Assembly: GCA_021604725.1 (NCBI GenBank)
Contig: BQJN01000004.1
Coordinates: 1 to 64,000 of the forward strand
Direction of reading: 5' to 3'
Origin: Lysobacteraceae bacterium
GTDB taxonomy: Bacteria > Pseudomonadota > Gammaproteobacteria > Xanthomonadales > BQJN01
Length of the DNA: 64,000 bases
This document shows positions 1-64,000 of this stretch, piece after piece. The first letter of the stretch is position 1. The number at the start of each line of letters is the position of its first letter. The notes under the pieces were generated by a model. That model saw nothing but the letters and a program-made list of their open reading frames with translations. It was not told where the DNA came from and did not search any database. Both the position numbers and the translations under genes were made by a program.

Positions 1-1577
1 AGCATGTAATCGATCGCTCGTTGTCTGGACCAGCGCTTGTGGTGAATGCCGGTGTCTACGACCAGTCGCACTGCTCGGAATAGTTCAGCCTGAAGCCGGC
101 CAATGTTGTCGTACGGGTCGTCCTGGAACCCTTGCTCCCAGGCGACAAACTCTGAGTACAGGGCCCAGCCTTCCGAGTACGCCGTAAAGGGAATCATGCG
201 CCGGAAGAATGGTACGTTTTCGAGTTCTCGCTGTATGGCAATTTGGAAATGGTGTCCCGGTACCGCCTCATGGTAGGCCAGTGTGCGCATGCCGTACTTT
301 GGCGTCGCTTTGATGTCATACAGGTTGGCGTAGAACACACCAGGGCGTGATCCGTCCATCGCCGGCCCATTGTAGTAAGCCCCGGGAGCGGTCTTTTCCT
401 TGAACTCGGGAATTCGTTCGACGATGACATCAGCCTCCGGACGAACATCAAAAGCGCCGTCCAGTCCGGCTTCGATTTCATCAATCATCGCGGCGTAGTC
501 GTCCAGGATCTGCTGCCTGCCTTCGTCAGTATCCGGGTAGTAGAACTGCTCGTCTTCCTTGAGGTCATTCATGGCCGAGGCAAAACCAGCGCTGGTATCG
601 CGGCCTTCGCCAGCCAATATCGCCAGAATCTCGCCCTGGATGCGATCAACCTCAGACAAGCCAATGGTATGGATCTGTTCGGCGGTGTAGTCGGTGGTGG
701 TGAAAAACCGCAACGCCAATTGATAGAACTCATCACCATCGGGCAGCTTCCATACGCCGTGATTGGTTTTGACCTTGGGCTGGAGTTCTTTGAAGTATGC
801 AATCAAGCGTTGATAGGCCGGATACACGGTGGTGTTGATTTGATCTACTGCCGCGGCCAGCAATCGATCTCGGTCTTGCTCATCCAGCTCGGCTTCAGTC
901 GTTTTCTCCGCCAGCGAGTTATACAAAATATTCTCTTCGGGTGGTGTGTCGACAAAACCGTTCATTTCATCGAGAACGCGCTGAATCACAAACTTCGGCG
1001 GCACAATGCCCAGGGATTCTCGATGTCGTAGCCCTTCAATCACCTGATCAAAGCTCACCCCAACCTTCGACAAGCGTGAAATGTAGTGTTCGCCATCCTC
1101 GACTGAATGCACCTGGTGGGTAGACTCCATAAACGACGGGAAGCCGTTTTGCGCACCGAACATCTGATTGACAGGATAGTTGTGAAAGCGGAAGCGCTCG
1201 CCATCGACGGCGATATTCATCAGCGACAGGGCAATCTTCTTCGACATGCGATCTTCTTCGTCCAGATCGTCGTCGTCATAGGACAGCAAAATCTCGTGAG
1301 CCTCGCTCAGTCGTTCGAACATCCGATCGCCAGCAGCCATCGAATCGTCATCCAGTTCGGCGTTGTGGCCGTTGATGCCGATTGGCTCCAGAACTCGAAT
1401 GGAACTAAGCATCTGCGGGCTTTCCAGGGCAAATTGCAAAGCCGTTCGACCGAAAAACCAGTTGATGTAAAGCGGCTTGAAATACCAGGTGTGAACAGCC
1501 AGCCCAACAACCAGAAGGATCACTCCCGCAAGCCCCAGCCCGACGATCTTCAATATGCTCTTCATGCCCCGTTTCAT
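1..1577 (-). CDS. DUF885 family protein (metallopeptidase-like), C-terminus runs off the left edge
   Basis: Reverse-strand reading from ATG at 1577 (MKRGMKSILKIVGLGLAGVILLVVG...) stays open to the window edge; contains YHEAVPGHHFQIAIQRE, typical of DUF885. Confidence 0.85.
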   Translation of the reverse strand, partial: MKRGMKSILKIVGLGLAGVILLVVGLAVHTWYFKPLYINWFFGRTALQFALESPQMLSSIRVLEPIGINGHNAELDDDSMAAGDRMFERLSEAHEILLSYDDDDLDEEDRMSKKIALSLMNIAVDGERFRFHNYPVNQMFGAQNGFPSFMESTHQVHSVEDGEHYISRLSKVGVSFDQVIEGLRHRESLGIVPPKFVIQRVLDEMNGFVDTPPEENILYNSLAEKTTEAELDEQDRDRLLAAAVDQINTTVYPAYQRLIAYFKELQPKVKTNHGVWKLPDGDEFYQLALRFFTTTDYTAEQIHTIGLSEVDRIQGEILAILAGEGRDTSAGFASAMNDLKEDEQFYYPDTDEGRQQILDDYAAMIDEIEAGLDGAFDVRPEADVIVERIPEFKEKTAPGAYYNGPAMDGSRPGVFYANLYDIKATPKYGMRTLAYHEAVPGHHFQIAIQRELENVPFFRRMIPFTAYSEGWALYSEFVAWEQGFQDDPYDNIGRLQAELFRAVRLVVDTGIHHKRWSRQRAIDYM

Positions 1578-1811
1578 GTATTTCCCCTTATCCCGTTCGG
1601 TGATCGATGCATCATGCCGCAATCAAACGTCGGCCGAAAGTGCTTCCGTGCGCGGCAAGCCGTCGCCATAAACCAGACCATGCCGAATCGGACTCTCGAC
1701 CGGCAGTGATGCAACCACTGTCATTTGCGCCCGACAGTGCAGCGATTTGGCGGTTAAGCCGGCACAAAAACCAGCTATCAAACGGCGTCAATATGGTATC
1801 ATCGCCTGCTT

Positions 1812-3167
1812 TTGAGCAGAGTCCCGGCCTTGAATACTATTGCGCGTCTTTTGACCTCCGCACTTCTCCTTTGTCTGTTGGGTTGCACTGATTCTGGCGA
1901 GTCGGATATTGGCGCGCCCGCTGACTTGCCAATGTTGCAGGCAGAGCAGAATATTTTGATCGTCAGTTTCGACGCACTGCGAACTGACGTCCTGGGCATT
2001 TATGGCAATCAAAGGGGCCTCACTCCAAACATTGATCGCTGGGCGGAGTCGGCAATCGTCTTCGACAACTTCTACACGGCAGGGCAAGCCACACCAACAT
2101 CATTCGCAGCCGCGTTCACTGGCCAGTATCCGCATCGCTCATTTCGCGGCTGGAAACTCGAAGAAACCCAGACGCTGGCCAAGGTCATGCAAAGGTCTGG
2201 CTTCAAGACTTTTGGCATATTCAACAATGTGCAGTTGGTGGATGAGCGGAACTTTGGTCAAGGGTTTGAAACTTACGAAGTTTTGCAGGTTGCACCCGAC
2301 CCAAGCGTAGCCGAACAAGCGCACGCCATGCTCGCTGAGCACAAAGATGGCCGATTTTTTGGCTGGGTCCACTTTATCTCCCCGCATACACCTTATGTCT
2401 ATCGCGAGGACGCCAAGCACTTGTACACGCCGGGCTACGAAGGCGAATACGTCCGGTCCAGCGGTCGCCAGCCCAATCCCGAATCGGAGGCCGACGCCAA
2501 AAGAATCAAGGAATTGTACGACGGGGAAGTCTGGGGCGTTGACCAACTATTTCAGACCGTGATCAACTCCCTTGAACAACTGGGGCTGGCCGACAATACG
2601 CTCGTTATTCTTACGGCCGACCATGGCGAGGCATTCAACGACCACGGCACCTATGGCCACAAAGTGCTCTATGACGAGGTCATCAGGATTCCATTTATCA
2701 TGGCCCCCCCTCAGTACATGTCGCAACAGCGGGTATCGAACGTTCATCTCAATACCGATATTTTGCCGACACTGGCGACGATGGTCGGCGCTGAGTACGT
2801 ACCCACACGCGATGGTGTGCCGATGCAGAATCAGCCGGATGAAGACCTGGCTCGCATCTTCACAGCGATGACGAACTCCAAGTATCGTGCTATGGCGATC
2901 CGCAAGCAGGGCATGAAGATGTTGATTGAGTGTCCACCGGAAGAGTATGTCGAATACCTGTTCGATTTGCGCAGCGATCCAGGAGAACTGAACGACATCA
3001 TCCTCGATCATCCAGATTCCGCAGAAGAACTGTTTGACCAGTTGGAAGACATGATTGGTGGCACGGTTTGCGAGACAATTGTGCAGGCGACCAAGGGTGT
3101 CGAAATTGAAAACGACCTTGATGCGGAGACCATCGAGAAGCTTCGATCTCTTGGGTACATTCAGTAG
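1812..3167 (+). CDS. Sulfatase-like (alkaline phosphatase superfamily) lipoprotein
   Basis: NILIVSFDALRTDVLGIYG, ILTADHGEAFNDHGTYGHK; lipobox LLCLLGC; TTG start (1812 or 1830); ends LRSLGYIQ. Confidence 0.85.
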   Translation: MSRVPALNTIARLLTSALLLCLLGCTDSGESDIGAPADLPMLQAEQNILIVSFDALRTDVLGIYGNQRGLTPNIDRWAESAIVFDNFYTAGQATPTSFAAAFTGQYPHRSFRGWKLEETQTLAKVMQRSGFKTFGIFNNVQLVDERNFGQGFETYEVLQVAPDPSVAEQAHAMLAEHKDGRFFGWVHFISPHTPYVYREDAKHLYTPGYEGEYVRSSGRQPNPESEADAKRIKELYDGEVWGVDQLFQTVINSLEQLGLADNTLVILTADHGEAFNDHGTYGHKVLYDEVIRIPFIMAPPQYMSQQRVSNVHLNTDILPTLATMVGAEYVPTRDGVPMQNQPDEDLARIFTAMTNSKYRAMAIRKQGMKMLIECPPEEYVEYLFDLRSDPGELNDIILDHPDSAEELFDQLEDMIGGTVCETIVQATKGVEIENDLDAETIEKLRSLGYIQ

Positions 3168-3222
3168 ACGGGACCTTCCCAGGCATTACTTGCAATTTCC
3201 ACGCAACAAGATTGAGCAAAAC

Positions 3223-4866
3223 GTGAAATCAACCTTTAACATGCGCAACCGTGCGATGGGCGCGGCAAAATCATGGGTGTGCGCCATCGGTACACTGTCG
3301 CTGAGCATATTGGTGGCAGCTTGCGGCAGCAGCGATCGCCCAGCTGAAACCAACCCTCTGATCTTTATAGGCATCGATGGGGCAACTTGGGACGTTATCG
3401 ATGACATGATCGCCGCCGGCGACTTACCAACGTTCAAGGATTTGAAGACACGTGGTGCCTATGGCGAGCTGATCTCAATCGGCCCAATGGTGTCTCCTGT
3501 GATCTGGACCACTCATGCAACTGGCCGTTTCGCCCGCGATCATGGAATTCTGGACTTCACATACCCATACAAACCGGGTCCGGCGAAGCCTGTCCAGTCG
3601 ACCCATCGTCAGGTGCCGGCGATCTGGAATATAGCCTCGGACGCTGGCAAGTCGGTCGCTGCTGTCGGCTACTTTGCCTCGTTTCCAGCCGACACAATCA
3701 ATGGAGTTTTCGTCTCGGAACGCTCAAGACAGGGGCTGGACGGCGCGATCACCCCGCCCAACGCGCTTGAAGAAATTAGCCAGCAGCTTGATGAGTTGAA
3801 CAGGCTGAACAAGAGAAAGGCGCTGTGGAGCCGTTTTTTTCCGTGGGACTATGAACCACCTCGCAGGCGATCTGACGATGAACCACCGGCGCAGCAGGAA
3901 GCGAGCCGACTGGTCACTGGTCGCGTCGACAACCGCATCATCACCGACGAGTTCTATCGGCGCGCCGGACAATACTTGCTCGAGTCGCGCGATTGGGACC
4001 TGTTCATCAACTATTTAAGAATCATCGACTACGCTCAGCATTCCCTTTGGTACTACTTCGAGGACGATGACTGGGACCAAAAACCAAACGAAGGAACCAG
4101 GGCGCTGCTTGGTGACATCATTCCGGAGTCCTACCGATACACTGACGAGATGCTGGCTGACGTCCTGAAAAGCGCGCCTGACAACGCCAACATCGTTTTG
4201 GTGTCGGACCATGGTATGGGCTCTGCAACCGGTCGTTATTCAGTGGCTGAAGAGCGCGCCAAGGACTTGACGGGCAATCACCGTCGAAACGGCCTGTTTC
4301 TTGCGGTAGGGCCTGATATCAACCCGGGCCGTGTGGTCGGTATGACTACGCTGGAAGTGATGCCGTTGCTGACCACCTTGCTGGGCTTGCCCTTGTCTGA
4401 CGAGTTGCCGGGACAAGTTCCGTATGACGCACTGAGCGACCGCCTGGCCGATGCCGGTCAACCGGCCACGGTGCCCAGTTACGGTTCCTATTCATTTGCG
4501 GGCACTGTTGAGATCTCCGAAGAAGACCAGCGAAGAGAGATGGATGAATCTCTTAAGGGACTTGGCTATATCGGTGAGTTTGAAGTGGCAGATGCCGATG
4601 ATGGCGGCTACGATTTTTGGGCCTCATCCGATGCCATCATAAGCAACCAGTTGGTCGGCGAGATCATGTACTACCTTATCCAGGGAGACCAGGAGGCCGC
4701 CGACGCCGTGCTGCGTGATGGCAAACAATTCAAGGCAAGAATGGGACGGGCAATTCCGGCAGGTGTGGAATCCGCGCTCAAGTCGCTGCGAGATGTCCTG
4801 CCGCCAGACGACTACAACGAAGCTGCTTTCGAGCAGTTTCTGGCACGCCATTCGAGGACGGACTGA
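3223..4866 (+). CDS. Type I phosphodiesterase/nucleotide pyrophosphatase-like lipoprotein (alkaline phosphatase family)
   Basis: PLIFIGIDGATWDVIDDMI, SPVIWTTHATGRFARDHGILDF, LVSDHGMGSATG; lipobox ILVAAC. Start GTG 3223 or ATG 3241; the track ORF from 3055 is over-extended. Confidence 0.82.
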   Translation: MKSTFNMRNRAMGAAKSWVCAIGTLSLSILVAACGSSDRPAETNPLIFIGIDGATWDVIDDMIAAGDLPTFKDLKTRGAYGELISIGPMVSPVIWTTHATGRFARDHGILDFTYPYKPGPAKPVQSTHRQVPAIWNIASDAGKSVAAVGYFASFPADTINGVFVSERSRQGLDGAITPPNALEEISQQLDELNRLNKRKALWSRFFPWDYEPPRRRSDDEPPAQQEASRLVTGRVDNRIITDEFYRRAGQYLLESRDWDLFINYLRIIDYAQHSLWYYFEDDDWDQKPNEGTRALLGDIIPESYRYTDEMLADVLKSAPDNANIVLVSDHGMGSATGRYSVAEERAKDLTGNHRRNGLFLAVGPDINPGRVVGMTTLEVMPLLTTLLGLPLSDELPGQVPYDALSDRLADAGQPATVPSYGSYSFAGTVEISEEDQRREMDESLKGLGYIGEFEVADADDGGYDFWASSDAIISNQLVGEIMYYLIQGDQEAADAVLRDGKQFKARMGRAIPAGVESALKSLRDVLPPDDYNEAAFEQFLARHSRTD

Positions 4867-6374
4867 TGATGACGCGGAATTCATTTCGGCACTACGCCCT
4901 GGCTACTGCATTGGCGTTTACGGCGACAGCCTGCGACTCGCCGACACCAAACGTGTCAAACAATTCAGCAACGCAGAGTGCAACACCTATCCCAACGGTG
5001 GATAACCTGGTTGTGGTTTGTCTGGATACCTTGCGACATGATGCATTCTATCTGGCAGACCGGGCCGGGTTCACTGACAAGCTCTCGCCTTGGATCGAAA
5101 AGGCTGTGCATTTCGACAAGGCGAGTTCTACCGCGCCATGGACGGTGCCCTCGATTGCATCGGTTCTAACCGGAATGTATCCCCGTCAACATGGTGCCGG
5201 CATCTTTCCGGGGGACGTGGCCAACCTCTCAACCGAGATCCCGACGCCATTGCCGGAAGAGAGCACGCACCTTGCCGAGCGCCTCTCCAGCCTCGACGGA
5301 CTGACCAGCGCCGCCTACGTTGCCCACCCATGGTTTGCCTCAGGTTATGGTCTTGAGCGTGGCTTCGGTCGCATGGGTATGCGTCGTGGCAGCGAAAAAA
5401 TCGTAGAAGTTGCTACCGAATGGCTTGATGGCAAAATCACGCCCCGCAAACCGCGGCCAGTCGACAAACGGTTTTTGCTCTATTTGCACTTTATGGAGGC
5501 CCACGATTGGCACCTTACCGAGGGCAAAGAACTGAAAGACCACGCGCAGGCACTACCACCCAAACTGGCGAAGGCAGCGATAGAGGCGGCTCCCGCCAAC
5601 ATTTGCGCGAAGCGCGGAGCGCGGATGTGTCGCAAGTACCTCGCCTACATCAATGCCATTAGGGTCGAACGGGACAGCCTCGGTACCTTTTTGGACAACC
5701 TTGCAGCAATGGGTGCTGATGCCAATACCGCAGTGCTGGCTTTTTCTGACCACGGCGAAGAATTCCACGATCACCTTGAAGAAGCAGTAGCCAATCAGAT
5801 TGACCCACGTGGCATTCACGGCTTTGGCCATGGTCAAAGCCTGCACCAGGAGCTCTTGCATGTGCCACTACTGGTCTGGCACCCCGGCATTGATGGCCAA
5901 CGCGTAGACACACCAGTGAGCCTGGTTGATGTGGCCCCCAGTGTCATGCAGTGGATGGGCGTCGAGCTCGGAGAGGCCACCTGGCCCGGTACCCTGTTGG
6001 GTGATGCCATTGCCGGTGCGCAAAGCTCAGCAATCACCGATCCATCGTTCCAGCCGGATTGGTCCGGTGAGCGTCACTTGTACGCTTCGGGCATCGCCTA
6101 TGGGCCGCAACAAATCGCCACGCGGGCCGGTGACATCAAAGCCGTATGGCATCAAAGAAACGAACAAATCGAACTATTCGACCTCAACAATGACCCACTT
6201 GAAAAGAGCCCTGTTGACAACCCGGAGCTGGTATTGCGGTTCGACCCACTGCTGGGTGACTACGCTGAGATCGAACCAACGGCCGTGGCGGAAGCACCTG
6301 AGTTGGACGCCGAACAAATCGAACACCTGAAATCCATCGGCTACCTGCAAGGCGTCGACGAAGACGGACAATGA
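4866..6374 (+). CDS. Sulfatase-like (alkaline phosphatase superfamily) lipoprotein
   Basis: NLVVVCLDTLRHDAFY, TVPSIASVLTGMYPRQHGAG, FSDHGEEFHDH, GFGHGQSLHQELLHVPLLVWHPG; start overlaps upstream stop (TGATG). Confidence 0.85.
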   Translation: MMTRNSFRHYALATALAFTATACDSPTPNVSNNSATQSATPIPTVDNLVVVCLDTLRHDAFYLADRAGFTDKLSPWIEKAVHFDKASSTAPWTVPSIASVLTGMYPRQHGAGIFPGDVANLSTEIPTPLPEESTHLAERLSSLDGLTSAAYVAHPWFASGYGLERGFGRMGMRRGSEKIVEVATEWLDGKITPRKPRPVDKRFLLYLHFMEAHDWHLTEGKELKDHAQALPPKLAKAAIEAAPANICAKRGARMCRKYLAYINAIRVERDSLGTFLDNLAAMGADANTAVLAFSDHGEEFHDHLEEAVANQIDPRGIHGFGHGQSLHQELLHVPLLVWHPGIDGQRVDTPVSLVDVAPSVMQWMGVELGEATWPGTLLGDAIAGAQSSAITDPSFQPDWSGERHLYASGIAYGPQQIATRAGDIKAVWHQRNEQIELFDLNNDPLEKSPVDNPELVLRFDPLLGDYAEIEPTAVAEAPELDAEQIEHLKSIGYLQGVDEDGQ

Positions 6375-8284
6375 CTATGAAATTCAACCCTACCCTACTG
6401 GCCATTGCGGCCGCGACCTTATTGGCTGGCTGTGGCGATGCCCCACAAGCACCCGCCGAGAAACGCATTGTCATCCTTGGCTTTGATGGCATGGATCCAG
6501 CGATTGCACAGCGCTTTATGGATGAGGGCAAATTGCCCAACTTCTCAAAACTGGCAAACGAAGGCCATTTCCAGCCACTGGGCACATCCAACCCGCCGCA
6601 GTCGCCGGTTGCCTGGTCGGACTTTGCCATCGGCAAGCATGCTGGTGAGCACGGTATTTACGACTTTCTGCGCCGTGACCCGGAAACCTATGCTCCGGAC
6701 TTCTCCATATCGCAGAACATTGCACCGGAGACCATGGAGCTGTTTGGCTACCATATCCCGGTTGGTGACGGACAAGTTCTGAATCGCCGCCAGGGCAAGC
6801 CGTTTTGGATGACGGCAGAAGAAAGCGGCAATCGGGCCTCAGTCCTGCGCGTCCCGGTCACCTACCCGCCAGACAACATTCACCGCATGCTCTCCGGCAT
6901 GGGAGTGCCAGACCTCCTCGGTACTCAGGGGACCTATACGCTTTACACCACCCAACCAGTACGCGGCAGCGGCTCGAGTTCATCGACCCGAATTGAACGC
7001 GTACGTCCACGTCGTGGTGGCATTATCGAAACAACATTGGTTGGGCCACAGCATCCGTTGGACCCAGAAGCTGGGACCATGGATGTTCCGATGGAAATTC
7101 GTCCACTGGAAGGTTCTGAGGGCGGTGCATCCATCACGTTAGGTGAAACCAGCGTCGACATCGAGCCGGGTGGCTGGTCAGATTGGGTCAAGGTTGACTT
7201 CGATTTTCTCGGACCGCTGATGGGCATTCGCGGCATGGTTCGTCTGCACCTGGTCGCTGGATACCCACGAATCCGCCTCTACGTATCGCCGATTCACATC
7301 GACCCCATGCAACCGGCCGTGCTGATGTCGTCGCCCCCGGAATACGTGCAACAACTGGCTGAACGCATTGGCAATTTCCATACTATTGGCATGCCTGAAG
7401 AGACCTGGTCTTTGAACGAAGAGCATATCTCCGACCAGGCCTATCTGGACGTCATCAAGACCATTCTCGCTGAGCGTGAAGCGATGTGGTACGACACGCT
7501 GGATCAAAATGATTCTGAACTGGTGATCGGTGTATTCGTCCAGACCGACCGAGTTGCGCACATGTTTTATCGCGGCTTCGACCCCCTGCACCCCTTGTAT
7601 CCAGAAACTGATGAGACCGCACGCGGAGCCATTGAGTGGATCTACAAGGAAGCAGACCGTGTGTTGGGCGAAACGCTGGACAGACTCGGTCCGGACGATC
7701 AGCTGATGGTGATCTCAGACCACGGATTTTCACCTTTCCGCAAAGCGGTCAACCTAAACCGTTGGCTGGTCGACAATGGCTACCTGGTTCTTAAGGACGG
7801 CAAAGATACTTCTGGCGTAATCTTTTCAGATGTCGACTGGAGTCAATCCACCGCATATGCGCTGGGCCTGAACGGTTTGTTCATCAACCGCGCGGGCAGA
7901 GAGTCACAGGGCATTGTCACCGAACAACAAGCAGCTGAAATCAAGGCCGCCTTAATGCGCGACTTGCCCACCGCCGTCGACCCCGAAACCGGCGTGCCAC
8001 TAATTGGCGAAATGTTTGACGGCGATGTGCTCTACCCTGGCAACGCCAATGGCGATGCACCGGATCTGGTAGTCGGCTACGAGCCCGGTTATCGCGCCTC
8101 CTGGCAAACCACCCTGGGTGCGGCACCTACTGCTCTTGTGGAGCTCAACGACAAAAAATGGAGCGGCGATCACTGCATCGCACCATCCAAAGTTCCGGGT
8201 GTGCTGTTTACCAACTTCGAACTGGAAGCTGGCGAAATTGATGCGCTGGAAAATATTGCATCGTACGTGTTAGAGCGCCTGTGA
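6371..8284 (+). CDS. Type I phosphodiesterase/nucleotide pyrophosphatase-like lipoprotein
   Basis: RIVILGFDGMDPAIAQRFMDEGKLPNFSKL, SPVAWSDFAIGKHAGEHGIYDF, VISDHGFSPF; lipobox TLLAGC; ATGA overlap with previous gene. Confidence 0.87.
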   Translation: MTMKFNPTLLAIAAATLLAGCGDAPQAPAEKRIVILGFDGMDPAIAQRFMDEGKLPNFSKLANEGHFQPLGTSNPPQSPVAWSDFAIGKHAGEHGIYDFLRRDPETYAPDFSISQNIAPETMELFGYHIPVGDGQVLNRRQGKPFWMTAEESGNRASVLRVPVTYPPDNIHRMLSGMGVPDLLGTQGTYTLYTTQPVRGSGSSSSTRIERVRPRRGGIIETTLVGPQHPLDPEAGTMDVPMEIRPLEGSEGGASITLGETSVDIEPGGWSDWVKVDFDFLGPLMGIRGMVRLHLVAGYPRIRLYVSPIHIDPMQPAVLMSSPPEYVQQLAERIGNFHTIGMPEETWSLNEEHISDQAYLDVIKTILAEREAMWYDTLDQNDSELVIGVFVQTDRVAHMFYRGFDPLHPLYPETDETARGAIEWIYKEADRVLGETLDRLGPDDQLMVISDHGFSPFRKAVNLNRWLVDNGYLVLKDGKDTSGVIFSDVDWSQSTAYALGLNGLFINRAGRESQGIVTEQQAAEIKAALMRDLPTAVDPETGVPLIGEMFDGDVLYPGNANGDAPDLVVGYEPGYRASWQTTLGAAPTALVELNDKKWSGDHCIAPSKVPGVLFTNFELEAGEIDALENIASYVLERL

Positions 8285-9387
8285 CCGACGCCAAATTCCA
8301 GGTTCCCGCCGGACTATACGCTAGCACGCGCTTTTTTGGCGCGACAGCGGGCCTATGGCGGCGTCTCGGCAACCTGGAAAGCGCCGTGTTGCGCGACGAT
8401 ATCGAAGCAACACCCATCGACCGGCCGCTGTATGTGACCGGTCTGGCGCGCTCCGGCACCACCATCGTCACCGAAATGCTCAGTCAACATCCGCTGACGA
8501 CCTCGCATCGGTATTGCGATTTCCCGCCGGTCTATACGCCGTATTGGCGCAACTATCTGCGCGATCGAGCGCAAGTGGCCACGCCAAAACCGGTCGAGCG
8601 GGCGCACAAAGATCGCATCATGGTCACTAACGACAGCCCAGAAGCGGTCGAAGAAGTTTTGTGGATGCAGTTCTTTGATCACTTGCATGATCCATCGGTC
8701 ACCAACGCCCTGGTGCCGGATCAAAGAAACGCGGCTTTTGACGATTTCTACCGCGATCACATTCGCAAGTTGCTGCTGGTACGCAAGGCCAGACGCTATC
8801 TCACCAAAGGCAACTACAACATCTCGCGTATTCGCTACATCCTCGATCTGTTCCCAGACGCTCGGTTTGTCATCCCGGTGCGCAAACCGGTCAATCACAT
8901 TGCGTCGTTGGCCAAGCAGCACCGTTTCTTTTGTGAAGGACAAACGGTCAATCCGAAAATGCGTACGCAACTTGGGGCGTCGGGCCACTTCGAGTTTGGT
9001 CTGGACCGAACCGCCATTCATTTTGGCGACGACCAGGTGGCCACTAAAATCAAGCAAGCCTGGGAACAAGGCCAGGAAGCTCTGGGATGGGGGCTGTATT
9101 GGTCAAGCGTCTATCGCTACGTGTTGGAGTTGGTCGAATCAGACCCAGCGATCAAGAACGCTTGCCTGATCGTGCGCTACGAGGACCTTTGTGCCCACCC
9201 TGCCGACGAAATTGATCGCATCATTGCGCATTGCGATTTGCCCGCTGACCAGTTCACCGACGTGCGGCAGCACTATGTTGATACCTTGAGCGAACCGGAC
9301 TACTACAAGCCGGCATTTGACGAGAATGAACTGAAGATCCTGGCGGACACCACCGAAACGGTGGCCAAGCAACTCGGCTATCGCTAA
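8281..9387 (+). CDS. Sulfotransferase family protein
   Basis: PAPS-binding-like loop LYVTGLARSGTTIVTEMLSQHP; DARFVIPVRKPVNHIASLAKQH; GTG start in a GTGA overlap. Confidence 0.83.
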   Translation: MTDAKFQVPAGLYASTRFFGATAGLWRRLGNLESAVLRDDIEATPIDRPLYVTGLARSGTTIVTEMLSQHPLTTSHRYCDFPPVYTPYWRNYLRDRAQVATPKPVERAHKDRIMVTNDSPEAVEEVLWMQFFDHLHDPSVTNALVPDQRNAAFDDFYRDHIRKLLLVRKARRYLTKGNYNISRIRYILDLFPDARFVIPVRKPVNHIASLAKQHRFFCEGQTVNPKMRTQLGASGHFEFGLDRTAIHFGDDQVATKIKQAWEQGQEALGWGLYWSSVYRYVLELVESDPAIKNACLIVRYEDLCAHPADEIDRIIAHCDLPADQFTDVRQHYVDTLSEPDYYKPAFDENELKILADTTETVAKQLGYR

Positions 9388-10430
9388 TGCGCGTCACCGG
9401 GAAAGGGATTGTCCTCAAACTTGGCCGTATGGCCTTGCGAGCAATGCCGGCACCGGTCCGCTACAGAGTCGCCTCAGTTCTTGAGAGACTCCGCTATAGA
9501 AAAGTAACAGAAGTCCATGAACTTCCAGGTATTTTTCATTACTGGTCAAACAAATACCTACGCCCGGTATTCGAGCGATACCACTTTACCGACCCGGAAA
9601 ACTTCTTCCTGGTGATGTGCCTGCAGCAGTTGCAAACCCGATCGGGCACGGCTCGCCTGATTAGTATTGGCTCAGGCAACTGTGATGTTGAAGCCAAACT
9701 TGCGCGCGCCCTGGTCGATTCGGGAGTCGATGATTTCGAACTGCATTGCCTGGATTTCAATCAGGCCATGCTTGATCGAGGTGCCGAACATGCCGCCCAG
9801 CTGGGCGTTTCGGAAAAATTGAATTGGGTGCGGCAGGACTTCAATGACTGGAAGCCGGAAGGCCAATTCGACGTCGTGCTGGCCAACCAGAGCCTGCACC
9901 ATGTGGTCAACCTTGAGGGCCTTTTCGACGCCGTTTATGCATCGCTCAGAGAAGACGGTTTGTTCCTGATCAATGACATGATTGGCCGTAATGGCCACCA
10001 ACGCTGGCCCGAGGCCTTGCAGGCGATGCTACCACTGTGGAATCGCCTGCCAGAGCGATACCATTACAATAACCAATCGAAACAGCTCGAGTCTCAATAC
10101 GTTGACCGCGACTACTCAACCCACGGTTTTGAAGGTGTACGTGCTCAAGATATCCTTCCCCTGCTGGTAGATCGGTTTGCGTTTCATACATTTCTGCCGT
10201 TCGGCAATGTGGTCTTCCCATTCATCGACCGAGCGTTTGGCGGAAATTTCGATGCCGAATCCGTCAGCGACCAAGCGTTTATCGACGAAGTGCATGCGAT
10301 CGACGAAGCCGGCTTCAAAGCCGGCAAACTGACCCCGAACCTGATGATTGCCGCTGTCGGAAAAGGCCAATATGAAACGCGTCTCCGCGAGCCCTATCTG
10401 ACGCCACAGGCCTGCATCAGACGACCCTAG
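9387..10430 (+). CDS. Class I SAM-dependent methyltransferase
   Basis: RLISIGSGNCDVEAKLA, FELHCLDFNQAMLDRG, FDVVLANQSLHHVVNLEGLFDAVYASLREDGLFLINDMIG; TAATG overlap. Confidence 0.85.
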   Translation: MRVTGKGIVLKLGRMALRAMPAPVRYRVASVLERLRYRKVTEVHELPGIFHYWSNKYLRPVFERYHFTDPENFFLVMCLQQLQTRSGTARLISIGSGNCDVEAKLARALVDSGVDDFELHCLDFNQAMLDRGAEHAAQLGVSEKLNWVRQDFNDWKPEGQFDVVLANQSLHHVVNLEGLFDAVYASLREDGLFLINDMIGRNGHQRWPEALQAMLPLWNRLPERYHYNNQSKQLESQYVDRDYSTHGFEGVRAQDILPLLVDRFAFHTFLPFGNVVFPFIDRAFGGNFDAESVSDQAFIDEVHAIDEAGFKAGKLTPNLMIAAVGKGQYETRLREPYLTPQACIRRP

Positions 10431-10618
10431 TCAGCTGGACGAAACTCTACATGCACCGCGCCAAACACCTAAACCATTTTCAGATCGACTTCCGGACGAG
10501 TTATCGGCATCGTCACAAAACTTGCAATATGAGTTTTCAACACGGGCACCTTGGGTTTAGCTGAGATATTCTCGCTTTGTCTGGGACAGATTGATCGAAC
10601 AATCAACAGGAGCAGAGG

Positions 10619-11119
10619 ATGGTAGATACATCAGAAGACGGGTTCCACTGTGAAGTCTGCGGAAAAATGCATGAAGGCCTGCTCCAGGACAAGGGCTTCC
10701 GATTGCCAGATGATGCCTTTTATCTTGATTACCTCGATAGCTACACGCGCGTACGCAGCAACAGCGACTTCTGCACGCTGGATGAGTCACGGCACTTCCT
10801 GCGGTGTGTTTTGAACGTCCCACTGAGCTACAAGAGCAAAGAGCATTTTGGCTGGGGTTTTTGGGTAGAGGTCGACCAGCAGGGGCTCGACCTGGCACTC
10901 TCGAAATGGGACGGTGGAGCCGATGAAACGGAGAGATTTATGGGTAAGCTGGCGAATGATATTCCCGGATACGAACCGCTAGCTGGAGAGCCTGTCTGGG
11001 TGAAGCTCTATGACGACAATCGACCTTTGCTACAGTTTCCGAAAGATGCCAGTCACCAACTGGCCAAAGAGCAAAGAGAGGGTATTTCGCTGCGGCGACA
11101 TCATGAAATTGCCGACTAG
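10619..11119 (+). CDS. DUF2199 domain-containing protein
   Basis: FHCEVCGKMHEGL...DAFYLDYLDSYTRVRSNSDFCTLDESRHFLRCVLNVPL. Confidence 0.75.
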   Translation: MVDTSEDGFHCEVCGKMHEGLLQDKGFRLPDDAFYLDYLDSYTRVRSNSDFCTLDESRHFLRCVLNVPLSYKSKEHFGWGFWVEVDQQGLDLALSKWDGGADETERFMGKLANDIPGYEPLAGEPVWVKLYDDNRPLLQFPKDASHQLAKEQREGISLRRHHEIAD

Positions 11120-11237
11120 TCAGCAGAGCTGATTGCAGAGAGGGTCAATGGCATATGTACTTCAGTAAACCTGTCACTGGACGCAATCATTAACTTCGGA
11201 GTGCATTATCTTTAACGTAATTTCGACTCAGCACGTA

Positions 11238-11573
11238 TTGGCCGTAAATGACCTGGAAGCGTCGGAACAGTACTTCGTTGAAAAACTTGGGTTTCAGGTC
11301 AGATTTCGGGCCCAAGGGTGGGTCTTTTTGAGCCTGCAAGGTTTCCACGTGATGTTAGGCCATTGCGCAGATGAAGTCACCGCAGAGGAAACCCACAATC
11401 ACTCGTATTTTGCCTATGTGAATTGCACCGAAATCGATGACCTTTATACGCGGTACTCTGAATGCGGTGTCCAATTTACGCAGCGAATCTCAAATAAACC
11501 CTGGGGGTTGAGGGAGTTCGGTATACGCACCCCGGAAGGACATCGAATCATGTTTGGTCAAGAGCTTCCTTAG
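11238..11573 (+). CDS. VOC (glyoxalase/bleomycin-resistance-like) family protein
   Basis: LAVNDLEASEQYFVEKLGFQVRF...GLREFGIRTPEGHRIMFGQE. Start codon uncertain (reading frame open upstream). Confidence 0.72.
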   Translation: MAVNDLEASEQYFVEKLGFQVRFRAQGWVFLSLQGFHVMLGHCADEVTAEETHNHSYFAYVNCTEIDDLYTRYSECGVQFTQRISNKPWGLREFGIRTPEGHRIMFGQELP

Positions 11574-11785
11574 CACGTCCCTCCAGCATCGTAGACTTCT
11601 CATTCTGAACGGTTGGTGCAACGAAGCGTCGATACACGTCTCGAGATTTACTCATTTGGCCGTGGTATGTTATGCCGTGTTCTTCGCACACAGGGGGTCC
11701 GGTGACGCGCCGCGTCCGAACCAATGCATCGTTTGCATCAAACAATCAACATCGAGGTTCGGTTGGCTACAAGCAATTTTAAAGG

Positions 11786-12721
11786 TTGGGCCAACCATTG
11801 AGCTCTGAGAACTCACGGTCATTGCACTCCCTGGTCGTCAATTCACTGGAGGAACAAATCGCCGTAATCGATCGTTCCGGGCACATTGTCGACACCAACT
11901 TATCCTGGGGAGAGTTTGGCAGGCGCAACGGCTTGAAGGCGAGCTATTCCTTCGATGATTGCAACTACCTTGAGGTACTGGCTGACTCGTCTGCCAACGG
12001 CGATGACTTTGCCCAGGAAGCTGTCCAGGGCCTGAAGAGCGTCATTGATGGGCACAGCGAGTCATTCTATCTGGAATACCCATGTCACAGCCCAGACCAG
12101 CAGCGGTGGTTCATCATGCGTATGGTCCGCCTAAAAGATTCGCCCGAGCAGTTTGTTGTTTCGCATCACGACATCACTGATCGAAAACTGGTTGAGCAGC
12201 AGGCTGAATATCTTGCCATGCACGACCCCCTGACCGATCTTGCCAACCGTCGTTATTTTGAGATGTTTCTCAAGCAAGAATTTCGTCGAAGCATTCGCAA
12301 AGGCACATCGATCAGCCTTTTGGAGATTGATCTGGACCATTTCAAACGATTCAACGACGAATTTGGCCACGTTGAAGGCGACGACTGCCTAATTCGGGTT
12401 GGCAGGGTCCTGCAAACCCACGCCAGACGCCCAACCGATTTGGCTGCTCGACTAGGCGGCGACGAGTTTGCCCTGGTCATGGGCGAAACCAACAACAGCG
12501 CTTCTCAACACGTTGCTGACACTATTGAGCAAGCAATGCGCAGGTTGAACATTTGCTTTGAGAATGGCGAACCCTTCACAGCCAGCGTCGGCGTTGTTTC
12601 AATGGTGCCCGACCCTGCAAACACCGAAGACCAGATCCTGCGCGCCACTGACAAAGCACTTTACAAGGCAAAGCTTCTCGGCCGCGGTAAGGTCGTTCGT
12701 GGGCAACTTCAAAACGGCTAG
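11786..12721 (+). CDS. PAS-GGDEF diguanylate cyclase
   Basis: HDPLTDLANRRYFEMFL...ARLGGDEFALVMGE; N-terminal PAS-like segment. Start uncertain (TTG). Confidence 0.85.
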   Translation: MGQPLSSENSRSLHSLVVNSLEEQIAVIDRSGHIVDTNLSWGEFGRRNGLKASYSFDDCNYLEVLADSSANGDDFAQEAVQGLKSVIDGHSESFYLEYPCHSPDQQRWFIMRMVRLKDSPEQFVVSHHDITDRKLVEQQAEYLAMHDPLTDLANRRYFEMFLKQEFRRSIRKGTSISLLEIDLDHFKRFNDEFGHVEGDDCLIRVGRVLQTHARRPTDLAARLGGDEFALVMGETNNSASQHVADTIEQAMRRLNICFENGEPFTASVGVVSMVPDPANTEDQILRATDKALYKAKLLGRGKVVRGQLQNG

Positions 12722-12820
12722 GCGCGAGTCATTTTTTCACTACAAAAAGCTCGAACCCCACACCGGCGCCAGAGCCGTCAGGTGGGCTGAGCCAATGCAA
12801 ACCTTAACAAAGAGGAAACC

Positions 12821-13228
12821 ATGGTTGATATCAGCAGTTACGCGTTGACAGTTTGGTCTATGGGGGCAATGGCAGCACTCATGCTGGTGCAAGCCCTGGT
12901 CGCAGATTTCGCCGGTATTCGTGTTGCGCACAAACCGGGATCACCGGTGCAGGCTGATCCTGAATCGTTCCTGTTTCGAGCCACCCGCACTCAAGCCAAT
13001 ACCAATGAAACTATCGCCGTCTTCATCCTGCTGGCAATCGTCGGCATGCTTGCGGGTGCGGCCCCCGTATGGTTCAACTATGCGGCACTTGGCTTTGTGG
13101 TTACTCGCTTGGTTTACGCGACGGCTTATTACGCCAATTGGCCGCTGTTTCGCTCAATCACCTTCGGCATTAGTTTGGCGATGCTGGCCGCCATGCTCCT
13201 GGCCTGCATTCGAGTCTGGCTGTTCTGA
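12821..13228 (+). CDS. MAPEG family membrane protein
   Basis: RATRTQANTNETIAVFILLAIVGMLAG, four hydrophobic segments. Confidence 0.8.
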   Translation: MVDISSYALTVWSMGAMAALMLVQALVADFAGIRVAHKPGSPVQADPESFLFRATRTQANTNETIAVFILLAIVGMLAGAAPVWFNYAALGFVVTRLVYATAYYANWPLFRSITFGISLAMLAAMLLACIRVWLF

Positions 13229-14563
13229 GTGAGAGCCAGATTGGTGCAACGCCGGCTCGGGTCGGCCGCCAACACGCTTCGATCACTTTTCTCGATTGCA
13301 GCGTGCTTGACGCTGACAAACGGCGCGTTGGCCGCCACTGATTCGGCTCCACCCAATGTTGTATTGATCATCTCCGACCACATGGGCTACGGTGATATTC
13401 AGCCCTATGGTGCTGCAGACGTGAAAACCCCCGCCCTGACCAGGCTGGCTGAGCAAGGCGTTACGATGACCAACTTCTACGCCGCCGCTCCGGTGTGTGG
13501 ACCCTCTCGCGCGGCGCTCTATACCGGCCAGTACCCGGCACGGCTTGGATTTGAACGAAACATCAACCCACACACAGCAGGACTGAGTGCCAGTATCCCT
13601 TCGCTGCCACGCTGGCTCAAAGAGGCGGGTTATCAGACTGCGTTGTTCGGTAAATGGCATCTGGGCAGTGGTCCTGACAACGCCCCCCAGGCCCACGGCT
13701 TTGATGAATTTTTCGGCCATCACGCCTGGACCATAGGGTATTACGACCACCGAACGTCTGACGGCAGTCCTGGGCTCTATTCAGGCGGCCTGGTAGTCGA
13801 ACGTAGCGGCTATCTGACCGACCTTCTAACCGACGCTGCCATAGAATTTGTCGTCCGCAACCAAAACCAACCTTTCTTTCTCACTCTCGCCTATAACGCC
13901 GGATTGCCGCCCTATCAAGCCCCCGGACTACCGGAGCAGCGGTGGGACCAGGGGTGGGACGCCAATGAGGCATCGCGCAGCGACTATGTACAAATGATAG
14001 AGCGCATGGACCATGGCATAGGCCGGCTCCTAGATTCGCTCGACAAAACGGCCTTGAGTGATAACACACTCGTGATCTATTTGTACGACCATGGCGGGCG
14101 GCATGTCGTTGATTCTGGCCCACTGTTCCATGGTTTCGGCACATTGTGGGAAGGGGGAATCAGAGTACCTGCGCTGTTGAGGCTACCCAACGTCATACCT
14201 GCCAATCAGCGCTTCGCGATGCCGGGGATTGCCATGGACCTGACCGCGACCATCGTCGATGTAGTTGGCCGCGATGCAGTAATACCAACGCTGGATGGCG
14301 TGTCACTGATTCCGTATTTGAACGATGAGCCAGACTCGCTGCAACGCCAACTCTTTTGGCGCATGGATTCGACGAGCTTTGGTAAACAACGAGCAATCCG
14401 TGAGGGTTCATGGAAATACCTGGAACACGGCCATACCCAGTTTCTGTTCGACCTCAGCAACGATCTTGGAGAACGACATAATTTGTACTACCGAAATCAG
14501 GCCGTTGCAAACCGCTTGCGCAACAAGCTTGATGCGTGGTTACGAGCATTGAGAGAATTGTAA
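13229..14563 (+). CDS. Arylsulfatase, canonical type I
   Basis: VLIISDHMGYGDIQPYGA; sulfatase signature CGPSRAALYTGQYPARLG; TALFGKWHLG; GTG start immediately after the MAPEG stop. Confidence 0.9.
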   Translation: MRARLVQRRLGSAANTLRSLFSIAACLTLTNGALAATDSAPPNVVLIISDHMGYGDIQPYGAADVKTPALTRLAEQGVTMTNFYAAAPVCGPSRAALYTGQYPARLGFERNINPHTAGLSASIPSLPRWLKEAGYQTALFGKWHLGSGPDNAPQAHGFDEFFGHHAWTIGYYDHRTSDGSPGLYSGGLVVERSGYLTDLLTDAAIEFVVRNQNQPFFLTLAYNAGLPPYQAPGLPEQRWDQGWDANEASRSDYVQMIERMDHGIGRLLDSLDKTALSDNTLVIYLYDHGGRHVVDSGPLFHGFGTLWEGGIRVPALLRLPNVIPANQRFAMPGIAMDLTATIVDVVGRDAVIPTLDGVSLIPYLNDEPDSLQRQLFWRMDSTSFGKQRAIREGSWKYLEHGHTQFLFDLSNDLGERHNLYYRNQAVANRLRNKLDAWLRALREL

Positions 14564-14656
14564 GCTTGACCGTGCTGTGGATTGGGTCAGTCGAATAATC
14601 GATAATGCGACCCACACGCAACCACTGATTTGTCGGACACGTTCGCAAGGACAACG

Positions 14657-15796
14657 ATGAGCAACAACCTGATGAGCACACTGCTCGCCTTGGGCGTCTT
14701 GCAAGGCATCATCATGGGATTGGCATTGTGGTTTTCTATCGGAAAACGCAACGGCACACGGTTCCTCGCCATGGCGATCCTGGCTTTCGCCCTATCGTTA
14801 CTCCGACTGTGGAGCCATCACGCCGGACTGTGGGACAACCACATTTTCAGGCGCATTCCATTGGCCTTCGATCTGGCCATTCTCCCGCTCTTTTACCTGT
14901 ACGCGCTTGCACTGACCGGTGCCAACAAGACTATCATTCGTCGAAACTACTATTGGCTGTTGCCATGGGCCTTGTTCATGGTCTATTCGGTAGCGGTCTA
15001 CATTGCCAGTTTCAATCAGCCGACTCTCGAGCTCAAAGACCTGATGTCCAGAGCATGGCGGTTTGGTCAGGTCAAGACGGTAGAGGACTACGTGACGATC
15101 GTCATCAACACGGTCTTGGGGCTTTTGATCTGGCTGCGAGTCAACCGATACTACCGACGCATTGCCAATTGGTTGCCGGAACACCAGGCCGCCTGGGTCA
15201 ACACCTTGCGGTTGCTGATGGCCCTGCTGTTGGCGGCCATGCTGATCAATATTCTGAGCTTTGTGGCCGGTCATTTGTTAGGCCAATCTGATACTAGCCT
15301 GATACGCCGCGCAACCTATCTGTTCTATGTGATATTGGTGTATGTACTCAGCTTCCTGGGGTTCCGCCTGGCCGATTTGCCAAGATTCAGCGGTGCTGCC
15401 GAAGCCATTGCGCCGGACGACAGCATGCCGGCCAAGGACCGGTCGCCTGCCATGGCGCGGCTAGATCGCCTAATGCAGGAAGACCAGCTCTACACCAACC
15501 CCAACCTGAATCTCAATGACCTTGCAGCACAACTTGAACTGTCAGCCGCTCAAACAACACAGTTGATCAAAACGACGACGGGCAAAAATTTCCGCGGCTA
15601 CGTCAATGAGTTTCGCCTCAAGGCGATAAAACAAAAACTGCAAGATCCGAACAACCAAAGATTTTCAGTGTTGGCGCTCGCGCTGGAAAGCGGTTTCAAC
15701 TCCGAGTCCAGCTTCTATCGCCTGTTCAAGGCCTCCACCGGCATCTCTCCAACACAATATAGAGAACAGGCCAGTACCGAAACACTTGCAAGCTAG
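14657..15796 (+). CDS. AraC family transcriptional regulator with membrane-spanning N-terminus
   Basis: Hydrophobic N-terminal half; C-terminal GYVNEFRLKAIKQKLQDPNNQRFSVLALALESGFNSESSFYRLFKASTGISPTQYR. Confidence 0.87.
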   Translation: MSNNLMSTLLALGVLQGIIMGLALWFSIGKRNGTRFLAMAILAFALSLLRLWSHHAGLWDNHIFRRIPLAFDLAILPLFYLYALALTGANKTIIRRNYYWLLPWALFMVYSVAVYIASFNQPTLELKDLMSRAWRFGQVKTVEDYVTIVINTVLGLLIWLRVNRYYRRIANWLPEHQAAWVNTLRLLMALLLAAMLINILSFVAGHLLGQSDTSLIRRATYLFYVILVYVLSFLGFRLADLPRFSGAAEAIAPDDSMPAKDRSPAMARLDRLMQEDQLYTNPNLNLNDLAAQLELSAAQTTQLIKTTTGKNFRGYVNEFRLKAIKQKLQDPNNQRFSVLALALESGFNSESSFYRLFKASTGISPTQYREQASTETLAS

Positions 15797-15962
15797 CTGA
15801 TCTCCATCGCCGGTTGAGGGTGTTGCAAGTCCATCCTGGACCAGAAATGCAAGGCTTGTAGCCTCCGAATTTTTTTGGGAGTAACCCATTTTCTTTTGAG
15901 AGGGAATTGGCGGTCATGCATGGAAGACTGGCGCTCATCGCAGTTGAACACCGGAGACCCCC

Positions 15963-16748
15963 ATGAAGAGAAAAGTCCTGATTTACAGTGCATCAGCACT
16001 CGCCATCGTCATACTGGCCGCTACCATCCATCTCACCGCCCTATTTCACCCATCAGGTGACGTAGGTGATTCAGTCGAGCCTTTTCTAACCACGAATTGG
16101 CGACAATCCGGAGGCTACAACAAGTTTACGCCCGGCCAAAACCACATCGGTTGTTGGGGCACAGCCTTTGCACAGATCATGTTCCATTACGGAATCAAAC
16201 CATCAGGGCAAGTGGCCTACGAAACCAGTACCGGCTACGTCGTCGAGGAGGATCTTGACGCCTACAATTTCGACTTCTCCAAGTTCACTTCGGAGATCAA
16301 TGAACTCAGCGACGAGGACACCATTGACCAGATGGCAATGTACAACTACTTTACGGCGGCGGTGGTACAAAAAGATTTCGGAACCGGCAACGGTTCTATA
16401 CTGCACAAGACAGAAGTTGGGGCCTACCTAAAGAAGCACTTCGGAGTAGACGCCAATTGGTATGTGGCCTACGACGGCTTGTATCCCTACACAGCCGGCA
16501 AACTGGAGTGGCTGGTCGAACGTGAACTCAGTGCAAAACGGCCAGTCTATTTTTACTTCACCAACCAGCGCGACATGGGACACGCTGTTGTCATCGACGG
16601 ATACCGAAGAACCGAGGATGCGTTCATGGTGCACATGGTGCAAGGCCAGGGAGGTCCGGACAATGGCTGGTACGACTTCCATGGTCCGATTCTCGACCCC
16701 GATGATGGGCGCTTGCGAATTGTTTATACGGTGCATACCAACACCTAG
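15963..16748 (+). CDS. C10 (streptopain)-like cysteine peptidase, membrane/secreted
   Basis: LTTNWRQSGGYNKFTP...HIGCWGTAFAQIMFHYGIKPSG and RDMGHAVVIDGY match the C10 Cys/His motifs by recognition. Confidence 0.6.
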   Translation: MKRKVLIYSASALAIVILAATIHLTALFHPSGDVGDSVEPFLTTNWRQSGGYNKFTPGQNHIGCWGTAFAQIMFHYGIKPSGQVAYETSTGYVVEEDLDAYNFDFSKFTSEINELSDEDTIDQMAMYNYFTAAVVQKDFGTGNGSILHKTEVGAYLKKHFGVDANWYVAYDGLYPYTAGKLEWLVERELSAKRPVYFYFTNQRDMGHAVVIDGYRRTEDAFMVHMVQGQGGPDNGWYDFHGPILDPDDGRLRIVYTVHTNT

Positions 16749-16858
16749 AGACCGTTTTCGATCTAAGCTTCGCTGGCGGAAGCGTGCTTCCGCCATCCGA
16801 TGACCGCATGCCGGTCGCCCAAAAGTATAAAACACTCTGGAATTCTGTTGGCTGAGCA

Positions 16859-16888
16859 CTAGATTGATTCGACACGCTCTCGTATAAT
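16859..16888 (+). promoter_or_regulatory. Candidate sigma70 promoter upstream of the tRNA-Ser leader
   Basis: TAGATT-N17-TATAAT (TATAAT at 16883-16888); the -35 matches only 3/6 of TTGACA. Confidence 0.4.
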
Positions 16889-16894
16889 GCGCGG

Positions 16895-17096
16895 CCTCCC
16901 GCTTGATGCGAAGAGCGGCGGAGGTACGGCGCTACTGCATAAATCGTCCGGAACGATTTATCATCGCAACGACCAACGGAAGATGCGACCCCAAAAGGGG
17001 CGCAGGGCAGGATGCCCGAAGTAACGCGTTCCCCGGAGCGCCGCCAATACAGTGGCAATACAACGAAACGCTGACACGTTTCTACGGTTAAAGAAC
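16895..17096 (+). ncRNA. Structured leader or small RNA candidate between promoter and tRNA-Ser
   Basis: Perfect hairpins TAAATCGT-CCGGA-ACGATTTA (16940-16960), CCCC-AAAA-GGGG (~16989-17000), GGGCA-GGA-TGCCC (17005-17017); no convincing ORF. Confidence 0.35.
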
Positions 17097-17187
17097 GGAG
17101 AGGTGGCCGAGCGGCTGAAGGCGCTCCCCTGCTAAGGGAGTATGGATCAAAAGTCCATCGAGGGTTCGAATCCCTCTCTCTCCGCCA
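17097..17187 (+). tRNA. tRNA-Ser(GCT)
   Basis: GGAGAGG...TCTCTCC acceptor, long variable arm, anticodon loop CTGCTAA, T-loop TTCGAAT, encoded CCA. Confidence 0.95.
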
Positions 17188-17437
17188 CAAACAAACCCGC
17201 CCAGTGCGGGTTTTTTTGTGACCGAGTGATTGGGGTGAGCTCCCTTACGGGTTCGACAAATTCGCCCGGAGCGAATTTAGAATGACGAGCGCCGCGAAGG
17301 AACCCGAAGGGCAGCGTACACGGATGTACGCTGTAATCCCTCTCTCTCCGCCACAAACAAGCCCGCCCAGTGCGGGTTTTTTTGTGACCGAGTGATTGGG
17401 TTGAGCTCCCTTACGGGTTCGACAAATTCGCCCGGAG
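17169..17437 (+). repeat. Two ~103 bp direct repeats (17169-17271, 17335-17437; offset 166) containing the tRNA-Ser 3' end plus terminator
   Basis: Read directly: AATCCCTCTCTCTCCGCCACAAACAA(A/G)CCCGCCCAGTGCGGG...GATTGGG(G/T)TGAGCTCCCTTACGGGTTCGACAAATTCGCCCGGAG, two mismatches by eye. Confidence 0.9.
17195..17217 (+). terminator. Rho-independent terminator after tRNA-Ser
   Basis: CCCGC-CCAGT-GCGGG followed by T-run. Confidence 0.75.
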
Positions 17438-17464
17438 GATACTTGCGTCGTCGGCGAACCCTTT

Positions 17465-18457
17465 TCACATCGCGGCCACCCGCTCCAGAGTCCAAAAAGC
17501 AGCGAGTCCGCCAATGGCGTACGGCACCACTGCTCCGGACCATTTCGGCAAGGTGCGGTAGAGCCGTCTGCTCGCTATCATCAAACCGCTAACGACTACG
17601 ACAAATGCCAGTTGGCCCAATTCTACGCCTACATTGAAGAACAACAGTGCCAGGGGTATCGCGTTTTGCGGCAGGCCTGTTTCCATCAATGCACCGGCGA
17701 AACCAAATCCGTGCAGTAGACCGAACGCAAAGGCAACAATCCATGGAGCGCGGGCGGTTATACCTGGTCGCCCTGCCCTGGCATGCAGTATCTCGCCGGC
17801 CACGAACATTATGCTCAAGGCGATGACAGCCTCTACCGGGGTCGATGGGACATTTACCACACCCATGGTCGCCAGTACCAACGTGATGCTGTGGGCGATT
17901 GTGAATGCGGTGATGGTTTTCACCAGCACCATCCAACGCAGGCCCACAATCAACAACAGGCCGAGCACGAATAGCAGATGATCGAATCCGAGCAGAATAT
18001 GCTCAAAACCAAGCACTGTGTAAGTGCTCACTACCTGCAAGGAACTGGGTTGTGATTCGACCGTAAACGCTGGGTTGCCAGGTGTCATTCGTGCGACCTG
18101 CGACCCGCCCTCCAACAGTTCCAAACGGACCAGGACACCGCTACTCGAGTCCAACAGACCAGTGACGCTGATCTGCTGGCCTGCCAACCCACCTGGTGTT
18201 TGAATCATCCACCGTTCAATGACTGCATTGTTGAGCAGCGTGGCATTCGGCTGGGTCAAGTTAACCGTGCCAACGGGGAGGTTTAGCTGCATGGGCGACT
18301 GCTGGCCGTTTGTCAGTAACGGAACTTTCCACAACACCGCATAGGCCGTCTCGCTGTTCTGCTCCAGTTCGAGGTAAGCGGGCCTTAGCGGATCAGCACC
18401 TGCATGGTTCGATATCAAGATCAATAGCAGAGTCAAACAGCGCGGCCAACAACTCAT
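17465..18457 (-). CDS. HupE/UreJ family membrane protein
   Basis: LGFEHILLGFDHLLFVLGLLLIV...FTIAHSITLVLA...FAFGLLHGFGFAGAL. Confidence 0.85.
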   Translation of the reverse strand: MSCWPRCLTLLLILISNHAGADPLRPAYLELEQNSETAYAVLWKVPLLTNGQQSPMQLNLPVGTVNLTQPNATLLNNAVIERWMIQTPGGLAGQQISVTGLLDSSSGVLVRLELLEGGSQVARMTPGNPAFTVESQPSSLQVVSTYTVLGFEHILLGFDHLLFVLGLLLIVGLRWMVLVKTITAFTIAHSITLVLATMGVVNVPSTPVEAVIALSIMFVAGEILHARAGRPGITARAPWIVAFAFGLLHGFGFAGALMETGLPQNAIPLALLFFNVGVELGQLAFVVVVSGLMIASRRLYRTLPKWSGAVVPYAIGGLAAFWTLERVAAM

Positions 18458-19317
18458 TTGGCGTCGCCCTGCTCTTTGATCACCACCTCACCGCGAACAA
18501 TGACTCGATACTGACCGAGCAAGCGCTGGTACATCGCCTCATTTGCGCTCTCCCTGGCACGATCTTGCCATTCCCGGATGACCCTTTCGCGAATATCTGC
18601 CAACGGTGGCAGTTGGCCAGCACTGCGTTGTTTGAGATTGACCAAGTGCAGGCCGTAGCCTGACTGCACCGGCCCCTGCCAGCCGCCTATTTCCAGCGCC
18701 TCAAGTCGATCGACAAACGACCGGCCAAGATATCGGGCCACGTCAAAACCGGACACATGATCAAAGTTTGCTGGCAGCATGGTGTTGTCACCCAGTGACT
18801 CAAGCGGCGCACTGACCGCTCCAGTATTCAAACGCTCACGAAGATCAGTCATGTCCTGTTCGGCGTTATCGTGCCTGGTTGGATCAAAATAGACCTGATC
18901 GAAGCTGAATATGGGCTCGGAGGTGAACAATTCGGCATGGTCCCGTCGAAATGACTCCAGGTCTATTTCTGAGGGTTCACCCACGTCGATCAGGTCGTTG
19001 CTTAGAAACTCCATTTTCTGTCGAAGCCTGCGCCTGATCACCAGGTCATCCTGATCCAGACCCAAGCCCAGCGCTTGACGGTAGTACACCTCCTCGCGAA
19101 TACGATTGTCGACCAGACCCGCCAGCTCATCAGCATTGGGCGGGCGCTGCCAGGTGCGTGCAAATTGCTCTTGAAGTCGCTTGATGTCCGCTTCAGTCAA
19201 CACGATTTCCTGCTGTTCAATCGACGGCGCGCCGCTGTTGACTATTTCGTTGACGACAAAGATCGCAATGCCTATCAAGACAAAGTGAAATAATGGTTCG
19301 CGTAGTATCTTTCTCAA
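18454..19317 (-). CDS. Peptidylprolyl isomerase, parvulin/PpiC-like, membrane anchored
   Basis: LREPLFHFVLIGIAIFVV...QSGYGLHLVNLKQRSAGQLPPLADIRERVIREW; probable TTG start at 19317 (track start 19518 looks over-extended). Confidence 0.78.
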   Translation of the reverse strand: MRKILREPLFHFVLIGIAIFVVNEIVNSGAPSIEQQEIVLTEADIKRLQEQFARTWQRPPNADELAGLVDNRIREEVYYRQALGLGLDQDDLVIRRRLRQKMEFLSNDLIDVGEPSEIDLESFRRDHAELFTSEPIFSFDQVYFDPTRHDNAEQDMTDLRERLNTGAVSAPLESLGDNTMLPANFDHVSGFDVARYLGRSFVDRLEALEIGGWQGPVQSGYGLHLVNLKQRSAGQLPPLADIRERVIREWQDRARESANEAMYQRLLGQYRVIVRGEVVIKEQGDAK

Positions 19318-19450
19318 AAATCGAATCCTTGTGCATTGGCAGCCAAATTGAGCAAGCCCAACGGCCAGACGGCGGTGACGGCAGGGCCGATGTTCTAAAC
19401 CGACTGCCCGCAATATACTTCGCAAGTGCAATCTACACCGGGAGTGCCGC

Positions 19451-20614
19451 GTGGACAACGACCAAAAACAATACGAGGTTGCGGTAATCGGGCTGGGGGC
19501 AATGGGCGCTGCGGCCACCTATCAATTGGCCAACAAGGGTATCAGGGTGCTTGGCATTGATCAGCACGACCCGCCCCATTCCCACGGCTCAAGTCATGGT
19601 GAGACGCGTATCACTCGCGAAGCGATTGGCGAAGGTCCACAATTCGTACCGTTGGCACGGCGGTCGCACCTGCTGTGGCGCAAGATTGAAGCGGCCAGTG
19701 GAAAACGGCTTTTCACGCAGTGTGGTGGTCTGATTATCGCCGGCAGTGGTCTTGATTCGCCCTTGCACGGCCAGCGCAACTTTCTCCGGTCCACCGTTGA
19801 CCAGGCAATCCAGCACAACATTCTCCATCGACAGCTCGCTGCCCAAACCATCGCCGAACAACACCCACAATTTGCAGTCGATGACTACCAATGCGGCTAT
19901 TACGAGCCTGGTGCCGGCTTCCTCAACCCGGAAGCTGCAATTTCGGCACAGCTGTCTTTGGCCGAGTCTGTTGGCGCGACTGTAATCACTGGCAGCAAGG
20001 CGACCTGGTCCAAGGTTGGCGCAGGCTTCGCAATCTCGGTCAATGGGAACATATTCTATGTCGACAAAGTCGTTTTAGCCCTGGGTCCATGGTTACCGCA
20101 GGCAGTGCCGTACATTTCGCCGAGACTGACCGTGCGTAGGCAATCACTATTTTGGTTCGCTCTCGATGGGACCGTCGATTACCGAACCAACACGCCAATA
20201 TTTATCTGGCACTGGGGGCCTGGCGAGAATGAGGTGTTTTACGGATTTCCGCAGATTGGACCCAAGCCTGAAATCAAAGTGGCAAGCGAACAAACCTGCA
20301 AAAGCACAGCACCCGACAACGTTGAGCGGCATATCGACAAAGATGAATGCGTCCATTTTTACGCCCGGCATCTCGCTTCTCGACTACGCGGCGTGAGTAA
20401 TCGGTGCACGCGCGCAACCTCTTGCCTTTATACCTGCACCGAAGATTCAGACTTCATTATTGATTGGTCGCCAGAGCAAGCCGACATGCTTATCGTTTCT
20501 GCGTGTTCGGGCCATGGGTTCAAACATTCCGCCGCGATCGGTGAAGCTGTGGCAGAAATGATAACGACAGGGACAACACCTGCGGTGCTTTTGCCTTTTG
20601 CATTGAAGACCTGA
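19451..20614 (+). CDS. solA: FAD-dependent N-methyl-L-tryptophan/monomeric sarcosine oxidase-like
   Basis: EVAVIGLGAMGAAATYQLANKGIRVLGIDQHDPPHSHGSSHGETRITREAIGEGPQFVPLARRSHLLW; symbol by similarity only. Confidence 0.8.
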   Translation: MDNDQKQYEVAVIGLGAMGAAATYQLANKGIRVLGIDQHDPPHSHGSSHGETRITREAIGEGPQFVPLARRSHLLWRKIEAASGKRLFTQCGGLIIAGSGLDSPLHGQRNFLRSTVDQAIQHNILHRQLAAQTIAEQHPQFAVDDYQCGYYEPGAGFLNPEAAISAQLSLAESVGATVITGSKATWSKVGAGFAISVNGNIFYVDKVVLALGPWLPQAVPYISPRLTVRRQSLFWFALDGTVDYRTNTPIFIWHWGPGENEVFYGFPQIGPKPEIKVASEQTCKSTAPDNVERHIDKDECVHFYARHLASRLRGVSNRCTRATSCLYTCTEDSDFIIDWSPEQADMLIVSACSGHGFKHSAAIGEAVAEMITTGTTPAVLLPFALKT

Positions 20615-20757
20615 AGGCCGGCGGCCCAAATTGCGGTCCGTGCTAACCGTTTCCCGATGTGTGACGTCTACGTTATTGAAAGGCAAGTGCAGAACTCGTT
20701 AGTCGCGGCAAAGCACACCAGCCTTTGAAACGAAATGTCTATCAAAGGAGATCTCGA

Positions 20758-21360
20758 ATGAGCGAACTGACTACGATAAAGGCCGGCTTAAGTGCATTTG
20801 GCGCTGCGCTGGGAATGGTGTTGATGGCTGGCAGTGGCGTCCAGGCCCATGGTGAGCACGCCATGGTGTTCTCGCACCACGACGCTGAGATTCAGGTGAT
20901 GGGAGAACGCAACAACCGACGCTACCGCGTTGGCGACCGCGTGTTCGGTCGCGATGACCTCACAGAGCAGCAATGGGCCAGGCTCGATGCCATTGAAAGG
21001 CGACTTGAAGCGGCAGAAAAGGAGTTTGAGGCCAGCACCGAAGGCCTCGATGAGTGGGCCGAGCAGATGGACAAGGTAGCAGCAAAAATTGAGCTCGCTG
21101 CCGATGGCATTGACGACATTGAGATCGACATCGATCGCACCGATGGCAAGATCAGCCACCGTGAGTTTGAGCAAATGGCCCGCGCCATGTCAGAAAAAAT
21201 GCGCGTATTTGAACAACAAATCGCAGTCCATGAGAAGGAAATGCGCGCCATCGAGGCTGAAATGCCCGAGATTAATCAAGTCGCGCTCAACCGCCTGGAA
21301 GCCGAGGCCGAGCAGCTAAAAGTTACCTTGTTGCAAATCGTCGAAGAGCTCGACACCTGA
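20758..21360 (+). CDS. Hypothetical secreted coiled-coil protein
   Basis: ATG preceded by AAAGGAG; signal peptide-like N-terminus, Glu/Lys-rich helical remainder. Confidence 0.65.
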   Translation: MSELTTIKAGLSAFGAALGMVLMAGSGVQAHGEHAMVFSHHDAEIQVMGERNNRRYRVGDRVFGRDDLTEQQWARLDAIERRLEAAEKEFEASTEGLDEWAEQMDKVAAKIELAADGIDDIEIDIDRTDGKISHREFEQMARAMSEKMRVFEQQIAVHEKEMRAIEAEMPEINQVALNRLEAEAEQLKVTLLQIVEELDT

Positions 21361-21413
21361 GATCGCTATTTGCACCGAGCTGGACACGCCCGCACGCTTG
21401 TCAAACAACCGCA

Positions 21414-21431
21414 CCGCACATGGATGTGCGG
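21414..21431 (+). repeat. GGA-loop hairpin CCGCACA-TGGA-TGTGCGG
   Basis: Perfect 7-bp stem, loop ACATGGATGT; identical to 50185-50202. Confidence 0.9.
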
Positions 21432-21481
21432 ATGTCGGCCTCGGCAGCAGCCAAAACCTGCCAGTGACAAGCCCTACAGCT

Positions 21482-22579
21482 TCAAGCCCGACGAATTGAC
21501 TCAATATCGTTACTGGCCTGACTGGAAAGGTACTGTCGAGGGGTCATGCCGGTATGCTTCTTAAATGCTCGGTAAAAGGTTGCGTTGCTGGCAAACCCTG
21601 CCTCCAGGCCGATATCCATGACCGATTGCCGGCTGCTCATATCACAAAGCAAACGCTGCGCTTCCTGAACACGTCGTTGGTTGATCAACTCTGAAAAAGA
21701 GGTATTCAGGTGGACGCTGAACAACTGAGACAGCTGATGCGGGGTGATCTCCATCACATGGGCCAAGGTGGCATGGTCCAGGTTGTCTTGACGCCACAGT
21801 TGTCGGTCATCGAGTGCTTGATCAAGGCGGCTAGTCAGCTGCCTGACTACCGAATCGGGCAATTGGCTGCGTGCATACGGCTTTCCAGGGCATGGGATGC
21901 GTTGCATCAAGCCTTCCGGCATGACCACCAGGAGCGCCACCGCATAAATCAATACTGCCACCAGGGCGGTGGTGACGTACGCGGCCACCGGTGGGTAGCT
22001 GCCGAACAGCATCAGCGAGCTGGTGAGAGCCAGGTCAAAGGCAGAATAGGCTAGCAACAAGGACAAAAGAAATCGTAACCAGGCGGTATGCCAGGCGGGA
22101 CGCGACCCACCATCCGAGGTAGTTGCTTGGCGCGAAATAGCGCTGCGAGCGGACCACGCACAGATCGCGGTTAGCACCCAGAACAACGTATACACAGCCA
22201 TAGTCAACCCTGCCGAGGGTTGCAGTGCCAGCTTTTCCGGCCCGTCCATGGCGTAGATCGGCAACATGGCCAGCGCGACCAGCCCGGCAGGCAAAAATAC
22301 CAAAGGCCAGCGCAGCGCTTGTTGCCGCAAGAACCTTTGAACGTACACGTAGGTGAGCGGACCGATCAGAAACCACATTGGCACAAACACGCCAATGAGA
22401 TGCGGCCATCGGTTCAGTAGCCCGGATGCACCGGCATAACTTTCTGCGACCAGGATCGTAGCCACCGCCACCAGGGCTGCCAGCACCGCATTGCCGGGTG
22501 CACGGCGCCTGCCGACCGTTGCCAGCAGCAGCGCCAAAAATGTGCCATGCAATACCAGCAACCCCAGTAGTGTGGTCAC
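21482..22579 (-). CDS. AraC family transcriptional regulator with membrane-spanning N-terminus
   Basis: SELINQRRVQEAQRLLCDMSSRQSVMDIGLEAGFASNATFYRAFKKHTGMTPRQYLSS. Confidence 0.87.
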   Translation of the reverse strand: MTTLLGLLVLHGTFLALLLATVGRRRAPGNAVLAALVAVATILVAESYAGASGLLNRWPHLIGVFVPMWFLIGPLTYVYVQRFLRQQALRWPLVFLPAGLVALAMLPIYAMDGPEKLALQPSAGLTMAVYTLFWVLTAICAWSARSAISRQATTSDGGSRPAWHTAWLRFLLSLLLAYSAFDLALTSSLMLFGSYPPVAAYVTTALVAVLIYAVALLVVMPEGLMQRIPCPGKPYARSQLPDSVVRQLTSRLDQALDDRQLWRQDNLDHATLAHVMEITPHQLSQLFSVHLNTSFSELINQRRVQEAQRLLCDMSSRQSVMDIGLEAGFASNATFYRAFKKHTGMTPRQYLSSQASNDIESIRRA

Positions 22580-22580
22580 C

Positions 22581-23198
22581 TCATCCGTCCTCGTTTAAGT
22601 TTGCGGTCGGACCACCGGGAATGTTGCGGCGGTATTCGATATCAAAATATTGCGTCCAGTCGCCACCGGCTTGTTTGTTGAAACCCCAGTTGTGAATGTT
22701 GCCATTGGCCATTGGCTTCCAGTGCCAGCGATGCTTGCTGCGCCGCGGCGTACCCTGCCTGTCATTAAACTCAATCCAGTCGGTTTCCAAAACCATGCTT
22801 CCATCCTGTTGCAAACCACCTCGCAATGGCAAGTATGACCCATTGTTTGCCACCCAGACTTGATGCCACTTGCCATCTGCACCCAACGCGGTGTGACTAC
22901 GACCCTCCATCCGAAACGCAGTGCCCGGCGTGGTATAGATGTCATTGAGGTGCTGCCAATGTTGCATTAGCACACATCCCTGCAGCCCTTTTTCAATGGT
23001 ATCGAAGCCAACCATCAGACCTGATGATCGATCAAACACCATCCACTTCCCGACCCAAAAGTCGAAATCAGCATAGTTCCCATTCGACTCGGCCCACCAC
23101 ACCGGCCCACTGCAGGGAATGCCTGCTGTTTGAGCCTGAGCCAGGCTTGAATGCAGTGCCGAAACGGCCAGGGCAGCGCCCAGAAAAAGGTATTTCAT
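22581..23198 (-). CDS. Hypothetical secreted protein (DUF1579-like)
   Basis: Signal peptide ALHSSLAQAQT; FDFWVGKWMVFDRSSG... Confidence 0.6.
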   Translation of the reverse strand: MKYLFLGAALAVSALHSSLAQAQTAGIPCSGPVWWAESNGNYADFDFWVGKWMVFDRSSGLMVGFDTIEKGLQGCVLMQHWQHLNDIYTTPGTAFRMEGRSHTALGADGKWHQVWVANNGSYLPLRGGLQQDGSMVLETDWIEFNDRQGTPRRSKHRWHWKPMANGNIHNWGFNKQAGGDWTQYFDIEYRRNIPGGPTANLNEDG

Positions 23199-23214
23199 CT
23201 TTTGCTCCTAGTTA

Positions 23215-23368
23215 AAGATCGTCCACGATTAACCATCCATGGCTAACGCGGACACGGGTTTTCAAGGAGCGCGGTCATTGAAACCCTTCATTTTCAATGA
23301 ATTGAAAATGGCTGGCACGTTCCATGTGCCAGGGCAAGCGTCCAAACACCTATCCGTGGACGCGCTCC
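23215..23368 (+). mobile_element. Copy 1 of the five-hairpin non-autonomous element (~154 bp, diverged ends)
   Basis: AAGATCGTCCACGATTAACCATCCATGGCTAACGCGGACAC...CTATCCGTGGACGCGCTCC; aligns along its length with copies at 38136 and 44661; left flank AGTTA. Confidence 0.8.
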
Positions 23369-23488
23369 GGTTCGATGTGACTTCATCTCGAAGCCGCAGA
23401 ACAACGTCGCATGACCCGGGTTACCGACTCATCTCAGCCCATTGGATGGAAGCAAATTGCGCTCAAAGGCTTGCGGCGCACACAAACA

Positions 23489-23510
23489 TTGTATTATTGT
23501 GCTAATACAA
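23489..23510. promoter_or_regulatory. Candidate GntR/YtrA operator (8-6-8 inverted repeat)
   Basis: TTGTATTA-TTGTGC-TAATACAA just upstream of the GntR gene start. Confidence 0.65.
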
Positions 23511-23529
23511 TAATCTTGAAGCACAGCTT

Positions 23530-23937
23530 TTGAACCTTCATCTGAATCACCAGGACGGTACCCCGGTCTATCAACAGATCATCCAACAGGTGAAACATCT
23601 GGTGGCCAGTGGTCGATTGACACCGGGCCAGGAAATCCCGCCCATCCGCAAGCTGGCCGAACAGCTGTTGATCAACCCCAATACGGTCGCGCGCGCCTAC
23701 CGCGACCTTGAACAGTCCGGTTGGGTATTCAAGCGGCGTGGTGCCGGCACATATATCGCTGAGCGCTGTTCTCCCCTGTCCAACAGTGAAAAGAATCGCA
23801 TCCTTGGTGAGCGCGCATCAGCTCTCCTCGCCGAGGCCCATCAGATGAATGTTCCTCTTGCAGAAGTCATTGACCTGCTTCATCAACTCCACCGCGACAA
23901 GCACTCGCCGCCTGAACCCAATGAGGACCAACCATGA
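23530..23937 (+). CDS. GntR family transcriptional regulator (YtrA-like, short)
   Basis: GTPVYQQIIQQVKHLVASGRLTPGQEIPPIRKLAEQLLINPNTVARAYRDLEQSGWVFKRRGAGTYIAE. Confidence 0.9.
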   Translation: MNLHLNHQDGTPVYQQIIQQVKHLVASGRLTPGQEIPPIRKLAEQLLINPNTVARAYRDLEQSGWVFKRRGAGTYIAERCSPLSNSEKNRILGERASALLAEAHQMNVPLAEVIDLLHQLHRDKHSPPEPNEDQP

Positions 23938-24854
23938 CCCACTCGCTCGACCGACCTGTGGTGGTCGTAAATCAGCTGAGTCGAACTTTTGACCAGCAGC
24001 CAGCCTTGAGCAGCGTGAATATGCAGGCCTATCCAGGCCAGGTGTATGGCATCGTCGGCGAGAACGGGGCCGGGAAAACGACCTTGATCAAGCATCTGTT
24101 AGGCTTGTACAAGGCACAATCTGGTACCGTCCGCGTCTTTGACAAAAACCCGGTCAAACAGCCAGAGGCTGTGCTTTCGAACATTGGCTATCTGTCGGAA
24201 CAACCCGATATGCCAGCCTGGATGAAAATCTCAGAGCTGATCAACTACACGGCGGCGTTCTATCCGGGGTGGGATTCGAGTTACGCCGCGGAGCTGGTCG
24301 CAATGTTCGGGCTCGACACTTCGCTACAAGTGCGCAACCTGTCGAAAGGCATGCGGGCGCAGTTGGGTCTGGTCCTGGCGCAGGCGCATCGCCCTCGATT
24401 GCTGTTGTTGGATGAGCCTTCATCCGGCCTGGATCCGAACGTTCGCAGAGACATTCTAAGTGCGATCATAAGAACGGTGGTTGATGAAGGCCGGTCCGTC
24501 ATCTTCTCGTCCCATCTGCTGGAGGAGGTTGAGCGAGTCAGTGATCATTTGATGATGTTGCGCAAGGGTCAGATCATGCTGTCGGACCCGATGGAACAGG
24601 TGTTATCCGACCACCACCGACTCACATTCAAGTCCAGTTCGCCCCCGCCATTCCTTGGTCAATTGGATCAGGTGCTGCGCAGTGAAGCCCTGGGAGATGA
24701 GTGGCAAGTCGATTGCTACGGTCCACTGGAAGCGCTGCGTGCGCATACCCAATCAGCCGGCATTGAGCTGCTCAGCCATCACCGCTTGTCGCTCAACGAG
24801 ATCTTTTTGTTGCGCAGTCGTTCACTCTCGCAAGCGGCACCCTCGCATGCGTAG
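23934..24854 (+). CDS. ABC transporter ATP-binding protein
   Basis: GENGAGKTTLIKHLLG, LSKGMRAQLGLVLAQAHRPRLLLLDEPSSGLDP. Confidence 0.95.
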   Translation: MTHSLDRPVVVVNQLSRTFDQQPALSSVNMQAYPGQVYGIVGENGAGKTTLIKHLLGLYKAQSGTVRVFDKNPVKQPEAVLSNIGYLSEQPDMPAWMKISELINYTAAFYPGWDSSYAAELVAMFGLDTSLQVRNLSKGMRAQLGLVLAQAHRPRLLLLDEPSSGLDPNVRRDILSAIIRTVVDEGRSVIFSSHLLEEVERVSDHLMMLRKGQIMLSDPMEQVLSDHHRLTFKSSSPPPFLGQLDQVLRSEALGDEWQVDCYGPLEALRAHTQSAGIELLSHHRLSLNEIFLLRSRSLSQAAPSHA

Positions 24855-26463
24855 TCGGCAAATTCGCGCCTTGCTCTGGGAGTTGTGGGCACGCAATAGG
24901 TTTTCACTGGCAGCGACTGTGATTGGGGTGCCATTGTTGTTGCTTGGTGCTCAACAAATCGTCGCAGTTTGGCCTGCTTTCCAGGTGGGATATGGACTGA
25001 TCAAGTTGTTGGCCATCTGGAGCATCGCCTACCTGGTAATGATCTTTTCCTATGCAGAATTTTCTGCCAAGTCCCTGCAGACCGGGTTTCCTCGTCATGT
25101 CATGAAACTGCCGGCACCCACTTGGCTTCTCCTCGCAACGCCGCTAACCGTCGCTGTTTGCACGGTGTATTCGCTCGCCATCATACTCACCTCCTTGATG
25201 GTCGACCAATCCATGTCAGGTTTGGACTATTGCTTGTTCTTCCTGGCTGCAATTGTTGCCATGAGTTGGATGCAAGCCATCAACTGGGGCCTGAACCGCA
25301 CCCCAATACGAGCGGCCATTGTGGTGATTGTGGTCTTGGCCCTGACCGGCGCCGCCATGGTTTCCACACTGTCGATTTCGGGTGGGCCAATCATGCCGTT
25401 TGGGCTGGCGTTGATCACACTGCTGCTGTTGGCACTGGTTGGCGTCAGCTTTGCCTATTGGACACTGAAGCGAGTTCGCTGTGGCCAAACCATTGGCCAG
25501 ACCATCTTCTGGAGTGACTTCACGGTGCCGGGCTTTGCCATGCGTCGTCTTTTTCGATCACCGGAGAAAGCGCAGTTTTGGTACGAATGGCGCGTATTTG
25601 GTTCGCTATTGCCATTGGCCGCGCTATTTTTCGGAGCCCTGTTGTTCTTCGCGCAGTTCCTGCCCTCTGCTGCCAACGATTCGATCAATGCAACGGCAAT
25701 CGTTATCGGAATGTTTCTATATATCGCAACGTTGGCAGGCTTTGAGCTCGGAAAATCCCACGTTGGAGCCAGCGATAGAAGCATGACCGGTTTCTGGGCG
25801 AGCCGACCGCTTGGGTCTCATCAATTGGCATTTGCCAAAGTAAAGGTGGCCGGGTTCAGCGTTGCTCTGGCATGGCTGCTTTGCTTTATTCCACTTGTCG
25901 CCGCCTGGTGGCTGACAGACCACGCAATAAGACTGAACCAGGCATGGCTTGTGCTCAGATCGCTGCACGGTTTCGAGGGTGCCCTGGTCACTGTCTTTTT
26001 GGCGGCAAGTGTTGTTCCTGTTCTGGCCTGGGTCCTGTGCGGCAATAGTCTGGCGGTCGGAATGATCGGCAACCGTCGAACCAAACGAACGCTGGCCGTG
26101 GCCGCCGTTGCCACGATTGTCACCATCGGTTTCGCTGCCTATAGGCTCTCGCTGATTGAGAACTGGACAGACGTTTTGTTGACTCATTACCCAACAGTGT
26201 TCGCCATGCTCGCCGTCATCGTATCGGTTGGGTTCATCTTGCTGCTGCGCGCCTTTGTTCGAATCGCCCCTTGGTCCAGCATACGTTCACGTTTTGTTGC
26301 CACTTTAATATGTGCTGGCCTGGTCCTGGCGGCCACATCGCTGATGGACGGTCTCACACATTTCCCATTTGGCTTCCTTAGTCTGACTATCGTCTTGTCA
26401 CTGCTGTCGCTGTACCCCTGGTTGCTCGCACCAATCGCTCTACACAACAACCGTCACCTCTAG
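24847..26463 (+). CDS. ABC transporter permease
   Basis: Multi-TM protein from ATG 24847 (MRSRQIRALLWELWARNRF...), overlapping the ATPase gene. Confidence 0.82.
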   Translation: MRSRQIRALLWELWARNRFSLAATVIGVPLLLLGAQQIVAVWPAFQVGYGLIKLLAIWSIAYLVMIFSYAEFSAKSLQTGFPRHVMKLPAPTWLLLATPLTVAVCTVYSLAIILTSLMVDQSMSGLDYCLFFLAAIVAMSWMQAINWGLNRTPIRAAIVVIVVLALTGAAMVSTLSISGGPIMPFGLALITLLLLALVGVSFAYWTLKRVRCGQTIGQTIFWSDFTVPGFAMRRLFRSPEKAQFWYEWRVFGSLLPLAALFFGALLFFAQFLPSAANDSINATAIVIGMFLYIATLAGFELGKSHVGASDRSMTGFWASRPLGSHQLAFAKVKVAGFSVALAWLLCFIPLVAAWWLTDHAIRLNQAWLVLRSLHGFEGALVTVFLAASVVPVLAWVLCGNSLAVGMIGNRRTKRTLAVAAVATIVTIGFAAYRLSLIENWTDVLLTHYPTVFAMLAVIVSVGFILLLRAFVRIAPWSSIRSRFVATLICAGLVLAATSLMDGLTHFPFGFLSLTIVLSLLSLYPWLLAPIALHNNRHL

Positions 26464-26641
26464 CCTGCATTATTCATGAAGGCTAGGTAGACATGACGCT
26501 GCAAATGAAAAGGTGCTTCGTCAAAGTCACGTTTCCACGTGCTGATGGTCAATAAAGGTAACGCCCTGCCCACACCATCTCCAGGCAGCCAAGTCGTATG
26601 CTAGAGTACGGCAAACAGACAAAAACAGTAGGGAGGACAGG

Positions 26642-26887
26642 GTGACTATCGCAGAACTCACCGTATTCTTTGGCTGGTTGAGCGCCATCAACCTCGGCCT
26701 GCTGGTGATCATTGCACTGTGTGTGGTGACGCTGCAAAGTTGGATCAAGGGCATCCACCAACGCATGTTCAAACTCAGCGATGAGCAATTGAGCAAGCTG
26801 TACTTTCAGTACCTCGCGGCCTACAAGCTGGCCACCATCGTGTTGTGCCTGACGCCCTACTTTGCATTGAGAATCATGCAAAGCTAG
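26642..26887 (+). CDS. Small membrane protein (DUF6868-like)
   Basis: TIAELTVFFGWLSAINLGLLVIIALCVV...; GTG start. Confidence 0.6.
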   Translation: MTIAELTVFFGWLSAINLGLLVIIALCVVTLQSWIKGIHQRMFKLSDEQLSKLYFQYLAAYKLATIVLCLTPYFALRIMQS

Positions 26888-27019
26888 CGCATTGCGCTCG
26901 CCCGACCACAAAATTTCGTTGAAACACCAAGCCATAACATCAATTCAAGGCCAGCGCCTTACGCATGCCGCGATCGTCCTGCTGATTGTCACCTTCGCAA
27001 CATTACCCGGGGTCGAATT

Positions 27020-27358
27020 AGGTGCCTCCGCCAGGCGCTAATCGACTACCGACGGGCCGTACTTGAGGCCTTGCGGGAAGTCAGCAACGGTCTCAATGCG
27101 ATCACCCAGTCAAAACTGCAAACAGAGGCGCAAGCTGAGCGATTGGCCGCAGCCAACGAGTACTTGCGCCTGGCCGAATTGCAGTATCGAAATGGCGTAT
27201 CCAGCTATCTGGATGTACTGGACGCCCAGCGCCAGCAGTTTGATGCCGAGCTGGCACTCAGTTCTGCCCACCAGAATCGGCTGCGGTCCATCGCCTTCAC
27301 TTACCGCGCACTTGGCGGTGGCTGGACTGCAGAGAATACTCTCACTGCCAGCCGCTAA
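27020..27358 (+). pseudogene. C-terminal remnant of a TolC/NodT-family efflux outer-membrane protein
   Basis: RQALIDYRRAVLEALREVSNGLNAI...LRLAELQYRNGVSSYLDVLDAQRQQFDAELALSSAHQNRLRSIAFTYRALGGGW; no N-terminal portion upstream. Confidence 0.75.
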
Positions 27359-27466
27359 CGAGGAAATGTCGGCCCCAGACATGGCCCTGTCGGCCAGGGC
27401 AACGCGTGTCCAAGCAGCAAGCGTTAGCATCAACTCACCTTATGTCGCAGCACACTTGGTTGAGGA

Positions 27467-29662
27467 ATGAACATGCGTAGGCACATTGCACAAGTCGGCT
27501 ATGCCGCTATTGGCCTGGTAGCCAACGGTCAAATTCTTGCTTTGGACAAACCAGATTCGTTGCAACCGATGGGTAGCTGTAACGACCCCAGCGCCGAAAT
27601 CCACGCCAGCAAGAACCCGGCAATGGTAGATGAAGCGGTGACCTTTACAGCGACCATCACTGATGGCACACCTCCCTACACGATCGAGTGGGACTTTGAG
27701 TCTGACCTGAGCACCAGTCAGTTCAGCTATCTGGATGCCCCACAAGCGGCTTACCCTGAAGCGGGCACCTACTACATCGGCCTGGCCGTACGAGACAGTC
27801 TGAATTGCTTTACCTACGTTCAACACCAACAATTTGTTGATGGCGCGGAGTTCGAAATTACTAACGTGGGCGATCTTGTCGAAAGCAATGGCAACGGCGA
27901 CATGAGCATTGATCCAGGCGAGACTTGGGCCACTCAGGTCACGATCAAAAATGTTGGCAATGCCACCGCGCGCGACGTACACCCGCTGTTTGTTCCATCC
28001 GCCGGCACCGGTTCGGTCAGAGCAAAACGGCGCGGCGGGCCGGATGGCTTCGGCTATGTTTTCTCTGATTCCAATGACGCCGAATGCAGTTACGATTTTA
28101 TTGATATCGCTGCCACAGGTAGCGCGCTGACTTTCTCTACCACCGGTGGTGCTCCGGCGCTGGACGACGGCACCAGTGGCGCAGTGCAGTTGGGCCATGA
28201 CTTTCCCTTCTATGGCCAAACACACAGCACCCTGACCATGTCAGCCAATGGCTACCTTTCAACCGATCCGAACGACGTCGGCTTTGATCATGACAATGAC
28301 TGCGGCATTGTCAGCCCTTCTGCCGGCGCACCCGCCCGGCTTAACGCCATGCATGACGACCTGGTCATTAGCCATGGCTACTATCAGTATTTTGCCAGCT
28401 GCCCCAGGCCGCTGGACGGCGCAGACAACACGGGTTGCAGCATTTTCCAATGGGACGATGTGGCCTACTTTGCGGCACCTGGACCGCCGTTCTTCGACCT
28501 TCAAGCGGTTTTGTACGATAGCGGCCAAATCATCTATCAAAAAACCAGTGGCGATATCTTTCTCGGCTCCAACGCCACCATCGGACTGCTCAACCACGCG
28601 GCTGATGATGGCCTGATCTACGCCTGCGACATGCCCGATTCGATGCCGGACAATCACGCCGTCTGCATCATGACCGCCGAGCCTCTCAACGAAGCGATTC
28701 AAATTGTCAATCCTGTCCCAGCAATGGGCCGGTTCAATCCAAACCAGAGCAAATCAGTCGCAATCGAGATATACATTCCAGCCGACTTTCCATGTGGCGA
28801 CGGCTTTGGGCTTGATATGGCTGGCGTTGTCGCCGAGCAAGGCCTGGATTATGGCTACAACCACAGAATCTCCATGGGTGAAGTCGGTATCGATGGTCAA
28901 TGCACTAGCGCGGCATCAACACAACTTAAGGGCAATGTCATGGTCAACCCGATGCCGGGCTTGTATACCGACCCGCTGCGCAGCGGCAATGCCACCGATA
29001 TGCACTTCTATCCTGACGCCGACATCCTCGCCTTCGGCATGTATACCGGGCGCGAGAACCGTGATATCGGTTGGTATCAATCCGCAGGTCAGCGCAGCCC
29101 ATTTGGGCAAATGTGCACGGACCTTATCGAGTACCACTGGAATGGGACTTGGGTACCGGGAATCGACCCCACAACCGAGGTGGCTGGGCGCGTGTGCATC
29201 ACGCAAATTGATGCTGGCAATGCCATCGACCATATTCGATTCAACAATGGCCGCTCAATGGTCGGACGGATGCAGTTTCTGTCTCTAAGCGACGCGCCAA
29301 CGACCACCGACTACACCGGTGGCTGGGCCACACCTGGGCAAAACTGGGGGGACGCGGTAGTCACCCAGGGCGATATCGAATCGCATGTATTGTTTTTCTA
29401 CGACAACAATGGTGATCCAACTGTCGCTCAAGGCGTTGTCGACAATGCAACTGGCACCGCGCAGATGTTTTCTTTCAAGGCGCACCCACCTGGACGAGTA
29501 TGGATCACTCCCGAGACCTTTCCGGTAGGGACATTGACACGAACGTACAGCGACGCCAACACCGGTACGGTTTCCACAACCATCGATTACCCAGCTCCAG
29601 ACAGCGCAACCTGGAATGTCAGCGATGTGCCAATGAACCGCATTACCGTGGATGTTCCGTAG
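27467..29662 (+). CDS. Large secreted protein with PKD-like domain
   Basis: Signal-like N-terminus; MVDEAVTFTATITDGTPPYTIEWDFESD...YPEAGTYYIGLAVRDS. Confidence 0.7.
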   Translation: MNMRRHIAQVGYAAIGLVANGQILALDKPDSLQPMGSCNDPSAEIHASKNPAMVDEAVTFTATITDGTPPYTIEWDFESDLSTSQFSYLDAPQAAYPEAGTYYIGLAVRDSLNCFTYVQHQQFVDGAEFEITNVGDLVESNGNGDMSIDPGETWATQVTIKNVGNATARDVHPLFVPSAGTGSVRAKRRGGPDGFGYVFSDSNDAECSYDFIDIAATGSALTFSTTGGAPALDDGTSGAVQLGHDFPFYGQTHSTLTMSANGYLSTDPNDVGFDHDNDCGIVSPSAGAPARLNAMHDDLVISHGYYQYFASCPRPLDGADNTGCSIFQWDDVAYFAAPGPPFFDLQAVLYDSGQIIYQKTSGDIFLGSNATIGLLNHAADDGLIYACDMPDSMPDNHAVCIMTAEPLNEAIQIVNPVPAMGRFNPNQSKSVAIEIYIPADFPCGDGFGLDMAGVVAEQGLDYGYNHRISMGEVGIDGQCTSAASTQLKGNVMVNPMPGLYTDPLRSGNATDMHFYPDADILAFGMYTGRENRDIGWYQSAGQRSPFGQMCTDLIEYHWNGTWVPGIDPTTEVAGRVCITQIDAGNAIDHIRFNNGRSMVGRMQFLSLSDAPTTTDYTGGWATPGQNWGDAVVTQGDIESHVLFFYDNNGDPTVAQGVVDNATGTAQMFSFKAHPPGRVWITPETFPVGTLTRTYSDANTGTVSTTIDYPAPDSATWNVSDVPMNRITVDVP

Positions 29663-29743
29663 TCGAGTAAACAAAAGGTAAATTTGACCGGCAAGACTTG
29701 GTCGTCGCCGCAAATGTGCGTAGGATCATAGCGACGCAGCGCT

Positions 29744-31432
29744 TTGGATTCGAGCATCAAACCTTTACTCATTACTATCCTGTTTACGGTGTCGCTATTG
29801 GCCAAAGCGACACCGCTTCAAACGCTGTACGACTTGGCCCAAACCGATCCCGCCTCTGCCCTCTCCGAGTTGCAGCAATCGGAAGCGGGCAGTGGCGAAC
29901 AACTGTGGCGACAACTGATCACAGCCAAGGCGCTTCACTACCAGGACAATTTCCAGGACTCTTTGACGATATTACAGACCTTGGAAAACCAGCTCAGCGC
30001 CACTCACGATCCCTGGCTTTTTGTCGCCACCCATCGGTTCATCGGACAAAACCATTACCGGCTGGGCGCGATGGATCTGGCGTTGCGTGCCGGACTGACC
30101 GCCGATTCGAGTGCCACAGAACACGGCGTGGATGCCGAACTGGGCCACGTAAAGAACATGTTGGCTGCGGTGCACCTGCAAACAGGAAAGATCGAGCAAG
30201 CACTGGCTCTGTTTGAGGCCGCACTAGCCCTGTTTCGCGCCCAACAGTCCATAGGCAATGTTGCAAAACTGGAAAACAACCTTGCCGTTCTTTACATTGA
30301 GGTAGGTGATCTCAAGTCGGCTGAGCCACATCTAAACGCATCCCTTGAACTGGCGAGAAAACTCAATAGAACCAGTACCTTGATCAGCAATCTGGTGAAT
30401 CTGGTTGAACTAAGAGCACAACAAGGACGGTATGAGGAAGCCGCTTTGGCACTGGAAGAATGTTTTGCGGTGACCAGTGCCGCGTCTGTTGGTGCCCGCG
30501 TTTACTGCCACGAGGCGGCAACCGAGCTTTACGGTCGCAACGGCGCGGTGACTTCAGCCATCGACAATACTCGAAATGCCCTGGCACTGGCTCAGCGACT
30601 TGGCTTGCGGCAGGTCACGCTGGACAACACTGCAGCACTGGCTGAGCTGCTGGCCGAAAACGGCGATTATTCACAAGCCTATGAATACGCCAACGAGGCC
30701 CGAAAGCTAAGCCTTGACCTGAAAGACGAGACCTTGCAGTTGCGTATGGAAGAGCTCACCGCGCTACACGCAATTGAACAAGAAAGACTGGCGATGGCCA
30801 ACCTGCAACAACGCTCGAAGCTCCAGGCACGGACCCAAATGGTGTTGCTGATCGCAATGGCCATCCTGATTCCCCTGCTGTTGATTTCATTTTGGTTGGT
30901 GCGAGTGCGTGGGCGCCTGTTATTTGACCTGCAACGCGAGCGTGACCGAGCAGATCACCTGGCACGCACCGACCCATTGACCGGCATCGCCAATCGGCGT
31001 GAGTTTCATAGTCAACTGTCCAAACTAGGCAATGATGCAAAGTATTCGCTGATCATGATGGATATTGATCACTTCAAGAAGCTGAACGACTCAAAGGGCC
31101 ACGAAGCCGGAGACAACGCGCTGATCAGGGTGGCCAATGCGATTGAACAAGCGGTGCCATCAGATGCTGCAGTTGGCCGATGGGGCGGTGAGGAATTCGT
31201 CGCACTGGTTTGCGGGCCGCTAGATATGGCCAGACAAACCGCATCAAAAATTCAACATGCGCTGGCCACTTCCCTGCCCTCCCTTACGCTGAGCTTTGGC
31301 ATTGCCGAGAGACAATATGGCGAAGCCACCGAAGCGGTCCTGCGCCATGCAGATCAGGCCATGTATGCCAGCAAACAAGCAGGCCGTGACCGCGTTACTC
31401 TATGGACCGAACAAGACAAATCGGGGCACTAA
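29744..31432 (+). CDS. TPR repeat-GGDEF diguanylate cyclase
   Basis: Tetratricopeptide-like N-terminus, TM segment, RTDPLTGIANRREFHSQL...RWGGEEFVALV. Confidence 0.87.
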   Translation: MDSSIKPLLITILFTVSLLAKATPLQTLYDLAQTDPASALSELQQSEAGSGEQLWRQLITAKALHYQDNFQDSLTILQTLENQLSATHDPWLFVATHRFIGQNHYRLGAMDLALRAGLTADSSATEHGVDAELGHVKNMLAAVHLQTGKIEQALALFEAALALFRAQQSIGNVAKLENNLAVLYIEVGDLKSAEPHLNASLELARKLNRTSTLISNLVNLVELRAQQGRYEEAALALEECFAVTSAASVGARVYCHEAATELYGRNGAVTSAIDNTRNALALAQRLGLRQVTLDNTAALAELLAENGDYSQAYEYANEARKLSLDLKDETLQLRMEELTALHAIEQERLAMANLQQRSKLQARTQMVLLIAMAILIPLLLISFWLVRVRGRLLFDLQRERDRADHLARTDPLTGIANRREFHSQLSKLGNDAKYSLIMMDIDHFKKLNDSKGHEAGDNALIRVANAIEQAVPSDAAVGRWGGEEFVALVCGPLDMARQTASKIQHALATSLPSLTLSFGIAERQYGEATEAVLRHADQAMYASKQAGRDRVTLWTEQDKSGH

Positions 31433-31440
31433 CGCTGCTT

Positions 31441-31881
31441 CTACCGGAGACTGGAATCCTGCTCGTACACTGCCCGCGAAGCAGCAATTGTCGCCAGGGC
31501 CACCGCGACCAGGGTCCGCTTTTCGCCCTCAATTGAATGAACCTCTGCCTGGCAGTGTTTGACACGATAGCCACTGCGCAACACCCTACCACAGGCCTCG
31601 AGATACTCGCCTGCAGCCGGTGCCAATAGGTTGATTTTGAACTCTACGGAGAGCGGTTGCTGCTCAGCTGTCATTGTTGTCAATGCCGCAAACCCGGCCG
31701 CATTGTCAGCCAGAGTAGCCGTGACGCCGCCGTGAAAAAAGCCATGTTGTTGCGACAGCCCCGGTGAGAACGGCGCTCTAATAACGACGCTGCTTTCACT
31801 GACCTCAGTCAGCTCGGCGCCCAGCGTATGCATGAACCCCTGACGATCAAAACTGGCCCTGACGCGGGCTTCAAGGTCCAT
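31441..31881 (-). CDS. PaaI-like hotdog thioesterase
   Basis: GFFHGGVTATLADNAAGFAALT...VEFKINLLAPA; start at ATG 31881 overlaps upstream gene. Confidence 0.78.
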   Translation of the reverse strand: MDLEARVRASFDRQGFMHTLGAELTEVSESSVVIRAPFSPGLSQQHGFFHGGVTATLADNAAGFAALTTMTAEQQPLSVEFKINLLAPAAGEYLEACGRVLRSGYRVKHCQAEVHSIEGEKRTLVAVALATIAASRAVYEQDSSLR

Positions 31882-32671
31882 CGATTCGGTCCAGAAAGTC
31901 TCGCACAATCTTGTTGACGGCCGCAGGCTTCTCAAGCGTAGGCACATGACCAGAATTTTCGATCATTTCAAATTGGCTGCCATTGATTGCAGCGGCAATT
32001 GCGCGCGACCGATCCGGTGGCAATGCCTTGTCTTCGGCCCCCACGACCACCAGTGCCGGCAGTTGCAGAGACTTCAACTTTGAAGTCAGATCCTGGCGGG
32101 TGTTCAGCGCACCTAACATGCGCATGGCCGATGCTACCCGTACGGCCAGGAATTCGGCTCGCCACTGCTCAAGCAACTCTGGCTGGCTTCGGCGCGTAGT
32201 GCTACCAAACATCAATTGTTCAACTTTGGGCAGTACCGGTCGAATACCAAACATTCGGGTCACCAGCCCCAAGGCTCGATTGCGCCATCGAACCCAACGA
32301 TCTTCCTCGCCAGCGTCCGTATCAAACAATACCAAAGCCTTAACTCGCGCCGGATGGTTGATCGCAGCGCGCATGGCAACCATGCCCCCAATCGACAAAC
32401 CGAACCAGATGGCCTTATCGATCTGTAAATGATCGAGAATGGCAACGACATCGTCGACCAGGTCATTCAGAGTACAGGGCACATCCGCAGGTCCGGACTG
32501 GCCGTGACCACGAAAGTCCACATTGATGACCGTGTGACGTTCCGACAACATCTGAAGTTGTGGCTGCCAGATTTTTCCTGAACACAAAAAACTGTGACAC
32601 AAGACGATGGCTGGGCCATCGCCCTGGGTATCGAAGTGCAACTTAAGACCGTTTCGTGTAATCGCGGGCAT
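31871..32671 (-). CDS. Alpha/beta hydrolase
   Basis: IVLCHSFLCSGKIWQPQL, FRGHGQS, GLSIGGMVAMRAAINHP, SGHVPTLEKP. Confidence 0.9.
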   Translation of the reverse strand: MPAITRNGLKLHFDTQGDGPAIVLCHSFLCSGKIWQPQLQMLSERHTVINVDFRGHGQSGPADVPCTLNDLVDDVVAILDHLQIDKAIWFGLSIGGMVAMRAAINHPARVKALVLFDTDAGEEDRWVRWRNRALGLVTRMFGIRPVLPKVEQLMFGSTTRRSQPELLEQWRAEFLAVRVASAMRMLGALNTRQDLTSKLKSLQLPALVVVGAEDKALPPDRSRAIAAAINGSQFEMIENSGHVPTLEKPAAVNKIVRDFLDRIDGP

Positions 32672-32694
32672 GGACTGGTTCTCAACAAGGCTGG

Positions 32695-32726
32695 AAATAG
32701 AAAGGCCGCGAAAACGCGGCCTTCTA
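32695..32726 (-). terminator. Rho-independent terminator between penicillin acylase and hydrolase genes
   Basis: Minus strand AAGGCCGCG-TTTT-CGCGGCCTTTCTATTTCC. Confidence 0.7.
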
Positions 32727-32750
32727 TCGGTTGGTTTGCCTTAAAGCACC

Positions 32751-35639
32751 TTAGGGTACCGGCTCGAACTCTACGATTTCAGCGATCGTCGCGTCGTTCA
32801 GATGCACCGGGCGCAAGTAGGCCAGCAACTTGTAGTTGTTGGTCAACCAAAACGGTAACTGTGATGCATAGGCCGGTGAGCCCAACACGCCGCTCTGACC
32901 GCCAGCGATCGCCTGTCCAAGCCCCAACACCGTATTGGGGTTCATGTCGCCAACGAACCGTCGCGACGGACCGGCGCCGAACATGAAATCATTCAAGCCA
33001 TCTGCTCGGGCACTGTGGCTGGAAGCATCAACCGCCTCAAAGCCTCCGGAACGCGCAATGCCATCCAAGCCTGGTCCCGCCGGCACCAGACCATACAAGC
33101 CGTTTGGCAGATTGAACGGCCCACCAAGCGGGTGCTCAAACACGATTCGGTGCAATTTGCCCCAACGATAGTCATCCTGGTTGGTGGAATTGGCAAAAGC
33201 AGGCGCGAACTCGTCGCTGGCCAGCAACTCAAGTGCCTGTTGCAAGCTCGCTAACAGAATGAAGTCACGCGCCGACGCCGCATCGGGTGCGTCCGGAATA
33301 TTGAAGAAGGAAATGCCCGATGCACCTACACCATTGGCCTGATCAAAGGTCTCCAGATGATGAATCATGGCTCGATAGCCAATTCGGCTTGACGGCAGCA
33401 CATTCCCCAGTCCGATCGCCGATAGTGTTGCGTCCATGGTATTGGCCATAAACTGACCACGCCATGTCGAGAAAATCGTCGCCGCTACGCTATTGTCGAT
33501 CTGAGATTGGGTCGGCGGTGCGGGCAGGAACGGATCACCCGGGTCATAACCTGTGTCCAGGCCTGTTGGCGTTGAGAAGTCCCACGCAGCCAGTCGGTCG
33601 ATCGCTTCGGTCACGCCAGGGTCGAGCAAAAACTGGGCCACACCTGGCCATGCGTCGGCCCCTGTAGCGTTCAAGTAAGCCCCAAGAATATGTGGCACGA
33701 CCATCTGCGCATCGAAAAGCTCGTTGTTGGCTTGCAAGTCGCGCATGTCCTGCCGGCTCACTTTCTCACCGGCAGCGAATGCGTCTGATAGCTCCTGGTC
33801 AACTCTGGCCATTCGGAAACTGGCGAAACCATTGTTTTGATAGTAAATACCGCCGCCGGGGCGCAATTGGTTCAACGGGTTGTTATCCAGAGTGGTGCCA
33901 ATCGGGTCGTTGTTGGCGTTGGCAATGTAGCCACTGTCCGGGTTAACCACATGCGGCAGCTCATTGGCCGGAAGAATCTCGTATGGAACGATCTGGTTAG
34001 GCTGCGGGTTCTGCACCGGCATCCACTCATGCATCAATGCGCCACTGCCGTCGCGGATCAGGAACGGTGGAACACCACCATCCGGAGCCATCAATGTTTG
34101 CAGGTCTTCTCGAACAGGAACTTCAGAGGCTGCGAAGTAGGCGATATTCCCATCGCTGTCTGCGTAGCCGAAATTTTGGGTTCCCACATCAAATTTGGTC
34201 AGAGCCTGCTCGAAGTCGGCCAACGACTCACCCTGGTTAATTTCGTGAAATGCCTCTATTTCCAGGGTCGGGCCCCAGCCGGTGTACTGGACCGTAATAG
34301 CGGTACGATTAGCCACATCAAGATCGAGTATTGGACCATTATTGCGTCGCGGCACAATGTAAGTTAGACCACCGTTTGTGTAGCCGATATTGGCTCGCGA
34401 AATATTGTCCAGCTCATTATCGCCAATCGAGTTCACATAATAGCTTTGGAAGATCCAGACGATCGCTTCCTGCTGGCCGTTATGTACGGTGTGCGTTGGT
34501 ACGCCGTAACTATTGAGCACTACGGGATCAACGAAGGTATCCGATACATCGGTTGGGTTGACCGTTGCACCCCAGCAGTAACCATCAAGGTACGGAGCCG
34601 ATTCTGCGGCCCCACCACTCTTGTCGTTGCAACCGAGCACGATCCCGGGAATGCCAGCGAGCTGAACACCGATATTGCTCATCGGCGTGCCGTCATCAAC
34701 AACAACATGGCCTTCATACCAAATGGCCGGCAAATCCAGAGCCAAATGCGGATCATTGGCGAATATCGGGTACCCGTCGGTGGTGTTGTCGCCACTAATG
34801 GCCCACCAGTTGCTGCCGACGTTGGAGTCAATGCGATTTAGGGGCTTCTGTAACAACGCCACATCTGCTACACGATCGCGGTAACTTTGAAGCTGCGCGA
34901 CTACATCGGGCGATACCTTGGCGATGCCCTCATGCATCTTCGCCGACTTCACCGAACTCTCTTGCCCAATCCCACCAATGGAGTCAAGAAAGCCGGGGAC
35001 GGTAACGCTGTCATCCGGCGGCTGTGAGCGATGAGTGTCTTCGAAGAACAGCGCCGTTCCATCAAATCCGACGATATCGCCAACGGCCTGATAGGTTCCC
35101 AACGAAATCGTCAGGTTGATGTCCAGGTCGAACGACAACTGCAGTGCCAGAATCTTGCCGACAACGACACTGTCAACTGGCGTCCAGGCAGCGGCACCAG
35201 ATAACTCCAGCGCACCATATTCTGGCGGCAAATCATTGTTTTGTAGCCAAAAGTTCACACCGTTCGAATAAGCCTGCAACAGCGACCGTGTTTCAGAACT
35301 CAGCGCCGTGTAGGACTCCCATGCAGCGCGTCTCAAACCCAGTGTTCTTAGCTCGATATCACTCGCCAAGCCGGCTTCACCAACCAGTTCTGATACCGTA
35401 CCACTGGCTGCGCGACGCGTGTAATCCATCTGGAAGAAGCGATCTCTGGCATGCACATAGCCCTGTACAAAAGCCGCATCCATTTCGTTGTTGGCGTAGA
35501 TATGCGGAACGCCCGCAATGTCGTAAACCAACTCAACTCGGTCGCCGATACCGGGCACCGTAATTGGCTGGGCATTGCCCAACGGACTGAGTACCGCGGC
35601 GCTCAACCCAAGCACTGTTAAAAACCCGAACTTCCTCAT
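32751..35639 (-). CDS. Penicillin acylase family protein (Ntn hydrolase)
   Basis: DIAGVPHIYANNEMDAAFVQGYVHARDRFFQMDYTRR...VGSNWWAISGDNTTDGYPIFANDPHLAL; likely start ATG 35639. Confidence 0.9.
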   Translation of the reverse strand: MRKFGFLTVLGLSAAVLSPLGNAQPITVPGIGDRVELVYDIAGVPHIYANNEMDAAFVQGYVHARDRFFQMDYTRRAASGTVSELVGEAGLASDIELRTLGLRRAAWESYTALSSETRSLLQAYSNGVNFWLQNNDLPPEYGALELSGAAAWTPVDSVVVGKILALQLSFDLDINLTISLGTYQAVGDIVGFDGTALFFEDTHRSQPPDDSVTVPGFLDSIGGIGQESSVKSAKMHEGIAKVSPDVVAQLQSYRDRVADVALLQKPLNRIDSNVGSNWWAISGDNTTDGYPIFANDPHLALDLPAIWYEGHVVVDDGTPMSNIGVQLAGIPGIVLGCNDKSGGAAESAPYLDGYCWGATVNPTDVSDTFVDPVVLNSYGVPTHTVHNGQQEAIVWIFQSYYVNSIGDNELDNISRANIGYTNGGLTYIVPRRNNGPILDLDVANRTAITVQYTGWGPTLEIEAFHEINQGESLADFEQALTKFDVGTQNFGYADSDGNIAYFAASEVPVREDLQTLMAPDGGVPPFLIRDGSGALMHEWMPVQNPQPNQIVPYEILPANELPHVVNPDSGYIANANNDPIGTTLDNNPLNQLRPGGGIYYQNNGFASFRMARVDQELSDAFAAGEKVSRQDMRDLQANNELFDAQMVVPHILGAYLNATGADAWPGVAQFLLDPGVTEAIDRLAAWDFSTPTGLDTGYDPGDPFLPAPPTQSQIDNSVAATIFSTWRGQFMANTMDATLSAIGLGNVLPSSRIGYRAMIHHLETFDQANGVGASGISFFNIPDAPDAASARDFILLASLQQALELLASDEFAPAFANSTNQDDYRWGKLHRIVFEHPLGGPFNLPNGLYGLVPAGPGLDGIARSGGFEAVDASSHSARADGLNDFMFGAGPSRRFVGDMNPNTVLGLGQAIAGGQSGVLGSPAYASQLPFWLTNNYKLLAYLRPVHLNDATIAEIVEFEPVP

Positions 35640-35797
35640 ACTGATCGCTCCCACTCGTGCGTTTTTAAAATTTCCCTCCCAATCATGCACCCAAACATTG
35701 CCCTGCGCAAATCGAGACATTGCACATTTGAGTTGTATCAAATTGCCTCTTGTTCAGTGCTATGATCGCGGCCAATTGACCGACAAAAGCAGTTTGC

Positions 35798-38056
35798 ATG
35801 ATCTACCGCTTTTCTGACTTTGAACTCGATACGGAACGAAGAACCCTGACCGCATCGAGCGGCCAAGTTTCGCTGACCCGACAAGCATACGACCTGCTGT
35901 TGTACTTCGTGGGCAACCCCAATGCGGTGATTTCCAAGGACGCCTTGATTGAGCATGTGTGGAGCGGCCGTATCGTCGCTGACAACACAGTCGATCAGAG
36001 TGTGTCGAAACTCCGTCGCATATTGAATCAGGCCAGTAAGTCCGAATACATCGAGTCAGTGTATGGACAAGGGTTCAAGTTCTTGCCCCGGGTTGAGACC
36101 GGTCCGAAAAAGGGCAAGGCAAGCAGCTGGCGCTGGTCTATTGCATTCGCCCTTCTGCTAGGCATCAGCGCGATTTGGGTCGCCTATCGAGACAATAGCG
36201 GCGAAGCGCTGGCACACCCACCTGTGGTGATGTTGATACCAGCGAAATCTGACGGTAGCGAAGTCGACTGGGCGGAAACAGGCGGCAACATCTTCTTTCG
36301 ACAGTTGTTGCAGTATTCCAACATCGCCGAATTGCGTGATGCCGAAGACAGCAAACCGGGCCACCTTGCCGACGACGATTTCTTGCAGAGGCAGTGGGCA
36401 TTGACACCCGAAATGCAGGTGATCACCCCTACCATTGAACAGCGCGGTAACGAAACTGTCGTCAACCTCAGCCTTGTCGATGCCGCTCAGAATGTGCACA
36501 AGGAAACCATCACAGCGACCGATCTAGCTACTGCACTGCGACGCGCATCGCTGTGGGTCGAGCAAAGATTCGACACGGCAAATGATGTTGAGCGGTTGAT
36601 ACCAGACGATTCCTATGTTGTTGAACTATACCTGCGAGGGCTATCCAGCCTGGCGCAAGGGCAACTGGACAAGGCGGAGAACTTTTTCGAACTTTGTCTG
36701 GCCGAGAACCCAGGTTTCGTTTGGGCGCGACTGGAATTGGCCAAAGTAAAAGACCGGCAGGGTGCGCCTGACCAGGCACTGGCATTGCTCGACACCCTGG
36801 AGCAGCTCAGCTCCGACCCCGCATTCGCCGTGGCAGTGCACTCTTTACGTGGCTACATCCTCGACACCAAGGGCGAACACCTTGCAGCCAGGGATTTGTA
36901 TCTTAAGGTCCTGGAAACTTACCAGGGTCAGCCGATACCCGCGCTGAACGATGTTCGCTTCAACCTGGCACTGACCTATGCAACCCTGGCTGAAAGTGGA
37001 CAGGCGCTGCAGCAACTGTCACTGATAGAGCGGAGCCTGAAACGGCATTCAGACCCTGAGTTGATGGCTGATGTGCTGCACCTGGCTGGGCGCATCGAGC
37101 AAACCAATGGCAGCAATGAACAAGCACGTATCAAAGCTGAGACGGCACTGAGCCTGTTCGAAGACTTGGGTGACCTGCTGGGTGCCGCCAAAACCCATTC
37201 ACTGCTGGCAAGAATCGCCAACCATGAAGCACGTTATGACGAAGCGATTCACCATTTGGAGACCGGGCTTGCCATCACCAGGAAGCTGAATTTTCCTCTT
37301 GGAATCGGCGCAACGCTAAATGAGTTGATCTACGCATTGATGGCGCAGGGCAAACATGACCGGGCCTGGGAGCTCAATCAGGAGCTTGAGCAGATCGCAC
37401 TGGACATTGATTACACGGCCATGCTGTTGGCTTCCAAACAGTTTTCGGTAGATATGGCTCGTGCCCAACAACGTTGGGAGACCGCCGAGGTCTATCTGCA
37501 ACAACACCTCGAACTGGCACAGGCCAGCAGTAACGGCAGAGCATTGATTGCGAATCGACTTCTCACCCTGGATCTAACCTTGGACCAGGGTAAAGTTGAC
37601 GGTGTCGCTGAGCTCATCACCAGCCTGCAAGCTCACATTGACCAAGAGGCTGAGGTTCGACTTCAGCCTCGAATCGACCAGCATCAGGCGCGACTATACT
37701 TTCTCCAGGGAAACGACGAACAGGCTATCGCCTTGCTGCAATCAGCACGACAACAGGCCAGGGAAACCGGTGATGGCGAATCATTGATCAATATCAACAA
37801 CCTGCTGGCCGAACACTTTCTTGAGCAAGAGCAACCGGACAAGGCCATGGCAGCCCTTACCGAGTCCGCAGCTCATGACCCGGTCGCTCAGCCGTATCTG
37901 ATGCTAAAGGCATGGGCACAGATGCAGATGGGCAAGCCGGTCGAAGCACTTGAGCTGGCTAACCAGTGCAAACAAAAGGTGCCCGATCTGTGGACCCGCG
38001 AGGATGAGGCCCGCTTATCAGAGATGGCCATTGCAGCGCGAGCGCAGAGTCAGTAG
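35798..38056 (+). CDS. CadC-like transcriptional regulator: winged-helix DNA-binding domain, TM, TPR region
   Basis: IYRFSDFELDTERRTLTASSGQVSLTRQAYDLLLYFVGNPNAVISKDALIEHVWSGRIVADNTVDQSVSKLRR; TM FALLLGISAIWVAY; TPR-like repeats. Confidence 0.85.
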   Translation: MIYRFSDFELDTERRTLTASSGQVSLTRQAYDLLLYFVGNPNAVISKDALIEHVWSGRIVADNTVDQSVSKLRRILNQASKSEYIESVYGQGFKFLPRVETGPKKGKASSWRWSIAFALLLGISAIWVAYRDNSGEALAHPPVVMLIPAKSDGSEVDWAETGGNIFFRQLLQYSNIAELRDAEDSKPGHLADDDFLQRQWALTPEMQVITPTIEQRGNETVVNLSLVDAAQNVHKETITATDLATALRRASLWVEQRFDTANDVERLIPDDSYVVELYLRGLSSLAQGQLDKAENFFELCLAENPGFVWARLELAKVKDRQGAPDQALALLDTLEQLSSDPAFAVAVHSLRGYILDTKGEHLAARDLYLKVLETYQGQPIPALNDVRFNLALTYATLAESGQALQQLSLIERSLKRHSDPELMADVLHLAGRIEQTNGSNEQARIKAETALSLFEDLGDLLGAAKTHSLLARIANHEARYDEAIHHLETGLAITRKLNFPLGIGATLNELIYALMAQGKHDRAWELNQELEQIALDIDYTAMLLASKQFSVDMARAQQRWETAEVYLQQHLELAQASSNGRALIANRLLTLDLTLDQGKVDGVAELITSLQAHIDQEAEVRLQPRIDQHQARLYFLQGNDEQAIALLQSARQQARETGDGESLININNLLAEHFLEQEQPDKAMAALTESAAHDPVAQPYLMLKAWAQMQMGKPVEALELANQCKQKVPDLWTREDEARLSEMAIAARAQSQ

Positions 38057-38059
38057 CTA

Positions 38060-38130
38060 GAGGTCGTCCACGTTTAGCCATCCATGGGCCGGTCGAGCTG
38101 GTCCAGAAACGTAAACTGTGGACGCGCTCT
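38060..38130 (+). mobile_element. 71 bp internally deleted copy of the five-hairpin element
   Basis: GAGGTCGTCCACGTTTAGCCATCCATGG joined directly to GCCGGTCGAGCTGGTCCAGAAACGTAAACTGTGGACGCGCTCT; flanks AGCTA/AACTA. Confidence 0.85.
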
Positions 38131-38135
38131 AACTA

Positions 38136-38288
38136 GAGGTCGTCCACGATTAGCCATCCATGGCTAACGCGGACACAAACTTTCAGAAGCGTGGTTATGA
38201 AAGTTCTTCATTTTCAATGGCTTGAAAATGCCGGCCCATCCGTGGGCCGGTCGAGCTGGTCCAGAAACGTAAACTGTGGACGCGCTCT
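38136..38288 (+). mobile_element. Copy 2 of the five-hairpin element (153 bp) with AACTA on both sides
   Basis: AACTA[GAGGTCGTCCACGATTAGCCATCCATGG...GTGGACGCGCTCT]AACTA (38131-38135 and 38289-38293). Confidence 0.9.
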
Positions 38289-38316
38289 AACTAGCGCTGC
38301 CTGCTTCGCCTAGCGC

Positions 38317-41139
38317 TCAAAACGCACCTGGCGGGCCACCGGACCCAAAGCTGTCGCCAAATATCACATCATCTGAGCCGCTGCTTTCGAACATCGCCTG
38401 CATCTGCACTGACCGATCAAGTAGCACCTCGCAAGTCGGTGACGCGTCAGTGCAGACATCGCCCGACCAACCGAGAAACGAAAACCCGCCATCAGGAATA
38501 GCCACCAGATCCAGAGTAGTTCCGAGTGGATAAACATCATTGCAGTTGGCATCGCAACTGTATCCAAGATTACCTGCCACCTGACCATTGCCAGTGACCT
38601 GCATTTCCAGGCTAACACCCGGCCCACCCTGCTGATAGACGTACGCTTGCGTGCCCAACGGCGCGGGGTCCAGACCAAGGATATTACTGCTGGCAGCCAT
38701 CGCCACCCCAACCAGTGGCGGCGACACGCTGCTGTCGACTGCCACCTCGCCGCTGGTGGCGCCGAATGCATCAACCGAACCGTCCGCAGTTTGGGATATC
38801 TTCTTCATGGCATCCAACTGCCGATCAAACAAAAACACATCCAGTGCTTCGTTGTCATCGTCATCTACCAATGTATCGCCGCCACTGGCGAACGACACAT
38901 AGCGACCGTCGAAAGACGTGGTCGGCCTGATAAAAAAACCGAATCCCAGCGGATCCAGGTGCGGCAAGCCAGCAGTATCCAGAGTCACCACCTCCATCGA
39001 GCTTGATACACGATCGAAGGCCAGCACCTGAGTGCCGCCGAAAACATAATTGTCGTCAGTAAGGTTGTTGGCATCACTGGCGAACACGATGGTCTGTGTA
39101 TCGCCAGAAATTCGCGGATACAAACTATCGCCATTGCCAGCAGAACCATCCTCGGCTTCACTGACAAGAACGGTCGGTCCGGCCGGCCAGTTGCGCGCAT
39201 AAATCTGCAGGTCTGTGGTGTCAGGATCGGTGGCCGTCAGGTTACTGGCGCGAGACGCGAAGGTGATCCAGGTCGCGGCACCGGAACCGGCAATGTCTGG
39301 CCCCCAACTAAACGAATCAGACGCTACCCCACCGGGCCCCTCACTAACGCGAGAAATGGTCTGGCCAAGGCGTTCATAGATAAAAATATCAGCCGATTCG
39401 TTGTTGTCATCAGCCACCAGGTCATCGGCATCACTTTGGAAAACGACGTTGCCATCAACATTGACTCGAGGCACTTCCCCCACCGCAATTTGGGCGTAAC
39501 TGTCGAGCACCCGGTCATACAGAAACACATTGAAATCATCCAGAACAATGCTGGTCACCGGATGAAACCGATCACTGGCAAACACCACATAACGCCCATC
39601 ACTCGATATGTCGTAACTGGTGCCGATGTTTCCGGAAGTGGAGGACTGCGCGACTCTACTGCGATCGCCGCTCGCTCGGTCGACCAGAATAAGGTCCGTC
39701 GTACCGTCAAACTCCGGCGGCTCAGTTGCATTGGGCCCGGCGGCACTATAGACCACCCAATTGTGGTCGCTCGACATCACCGGTGCGCCGACACCACCGA
39801 TGATACCTGCCGGCGCACGTGTTGCGATCGGTAGCAAAGATAGCTGATCCATGGGCACGTCGTATTGGTACATGGACCGATACACCGCGGCGATCGGCTC
39901 GGCGGTTAAGTTGCTGGCCTCCGAAGCAAATAGCGCCGTCGAACCATCACCGGACAAAGCCATATAGTAGGCTGAATCATTGGCCGGATCACCGGACTCG
40001 GAGCGACTAATCAGCCGCGTTGTCTCGCCGGCCAGGTTGCGCATAAACACGTGCAGGTAGCCGTTGTCGACACCGGGCAACAATTCGGGCGAATCGCTGC
40101 GAAACAGCACTCGAGTCGCCAGGTTGTCGATCGCGACATCTTCCTGAAAACAACCGCTATCGCCAAGCTGGTCACCATTCTCGTCAACGGAAATGCGTGT
40201 ATTGCTGATGCCATCAAAAACGAAGTAATCACCATCATTGTTGGTGTCGCCGTTGACCAGGTCGCTGGCATAACTGCAGAAGGCAGCGTATCCATTGTTG
40301 GACACAGCAACTTCGCCAGGCGACGCATCGGCGGCAGAGGGCATCCCAGAGGGGGTCACGTAGGCCGAGAGCGTGGTCGCGAAGTCCATGTCACGCACGT
40401 ACAGCCTGGTGTCCAAACCGGTGGGCGTGTCGGTATCAGCGGAAAACAGCGCGATGTAGCGACCATTGCGCGATGCAGCCCGATAGCTTGCATCAATGAA
40501 CGGATCGCCGAAGGCATCAATGCTGGCCAACTGAAAACTGCCAGATTGGCGGTCTTTCCGATAGACATAATCACCATCAGCGACGCCAGTGGTTGCATTG
40601 ACGAAGGTGCCAAAGGATAAATACCGAGCGTCGCTGGACATGTCCACCGGGTAGCTAACTGAAAAAGGTTGACCGCTACCGTCCAGACTCTCCACCACCA
40701 CTGCCCCTGTTTGCAAGTCCTTGACATACAAAGGGAACTGGTTGGGCGTGGTGTAGCCGGGAAGATTCGACGCATCACTGGTGAACGCCACGTAACGCCC
40801 ATCATTGCTTGGCGCGCTGAACGAGAGTACTCGTCCATCGGTTGCAGCTTGCCCAGCAGCGTTTAGATTGACTCGAACCGTGGTATCAGTTTGCAGGTCC
40901 TTGACGAACAGATCATCTCGTCCATTGATATCATCGGCAATGATGTTGCTGGCTCCGGACCTGAAAGCCAGGTAGCGACCATTCGCCGATAGTGCGGTGG
41001 GGTCGAGCTCGCCATTGTGAACCAACCCCAGGTCGCCCAGCGGTGCGGAAACCCAGTGCAAAGCCTGCGCCGAGGCCTGTGGCGCTATGCCCACCACCAA
41101 ACACAAAAGAAAAAAAATCTTCGATACCTTGCGAAACAT
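38317..41139 (-). CDS. Secreted PD40/WD40-like beta-propeller protein
   Basis: Repeated SxDGRYVxFxSxAxNL blades; signal peptide FFLLCLVVGIAPQASA; start ATG 41139 preferred over track start 41211. Confidence 0.8.
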   Translation of the reverse strand: MFRKVSKIFFLLCLVVGIAPQASAQALHWVSAPLGDLGLVHNGELDPTALSANGRYLAFRSGASNIIADDINGRDDLFVKDLQTDTTVRVNLNAAGQAATDGRVLSFSAPSNDGRYVAFTSDASNLPGYTTPNQFPLYVKDLQTGAVVVESLDGSGQPFSVSYPVDMSSDARYLSFGTFVNATTGVADGDYVYRKDRQSGSFQLASIDAFGDPFIDASYRAASRNGRYIALFSADTDTPTGLDTRLYVRDMDFATTLSAYVTPSGMPSAADASPGEVAVSNNGYAAFCSYASDLVNGDTNNDGDYFVFDGISNTRISVDENGDQLGDSGCFQEDVAIDNLATRVLFRSDSPELLPGVDNGYLHVFMRNLAGETTRLISRSESGDPANDSAYYMALSGDGSTALFASEASNLTAEPIAAVYRSMYQYDVPMDQLSLLPIATRAPAGIIGGVGAPVMSSDHNWVVYSAAGPNATEPPEFDGTTDLILVDRASGDRSRVAQSSTSGNIGTSYDISSDGRYVVFASDRFHPVTSIVLDDFNVFLYDRVLDSYAQIAVGEVPRVNVDGNVVFQSDADDLVADDNNESADIFIYERLGQTISRVSEGPGGVASDSFSWGPDIAGSGAATWITFASRASNLTATDPDTTDLQIYARNWPAGPTVLVSEAEDGSAGNGDSLYPRISGDTQTIVFASDANNLTDDNYVFGGTQVLAFDRVSSSMEVVTLDTAGLPHLDPLGFGFFIRPTTSFDGRYVSFASGGDTLVDDDDNEALDVFLFDRQLDAMKKISQTADGSVDAFGATSGEVAVDSSVSPPLVGVAMAASSNILGLDPAPLGTQAYVYQQGGPGVSLEMQVTGNGQVAGNLGYSCDANCNDVYPLGTTLDLVAIPDGGFSFLGWSGDVCTDASPTCEVLLDRSVQMQAMFESSGSDDVIFGDSFGSGGPPGAF

Positions 41140-41327
41140 GGCCATCACCAATGATGTCGTTTGAGCGTTGCCAGATACCGTAGAAGTAGCGCCCGAACAG
41201 ATCATGACCAAACGGTGAATTGATTATGATTTTTCGCTTTTTAGCAGAGTGTGTTGGCCCATGGCCCAGCAACGCTGGCGTGGCGGGCGAGCTATACTCA
41301 GTGTCAATACACCAGGGAAACACCGTC

Positions 41328-42224
41328 ATGCCAGATCACAAACACCCAATTCCCCAGGAAGCCTTTGACTGGTACGACGAATATGCCCATGGCCTGATTG
41401 ATCGCCGCGAGTTCCTTGGCCGACTCACTAGCTTGACAGCGGTCGGTGTATCGATGAGCGTGTTGGGTTCGGCCCTGATGCCAAACTATGCACAGGCCGA
41501 GCAAGTTTCATTTAATGATGAGGCGATTATTGCCAGCTATGCGACCTTCGCTTCACCCGATGGCCACGGTGAAGGACGCGGTTATTTGGTCAAACCGCGT
41601 GACCTGGCTGGCCAAACGGCCAGCGTGCTGGTGATTCACGAAAACCGTGGACTGAATCCGTATATCAAGGATGTCGCTCGACGCCTGGCCAAGGCTGGCT
41701 TCATGGCCTTCGCGCCAGATGCACTGCACCCATTAGGCGGCTACCCGGGCAACGACGATAAAGGCCGAGAAATGCAGCGTTCGATGGACCGAGCCAAGAT
41801 AGAACAGGATTTCATTGCCGCCGCCAAATTCACCAAGGCTGTTGAAGGCAGCAATGGCAAGCTGGGAGCGGTCGGCTTCTGCTTTGGTGGTTACATCGTC
41901 AACATGCTGGCCGCTGTGATTCCCGAGCAACTTGATGCCGGTGTTCCTTTCTATGGAACCCCCGCGGCGGAAGAACTGCAAAGCAATGTCAAAGGGCCGC
42001 TAATGATTCAATTGGCAGAGCTGGACCAGCGCGTCAACGCCAGCTGGCCAGGCTACGAAGCCACGTTGAAAGACAATCACGTTGACTACGTCATGCACAT
42101 GTATGAAGGCGCCAATCACGGCTTTCATAACGACTCAACCGCGCGCTATGACGAGGCGGCGGCTGAGCTGGCGTGGAGCCGGACGGTCGCCTTCTTCAAA
42201 AGCAGGCTGATCGAAGCTCAATAA
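41328..42224 (+). CDS. Dienelactone hydrolase family protein
   Basis: VLVIHENRGLNPYIKDVARRLAKAGFMAFAPDAL...GAVGFCFGGYIVNMLA...GANHGFHND; Tat-like or signal region near the N-terminus. Confidence 0.9.
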   Translation: MPDHKHPIPQEAFDWYDEYAHGLIDRREFLGRLTSLTAVGVSMSVLGSALMPNYAQAEQVSFNDEAIIASYATFASPDGHGEGRGYLVKPRDLAGQTASVLVIHENRGLNPYIKDVARRLAKAGFMAFAPDALHPLGGYPGNDDKGREMQRSMDRAKIEQDFIAAAKFTKAVEGSNGKLGAVGFCFGGYIVNMLAAVIPEQLDAGVPFYGTPAAEELQSNVKGPLMIQLAELDQRVNASWPGYEATLKDNHVDYVMHMYEGANHGFHNDSTARYDEAAAELAWSRTVAFFKSRLIEAQ

Positions 42225-42265
42225 AAGATAGACGTGTGGCGACAATCGCACCACACGCAAATCTG

Positions 42266-42877
42266 TTACTGGATACTGAAGGACTGCAAATCTACCGGCA
42301 TCAGTGATGGGCCGGCATAGGCATCATCGGCGTACATCAAAAAGTCGCTCGCCGCTCCTACGAATCGACAGCCGACACTCAACTGGGCGAAATTTCCCGA
42401 CACTGTGTTCCCCGTTGAGTTTATTTCCGTAAATGTTGTCGTATTTAAGTCGATGTCGCCGGTGGTCAAGTTGTCAACCACGGTGTCGCTGCAATCTGCA
42501 AGATTGTGACTTTGAAAGCCCACATTGCACTGAGGCGTGGGGCCAGTGACCGCGTCAAGGCGGAAAAACGCCCCAAATCCATAGTCGGCGCTGGCAGTCA
42601 CCGCAAAGCACTCGCTCTCCGCCCCAGCGACATAGACGAATCCAGGGCTACTTTCAAACGCGTCAATTTCCAGGGAGGCGGCGCCACTTCGCTGAATTGC
42701 CGTTGTTCGGGCAATGCTGTCAGCGGTAGTTGGTAACCACGTCATGCCGATCGGGTTGTCCTCAAAACCACAATTGCCGACCTCATTGGCCATCATGCTC
42801 AAGCAGTTGGCTTGCGCGGCTGAAATTGAAAACAAGACACACACAGAAGCCCCGACGAGTCGAATACGATTGATCAT
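42266..42877 (-). CDS. Hypothetical secreted protein (carbohydrate-binding-like fold suspected)
   Basis: Signal peptide SISAAQA; AASLEIDAF...; ends PVDLQSFSIQ. Confidence 0.55.
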   Translation of the reverse strand: MINRIRLVGASVCVLFSISAAQANCLSMMANEVGNCGFEDNPIGMTWLPTTADSIARTTAIQRSGAASLEIDAFESSPGFVYVAGAESECFAVTASADYGFGAFFRLDAVTGPTPQCNVGFQSHNLADCSDTVVDNLTTGDIDLNTTTFTEINSTGNTVSGNFAQLSVGCRFVGAASDFLMYADDAYAGPSLMPVDLQSFSIQ

Positions 42878-43053
42878 TTAATTTGCCCCATTTGGTCGAT
42901 ACTGGTCGACGATCAGCCTAACAGAAAATGTGTCGGTTGCTGACGGGAGGAAGCTGCGGCGACGAAATTTCGCATTTCCACGGCTGGCGTTGTAAGGTGC
43001 CCGAATCAAAACGCGGCGATGATGCGTCGCAAGATAATGACAAAGGGACCGCA

Positions 43054-44283
43054 ATGATCACCAGCGATACCGTTCTGTTTGGCGTACTGGCCGTGATGCT
43101 CGGTTTAATTTTCTACACCGCATCACTGAAAACATCGTTCTGGAAGAAGTTCTACACCTTCATTCCGATCATCTTGATGTGTTATTTCGTGCCCTCGCTG
43201 CTCAACACCTTCGACATTGTCGACCCCGCTGAGTCGAACCTTTATTACGTGGCTTCGCGATACTTGTTGCCAGCCTGTCTGGTCTATCTGACATTGAGCG
43301 TCAACTTCAAGCGCATCTGGGCGCTGGGCCCGAAAGCCTTGATCATGTTCGGGACTGCCACGGTGGGGGTCATCATCGGCGGACCATTGGCGATCCTGCT
43401 CATTTCTGTGTTCGACCCCAGCATTGTCGGTGGTCAGGGCCCGGACGCGGTATGGCGCGGCATGACCACCATTGCCGGTTCCTGGATCGGCGGCGGTGCC
43501 AACCAGGCAGCAATGAAAGAGACCTTCGGCGTCAGTGATGCGCTGTTTTCTGTGATGGTGACAATCGACGTTATTGTCGCCGAAGTGTGGATGGCTGCCC
43601 TATTGATCATGGCCGGTCGACATCGCCAGATCGACGAGAAAAGCGGTGCCGATGTCAAAGCCATTGATGAGCTGGTTGAAACCGTCGAAGCATTCCACAA
43701 AAAGATTGCCCGCATCGCCACCAGCAAGGATTTGATGATCCTGCTCGCCGTCGGTTTTGGTGCCACCAGCATTGGCCACTTCGGCGCGGATGTCATCTCT
43801 GGCTGGTTTACCAGCATGGGCGCGGCGTCATCGTCACCGTACGTCAGTCACTTTTTCTGGCTGATCGTCATTGCCACAACGATCGGTCTGCTGCTGTCGT
43901 TCACTCGTGCGCGTGAGCTGGAAGGAGTGGGTGCATCCAACATCGGTACTGTGTTCATTTTCATATTGGTCGCTACCATTGGCCTGAAGATGGATGTCAA
44001 AGAAATCTACCATCAGTGGAGGTTGTTCCTGGTAGGAGGCATATGGATGGCCATTCACATCGTGCTGTTGTTTATCGTTCGCCGCCTAATCAATGCACCC
44101 ATCTTCTTCCTTGCGGTAGGCAGTAAGGCAAACATTGGTGGCGCCGCTTCAGCCCCCGTGCTCGCGGCCGCGTTTCACCCATCATTGGCACCGGTTGGCG
44201 TCTTGTTGGCTGTCCTCGGCTACGTAGTCGGCACCTACGGCGCGCTGTTGACCGGAGCCCTGATGCAGATGGTCGCGCCTTAG
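43054..44283 (+). CDS. DUF819 family membrane protein
   Basis: MTTIAGSWIGGGANQAAMKETFGVSDALFSVMVTIDVIVAEVWMAALLIMAG; start ATG 43054. Confidence 0.85.
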   Translation: MITSDTVLFGVLAVMLGLIFYTASLKTSFWKKFYTFIPIILMCYFVPSLLNTFDIVDPAESNLYYVASRYLLPACLVYLTLSVNFKRIWALGPKALIMFGTATVGVIIGGPLAILLISVFDPSIVGGQGPDAVWRGMTTIAGSWIGGGANQAAMKETFGVSDALFSVMVTIDVIVAEVWMAALLIMAGRHRQIDEKSGADVKAIDELVETVEAFHKKIARIATSKDLMILLAVGFGATSIGHFGADVISGWFTSMGAASSSPYVSHFFWLIVIATTIGLLLSFTRARELEGVGASNIGTVFIFILVATIGLKMDVKEIYHQWRLFLVGGIWMAIHIVLLFIVRRLINAPIFFLAVGSKANIGGAASAPVLAAAFHPSLAPVGVLLAVLGYVVGTYGALLTGALMQMVAP

Positions 44284-44354
44284 CCCTCAAAATCCTCAAG
44301 GTCTAGGCCGCCCAAGACCAGAAAAACGACAACGCATACGCGAGAAAACTTGCG

Positions 44355-45570
44355 TTATTGGCAACGGTAGAACTGGCAGATCGAGTGAGCGGTATTCAGA
44401 TAAGCTTCATCAGCCAACAGCTCTGAGGCCAGTAAAAAAGCCTCTACGGTGTGGGCCACATCAACGCTTTTGAGTTTGCCCATGAAGGACTCACCGGAGC
44501 CATGCACCCGGGCATTACCTTCAGTTCGAATCTCGCCATTCCTGCTAACTCGAGTCAGTTGCCATTGAGCGGATCGAACAAGCGGGTCAGCCGCATTCTC
44601 GGAGACCAAACCGAGCTGCAACAACCTCAAAGCAATGGCCAGTGCCACGCCGTTATAACTAGAGCGCGTCCACGGATAGGTCTTTTGACGCGCTCGCCCT
44701 GGCACACGGATGTGCCAGCATTTTCCAACTTGTTGAAAATGGAGGGTTTCAATGACCGCGCTCCTTGAAACCCGTGTCCGCGTTGGCCATGGATGGCTAA
44801 TCGTGGACGACCTCTAACTGGAGTCATAGCCGCCACCCTCGATGAAATATCCCAGCTCATGCTGCTGCTCGAGCGCACTATTGAAGAAGTCTCGGCCAGT
44901 CATTTGCCACGATTGGTCGTCGCTCAAGCGCCCCAGGCTGAGAAACGCCAAAGCGTTTATCAGCAGCCGATTTGGCGCCTGACGATCGTATGCCTGCAAG
45001 GTCGCGACCTGAGTCGACAGCCACTTCGTCGCCCGCTCAAGACCAGGTCTCAACACATCGAGGCGCCGACGATAATCGGCAACAGAAGGCTCCGATTTGA
45101 ACCAGGCTGAGTCATCAAGTAACAACATGCCGACCCCAGCGGATGCCAAAAAAAAACGCGGTTCCGCTGGCCAGGTCGCCCGTGCTGGCACGATGGCCGG
45201 CAAGATAACGCGGAATCTGCAAGTCGTAAGCGCCATCCGCCTGTTGCCTGGCCGCAGCATATTCCAGCGCCGACACGAATCGGCTAAGGCTTTCCTGGTC
45301 ATGGCTTTGAGCTGCCAACTGCGCGTGAAGGTGCGCCCGGTACTGAAAACGGACATGAATGTAATCTCGACGATTGCGCCCCATGGCACCGTCAGCATTT
45401 GGCAGATGAGCCTGCGCGATGGTTCGCAACAGTCGATTTTCAAGCGATTCAGCCGCAGCTGCTACCGAAGCCAAACAAGAATCAAAGGTGACCACGGTGG
45501 CGATCGCAAGCGCCAACAAAAGACGCAATTGGACGTACCTTGTGTTATCAACGCCTAACCAGGGTTTCAC
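44355..45570 (-). pseudogene. Disrupted secreted alpha-helical protein gene (frameshift plus element insertion)
   Basis: Three consecutive minus-strand ORFs join into one protein if the A9 run at 45148-45156 loses one base and the 159 bp insertion (element plus one AGTTA) is removed: ...GYFIEGGGYDSSYNGVALAIALRLLQLG... Confidence 0.8.
44661..44814 (-). mobile_element. Copy 3 of the five-hairpin element (154 bp) inserted in a gene; 5-bp duplication TAACT/AGTTA
   Basis: + strand TAACT (44656-44660)[AGAGCGCGTCCACGG...CGTGGACGACCTC]TAACT (44815-44819). Confidence 0.92.
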
Positions 45571-45738
45571 TCAGTCAGTCCAGGCTCCAGTGCGAATGGT
45601 CATGGCAGCAAACCGTATTGGCTTTTTCTGCTTCCGCGCGGTTGAGGAACAGCCTCTTCTAACAAGCGTTCGGCTTTCATGCAAGGCGGCACACATTCTT
45701 CACAAGCGATCGTGTATGCTCCCGTTTCCCGATAGTTA

Positions 45739-48201
45739 GTGGGCCGTCCCATGCAGCAGGCTTCGATCGTACTTTGCGCCATATCACTGGCTTTGCCCTC
45801 GACTTTGCCGGCTGCAAACCCACCGAACGATTTGCACAAACAAATCGTTGCCGAGCCCCCTTATCACCAACGCGCCGTGCGTCACCTTCAAGCCTGTACG
45901 GATGGATTTGCCGCTGGCCACGCCTGCCAGAATGTCGATCTTCTGGCTCACCTGCCGCTTGCTGACATTGGCGGCGGTGAGGGAAGCGACATCTGGGGCT
46001 GGACTGACCCGGTCAGTGGCCGCGAGTTCGCTTTGATGGGGCGCAGCAACGGAACCGCATTTATCGAGCTGATCGGTCACCCAGATCATGTTCTGTATCT
46101 TGGTAACCTGCCACCTCACGCCAACAACTCGTCCTGGCGCGACATCAAGACCTTTGGTCATTACGCATTCATTGGCAGTGAGGCCGAAAACAGCGGCATG
46201 CAGGTCTTTGATTTGAACCAGTTGCTTGATGTTGCATCGCCGCCGGTCACCTTCAGTGAAACAACCCACTACGATGGCTTTGGTCGCTCTCACAATATCG
46301 TCATCAATGAAGACGCGGCGTTGGCCTTCGGCGTCGGATCGCAACAGGGCAGTGAAACCTGCAATGGCGGGCTTCATATGATTGACATCAGCGACCCTCT
46401 TGACCCGACATTTCTTGGCTGCTTTTCAACAGATGGCTATACCCACGATGCCCAATGCGTCACTTACAACGGACCAGATAGCGCCTATAGCGGTAACCCT
46501 ATCTGCCTCAACGCCAACGAGGACACAGTCACCGTGGTCGACGTCACTGACCCGGCAAACCCTCTGCAAATCTCCAGGACCGGCTATAACAACGTTGGCT
46601 ACACTCATCAGGGTTGGCTGACCGAGGACCATCGTTACTTTCTGCTCAACGACGAAACGGATGAAATCGGGCTAGGCCACAATACGCGGACCATCATATG
46701 GGACATGCAAGACCTTGATTCACCGCTGGTGATCGGCGAGTTCTTTAGCCACATGGCCGCGTCAGATCACAACCTTTACGTCAAAGACAATTATGTTTAT
46801 CAGGCCAACTACCAGGCGGGCTTGCGCATTCTTAATCTGGATGACATAGCTGGCGGCGAGCTTACCGAGGTGGCGTACTTTGACACCTACCCCGCTGGCG
46901 ACAATAACGGAACCCAGGGCGCCTGGAGCGTTTATCCATATTTTTCCAGCAATACAGTGATTGTTAGCGATATCAGCAATGGACTGTTTGTCCTGCGGCC
47001 GATCTTGTGCGATGAGCCGGCCGCGCCCACTGGACTAATGGCAACAGCAGCGGGTGACCATGTCATCAACCTTGAATGGACGCATCCTGCACCGCTGTTC
47101 AGCACATTCGACATCTATCGCAGCATTGGTACCTGCCCCGGACAAAATTATGAGCTGATTGCCTCCGATGCGTCAGGAACCCAGTTCGCTGACAACACCG
47201 TTTCCGGTCAGGTCGACTATTCGTATCAAGTACGCGCCAAAGACGAGACTGGCCTATGCACTTCTGTGGGCAGCAATTGCAGTGCTACATCAACCACCGG
47301 TGCCTGCACAGCTCCACCAAGCTTCTCCGGCATTGCGGAGGTAAGCAATGTCGGCACTGAGAGCTGCGCCCTTGACGTTGCCTGGCCAGCCGCCAACGCC
47401 AATTGTGGGGCGTCGGTTTCCTACAACCTTTACGGCTCGTACGACGCGGGCTTTGTGCCAGGCAACACCAACGTGGTGGCCTCCAATTTGACCGCCCTCA
47501 CCACAACCGACAACAACGTGATTTCACAGGTACCAAAGTTCTATGAGGTACGCGCAGTGGATGTCGCCAACGGCGTAGAAGACTCAAACGGCGTTCAACT
47601 GTCAGCAATACCAACGGGACCCGAAGCGACTGGTACCTGGGCCACGGGAGCGGAAATCGGCGATCCTACAATGACCCAGGGCAGTAACCGACATATTGGC
47701 TGGGAGTTGGACACGGCTCGAGCCAGAACGGGCTTGCGCAGCTTTTTCTCTACCTACAACGATGGCCAATGCAGCCGCCTGATTTCGCCACCGCTGACCT
47801 TGGCGCCAGGTAAAAGCAGTGAACTATCCTTGTGGACTGCATACGATATCGAACCGCGCTGGGACGGTGGCGTTGTCGAATTGTCGACTGATGGTGGGGA
47901 TAACTGGTCCTTGCTGACACCAGTCGGTGGCTACCCGAATACCTTCAGATCTAGCACCGACGCCTGTGGCTACACCTCTGGCACCGGTGCCTTTACTGGC
48001 ACAAACCTCGATTGGACCAACTATGTGTTTGACCTCAGTGCCCACAACGGTGCAGAGGTTCAGTTCCGCTTTAGCTTCTCAACTGATGGCGCACAAACCG
48101 AAGAAGGTTGGTACCTGGACGATATCGAGCTGAGCTCGGCCCTGGTTGCCGGCGCGTGCTTTGGCTTGGAGGACGTCATTTTTGTTGGCAACTTCGACTA
48201 G
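45739..48201 (+). CDS. Choice-of-anchor B family secreted protein
   Basis: SDIWGWTDPVSGREFALMGRSNGTAFIEL...HNIVINEDAALAFGVG...GLHMIDISDPLDPTFLGCFSTDGYTHDAQC. Confidence 0.85.
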   Translation: MGRPMQQASIVLCAISLALPSTLPAANPPNDLHKQIVAEPPYHQRAVRHLQACTDGFAAGHACQNVDLLAHLPLADIGGGEGSDIWGWTDPVSGREFALMGRSNGTAFIELIGHPDHVLYLGNLPPHANNSSWRDIKTFGHYAFIGSEAENSGMQVFDLNQLLDVASPPVTFSETTHYDGFGRSHNIVINEDAALAFGVGSQQGSETCNGGLHMIDISDPLDPTFLGCFSTDGYTHDAQCVTYNGPDSAYSGNPICLNANEDTVTVVDVTDPANPLQISRTGYNNVGYTHQGWLTEDHRYFLLNDETDEIGLGHNTRTIIWDMQDLDSPLVIGEFFSHMAASDHNLYVKDNYVYQANYQAGLRILNLDDIAGGELTEVAYFDTYPAGDNNGTQGAWSVYPYFSSNTVIVSDISNGLFVLRPILCDEPAAPTGLMATAAGDHVINLEWTHPAPLFSTFDIYRSIGTCPGQNYELIASDASGTQFADNTVSGQVDYSYQVRAKDETGLCTSVGSNCSATSTTGACTAPPSFSGIAEVSNVGTESCALDVAWPAANANCGASVSYNLYGSYDAGFVPGNTNVVASNLTALTTTDNNVISQVPKFYEVRAVDVANGVEDSNGVQLSAIPTGPEATGTWATGAEIGDPTMTQGSNRHIGWELDTARARTGLRSFFSTYNDGQCSRLISPPLTLAPGKSSELSLWTAYDIEPRWDGGVVELSTDGGDNWSLLTPVGGYPNTFRSSTDACGYTSGTGAFTGTNLDWTNYVFDLSAHNGAEVQFRFSFSTDGAQTEEGWYLDDIELSSALVAGACFGLEDVIFVGNFD

Positions 48202-48247
48202 TCAGACGCGCCTGCGAAAGGAATGCGATGCGCCCGACTTGCCTGCG

Positions 48248-49147
48248 CTAGTTGAGCGTGCTCAACGGATCCTGATGGACCAGGATATCGGCGCCGGGCC
48301 TGATTTCAAGGACTGCCTCAACCACTCGGTCGACGATCTTGTGGGCGTCCAGCACGGGTAAGTGGTCATCCAGCACGACGTGCATCTGAATGATGTCAAT
48401 GTGACCGGAGCGGCGAGTCCTCAGATCATGGACATCATGCACGCCCGAAACCGATTCTGCAGCGTGCAAAATCTGTTGTTGAACAGCTTCTGGAAGTTCT
48501 CGATCCATCAGCTCTGCAATCGCCTCGCGAGCGATCGACCCGGCACTCCAAATGATGTAAGCCGCGATCAGCAACGCAAATACAGGATCAACAATAGCCC
48601 ACCCCGCTGCCGTTGCCAGCAATGCCAACAACACCAGAGCATTACCCAGGATATCGCTGACATAGTGTGCCGCATCGCCCTTGATCGCAATCGCGCCGGT
48701 TTGTGCATAAACATGCCGTTGAAATGTAACCAGAGCAATGGTCAAGCCAAGGCTGAGCAACATCACAGCCAGGCCCAACGGCAAAGCCGTGATCGGCTGA
48801 GGGCTTCGTAGCCGCTGGTAGGCTGCGAATATCAGGAACAAAGCTGAGGCGACAATCAACGCCGCTTGCAACAAACCGACCAGTGCTTGCGCTTTACCGT
48901 GACCAAAGCGATGGTCATGGTCTGGAGGCACCAGTGAATAACGAACAACCACGGCGCTGGTCAATGATGTCAAGCTATCGAGAAACGAATCGACCAACGA
49001 CGCCAGAACACTTACCGCTCCGGTCTGCCACGTGGCCCAGGCTTTCAATACAACCAACACAATGGCGACGCCAACCGATGCCGATGTGGCCATCTTTATC
49101 AGGTGTATCCGTCGTTGGTGCGAGGCTGGCTTGGTCGTTGCTGACAT
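48248..49147 (-). CDS. fieF: Cation diffusion facilitator (FieF-like) transporter
   Basis: ASLVDSFLDSLTSLTSAVVVRYSLVPPDHDHRFGHGKAQALVGLLQ; start ATG 49147. Confidence 0.87.
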   Translation of the reverse strand: MSATTKPASHQRRIHLIKMATSASVGVAIVLVVLKAWATWQTGAVSVLASLVDSFLDSLTSLTSAVVVRYSLVPPDHDHRFGHGKAQALVGLLQAALIVASALFLIFAAYQRLRSPQPITALPLGLAVMLLSLGLTIALVTFQRHVYAQTGAIAIKGDAAHYVSDILGNALVLLALLATAAGWAIVDPVFALLIAAYIIWSAGSIAREAIAELMDRELPEAVQQQILHAAESVSGVHDVHDLRTRRSGHIDIIQMHVVLDDHLPVLDAHKIVDRVVEAVLEIRPGADILVHQDPLSTLN

Positions 49148-49337
49148 GGCCAAATTGTAACGGCATCTGTTGTGTGGTGACGAAATGCGACTGATTACTG
49201 TTGTTGTTAGCGAAGGCCGCAACGATCAATGGTTAATGGAATCGTTAACCTTGAGCGAGAACAACGATACGAGCAGCATGATTCGTATATAATCTGTCGG
49301 GCTCAAAGTCCAAATTCTTTTCAAACGGAAGGTTGCA

Positions 49338-50126
49338 ATGAACAGGTATCTAGTGGGGTGTGCTGCCCTGGTTTTGTCGGGTTCCGTGCTCGCACAGAAC
49401 GTCTATGACTCAAAATTCGGTATTGGCGGCGGTGTGTTCTTTCCATCAGCAGACACCAGCTTGCGTGTCGACGCCAGCAACTCAGACATCGGAACTGGCA
49501 TTGACCTCGAAGGCGACCTGAACTTCGACAAGGACGACACAGTCGGTCGACTAACCGCGTTCTGGCGTCCCGCACAGAAACACCGCATTTTTGTCGATTA
49601 CTACGCCATTGACCGCAGCAGTCGCACCACCTTGAAGGGCGATCTGGAGATTGACGGTGAAATCTATCCCATTGATACCGTAGTCAACGCCAGCTTCGAC
49701 ACTACAGTGGTACCGATCTTCTACGAATACTCGATTTATCAAACACCGAGAACGGAAGTTGGTATTGGCGGCGGCGTGCACTGGCTGGATCTGGAGTTTG
49801 CAATCAACGCAACCGGCACTACCCTGAATGAGTTCAGCAGTGTAAGCGGCCCGTTGCCGCTGATTGGATTCAGTGTCGATCACATGATGACCGACCAGTG
49901 GATGTTCACAGGCTCATTGCAAGCGTTCTCGGCAAATGTCGGTGACTACGACGGCAGTATTGTTTCTGCTGCAATCGGGGTTGAGTACTGGTTCAACCGC
50001 AACTTTAGCCTCGGCGTCGGCTACGACTACTTCGACCTGGACGTCGACCTCGACAAGCAAGCGTGGACCGGCAACGTCAACTACGGCTATGACGGCGCAA
50101 ACCTTCGTATCGTTGCTCGCTTCTAG
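49338..50126 (+). CDS. Outer-membrane beta-barrel protein
   Basis: Signal peptide, alternating beta pattern, C-terminal aromatic residue (IVARF). Confidence 0.75.
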   Translation: MNRYLVGCAALVLSGSVLAQNVYDSKFGIGGGVFFPSADTSLRVDASNSDIGTGIDLEGDLNFDKDDTVGRLTAFWRPAQKHRIFVDYYAIDRSSRTTLKGDLEIDGEIYPIDTVVNASFDTTVVPIFYEYSIYQTPRTEVGIGGGVHWLDLEFAINATGTTLNEFSSVSGPLPLIGFSVDHMMTDQWMFTGSLQAFSANVGDYDGSIVSAAIGVEYWFNRNFSLGVGYDYFDLDVDLDKQAWTGNVNYGYDGANLRIVARF

Positions 50127-50146
50127 CTCACAATTGCCCGTTGAGT

Positions 50147-50167
50147 GATCCGCTCTCAGAGCGGATC
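50147..50167. repeat. Perfect hairpin GATCCGCTC-TCA-GAGCGGATC
   Basis: 9-bp stem read directly; lies 17 bp before the GGA-loop hairpin. Confidence 0.85.
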
Positions 50168-50184
50168 GAATAGACAATGAACGA

Positions 50185-50202
50185 CCGCACATGGATGTGC
50201 GG
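50185..50202 (+). repeat. GGA-loop hairpin CCGCACA-TGGA-TGTGCGG
   Basis: Identical to 21414-21431. Confidence 0.9.
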
Positions 50203-50258
50203 ACTGGCCAGCATGGTTACCGACTTTCTTGCCACGCCCCCGTGTGCTCACCGCGTTC

Positions 50259-51509
50259 TCAGTCTAAAGGGAGCTTCCCTCTATCGGTAACCTTCAATGC
50301 GCACAGGAATGACACCACGGCGGCAGCGCTGATGTACCAGGCAAAAGCCAGATCATCATGGCTGCGCTCAATCAACCACACGGCAACCATGGGGCTGGTG
50401 CCGCCCAAAACGGCAAAAGTGAGGTTATAGCTGACGCTCACTGCTGTGACTCGAACTGAGCGAGGAAAGGATTCGGTCATGGTCGCCGGGATTGACGACG
50501 CGAATACAGCCACCAGCAAAGCGAAACCAATCTGGCCAGAGGCAATCCACAATGCGTTCGGGTGATGCATCAGTGAAACCAGTGGATACGCCAATACAGC
50601 AGTAGCACCAATACCCAACAGCATCATGCGCTTGCGTCCAAACGCATCGGCCAACCTCGCCGACAGGGGCAGCGCTGCAAGAAGCACCAACATGGCCATT
50701 GTGTTGATGTCCAATGCAGTTGAGCGAGCCTCACCAACGTTTTTGATCATCCAGGTGACCGCATACACGAACATCAAATAGAAAGTGACGGCCAGTACTA
50801 CGTTCAAGCCGATCACTTGTGCCAAAGCCCTGCCATGGTTGCGGACAGCCTCGACCAAGGGAGACTTTTCTCCAGCGGCCACAGGATGTTCTTCCAGACC
50901 ACGACGAATGAAGTAACCCATCCCCGCGACCGCAATACCAGCCAGGAAAGCGACGCGCCAGCCCCAGTCATTCAACGCTTCGGGCGACATCAGGCTGCTG
51001 AGCAAGGCGCCGACCGCAGATCCCAACAAGATCCCTCCTGTGGCACCGAACATGCTCCAACAAGTGAAAAAAGCGCGTCGCCCGGGCGGTGCACGCTCGG
51101 CCAGGAAGACTATGGAACTGGTGTACTCGCCACCAACGGCCACGCCCTGCGCCATACGCATCAAGACCATCAACACGGCCGCCATCACACCCCATGTCTC
51201 AAACGTCGGTAGCAGCCCAATGCAAAAGGTCGGCACCGCCATGCACAAGACTGACAGCTTCAGCGCATGTCCGCGTCCGTAACGGTCACCGATATGGCCA
51301 AAAATGGCCGCACCTACCGGACGCATCAAAAAGCCGGCGGCAAACGCACCGAATGCAGCGATCAACGAAAGCATCGGGTTATGCGATGGAAAAAACTGGG
51401 TGGCGATCACTGAGGCGAAAAACCCGTAAACACCAAAGTCATACCATTCAAGAACGTTGCCAACCACCCCGGCCGTTATTGTCCTTCGCTCGCTCCACTG
51501 CTTCGCCAT
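50259..51509 (-). CDS. MFS transporter, metabolite:H+ symporter (MHS) type
   Basis: TITAGVVGNVLEWYDFGVYGFFASVIATQFFP...FLMRPVGAAIFGHIGDRYGRGHAL. Confidence 0.92.
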   Translation of the reverse strand: MAKQWSERRTITAGVVGNVLEWYDFGVYGFFASVIATQFFPSHNPMLSLIAAFGAFAAGFLMRPVGAAIFGHIGDRYGRGHALKLSVLCMAVPTFCIGLLPTFETWGVMAAVLMVLMRMAQGVAVGGEYTSSIVFLAERAPPGRRAFFTCWSMFGATGGILLGSAVGALLSSLMSPEALNDWGWRVAFLAGIAVAGMGYFIRRGLEEHPVAAGEKSPLVEAVRNHGRALAQVIGLNVVLAVTFYLMFVYAVTWMIKNVGEARSTALDINTMAMLVLLAALPLSARLADAFGRKRMMLLGIGATAVLAYPLVSLMHHPNALWIASGQIGFALLVAVFASSIPATMTESFPRSVRVTAVSVSYNLTFAVLGGTSPMVAVWLIERSHDDLAFAWYISAAAVVSFLCALKVTDRGKLPLD

Positions 51510-51569
51510 TGGCTGGTCCCCTTCTTGAAAATCATTGGCTATCGTAACTTACACCGGTGTCACACCCAC

Positions 51570-52517
51570 TTATTCCGGTTCAGTTGCTTTTAACCGCTCG
51601 CGCAGTGCCGTAAACGCTTCGGGTGCGTCGCGGTATTTCTCGTAGCTGCGGCTGTGATAGTCCATATGTTGCCAGAACTCTGTAGCTTCAGCATGGTGCG
51701 GGTCTGCTCCGGCCTCTATCAATGCCAAAGCATTATTCCAATGCATGCGGCGGGCCGCTATGGCGATGGGCGGTGGTTCGCCACCACCACTGACATCGGG
51801 GTCCGCTCCAGACCTCAGCAACAAGCGCACTTTCTCAGTTTCCTCGCCAAACTGAGCAACTACTTTCCACAACACCGTCCTGTCCTGCTGGTCGACACTG
51901 TTCGGGTCAGCACCGTGTTCAAGCATTGAGCTGAATATCGGCATTTCGATAATGACGTCGTTGTTCAAGATCAATGGTTCGGCGCCAACGGCATGCAGGT
52001 TCGGATTGGCGCCATGCTGCAGCAACATATCAATGGCCTGCAGCATCGCCTCTGATCGATTGAAGTAGTAACGATCGACTGCGATATCCAGCAAACGCAG
52101 TTCTCCACTGCCCGTGTCATTGATCAATTCACTGTGTGCTTGCAGCAACTGAGCGAGCATCTGGAGATCGGGCTGACTCAATGCAGCAGCCAGTGCCCGT
52201 CGTGGTGATTCATCGAAGTAGGCGCTGCCATCGGCCTGTGCCTTCATCTGTTGCGACCATTGATAGCCTTGCAACTGCTGATGGCCCCAATAAACGACCG
52301 GCAGCCCCAACACGCAAAGCGCGACAATTTGAGTTGCCCAGGTATTGATCAATGCCAACAAAAAACCCACTGTCGCCACACCGGCCAAAACCAGCGCAAA
52401 ACCGAAGGCCATACCCCGTCCCGCCGCATCGGACGATGAGCTGGTGAAAAATGTGACCGTGACCAGGATAAACCAACCGCCCACCGCGATCAGGTTGATG
52501 ACTTTGAGTGTCGACAT
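51570..52517 (-). CDS. Ankyrin-repeat membrane protein
   Basis: N-terminal TM segments; ankyrin-like units LLQHGANPNLHAVGAEPL, MLEHGADPNSVDQQDRTVLWKV, LLRSGADPDVSGGGEPPPIAIAARR. Confidence 0.8.
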   Translation of the reverse strand: MSTLKVINLIAVGGWFILVTVTFFTSSSSDAAGRGMAFGFALVLAGVATVGFLLALINTWATQIVALCVLGLPVVYWGHQQLQGYQWSQQMKAQADGSAYFDESPRRALAAALSQPDLQMLAQLLQAHSELINDTGSGELRLLDIAVDRYYFNRSEAMLQAIDMLLQHGANPNLHAVGAEPLILNNDVIIEMPIFSSMLEHGADPNSVDQQDRTVLWKVVAQFGEETEKVRLLLRSGADPDVSGGGEPPPIAIAARRMHWNNALALIEAGADPHHAEATEFWQHMDYHSRSYEKYRDAPEAFTALRERLKATEPE

Positions 52518-52604
52518 TTGGCGATCGTTGTTTAGCTTACTGTTGCCAGCGTACCGGAAACGGAAGATTTAAACGATCTACTCGCCGCAGTGTCACAGCC
52601 GATT

Positions 52605-52967
52605 CTATATTCGAATAGTCTGGCGCCGACGCGTGAGACTCACGAAGGCCGACAGCGCAACCAAGACAGTCAACGCACCGAACGAAGCGAGGCCGATCGT
52701 TGGTACTGGGATTGGCGCGAGTTGGCCAGGTGCGCTCTGCCAATAGCTATCGGATGTGTAGTGAGCGATGGACGTGGCATCAATGGCGAGTCTGACGCTC
52801 CCGCTGGTCGCGATAATTTTCTCCTGGAAAATTATTGCTCGTATCGTCCTGATACTCGTCCCGTTGGGACTCCCGCTGGTCGCGATAATTCGTTCCGGTG
52901 GTTTTTGTAGGGTGCCGTCCGTGAAGGCCATGCCGCTCATAGGGTGGTGTGATGTTGCGCGTATCAT
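52605..52967 (-). pseudogene. IPTL-CTERM-type C-terminal tail fused to hairpin-repeat sequence; probable gene remnant
   Basis: ...APIPVPTIGLASFGALTVLVALSAFVSLTRRRQTIRI sorting-like tail; upstream ORF residues derive from the 99 bp repeat. Confidence 0.5.
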
Positions 52968-53089
52968 CCTTGATACGCGTCGCGTAGCGACTCCCGCTGG
53001 TCGCGATAATTTTCTCCTGGAAAATTATTGCTCGTATCGTCCTGATACTCGTCCCGTTGGGACTCCCGCTGGTCGCGATAATTCGTTCC
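52798..53089 (-). repeat. Two perfect 99 bp direct repeats (52798-52896; 52991-53089) made of short hairpins
   Basis: CTCCCGCTGGTCGCGATAATTTTCTCCTGGAAAATTATTGCTCGTATCGTCCTGATACTCGTCCCGTTGGGACTCCCGCTGGTCGCGATAATTCGTTCC twice, offset 193. Confidence 0.92.
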
Positions 53090-53117
53090 CGACGAATTAT
53101 TGGTTGTTGGTCAGCGC

Positions 53118-53177
53118 CTGACAGTTGCGGCAGGATGCCCAATCTGTCAGATAACCAACCCGTGCATGGATGCACGG
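53118..53177 (+). repeat. Two tandem GGA-loop hairpins
   Basis: CTGACAGTTGcGGCA-GGA-TGCCCAAtCTGTCAG and CCGTGCA-TGGA-TGCACGG (53160-53177). Confidence 0.85.
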
Positions 53178-53271
53178 ACGCGGACGAAAGGGAGCGGGAG
53201 CAACTCGTTCACTTGTTATCGAGTTGCGGCTGTTGGCAGCGGCAGGGAAGCCCTGTCCAACAGATAAACAA

Positions 53272-53347
<76 letters not shown>

Positions 53348-53833
53348 AACCTGAATATCGCCCTTGACCAACAAGTGATCGCCGGTCTTGCGAGGGCGCG
53401 AAGTATAGGTGATGCGTTCACGTCTGGCAAACATGTCGGTATCGGATGTCTGTTCGATAAGGGGCGACCCATACCTTTTTACGCAAGGAGAAATGGAGCA
53501 CGGGAATCGTGCTTGGAGTTATCGAATAAAGAGCGGTCTCATTCCAATCAGCAATGTTTCTCATTAGGCGCGACGCTGTAGCGACAATCACGCCCTCACA
53601 CCTAAACACAAGTGCCTCCTTCTGGCAGCCCGCCATAGTTGCTCGAAGGCTTGGTGGTGCGAATGGCGGACTGCAACAGTCTACATTAGAACGAACACGC
53701 ATAGCTGTAGTAGTCGCGAACCGATCTGACACATTGCGATTCTGACAGTTATTGTGTTGTGTGTCAGATTGACTCAATGCTCAATTAGGCTTGATCGAAT
53801 GGCCAAATTCATGCGATTATCAGTATTGGATTT

Positions 53834-55672
53834 ATGAATAAAAACAAGGATGGTGTCCCCATGCTGAAGTTAATGCAATTTTTCGCGACGTTGCTTTTAA
53901 GCGTATCAACTGCTTCCCTCGCCGGGAATAAAGTAGACCCTATCGTTCTTCAAGAGCTTTCATCAAGCACACAGACGGGCTTGGTAGTCCATCTTTCGCC
54001 AGCCCAAGGCCAAACCGTTCAAAAAGCTACGGATGACGTGCTTAGATCTTTGGGGCCAAAAGCCAATTACTCAATTCGGTACCAATTCGACCATTTGGCG
54101 CTTGTTTCCCTTAATGGCGATGCGAATACTGTCTCGGAGCTGGCGCTCCATCCAACTGTCCAATACATCTCCTCCGATGGAGTTGTCCAAAATTTCATGT
54201 CAGAGGCACTCACAGCATCCAACACTCAGGTATTAATCGACCCAATTTCGATTGGAGGCTATGGGCTATCTGGCGATGGTGTTTCTATCGCCGTGATCGA
54301 TGGTGGGTACGATAGAACAAATCCTACACTCACAGCTGGTGTGGATCAAAATAATGAACGATGTTGGGATGCCGATGGCAATTGTCCCGCTGGCACCGGA
54401 GGAAATGGCTTCGCATCTTGGGGTCCTGGTGCCGCAGCCGACAACGGGACAGGCCATGGGACAAGAATGGTCGCCATCGCTCTTGACGCCGCCCCTGACG
54501 TAACAGTCATTGCGATTCGAGCAAATACTAGAACGGACAGGCTGAAGGCACTTGAGTGGATTATCGATAACCCAGGGCTCGGCATCGACATCGTTTCGAT
54601 GAGTTTTGGTATCGCCCTAAGACCAAACGAGTATTCGGAGCCAGATAAGTATTATTTCGAAGTCGAATGCGACTGCAAGTGGGCGCCCTATACCGACACT
54701 AACTCATACCCCTACACCGACCCGGCCATACGGTGGTGCGACGCCAGCGACAGGAACCAGTTGGACCTACATCACTGGACATATGCAACTCGTAGACTAC
54801 TCTTGGAGCAGGACATTTCAATGGTCGCAGCTGTTGGCAACTATGGTGAAAATTACTCATACGGAGACGAGCAAGCCCCGCCACCAGCTTGCTTGTCGAG
54901 TGCTATTGGAGTTGCCGCCTCCTATGACGACGATTTCCAGTCGCCCCCCCCCTTCTACTGGGCGTTTGACCCGGACCAAGGATTGTTCTGTCAGGATCCA
55001 TCACCGGTAAGTAAACATCAGATTCCGTGTTTCTCAAGTCTCCCGGTAGTCCTCACTGATGTATTGGCACCCGGTGCGATAATAACCACCTCTGCACTTG
55101 GAGGGGGCACTATGGATACCTGGGGCACCTCCGAGGCTACACCACAAGTTGCGGCATGCCTCAGCTTGTTGCATGAAGATGGAATTATTGATCCGTTTGA
55201 GTTGAGGGAAGCGATTTCCCATTCCGCCACTCAATCTGAAGGCTTTCCTGTTCTCGATTGTGAGGCAGCGTGGGAATGGGCCTTCCGGCCAGAATTAGAT
55301 TTGTCATTGGCCATCGAAACGTACGACAGTGGGATTGGGTGTTGGGGCGGAGCCACTGTCACCAACGTGGGCCATCAACCATTCACATCGGCTACGCTGG
55401 AGTTACAGTTTTCGGCCACGGGTAGTGTAACTTCTACCCCCCCGATTGAATTGCCGTCTGAGTGCACCTGGATAAACTCTGATTCGTTGTTGCAATGCTC
55501 ACTCAGCAACTTCGAACCAAACGACAACCTTGTACTTCAGTGGGTTCTCAACAGTGCAAATGCCGTCGATATTCGTTGGGAGATGGTAGGGTCCGACCCG
55601 CTGGATCCTATTAACGCGAACAACTTAGCCACACTCTCGACCTCTGTCCAGTGCGGTAACCCGCCAGATTAA
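53834..55672 (+). CDS. S8 family (subtilisin-like) serine peptidase
   Basis: Catalytic motifs VSIAVIDGGYD, NGTGHGTRM, WGTSEATPQVAA. Confidence 0.85.
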   Translation: MNKNKDGVPMLKLMQFFATLLLSVSTASLAGNKVDPIVLQELSSSTQTGLVVHLSPAQGQTVQKATDDVLRSLGPKANYSIRYQFDHLALVSLNGDANTVSELALHPTVQYISSDGVVQNFMSEALTASNTQVLIDPISIGGYGLSGDGVSIAVIDGGYDRTNPTLTAGVDQNNERCWDADGNCPAGTGGNGFASWGPGAAADNGTGHGTRMVAIALDAAPDVTVIAIRANTRTDRLKALEWIIDNPGLGIDIVSMSFGIALRPNEYSEPDKYYFEVECDCKWAPYTDTNSYPYTDPAIRWCDASDRNQLDLHHWTYATRRLLLEQDISMVAAVGNYGENYSYGDEQAPPPACLSSAIGVAASYDDDFQSPPPFYWAFDPDQGLFCQDPSPVSKHQIPCFSSLPVVLTDVLAPGAIITTSALGGGTMDTWGTSEATPQVAACLSLLHEDGIIDPFELREAISHSATQSEGFPVLDCEAAWEWAFRPELDLSLAIETYDSGIGCWGGATVTNVGHQPFTSATLELQFSATGSVTSTPPIELPSECTWINSDSLLQCSLSNFEPNDNLVLQWVLNSANAVDIRWEMVGSDPLDPINANNLATLSTSVQCGNPPD

Positions 55673-55838
55673 CCTAGTTAGGATTTATCTTTTGACGCCA
55701 GCCCAGATTTTCGACGCGTCGCTCAACCGAAGATCAATCCAGTACTCTCAGCTCCAGTGGGTGGGAAGGACATGCACCTCGTAGGACTGTTAGGTGTTCC
55801 ACCGAATGAGCCGGGTTTCGCGTAGCGAGGAGGTATTT

Positions 55839-57320
55839 ATGAAGCGATGCTTGCAGCAAGGTGCCAGCGCTTTTGACGCCAAAGTCAATGCGCCCAATCG
55901 ATGGGCCAACCTACTGCTATTGGCATCGCTGGTGCATCCCACCTTAAGTGTCAGTAGGCCAGTTGACGTGGACGTGATTGAGCTGACCCCAGGTCAACGC
56001 GTAGAGATCTCTGTCAGCGGCGTCTCTCCCTGCTTGGAAAACATATCGCCTCGACCCTCCAATGCAACCGCCAGCGAAGCGGGTTACGTTTTCGGAAATA
56101 CAACGGCAAATCTCTTTACTGATGTTGGGTGTACCTTTTCCACTACAACTTACTCCTACCAACTAACAACTTTGAACTGGCCCGCATCTGCCCCACTTCC
56201 AGCAGAAATGACCCTGCAATTCGAGCGCGGCGAAGGTCAGGCTCCACTGGAAGTTCAAGCGATGGCGAATGAGCCGGCGCTTTCAACGACGTTCCTTTAT
56301 GTGGGCGATGCCGAAGATAGCGCGATACATGTCATAAGAACCGATTCACTCCAAACTGCCAAGACCGTGCGCGTTCCATCGGGAACAATCAAAGCCAATG
56401 ACACGAACAGTCCCGACTCTATTTATTTTCAGCATCAGCGCGAGTTGGACGACGGCCATGGTGGACGAACGGTCACCAGCCTTGGGCATTTCAACCCACT
56501 GATTGCCGATTTCGTTGCTCAGGACTTTCTGGCAACGTTTGACCCTGACTTTTTGAAACAGGGTGAGATCAGGTACATTTCGGGTAATTGGGAGGATTCG
56601 TCACCCATCACAACGCCGCACGAATTGAGGGTGTCCGGACCTGGAGGTTACATCGACCATTACTTCGAGACGCCAACTGGACAGCTAGCAGCAGGCAGCG
56701 ATCGCGTTTTCCTTACCTTGCCTGACGACGACAAGGTTGTCGTGCTATCCGAGTACGCCATCCATAGCATGATCAGTATCGCTGGGGGGCCATTCTCTGC
56801 ACACCAATCCCGGTCCGGAGACATGGTGATGTTTGGTCTTCGAAACGGACGAGTCGCGCTCGTAAATCCATACAGCCTTGAAGTCACCCAGTCGCCGAAC
56901 GAAGGCGCGCCAATCCAACGCTTTACCGAATCGGTTTCTGGTCAACTTTTTGGACTGGGGACAGATGAGAGGGTTTATACCATCAACCCGGTTTCCGCCT
57001 CCACAGAGCCAATTCCAGGCATCGAGTCTGTCATCGGTGTTTCAGCGGATTGGGAATCTGACGATTTGTTCGTACTAACAGACTCCGTTGCCGGAAGCCG
57101 GTTGCTCAAGCTGGAGGCGAGAACGCTCAAGATTCTCGAGGTGAAAGAGCTAGAGTTCCGAGCACAGGGAATCGCTAATTACTCTTCCATTCGCTTTGTC
57201 AGCGCAGCGCCCAGTAGAAGTCAGCCAGTTGGCATTCCAACCCTGTCGTGGCTCACTGTGTGCTTGCTCAGTTTGTTGCTTGCCTGGTCTACTGTCGTCG
57301 TGTCCAAACGCCAAGTCTGA
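55839..57320 (+). CDS. IPTL-CTERM sorting-domain protein
   Basis: C-terminus GIPTLSWLTVCLLSLLLAWSTVVVSKRQV; start ATG 55839. Confidence 0.7.
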   Translation: MKRCLQQGASAFDAKVNAPNRWANLLLLASLVHPTLSVSRPVDVDVIELTPGQRVEISVSGVSPCLENISPRPSNATASEAGYVFGNTTANLFTDVGCTFSTTTYSYQLTTLNWPASAPLPAEMTLQFERGEGQAPLEVQAMANEPALSTTFLYVGDAEDSAIHVIRTDSLQTAKTVRVPSGTIKANDTNSPDSIYFQHQRELDDGHGGRTVTSLGHFNPLIADFVAQDFLATFDPDFLKQGEIRYISGNWEDSSPITTPHELRVSGPGGYIDHYFETPTGQLAAGSDRVFLTLPDDDKVVVLSEYAIHSMISIAGGPFSAHQSRSGDMVMFGLRNGRVALVNPYSLEVTQSPNEGAPIQRFTESVSGQLFGLGTDERVYTINPVSASTEPIPGIESVIGVSADWESDDLFVLTDSVAGSRLLKLEARTLKILEVKELEFRAQGIANYSSIRFVSAAPSRSQPVGIPTLSWLTVCLLSLLLAWSTVVVSKRQV

Positions 57321-57361
57321 GCGTCAATTCCTTGCACACCGATCCGGGCTCGCTGGCGGGG

Positions 57362-57964
57362 CTATGGCAGCCGCGCCAGTTGCTTGTCATGCAGCCGCGA
57401 CAAGCTCAACTGCGCCAATATCGCACCGGTCATGGCCAGGAACATGTCGGCTTGTGTGTCCCAGGGATCACCCTGTGTGCCAAGAAACTCATCGGCACCC
57501 TCGCCCATGATCAAGGCCGCCCACCACTCCAGCAACTCATAGAAAGCGCTAAAGGCCAGGCAAACACTGAGCACAAGGGTGAACAACCACTTGCCAGGTC
57601 GCAACGGCGAGGTTCGCAGCAAGATCTCACGTGCCAATATCGCCGGCACGAAGCCTTGCGCCAGGTGACCCAGGCGATCGTAGTGGTTGCGCGACAGGTC
57701 GAACATGTCCTGAACCCAAAAGCCCACTGGCACGTGAGCGTAGGTGTAATGGGCACCAATGACCAAAATAACGGCGTGGACTGCCAACAGGAAATACAAC
57801 AGTTGGGTCAGCGGAAACTGCCGACCAGTCAGCAACAGCAACGGCAATCCGACAATCACCGGCCCAGCTTCCAGCGCCCAGGTCGGCCAGTCACTTGGGT
57901 TAATGGCTGACCAGGCCAGGACAGCCAGGACGACGACGATGAGTGTGATGTTGAGCTTGCCCAT
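57362..57964 (-). CDS. DUF2238 (YjdF-like) membrane protein
   Basis: HYTYAHVPVGFWVQDMFDLSRNHYDRLGHLAQGFVPAILAREILLR. Confidence 0.85.
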   Translation of the reverse strand: MGKLNITLIVVVLAVLAWSAINPSDWPTWALEAGPVIVGLPLLLLTGRQFPLTQLLYFLLAVHAVILVIGAHYTYAHVPVGFWVQDMFDLSRNHYDRLGHLAQGFVPAILAREILLRTSPLRPGKWLFTLVLSVCLAFSAFYELLEWWAALIMGEGADEFLGTQGDPWDTQADMFLAMTGAILAQLSLSRLHDKQLARLP

Positions 57965-58530
57965 CAGGCGCGCGGCAGGGTCACGCCGGTTTGACCCTGG
58001 TACTTGCCGCCACGATCGGCGTAGGAGGTTTCGCAGTCCTCATCGGATTCGAGGAACAAAATCTGTGCCACGCCCTCGTTGGCGTAGATGCGCGCAGGCA
58101 ACGGCGTTGTGTTCGAAAATTCCAGCGTCACGTGGCCCTCCCATTCCGGCTCCAGCGGTGTCACGTTAACAATAATGCCACACCGCGCGTAGGTTGACTT
58201 GCCCAGACAAATGGTCAGCACCCGCCGCGGAATGCGCAAATACTCAACGGTCCTGGCCAGACAAAAGGAGTTCGGCGGGATGATGCACTCATTGGCTTTG
58301 ATGTCGACGAAGCTGTTGGGGTCGAACGTTTTTGGGTCGACGACGGCGGAATTGATATTGGTAAAAATCTTGAATTCGTCTGCGCAACGTATGTCATAGC
58401 CATAACTTGAGGTGCCGTAGGAGATGACACGATCTCCGCCCTTGTTGGTACGCACCTGCCCCGGCTCGAAGGGTTCGATCATCCCTTGCCCAGCCATTTC
58501 TCGAATCCAGCGATCAGATTTAATACTCAT
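57964..58530 (-). CDS. dcd: dCTP deaminase
   Basis: [13 protein letters not shown]...[22 protein letters not shown]. Confidence 0.96.
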
Positions 58531-58550
58531 GTTTGTTTCGCCCTTTGCCT

Positions 58551-59663
58551 CTAGCTTTGCAGGGAAATATCGGGAATATTCAGTTTCAGATTTCTGGGCC
58601 GTAGCGCCAAAGCAGCCGCCATGCGCCGGGCGATATGTCGATAGCTGTCTGCAATCGCCCCTTGCGGATCTGCTTCGACCACCGGGGTTCCGAGATCCGC
58701 CTGTTCTCGGATGGCGATATCCAAAGGCACCGAACCGAGCAGGTTAACGTTGTATTCGGCTGCCATGCGTTGGCCGCCACCATGACCAAATATCGGCTGC
58801 TCATGACCGCAGTTGCTACAGATATGCGTACTCATATTCTCAACAAGGCCGAGCACCGGAATCTCTACCTTTTCAAACATTTTCAATGCCTTGCGGGCAT
58901 CCAGCAAGGAAATGTCTTGAGGTGTGGTCACGATCACGGAACCGGCTACCGGGATCTTCTGCGCCATAGTTAACTGGATATCACCGGTACCGGGCGGCAG
59001 ATCGACAATCAGATAGTCCAGGGTACCCCACGCCGTTTGCTGCAATAACTGGGTCAGGGCCTGCGTCACCATCGGCCCGCGCCAGATCATTGGTGTATCT
59101 TCCTCCACCATATAACCGACGCTCATGGTCGGAATACCGTGCGCCATGTTTGGCAGCAGGGTTTGACCATCCTCCGATTCGGGTTTGCTGGAAACGCCCA
59201 TCATGCGTGGCTGGCTGGGGCCGTAAATATCGGCATCGAGCAAACCAACGCGAGCGCCCAGTTGTTTCAGCGCCATTGCCAGATTGGCGGCGACGGTAGA
59301 TTTGCCCACACCACCCTTGCCCGAAGCAATAGGGATGATATTGCCGATACCTGGCAACGGTGGCAGATCCTTTTGTACCTTCCGCCCCAGGATACGCGTC
59401 GTGACGTCCACTGAAACTGCCTCGGCCCCGAGTGCCCTGCACTGTTCGGTGATCACGGTTTTCAAGCGTTCGTGACCAGCATCGTCAGGGTAGGACATGC
59501 GCAATTCAACGGCCACATTATTGGCCTCAACCGCGACCGCAGCAACGGCCCGTTGCTGGCCCAGGGTCGCACCATTGTTTGAATCCACCAACTGGTCTAT
59601 CGCTGCTGCAACAGTGTCACGCTCAAGCATTGAAATGAAGTCTGTGTCATTGCGGGTCGGCAT
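58551..59663 (-). CDS. apbC: Mrp/ApbC family Fe-S cluster carrier ATPase
   Basis: [45 protein letters not shown]. Confidence 0.94.
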
Positions 59664-59805
59664 TGTAGCAGGGCCGTGAGGAAGGGGCGTACCCATTCGA
59701 CACAATAATGGGCGAAAACAGCAGTGTCATAGTTGCAATCACCGGTTGTCTGTTGCGGCGTTGACTGGCATCCTTTCCGATTGTCCTTCCGCGATTGAAA
59801 ACAGC

Positions 59806-61818
59806 ATGTCGAAGCCTCGTAAAATACTTGTCACCAGCGCCCTGCCCTATGCCAATGGCCCGATCCATTTGGGGCATATGCTGGAAGCGATTCAGACCGA
59901 CAGCTGGGTGCGCTTTCAACGTATGCGAGGTCATCAGTGCCAGTACGTTTGCGCCGAAGATGCGCATGGTACGCCGATCATGCTCAACGCCAAGAAGCAA
60001 GGCATCACGCCGCAACAGCTGATCGACCGCGTCCGCGCAGAACATACGCGCGACTTTGAAGGTTTCAACATCTCCTTCGATCACTACTCATCGACCCACA
60101 CTGACACCAACCGGGCTCTGTCGCGGCAGATCTATAGCTCATTGAAAGATGGTGGCTATGTCGATGTTCGCAGTATCGAACAGTTCTACGATCCGAAGGA
60201 GAACATGTTCCTGCCCGACCGCTTCATCAAAGGCGAATGTCCGAAATGCGGAACGGCTGACCAATACGGCGATAGCTGCGAGAGCTGTGGCAGCACGTAC
60301 TCGCCCAATGACCTGAAAAACCCGAAATCTGCAGTCTCTGGCGAAACGCCGGAAAAGCGGCCGTCCGATCACCATTTTGTGCAGCTGGCGAAGTTCGAGC
60401 CGATGCTCAAGGATTGGGTGCATTCTGGTCGTCTGCAGGACGAGGTCGCGAACAAGCTCAATGAGTGGTTTGAGGGTGGCCTGCAAGATTGGGATATCTC
60501 ACGTGACGAGCCCTATTTTGGCTTTCAAATTCCGGGCACGGAGGACAAATACTTCTACGTTTGGGTCGATGCCCCCATTGGCTACATGGCTGCCTCCAAA
60601 GAGTTGTTCGACAAAACAGGGCAGGCCTTCGACGCCTATTGGCGTGCCGACGACGAAACCGAGCTGTATCACTTTATCGGCAAGGACATCATCTACTTCC
60701 ATTGCCTGTTCTGGCCGGCGATGTTGACCGGAGGCGGCTTCCGCAAACCTACAGCGGTGTTTGCGCATGGCTTCCTCACCGTCAACGGCACCAAGATGTC
60801 GAAATCACGCGGCACCTTTATCAGTGCTGAAACCTGGCTTGAGCACCTGCCCGCCGACCCCTTGCGCTACTACATTTGCGCCAAATTGAGCGATGGTCTG
60901 GCGGATATCGATTTGAACCTTGAAGACTTCGTGGCCAGGGTCAATTCCGACCTGGTTGGTAAAGTGGTCAACATTGCCAGTCGCTGCGCCGGTTTTGTAA
61001 AACGATTCTTCGACTCAACATTGGCAACGGAGCTGCCAGACCCGGCGTTGTACCAGCGTTTTCTCCACGAATCAGAGAATATCGCAGCTGATTTTGAGAA
61101 CCGGCGCTATTCTGCAGCGATTCGGCGCATCATGACGCTGGCCGATCAGGCCAACAAGTACATCGATGACAACAAACCATGGGTGGCGATCAAAGACGAA
61201 AGCCGACGAGACGAAGTCCATGCTGTCTGTACCCAGGGCATCAACCTGTTTCGCGTGTTGTCGACATGGCTGAAGCCGGTGATTCCGGCGACCATAGAGA
61301 AAGCCGAGCTGTTTCTAAACGATGGCCAGTTGCAGTGGTCCAGCATTGACAAACCGCTGCTTGATCATCAAATCGCGACCTTCGTGCCTTTAATGACTCG
61401 AGTAGACGACAAAATCGTCGACAAGGTCGTCGAAGCGTCAAAGCAATCGTTGCAACCGAGCGCACCGGTCGCAGCCGTCGAGCAAACGCCAACCATTGAC
61501 ATCAACCAGTTCATGGCGGTCGATTTGCGCGTGGCCAGAGTCATCGAGGCCAGTCATGTCGAAGGGGCCGACAAGTTGTTGCGGCTAAAACTCGACGTTG
61601 GCGAACTGGGCCAGCGGCAGGTATTTGCTGGCATCAAGGCCGCGTACGATGCTGATGCCCTGGTCAATCAACATGTGGTACTGGTGGCAAACCTGGCTCC
61701 TCGCAAGATGCGCTTCGGTGTGTCCGAAGGCATGGTGCTCGCAGCCGGTCCGGGCGGCAAGGATATCCATGTCATATCACCGGGCGACGGTGCAAAGGCC
61801 GGAATGCGCGTGAAGTAA
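59806..61818 (+). CDS. metG: Methionyl-tRNA synthetase
   Basis: [38 protein letters not shown]-terminal tRNA-binding domain. Confidence 0.97.
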
Positions 61819-61845
61819 CTCAAAGGGCAGGTTAAGCTTAAGGCC

Positions 61846-62427
61846 ATGACCGAAGCATTCCTGATCATCGTCAGCACTGTACTGGTCAACAACTTCGTGC
61901 TGGTCAAGTTTCTTGGCCTGTGCCCCTTTATGGGGGTGTCGAACAAGTACACCAGCGCGTCAGGCATGGCGGCGGCGACCACCTTTGTCCTGACCCTCTC
62001 CTCGATGTTGAGCTATCTGGTGCACACCTACTTGCTGACGCCGCTCGAGCTTCAGTATCTGCGCACCTTGTCCTTCATTCTTGTGATTGCCGCGGTAGTG
62101 CAGTTCACCGAGGTGGTGATGCGCAAAACCAGCCCATTACTCTACAAAGTTCTGGGCATCTTTCTGCCGCTGATTACCACCAACTGTGCTGTGCTGGGCG
62201 TTGCGCTGTTGAACGTCCAGCAGCAGCACTCCTTGTTCGAGTCTGCACTTTTTGGTGCCGGCGCCGCGCTTGGTTTTTCACTGGTGCTGGTGTTGTTCGC
62301 CGCCATCCGCGAGCGCCTGGTGCTAGCCGACATTCCAACAGCCTTCAAGGGTGCCCCGATCGCTCTGGTCACTGCGGGCTTGATGGCCATTGCTTTCATG
62401 GGCTTTGGCGGGTTGGGCAAGCTGTGA
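61846..62427 (+). CDS. rsxA: Electron transport complex subunit RsxA/RnfA
   Basis: [21 protein letters not shown]... Confidence 0.96.
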
Positions 62428-62957
62428 TTAGCGCGATCGTTGCACTGACCGCCCTGGCGATCGTTTTCGGCGCGGTGCTTGGCTACGCTGCCAAACGCTT
62501 CAAGGTTGAATCTGATCCGGTAGTTGAGCAGATCGACGCCATTTTGCCGCAAACACAATGCGCACAGTGCGGTTATCCCGGATGCCGGCCCTATGCCGAG
62601 GCGATTGCCGCTGGCGATGCTGACATTAACCAATGTCCACCGGGCGGAGAAGCAGGCATCAAAGCGTTGGCCGACTTGTTGGGCCGTGAACCCAAACCGC
62701 TCAACCCCGAAAACGGTGAAACCAAACCTACGTTGCTCGCCGTAATCGATGAGCAACGCTGCATCGGCTGCACCTTGTGTATTCAGGCTTGCCCGGTCGA
62801 CGCCATCATCGGCGCCTCCAAACGCATGCACACCGTTATCGAAGACGAATGCACCGGTTGCGAACTGTGCCTGCCGCCCTGCCCCGTCGATTGCATCGAT
62901 CTGATCGAAGTAGACGGCAACAACTGGCGTTGGCCAAAACCGGACGTTGCGCAATGA
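62424..62957 (+). CDS. rsxB: Electron transport complex subunit RsxB/RnfB
   Basis: GTG start overlapping rsx[51 protein letters not shown]. Confidence 0.95.
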
Positions 62958-64000
62958 CTGCTGCGCTGCCGGAAAAATTTGGTGAACGCCTGTGGCGCTT
63001 TCCGGGTGGCTTGCGCCTGCGCCATTTCAAGCAAATGGCTTGCCAATCGGCGATTCAAAGGATCAAACCGGCGGGCTTGCATCGGGTGCAACTGGACCAA
63101 CAATGCGGCCCAGAGCCGACGTTTGTAGTGGAGCCGGGGCAAACCGTGTTGGCCGGCGAACCAATTGCTCGCGGTAGCGACCCGCTATCGGTGACTCTGC
63201 ACGCTCCCACATCTGGAACCGTCGTCGCGATTGAGCAGCGACCCACGCTGCACGCATCGGCGCGACCGGGACCTTGCGTGATCATCGAAGCTGATGGCAA
63301 GGATCATTGGTTCAGTTACCCCAAACTGGATCAATCGGCCTCCAGGCAGGTGCTTCTTGAAGCGCTGGCTGAGCGTGGCGTAGTCGGGCTTGGTGGCGCA
63401 CTGTTTCCCAGCCACGCCAAACTCGGCGGTGGCGATCAGGACAGCGTCCTGATACTCAATGGTGCGGAATGCGAACCCTATATTGCTTGTGACGAAATGC
63501 TGATGCGTGAGCGCCCAGAGCAGATCGTGCGGGGCGCCGAGCTGATGCTCAAGGCTTTGGGCTCAAGCCGATGTGTCATAGGCATTGAAGACACCATGGG
63601 GGGTGTTCGCCGCACGCTTATGGACGCGGTGAAACGGTTGGGCTTGAAAGCGTTGATTTCTGTGGTCAAGGTACCGACCATTTATCCTGAGGGTGGCGAG
63701 CGGCAGCTGATTAAAGTGCTAACTGGACTGGAAGTGCCCAGTGGCGGCCTGCCGATTGACCTTGGCCTCATTTGCCACAACGTGGCCACTGCCGCCGCAA
63801 CGCATGAAGCACTGGCCAATGGCGCAGCCTGCATCAGTCGTGTTAGCACAGTGACCGGCCCCGCCATTGAAAAGCCGGGGAATTTTGAAGCACGCATTGG
63901 CACGCCACTGCAGCGCCTGATATCGGCCGCTGGCGGCATGAAATCTGACGTCAGTCGACTGGTGATTGGCGGCCCGATGATGGGTTTCACGGTCAAGGAC
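62954..64000 (+). CDS. rsxC: Electron transport complex subunit RsxC/RnfC (truncated by window end)
   Basis: [19 protein letters not shown]...[13 protein letters not shown]...[19 protein letters not shown]. Confidence 0.95.

Follow-up and report, generated by a model that had tools for sequence, protein, structure and literature searches.

GGA-loop hairpins in the window and in the host genome

Why do so many intergenic hairpins of a single bacterial contig carry GGA in their loops, and could the global regulator CsrA (RsmA) be what recognises them? These questions were raised by a 64,000-nt stretch of DNA, hereafter the window, which is taken from contig 4 of a draft genome in 210 contigs (4.68 Mb, 89.6% complete). 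The nearest named relatives of the host AlaS protein are those of Methylonatrum and Wenzhouxiangella (63%), and this comparison suggests that the host represents a family near the Xanthomonadales.

A sequence-only reading of the window had named a series of GGA hairpins, all of which were found in place, and had described nearly every strong intergenic hairpin as being of this kind. The GGA hairpins are real, but their dominance was overstated, GGA being absent from ordinary terminators and from a few further hairpins; the motif occupied the loop on one strand in 14 of the 44 perfect hairpins of the window (stem ≥7, loop 3–8). Enrichment over shuffled controls was strong in a 444-kb sample of the host genome, where the 190 hairpins (stem ≥7, loop 3–5) included 48 with GGA loops, compared to 5–10 of ~100 in first-order shuffles. 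In 844 kb of the genome, GGA was present in 75 of 350 strong short-loop hairpins, 54 of them with the octamer core CANGGATG. This octamer formed 7-bp hairpins at 54 of its 216 occurrences, versus none of the 167 occurrences of CANAGGTG and CANGAGTG, permuted octamers of the same composition.

The GGA hairpins are parts of several unrelated intergenic repeat families, and their abundance is explained by their being carried by these mobile or tandem repeats. The sequence-only reading had correctly recognised a family of GGA hairpins and had missed the repeats to which they belong.

Repeat families that carry the hairpins

F2 is a MITE-like element of ~165 nt with inverted ends, YTAR/CTAG flanks and five hairpins in the order hp0, hpA (CANGGATG), hpB, hpC (loop AACCACGCTT) and hpD (CCA(N)GGATGG within the right end). 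Its three copies in the window, beginning at 23208, 38130 and 44655, were scored with R1, a covariance model of the hpA–hpD core. The degenerate copy at 23208..23371 on the minus strand (core 23228-23332) scored 77 bits. The copy at 38130..38300, also on the minus strand (core 38149-38250), scored 111.9 bits with a fold z of −5.9, and its hpA and hpD read CCGGCCCA[CGGA]TGGGCCGG and TTAGCCA[TGGA]TGGCTAA, respectively. The plus-strand copy at 44655..44820 (core 44699-44801) was supported by R1 (98 bits) and by its fold. A partial minus-strand copy at 38054..38136 is chained to the next copy through a common CTAACTAG end; such head-to-tail chains with 158-nt spacing were observed at window positions 38054-38300 and at G000:C45:8744-9065 and C70:6546-7026. 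Another host element, F3 (L007:17564, L021:19101), is unlike F2 in appearance but has the same architecture, which was also found in elements of the distant genomes G184, G078, G015 and G033.

F1 is an element of ~130 nt with two GGA hairpins in the layout GGGTGAG-P1-GAACGA-P2(CANGGATG)-GCTGG-P4(CCATGGATGG). A degenerate copy on the plus strand at 50140..50254, reading GAACGA-CCGCACA[TGGA]TGTGCGG (hairpin 50185-50202), scored 23 bits with R2, the covariance model of F1. A single plus-strand hairpin between convergent genes, CCGCACA[TGGA]TGTGCGG at 21414..21431, has the same stem as in F1, the remainder of which is unrecognisable there.

F4 and "type B" hairpins form tandem units located directly 3′ of tmRNA, tRNA-Thr and tRNA-Ser on the same strand, and these units partly repeat the 3′ end and the terminator of the RNA gene. 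An F4 array lies 3′ of tRNA-Thr at 52798..53110 on the minus strand, with the loops CAGGA, AGGA and CGGGA in hairpins at 52813-52835, 52958-52979, 53006-53028 and 53078-53100, and two more GGA hairpins at 53108..53182 on the opposite (plus) strand, an apical GGC[AGGAT]GCC and CCGTGCA[TGGA]TGCACGG (53160-53177). On the plus strand 5′ of tRNA-Ser, the region 16939..17017 contains, by sequence and fold, ATAAATCGT[CCGGA]ACGATTTAT (16939-16961) and GGGCA[GGA]TGCCC (17005-17017). A further tRNA-Ser-associated region on this strand, 17240..17336 (fold z −3.6), contains AAATTCGC[CCGGA]GCGAATTT (17258-17278) and CAGCGTACA[CGGA]TGTACGCTG (17312-17333). It is flanked by a repeat of the tRNA-Ser 3′ end and terminator (17169-17271 and 17335-17437), so that across 17169-17437 the GGA hairpins are bracketed by a 103-nt repeat as if a small element had inserted 3′ of the tRNA. 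At L021:19278-19925 (G000:C19), 3′ of the tmRNA at C19:40001-40353, each tandem unit consists of a terminator-like sequence and GGA hairpins, and csrA is found ~4 kb beyond these units.

Covariation and polarity of the hairpins

The R1 search returned 78 copies in 60 loci. In 60 distinct copies from more than 30 genomes, 96.7% of the cells in the stems were paired, both sides had changed in 30 of the 32 pairs, and 413 cells showed double changes compared to 93 after shuffling and at most 112 in slid-partner controls. Against this background of changing stems, GGA persisted in about 54 of 58 distinct copies for hpA and in 59 of 60 for hpD; the hpB loop, by contrast, was variable. The hpA loops read CANGGA[U/G/C]G and the hpD loops CAUGGAUGG or CAGGAUGG; the base 3′ of GGA in hpA was U, G or C, which breaks the closing pair and leaves GGA untouched. 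For a typical R1 core, the fold had an energy of −56.7 kcal/mol (z −8.9) and placed the two GGAs in the apical loops. Within any one element, every GGA was on the same strand, and single-mismatch stems showed on this strand a modest excess of G-U (26) over A-C (18). The hpC loop of R1 elements is also conserved (AACCACGCTT / AAUCRCAUUUU; for example, at L240:1501-1611) and is not a CsrA motif; as a guess, an Hfq-like ligand might bind such an A/U-rich loop.

F1 behaved similarly. Its pattern had 98 exact and at least 166 near matches in the host genome, compared to none for the control pattern. The P2 stem appeared in 24 combinations among the 98 copies, and all four Watson-Crick pairs were common at two positions (for instance, GC 38, CG 39, AU 14 and UA 6 at pair 3). 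In the alignment, 92.6% of cells were paired, with a covariation score of 0.425 versus 0.148 after shuffling, and the single-stranded flanks GAACGA and GCTGG were fixed. One-mismatch stems of the host CANGGATG hairpins contained 12 G-T and 2 A-C mismatches on the GGA strand, and the GGA strand is therefore the one that folds.

Near-perfect stems of many different sequences could also arise if template switching corrected imperfect palindromes in the absence of selection. This origin is scarcely credible: correction would hold neither GGA to one strand nor CA/TG beside the loop, yet inverted (TCC) loops were essentially absent from the R1 copies, and the F1 flanks are fixed despite being single-stranded. 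Loop polarity in particular disfavours quasi-palindrome correction.

Genomic context of the elements

A strand bias relative to the flanking genes, proposed as a check by the sequence-only reading, was not observed toward sense for R1, with 11 sense and 21 antisense copies between co-directional genes as defined by simple ORF calls. This random orientation suggests that selection targets individual sites less than the element family, and selection for the hairpins probably acts largely at the family level. Sense-direction bias was confined to F1 relatives (11 loci), which were sense with the upstream gene in 9 of the 11 and often started at its TGA stop codon. At L260, L263, L265 and L268, F1 begins at the stop codon in apparent ruvC-ruvA, guaB-guaA and rpoA-proximal intergenic regions of relatives, the genes being named by eye.

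By the same simple ORF calls, R1 occupied 29 convergent versus 16 divergent intergenic regions, and several of the hairpins lie directly 3′ of genes, tRNAs or tmRNA, as would be expected if they were stable 3′-end structures (terminators, exonuclease barriers or insulators between convergent genes) with an incidental GGA loop. We consider this very unlikely. A hairpin can be stable without an invariant GGA loop, a U-tract follows the GGA hairpin in few cases, and the loop is fixed while the closing A-U pair is free; conservation of the loop without that of the closing pair speaks against a pure terminator reading.

Distribution across genomes and association with csrA

The suggestion that the hairpin family extends beyond this genome proved right, with matches across the Gammaproteobacteria. 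The bare hairpin pattern SCACANGGATGTGS was present in 135 of 274 gammaproteobacterial genomes, with about 800 matches versus 14 for the backward-read control (summed by hand). Full-length R1 copies (E≤0.001) were detected in 61 of 369 Gammaproteobacteria genomes. R1 matched 13 of 151 genomes of the order and 40 of 374 genomes of a phylum sample, with a named hit in a Mariprofundaceae genome (Zetaproteobacteria; L186). With R2, F1 was found in 23 of the 151 genomes of the order, spanning seven families, often as tandem arrays. The host and many distant relatives contain at least dozens to more than 100 copies of the repeats per genome. At L099:8773-9322 of G078, at least four 116-nt R1 cores follow each other in tandem with no terminal repeats between them, possibly forming a CsrB-like array. 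Neither plasmid records nor viral contigs with one exact pattern yielded a full element.

The host genome contains one csrA, as the sequence-only reading required of a CsrA ligand. The encoded protein is a canonical CsrA with intact RNA-binding residues; at L4, R44 and throughout its core, it is almost the same as the E. coli protein. R1 was present in 43 of 235 genomes in which csrA was found and in 4 of 39 in which it was not, and the elements were not clearly rarer in the latter group. All four csrA-negative genomes with R1 (G182, G254, G152 and G296) are drafts, and two of them belong to families in which a relative has csrA.

These four genomes, together with the conserved hpC loop (AACCACGCTT / AAUCRCAUUU), which suggests at least one further ligand, leave some room for recognition of the elements by another RNA-binding protein with an ANGGA preference. 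This appears highly improbable, as the CsrA family is the one known for this consensus, and 43 of the 47 R1-positive genomes tested for csrA have the gene.

Correspondence to CsrA/RsmA-binding RNAs

The SELEX consensus of CsrA is RUACARGGAUGU (PMC4347634), and the RsmE consensus is 5′A/UCANGGANGU/A, with CANGGANG given by the same source (PMC6849547). The loops and flanks of the elements equal both consensus sequences, and, as in CANGGANG, GGA and the flanking C-G pair do not vary, in contrast to the base 3′ of GGA, which is free. Several unrelated repeat families of one genome converge on this same loop. Since the loops match the CsrA/RsmE consensus and the core of host CsrA is nearly identical to that of E. 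coli, we propose that the elements are CsrA-binding RNA modules. The original idea of CsrA/RsmA recognition is thereby well supported at the sequence level by the consensus loops, the one-strand GGAs and a csrA gene with intact RNA-binding residues. The further idea of a decoy system is conjectural, and the MITE-like copies had no bias toward the sense strand.

CsrB/CsrC and RsmX/Y/Z likewise consist of several one-strand hairpins with ANGGA-type GGA loops in organisms with csrA, and both features, several consensus GGA loops on one strand and csrA in the same genome, were found here. In contrast to these RNAs, the present elements are dispersed, multicopy and mobile, have two (to four) sites per unit and have no Rfam match: the curated Csr/Rsm families of Rfam release 15 did not match them, F1 included, at threshold. 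The nearest Rfam family was RsmW (RF02809), at 33.0 and 32.5 bits versus a gathering score of 52. RsmW of P. aeruginosa is an RsmA-binding, 3′UTR-derived sRNA described as lacking homology to other Rsm RNAs (PMC4950607). An F2 copy aligns to it over the full 124 positions, with GGA in the first and last hairpins and two hairpins between them; RsmW is, however, described as a single locus, and its description does not present it as mobile. Membership in RsmW was rejected, the full-length alignment being weak and 0 of 274 genomes of the class matching at E≤0.001.

TwoAYGGAY (RF01731) has two AYGGAY-loop hairpins and is proposed to bind CsrA (PMC4333381; Weinberg 2010, PMC2864571) on the same motif logic as applied here. 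It was reported from gut metagenomes, gammaproteobacteria and Clostridiales, and not as a high-copy repeat. Searches of F1 and F2 sequence with an E cut-off of 10 gave no match to its covariance model. A weak match to Termite-flg RNA (RF01729, 17.7 bits, E 2.3), another GGAU-loop motif, was seen for F1 at L204:1464-1570. The RsmA-binding RsmU of Xanthomonas campestris originates from an mRNA 3′UTR and has 3–4 GGA motifs (PMC7694677); by description, it resembles what would be expected of F1 copies 3′ of genes. Our literature search found no paper linking MITEs or extragenic palindromes with CsrA.

Element ends and mobility

R1 elements of many genomes end in YTAR-GGAASCTCTGA. In Marinobacter and Xanthomonas, plasmids have the same ends next to IS5-family transposase genes, and the IS5-family elements there lack the GGA hairpin. 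Other R1 copies have quite different ends (AGAGCGCGTCCAC, CAGGCTGTTGAAAAA, GAGCCTGTCGCAGAATG), and the core was kept with at least four kinds of ends. From this comparison of sequences, the core is therefore taken to be the payload. IS5-like terminal inverted repeats were found for the GGAASCTCTGA class, the other ends differing, and most copies inspected had flanks of TTAA, CTAG, CTAA or TTAG, consistent with a YTAR target duplication. Like IS5-derived MITEs, F2/R1 elements are shorter than 200 bp, have no ORF and have terminal inverted repeats, YTAR/CTAG flanks and IS5-family-like ends; unlike them, they have an RNA core conserved across families with varied terminal repeats. No autonomous partner with the same ends was found in the DNA searched, which amounted to 844 kb for the host and 400 kb for G184.

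In common with REP/BIME sequences moved by RAYT, the elements are intergenic palindromes in many copies. They differ in having GGA in the loop and not a tetranucleotide before the stem, and no Y1 (HUH) or TnpA-REP (Y1_Tnp) transposase gene was found in the ~90% complete host genome, and a REP/RAYT reading was rejected on this ground.

The IS5-like ends, the YTAR flanks, the neighbouring transposase genes on the Marinobacter and Xanthomonas plasmids, the random orientation to genes and the tandem chaining of copies would all fit purely selfish MITEs, the hairpins of which serve as ssDNA or cruciform transposition signals and resemble CsrA sites by coincidence. We regard such a coincidence as unlikely. 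A core kept with at least four kinds of ends is not the signal by which the ends are recognised, and the CANGGATG hairpin is missing from IS5 itself. The same loops occur in F1 and in the tRNA-linked arrays, neither of which is of IS5 type. In addition, the host lacks a detectable Y1 (HUH) transposase, and loop and flanks fit a 10-base protein consensus.

Proposed function

Taken together, the hairpins are probably CsrA/RsmA-recognition sites in structured RNA modules spread by several small-repeat families. We infer that an element would be transcribed by read-through from the upstream gene, tRNA or tmRNA, or possibly from its own promoter. The GGA-strand RNA would then fold so as to offer CsrA two or more high-affinity sites, namely hpA plus hpD or P2 plus P4, and two sites per unit would be enough to engage one CsrA dimer. 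The expected outcome would be titration of CsrA, together with protection of the transcript or its processing at the 3′ end, on the model of the 3′UTR-derived sRNAs RsmW and RsmU; alternatively, binding may benefit the element itself. F2/R1 would spread as IS5-type non-autonomous elements, and F1 and the tRNA-linked arrays would use another route.

Known CsrA decoys are encoded by dedicated sRNA genes, of which a genome has one to a few. In the elements described here, no part is better conserved than the CsrA-type hairpin; they are dispersed in dozens to hundreds of copies, occur across some fifty families and are absent from Rfam. As a tentative and somewhat less than even proposition, the elements could form a Pseudomonadota-wide superfamily of mobile structured RNAs with a CsrA-binding module as payload, recombined with different transposon ends and, in some lineages, multiplied until a genome contains hundreds of CsrA sites. 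Their transposition might tune a global regulator, or CsrA might be exploited for expression of the elements, and RsmW might be one domesticated member. Jumping DNA may thus be distributing binding sites that sequester or redirect a master regulator. If CsrA is bound, mobile elements would help to set the effective CsrA pool of many bacteria and would need to be considered whenever CsrA targets are predicted genome-wide. It would then also become possible to test where poorly conserved sponges such as RsmW, which could be domesticated repeats, came from.
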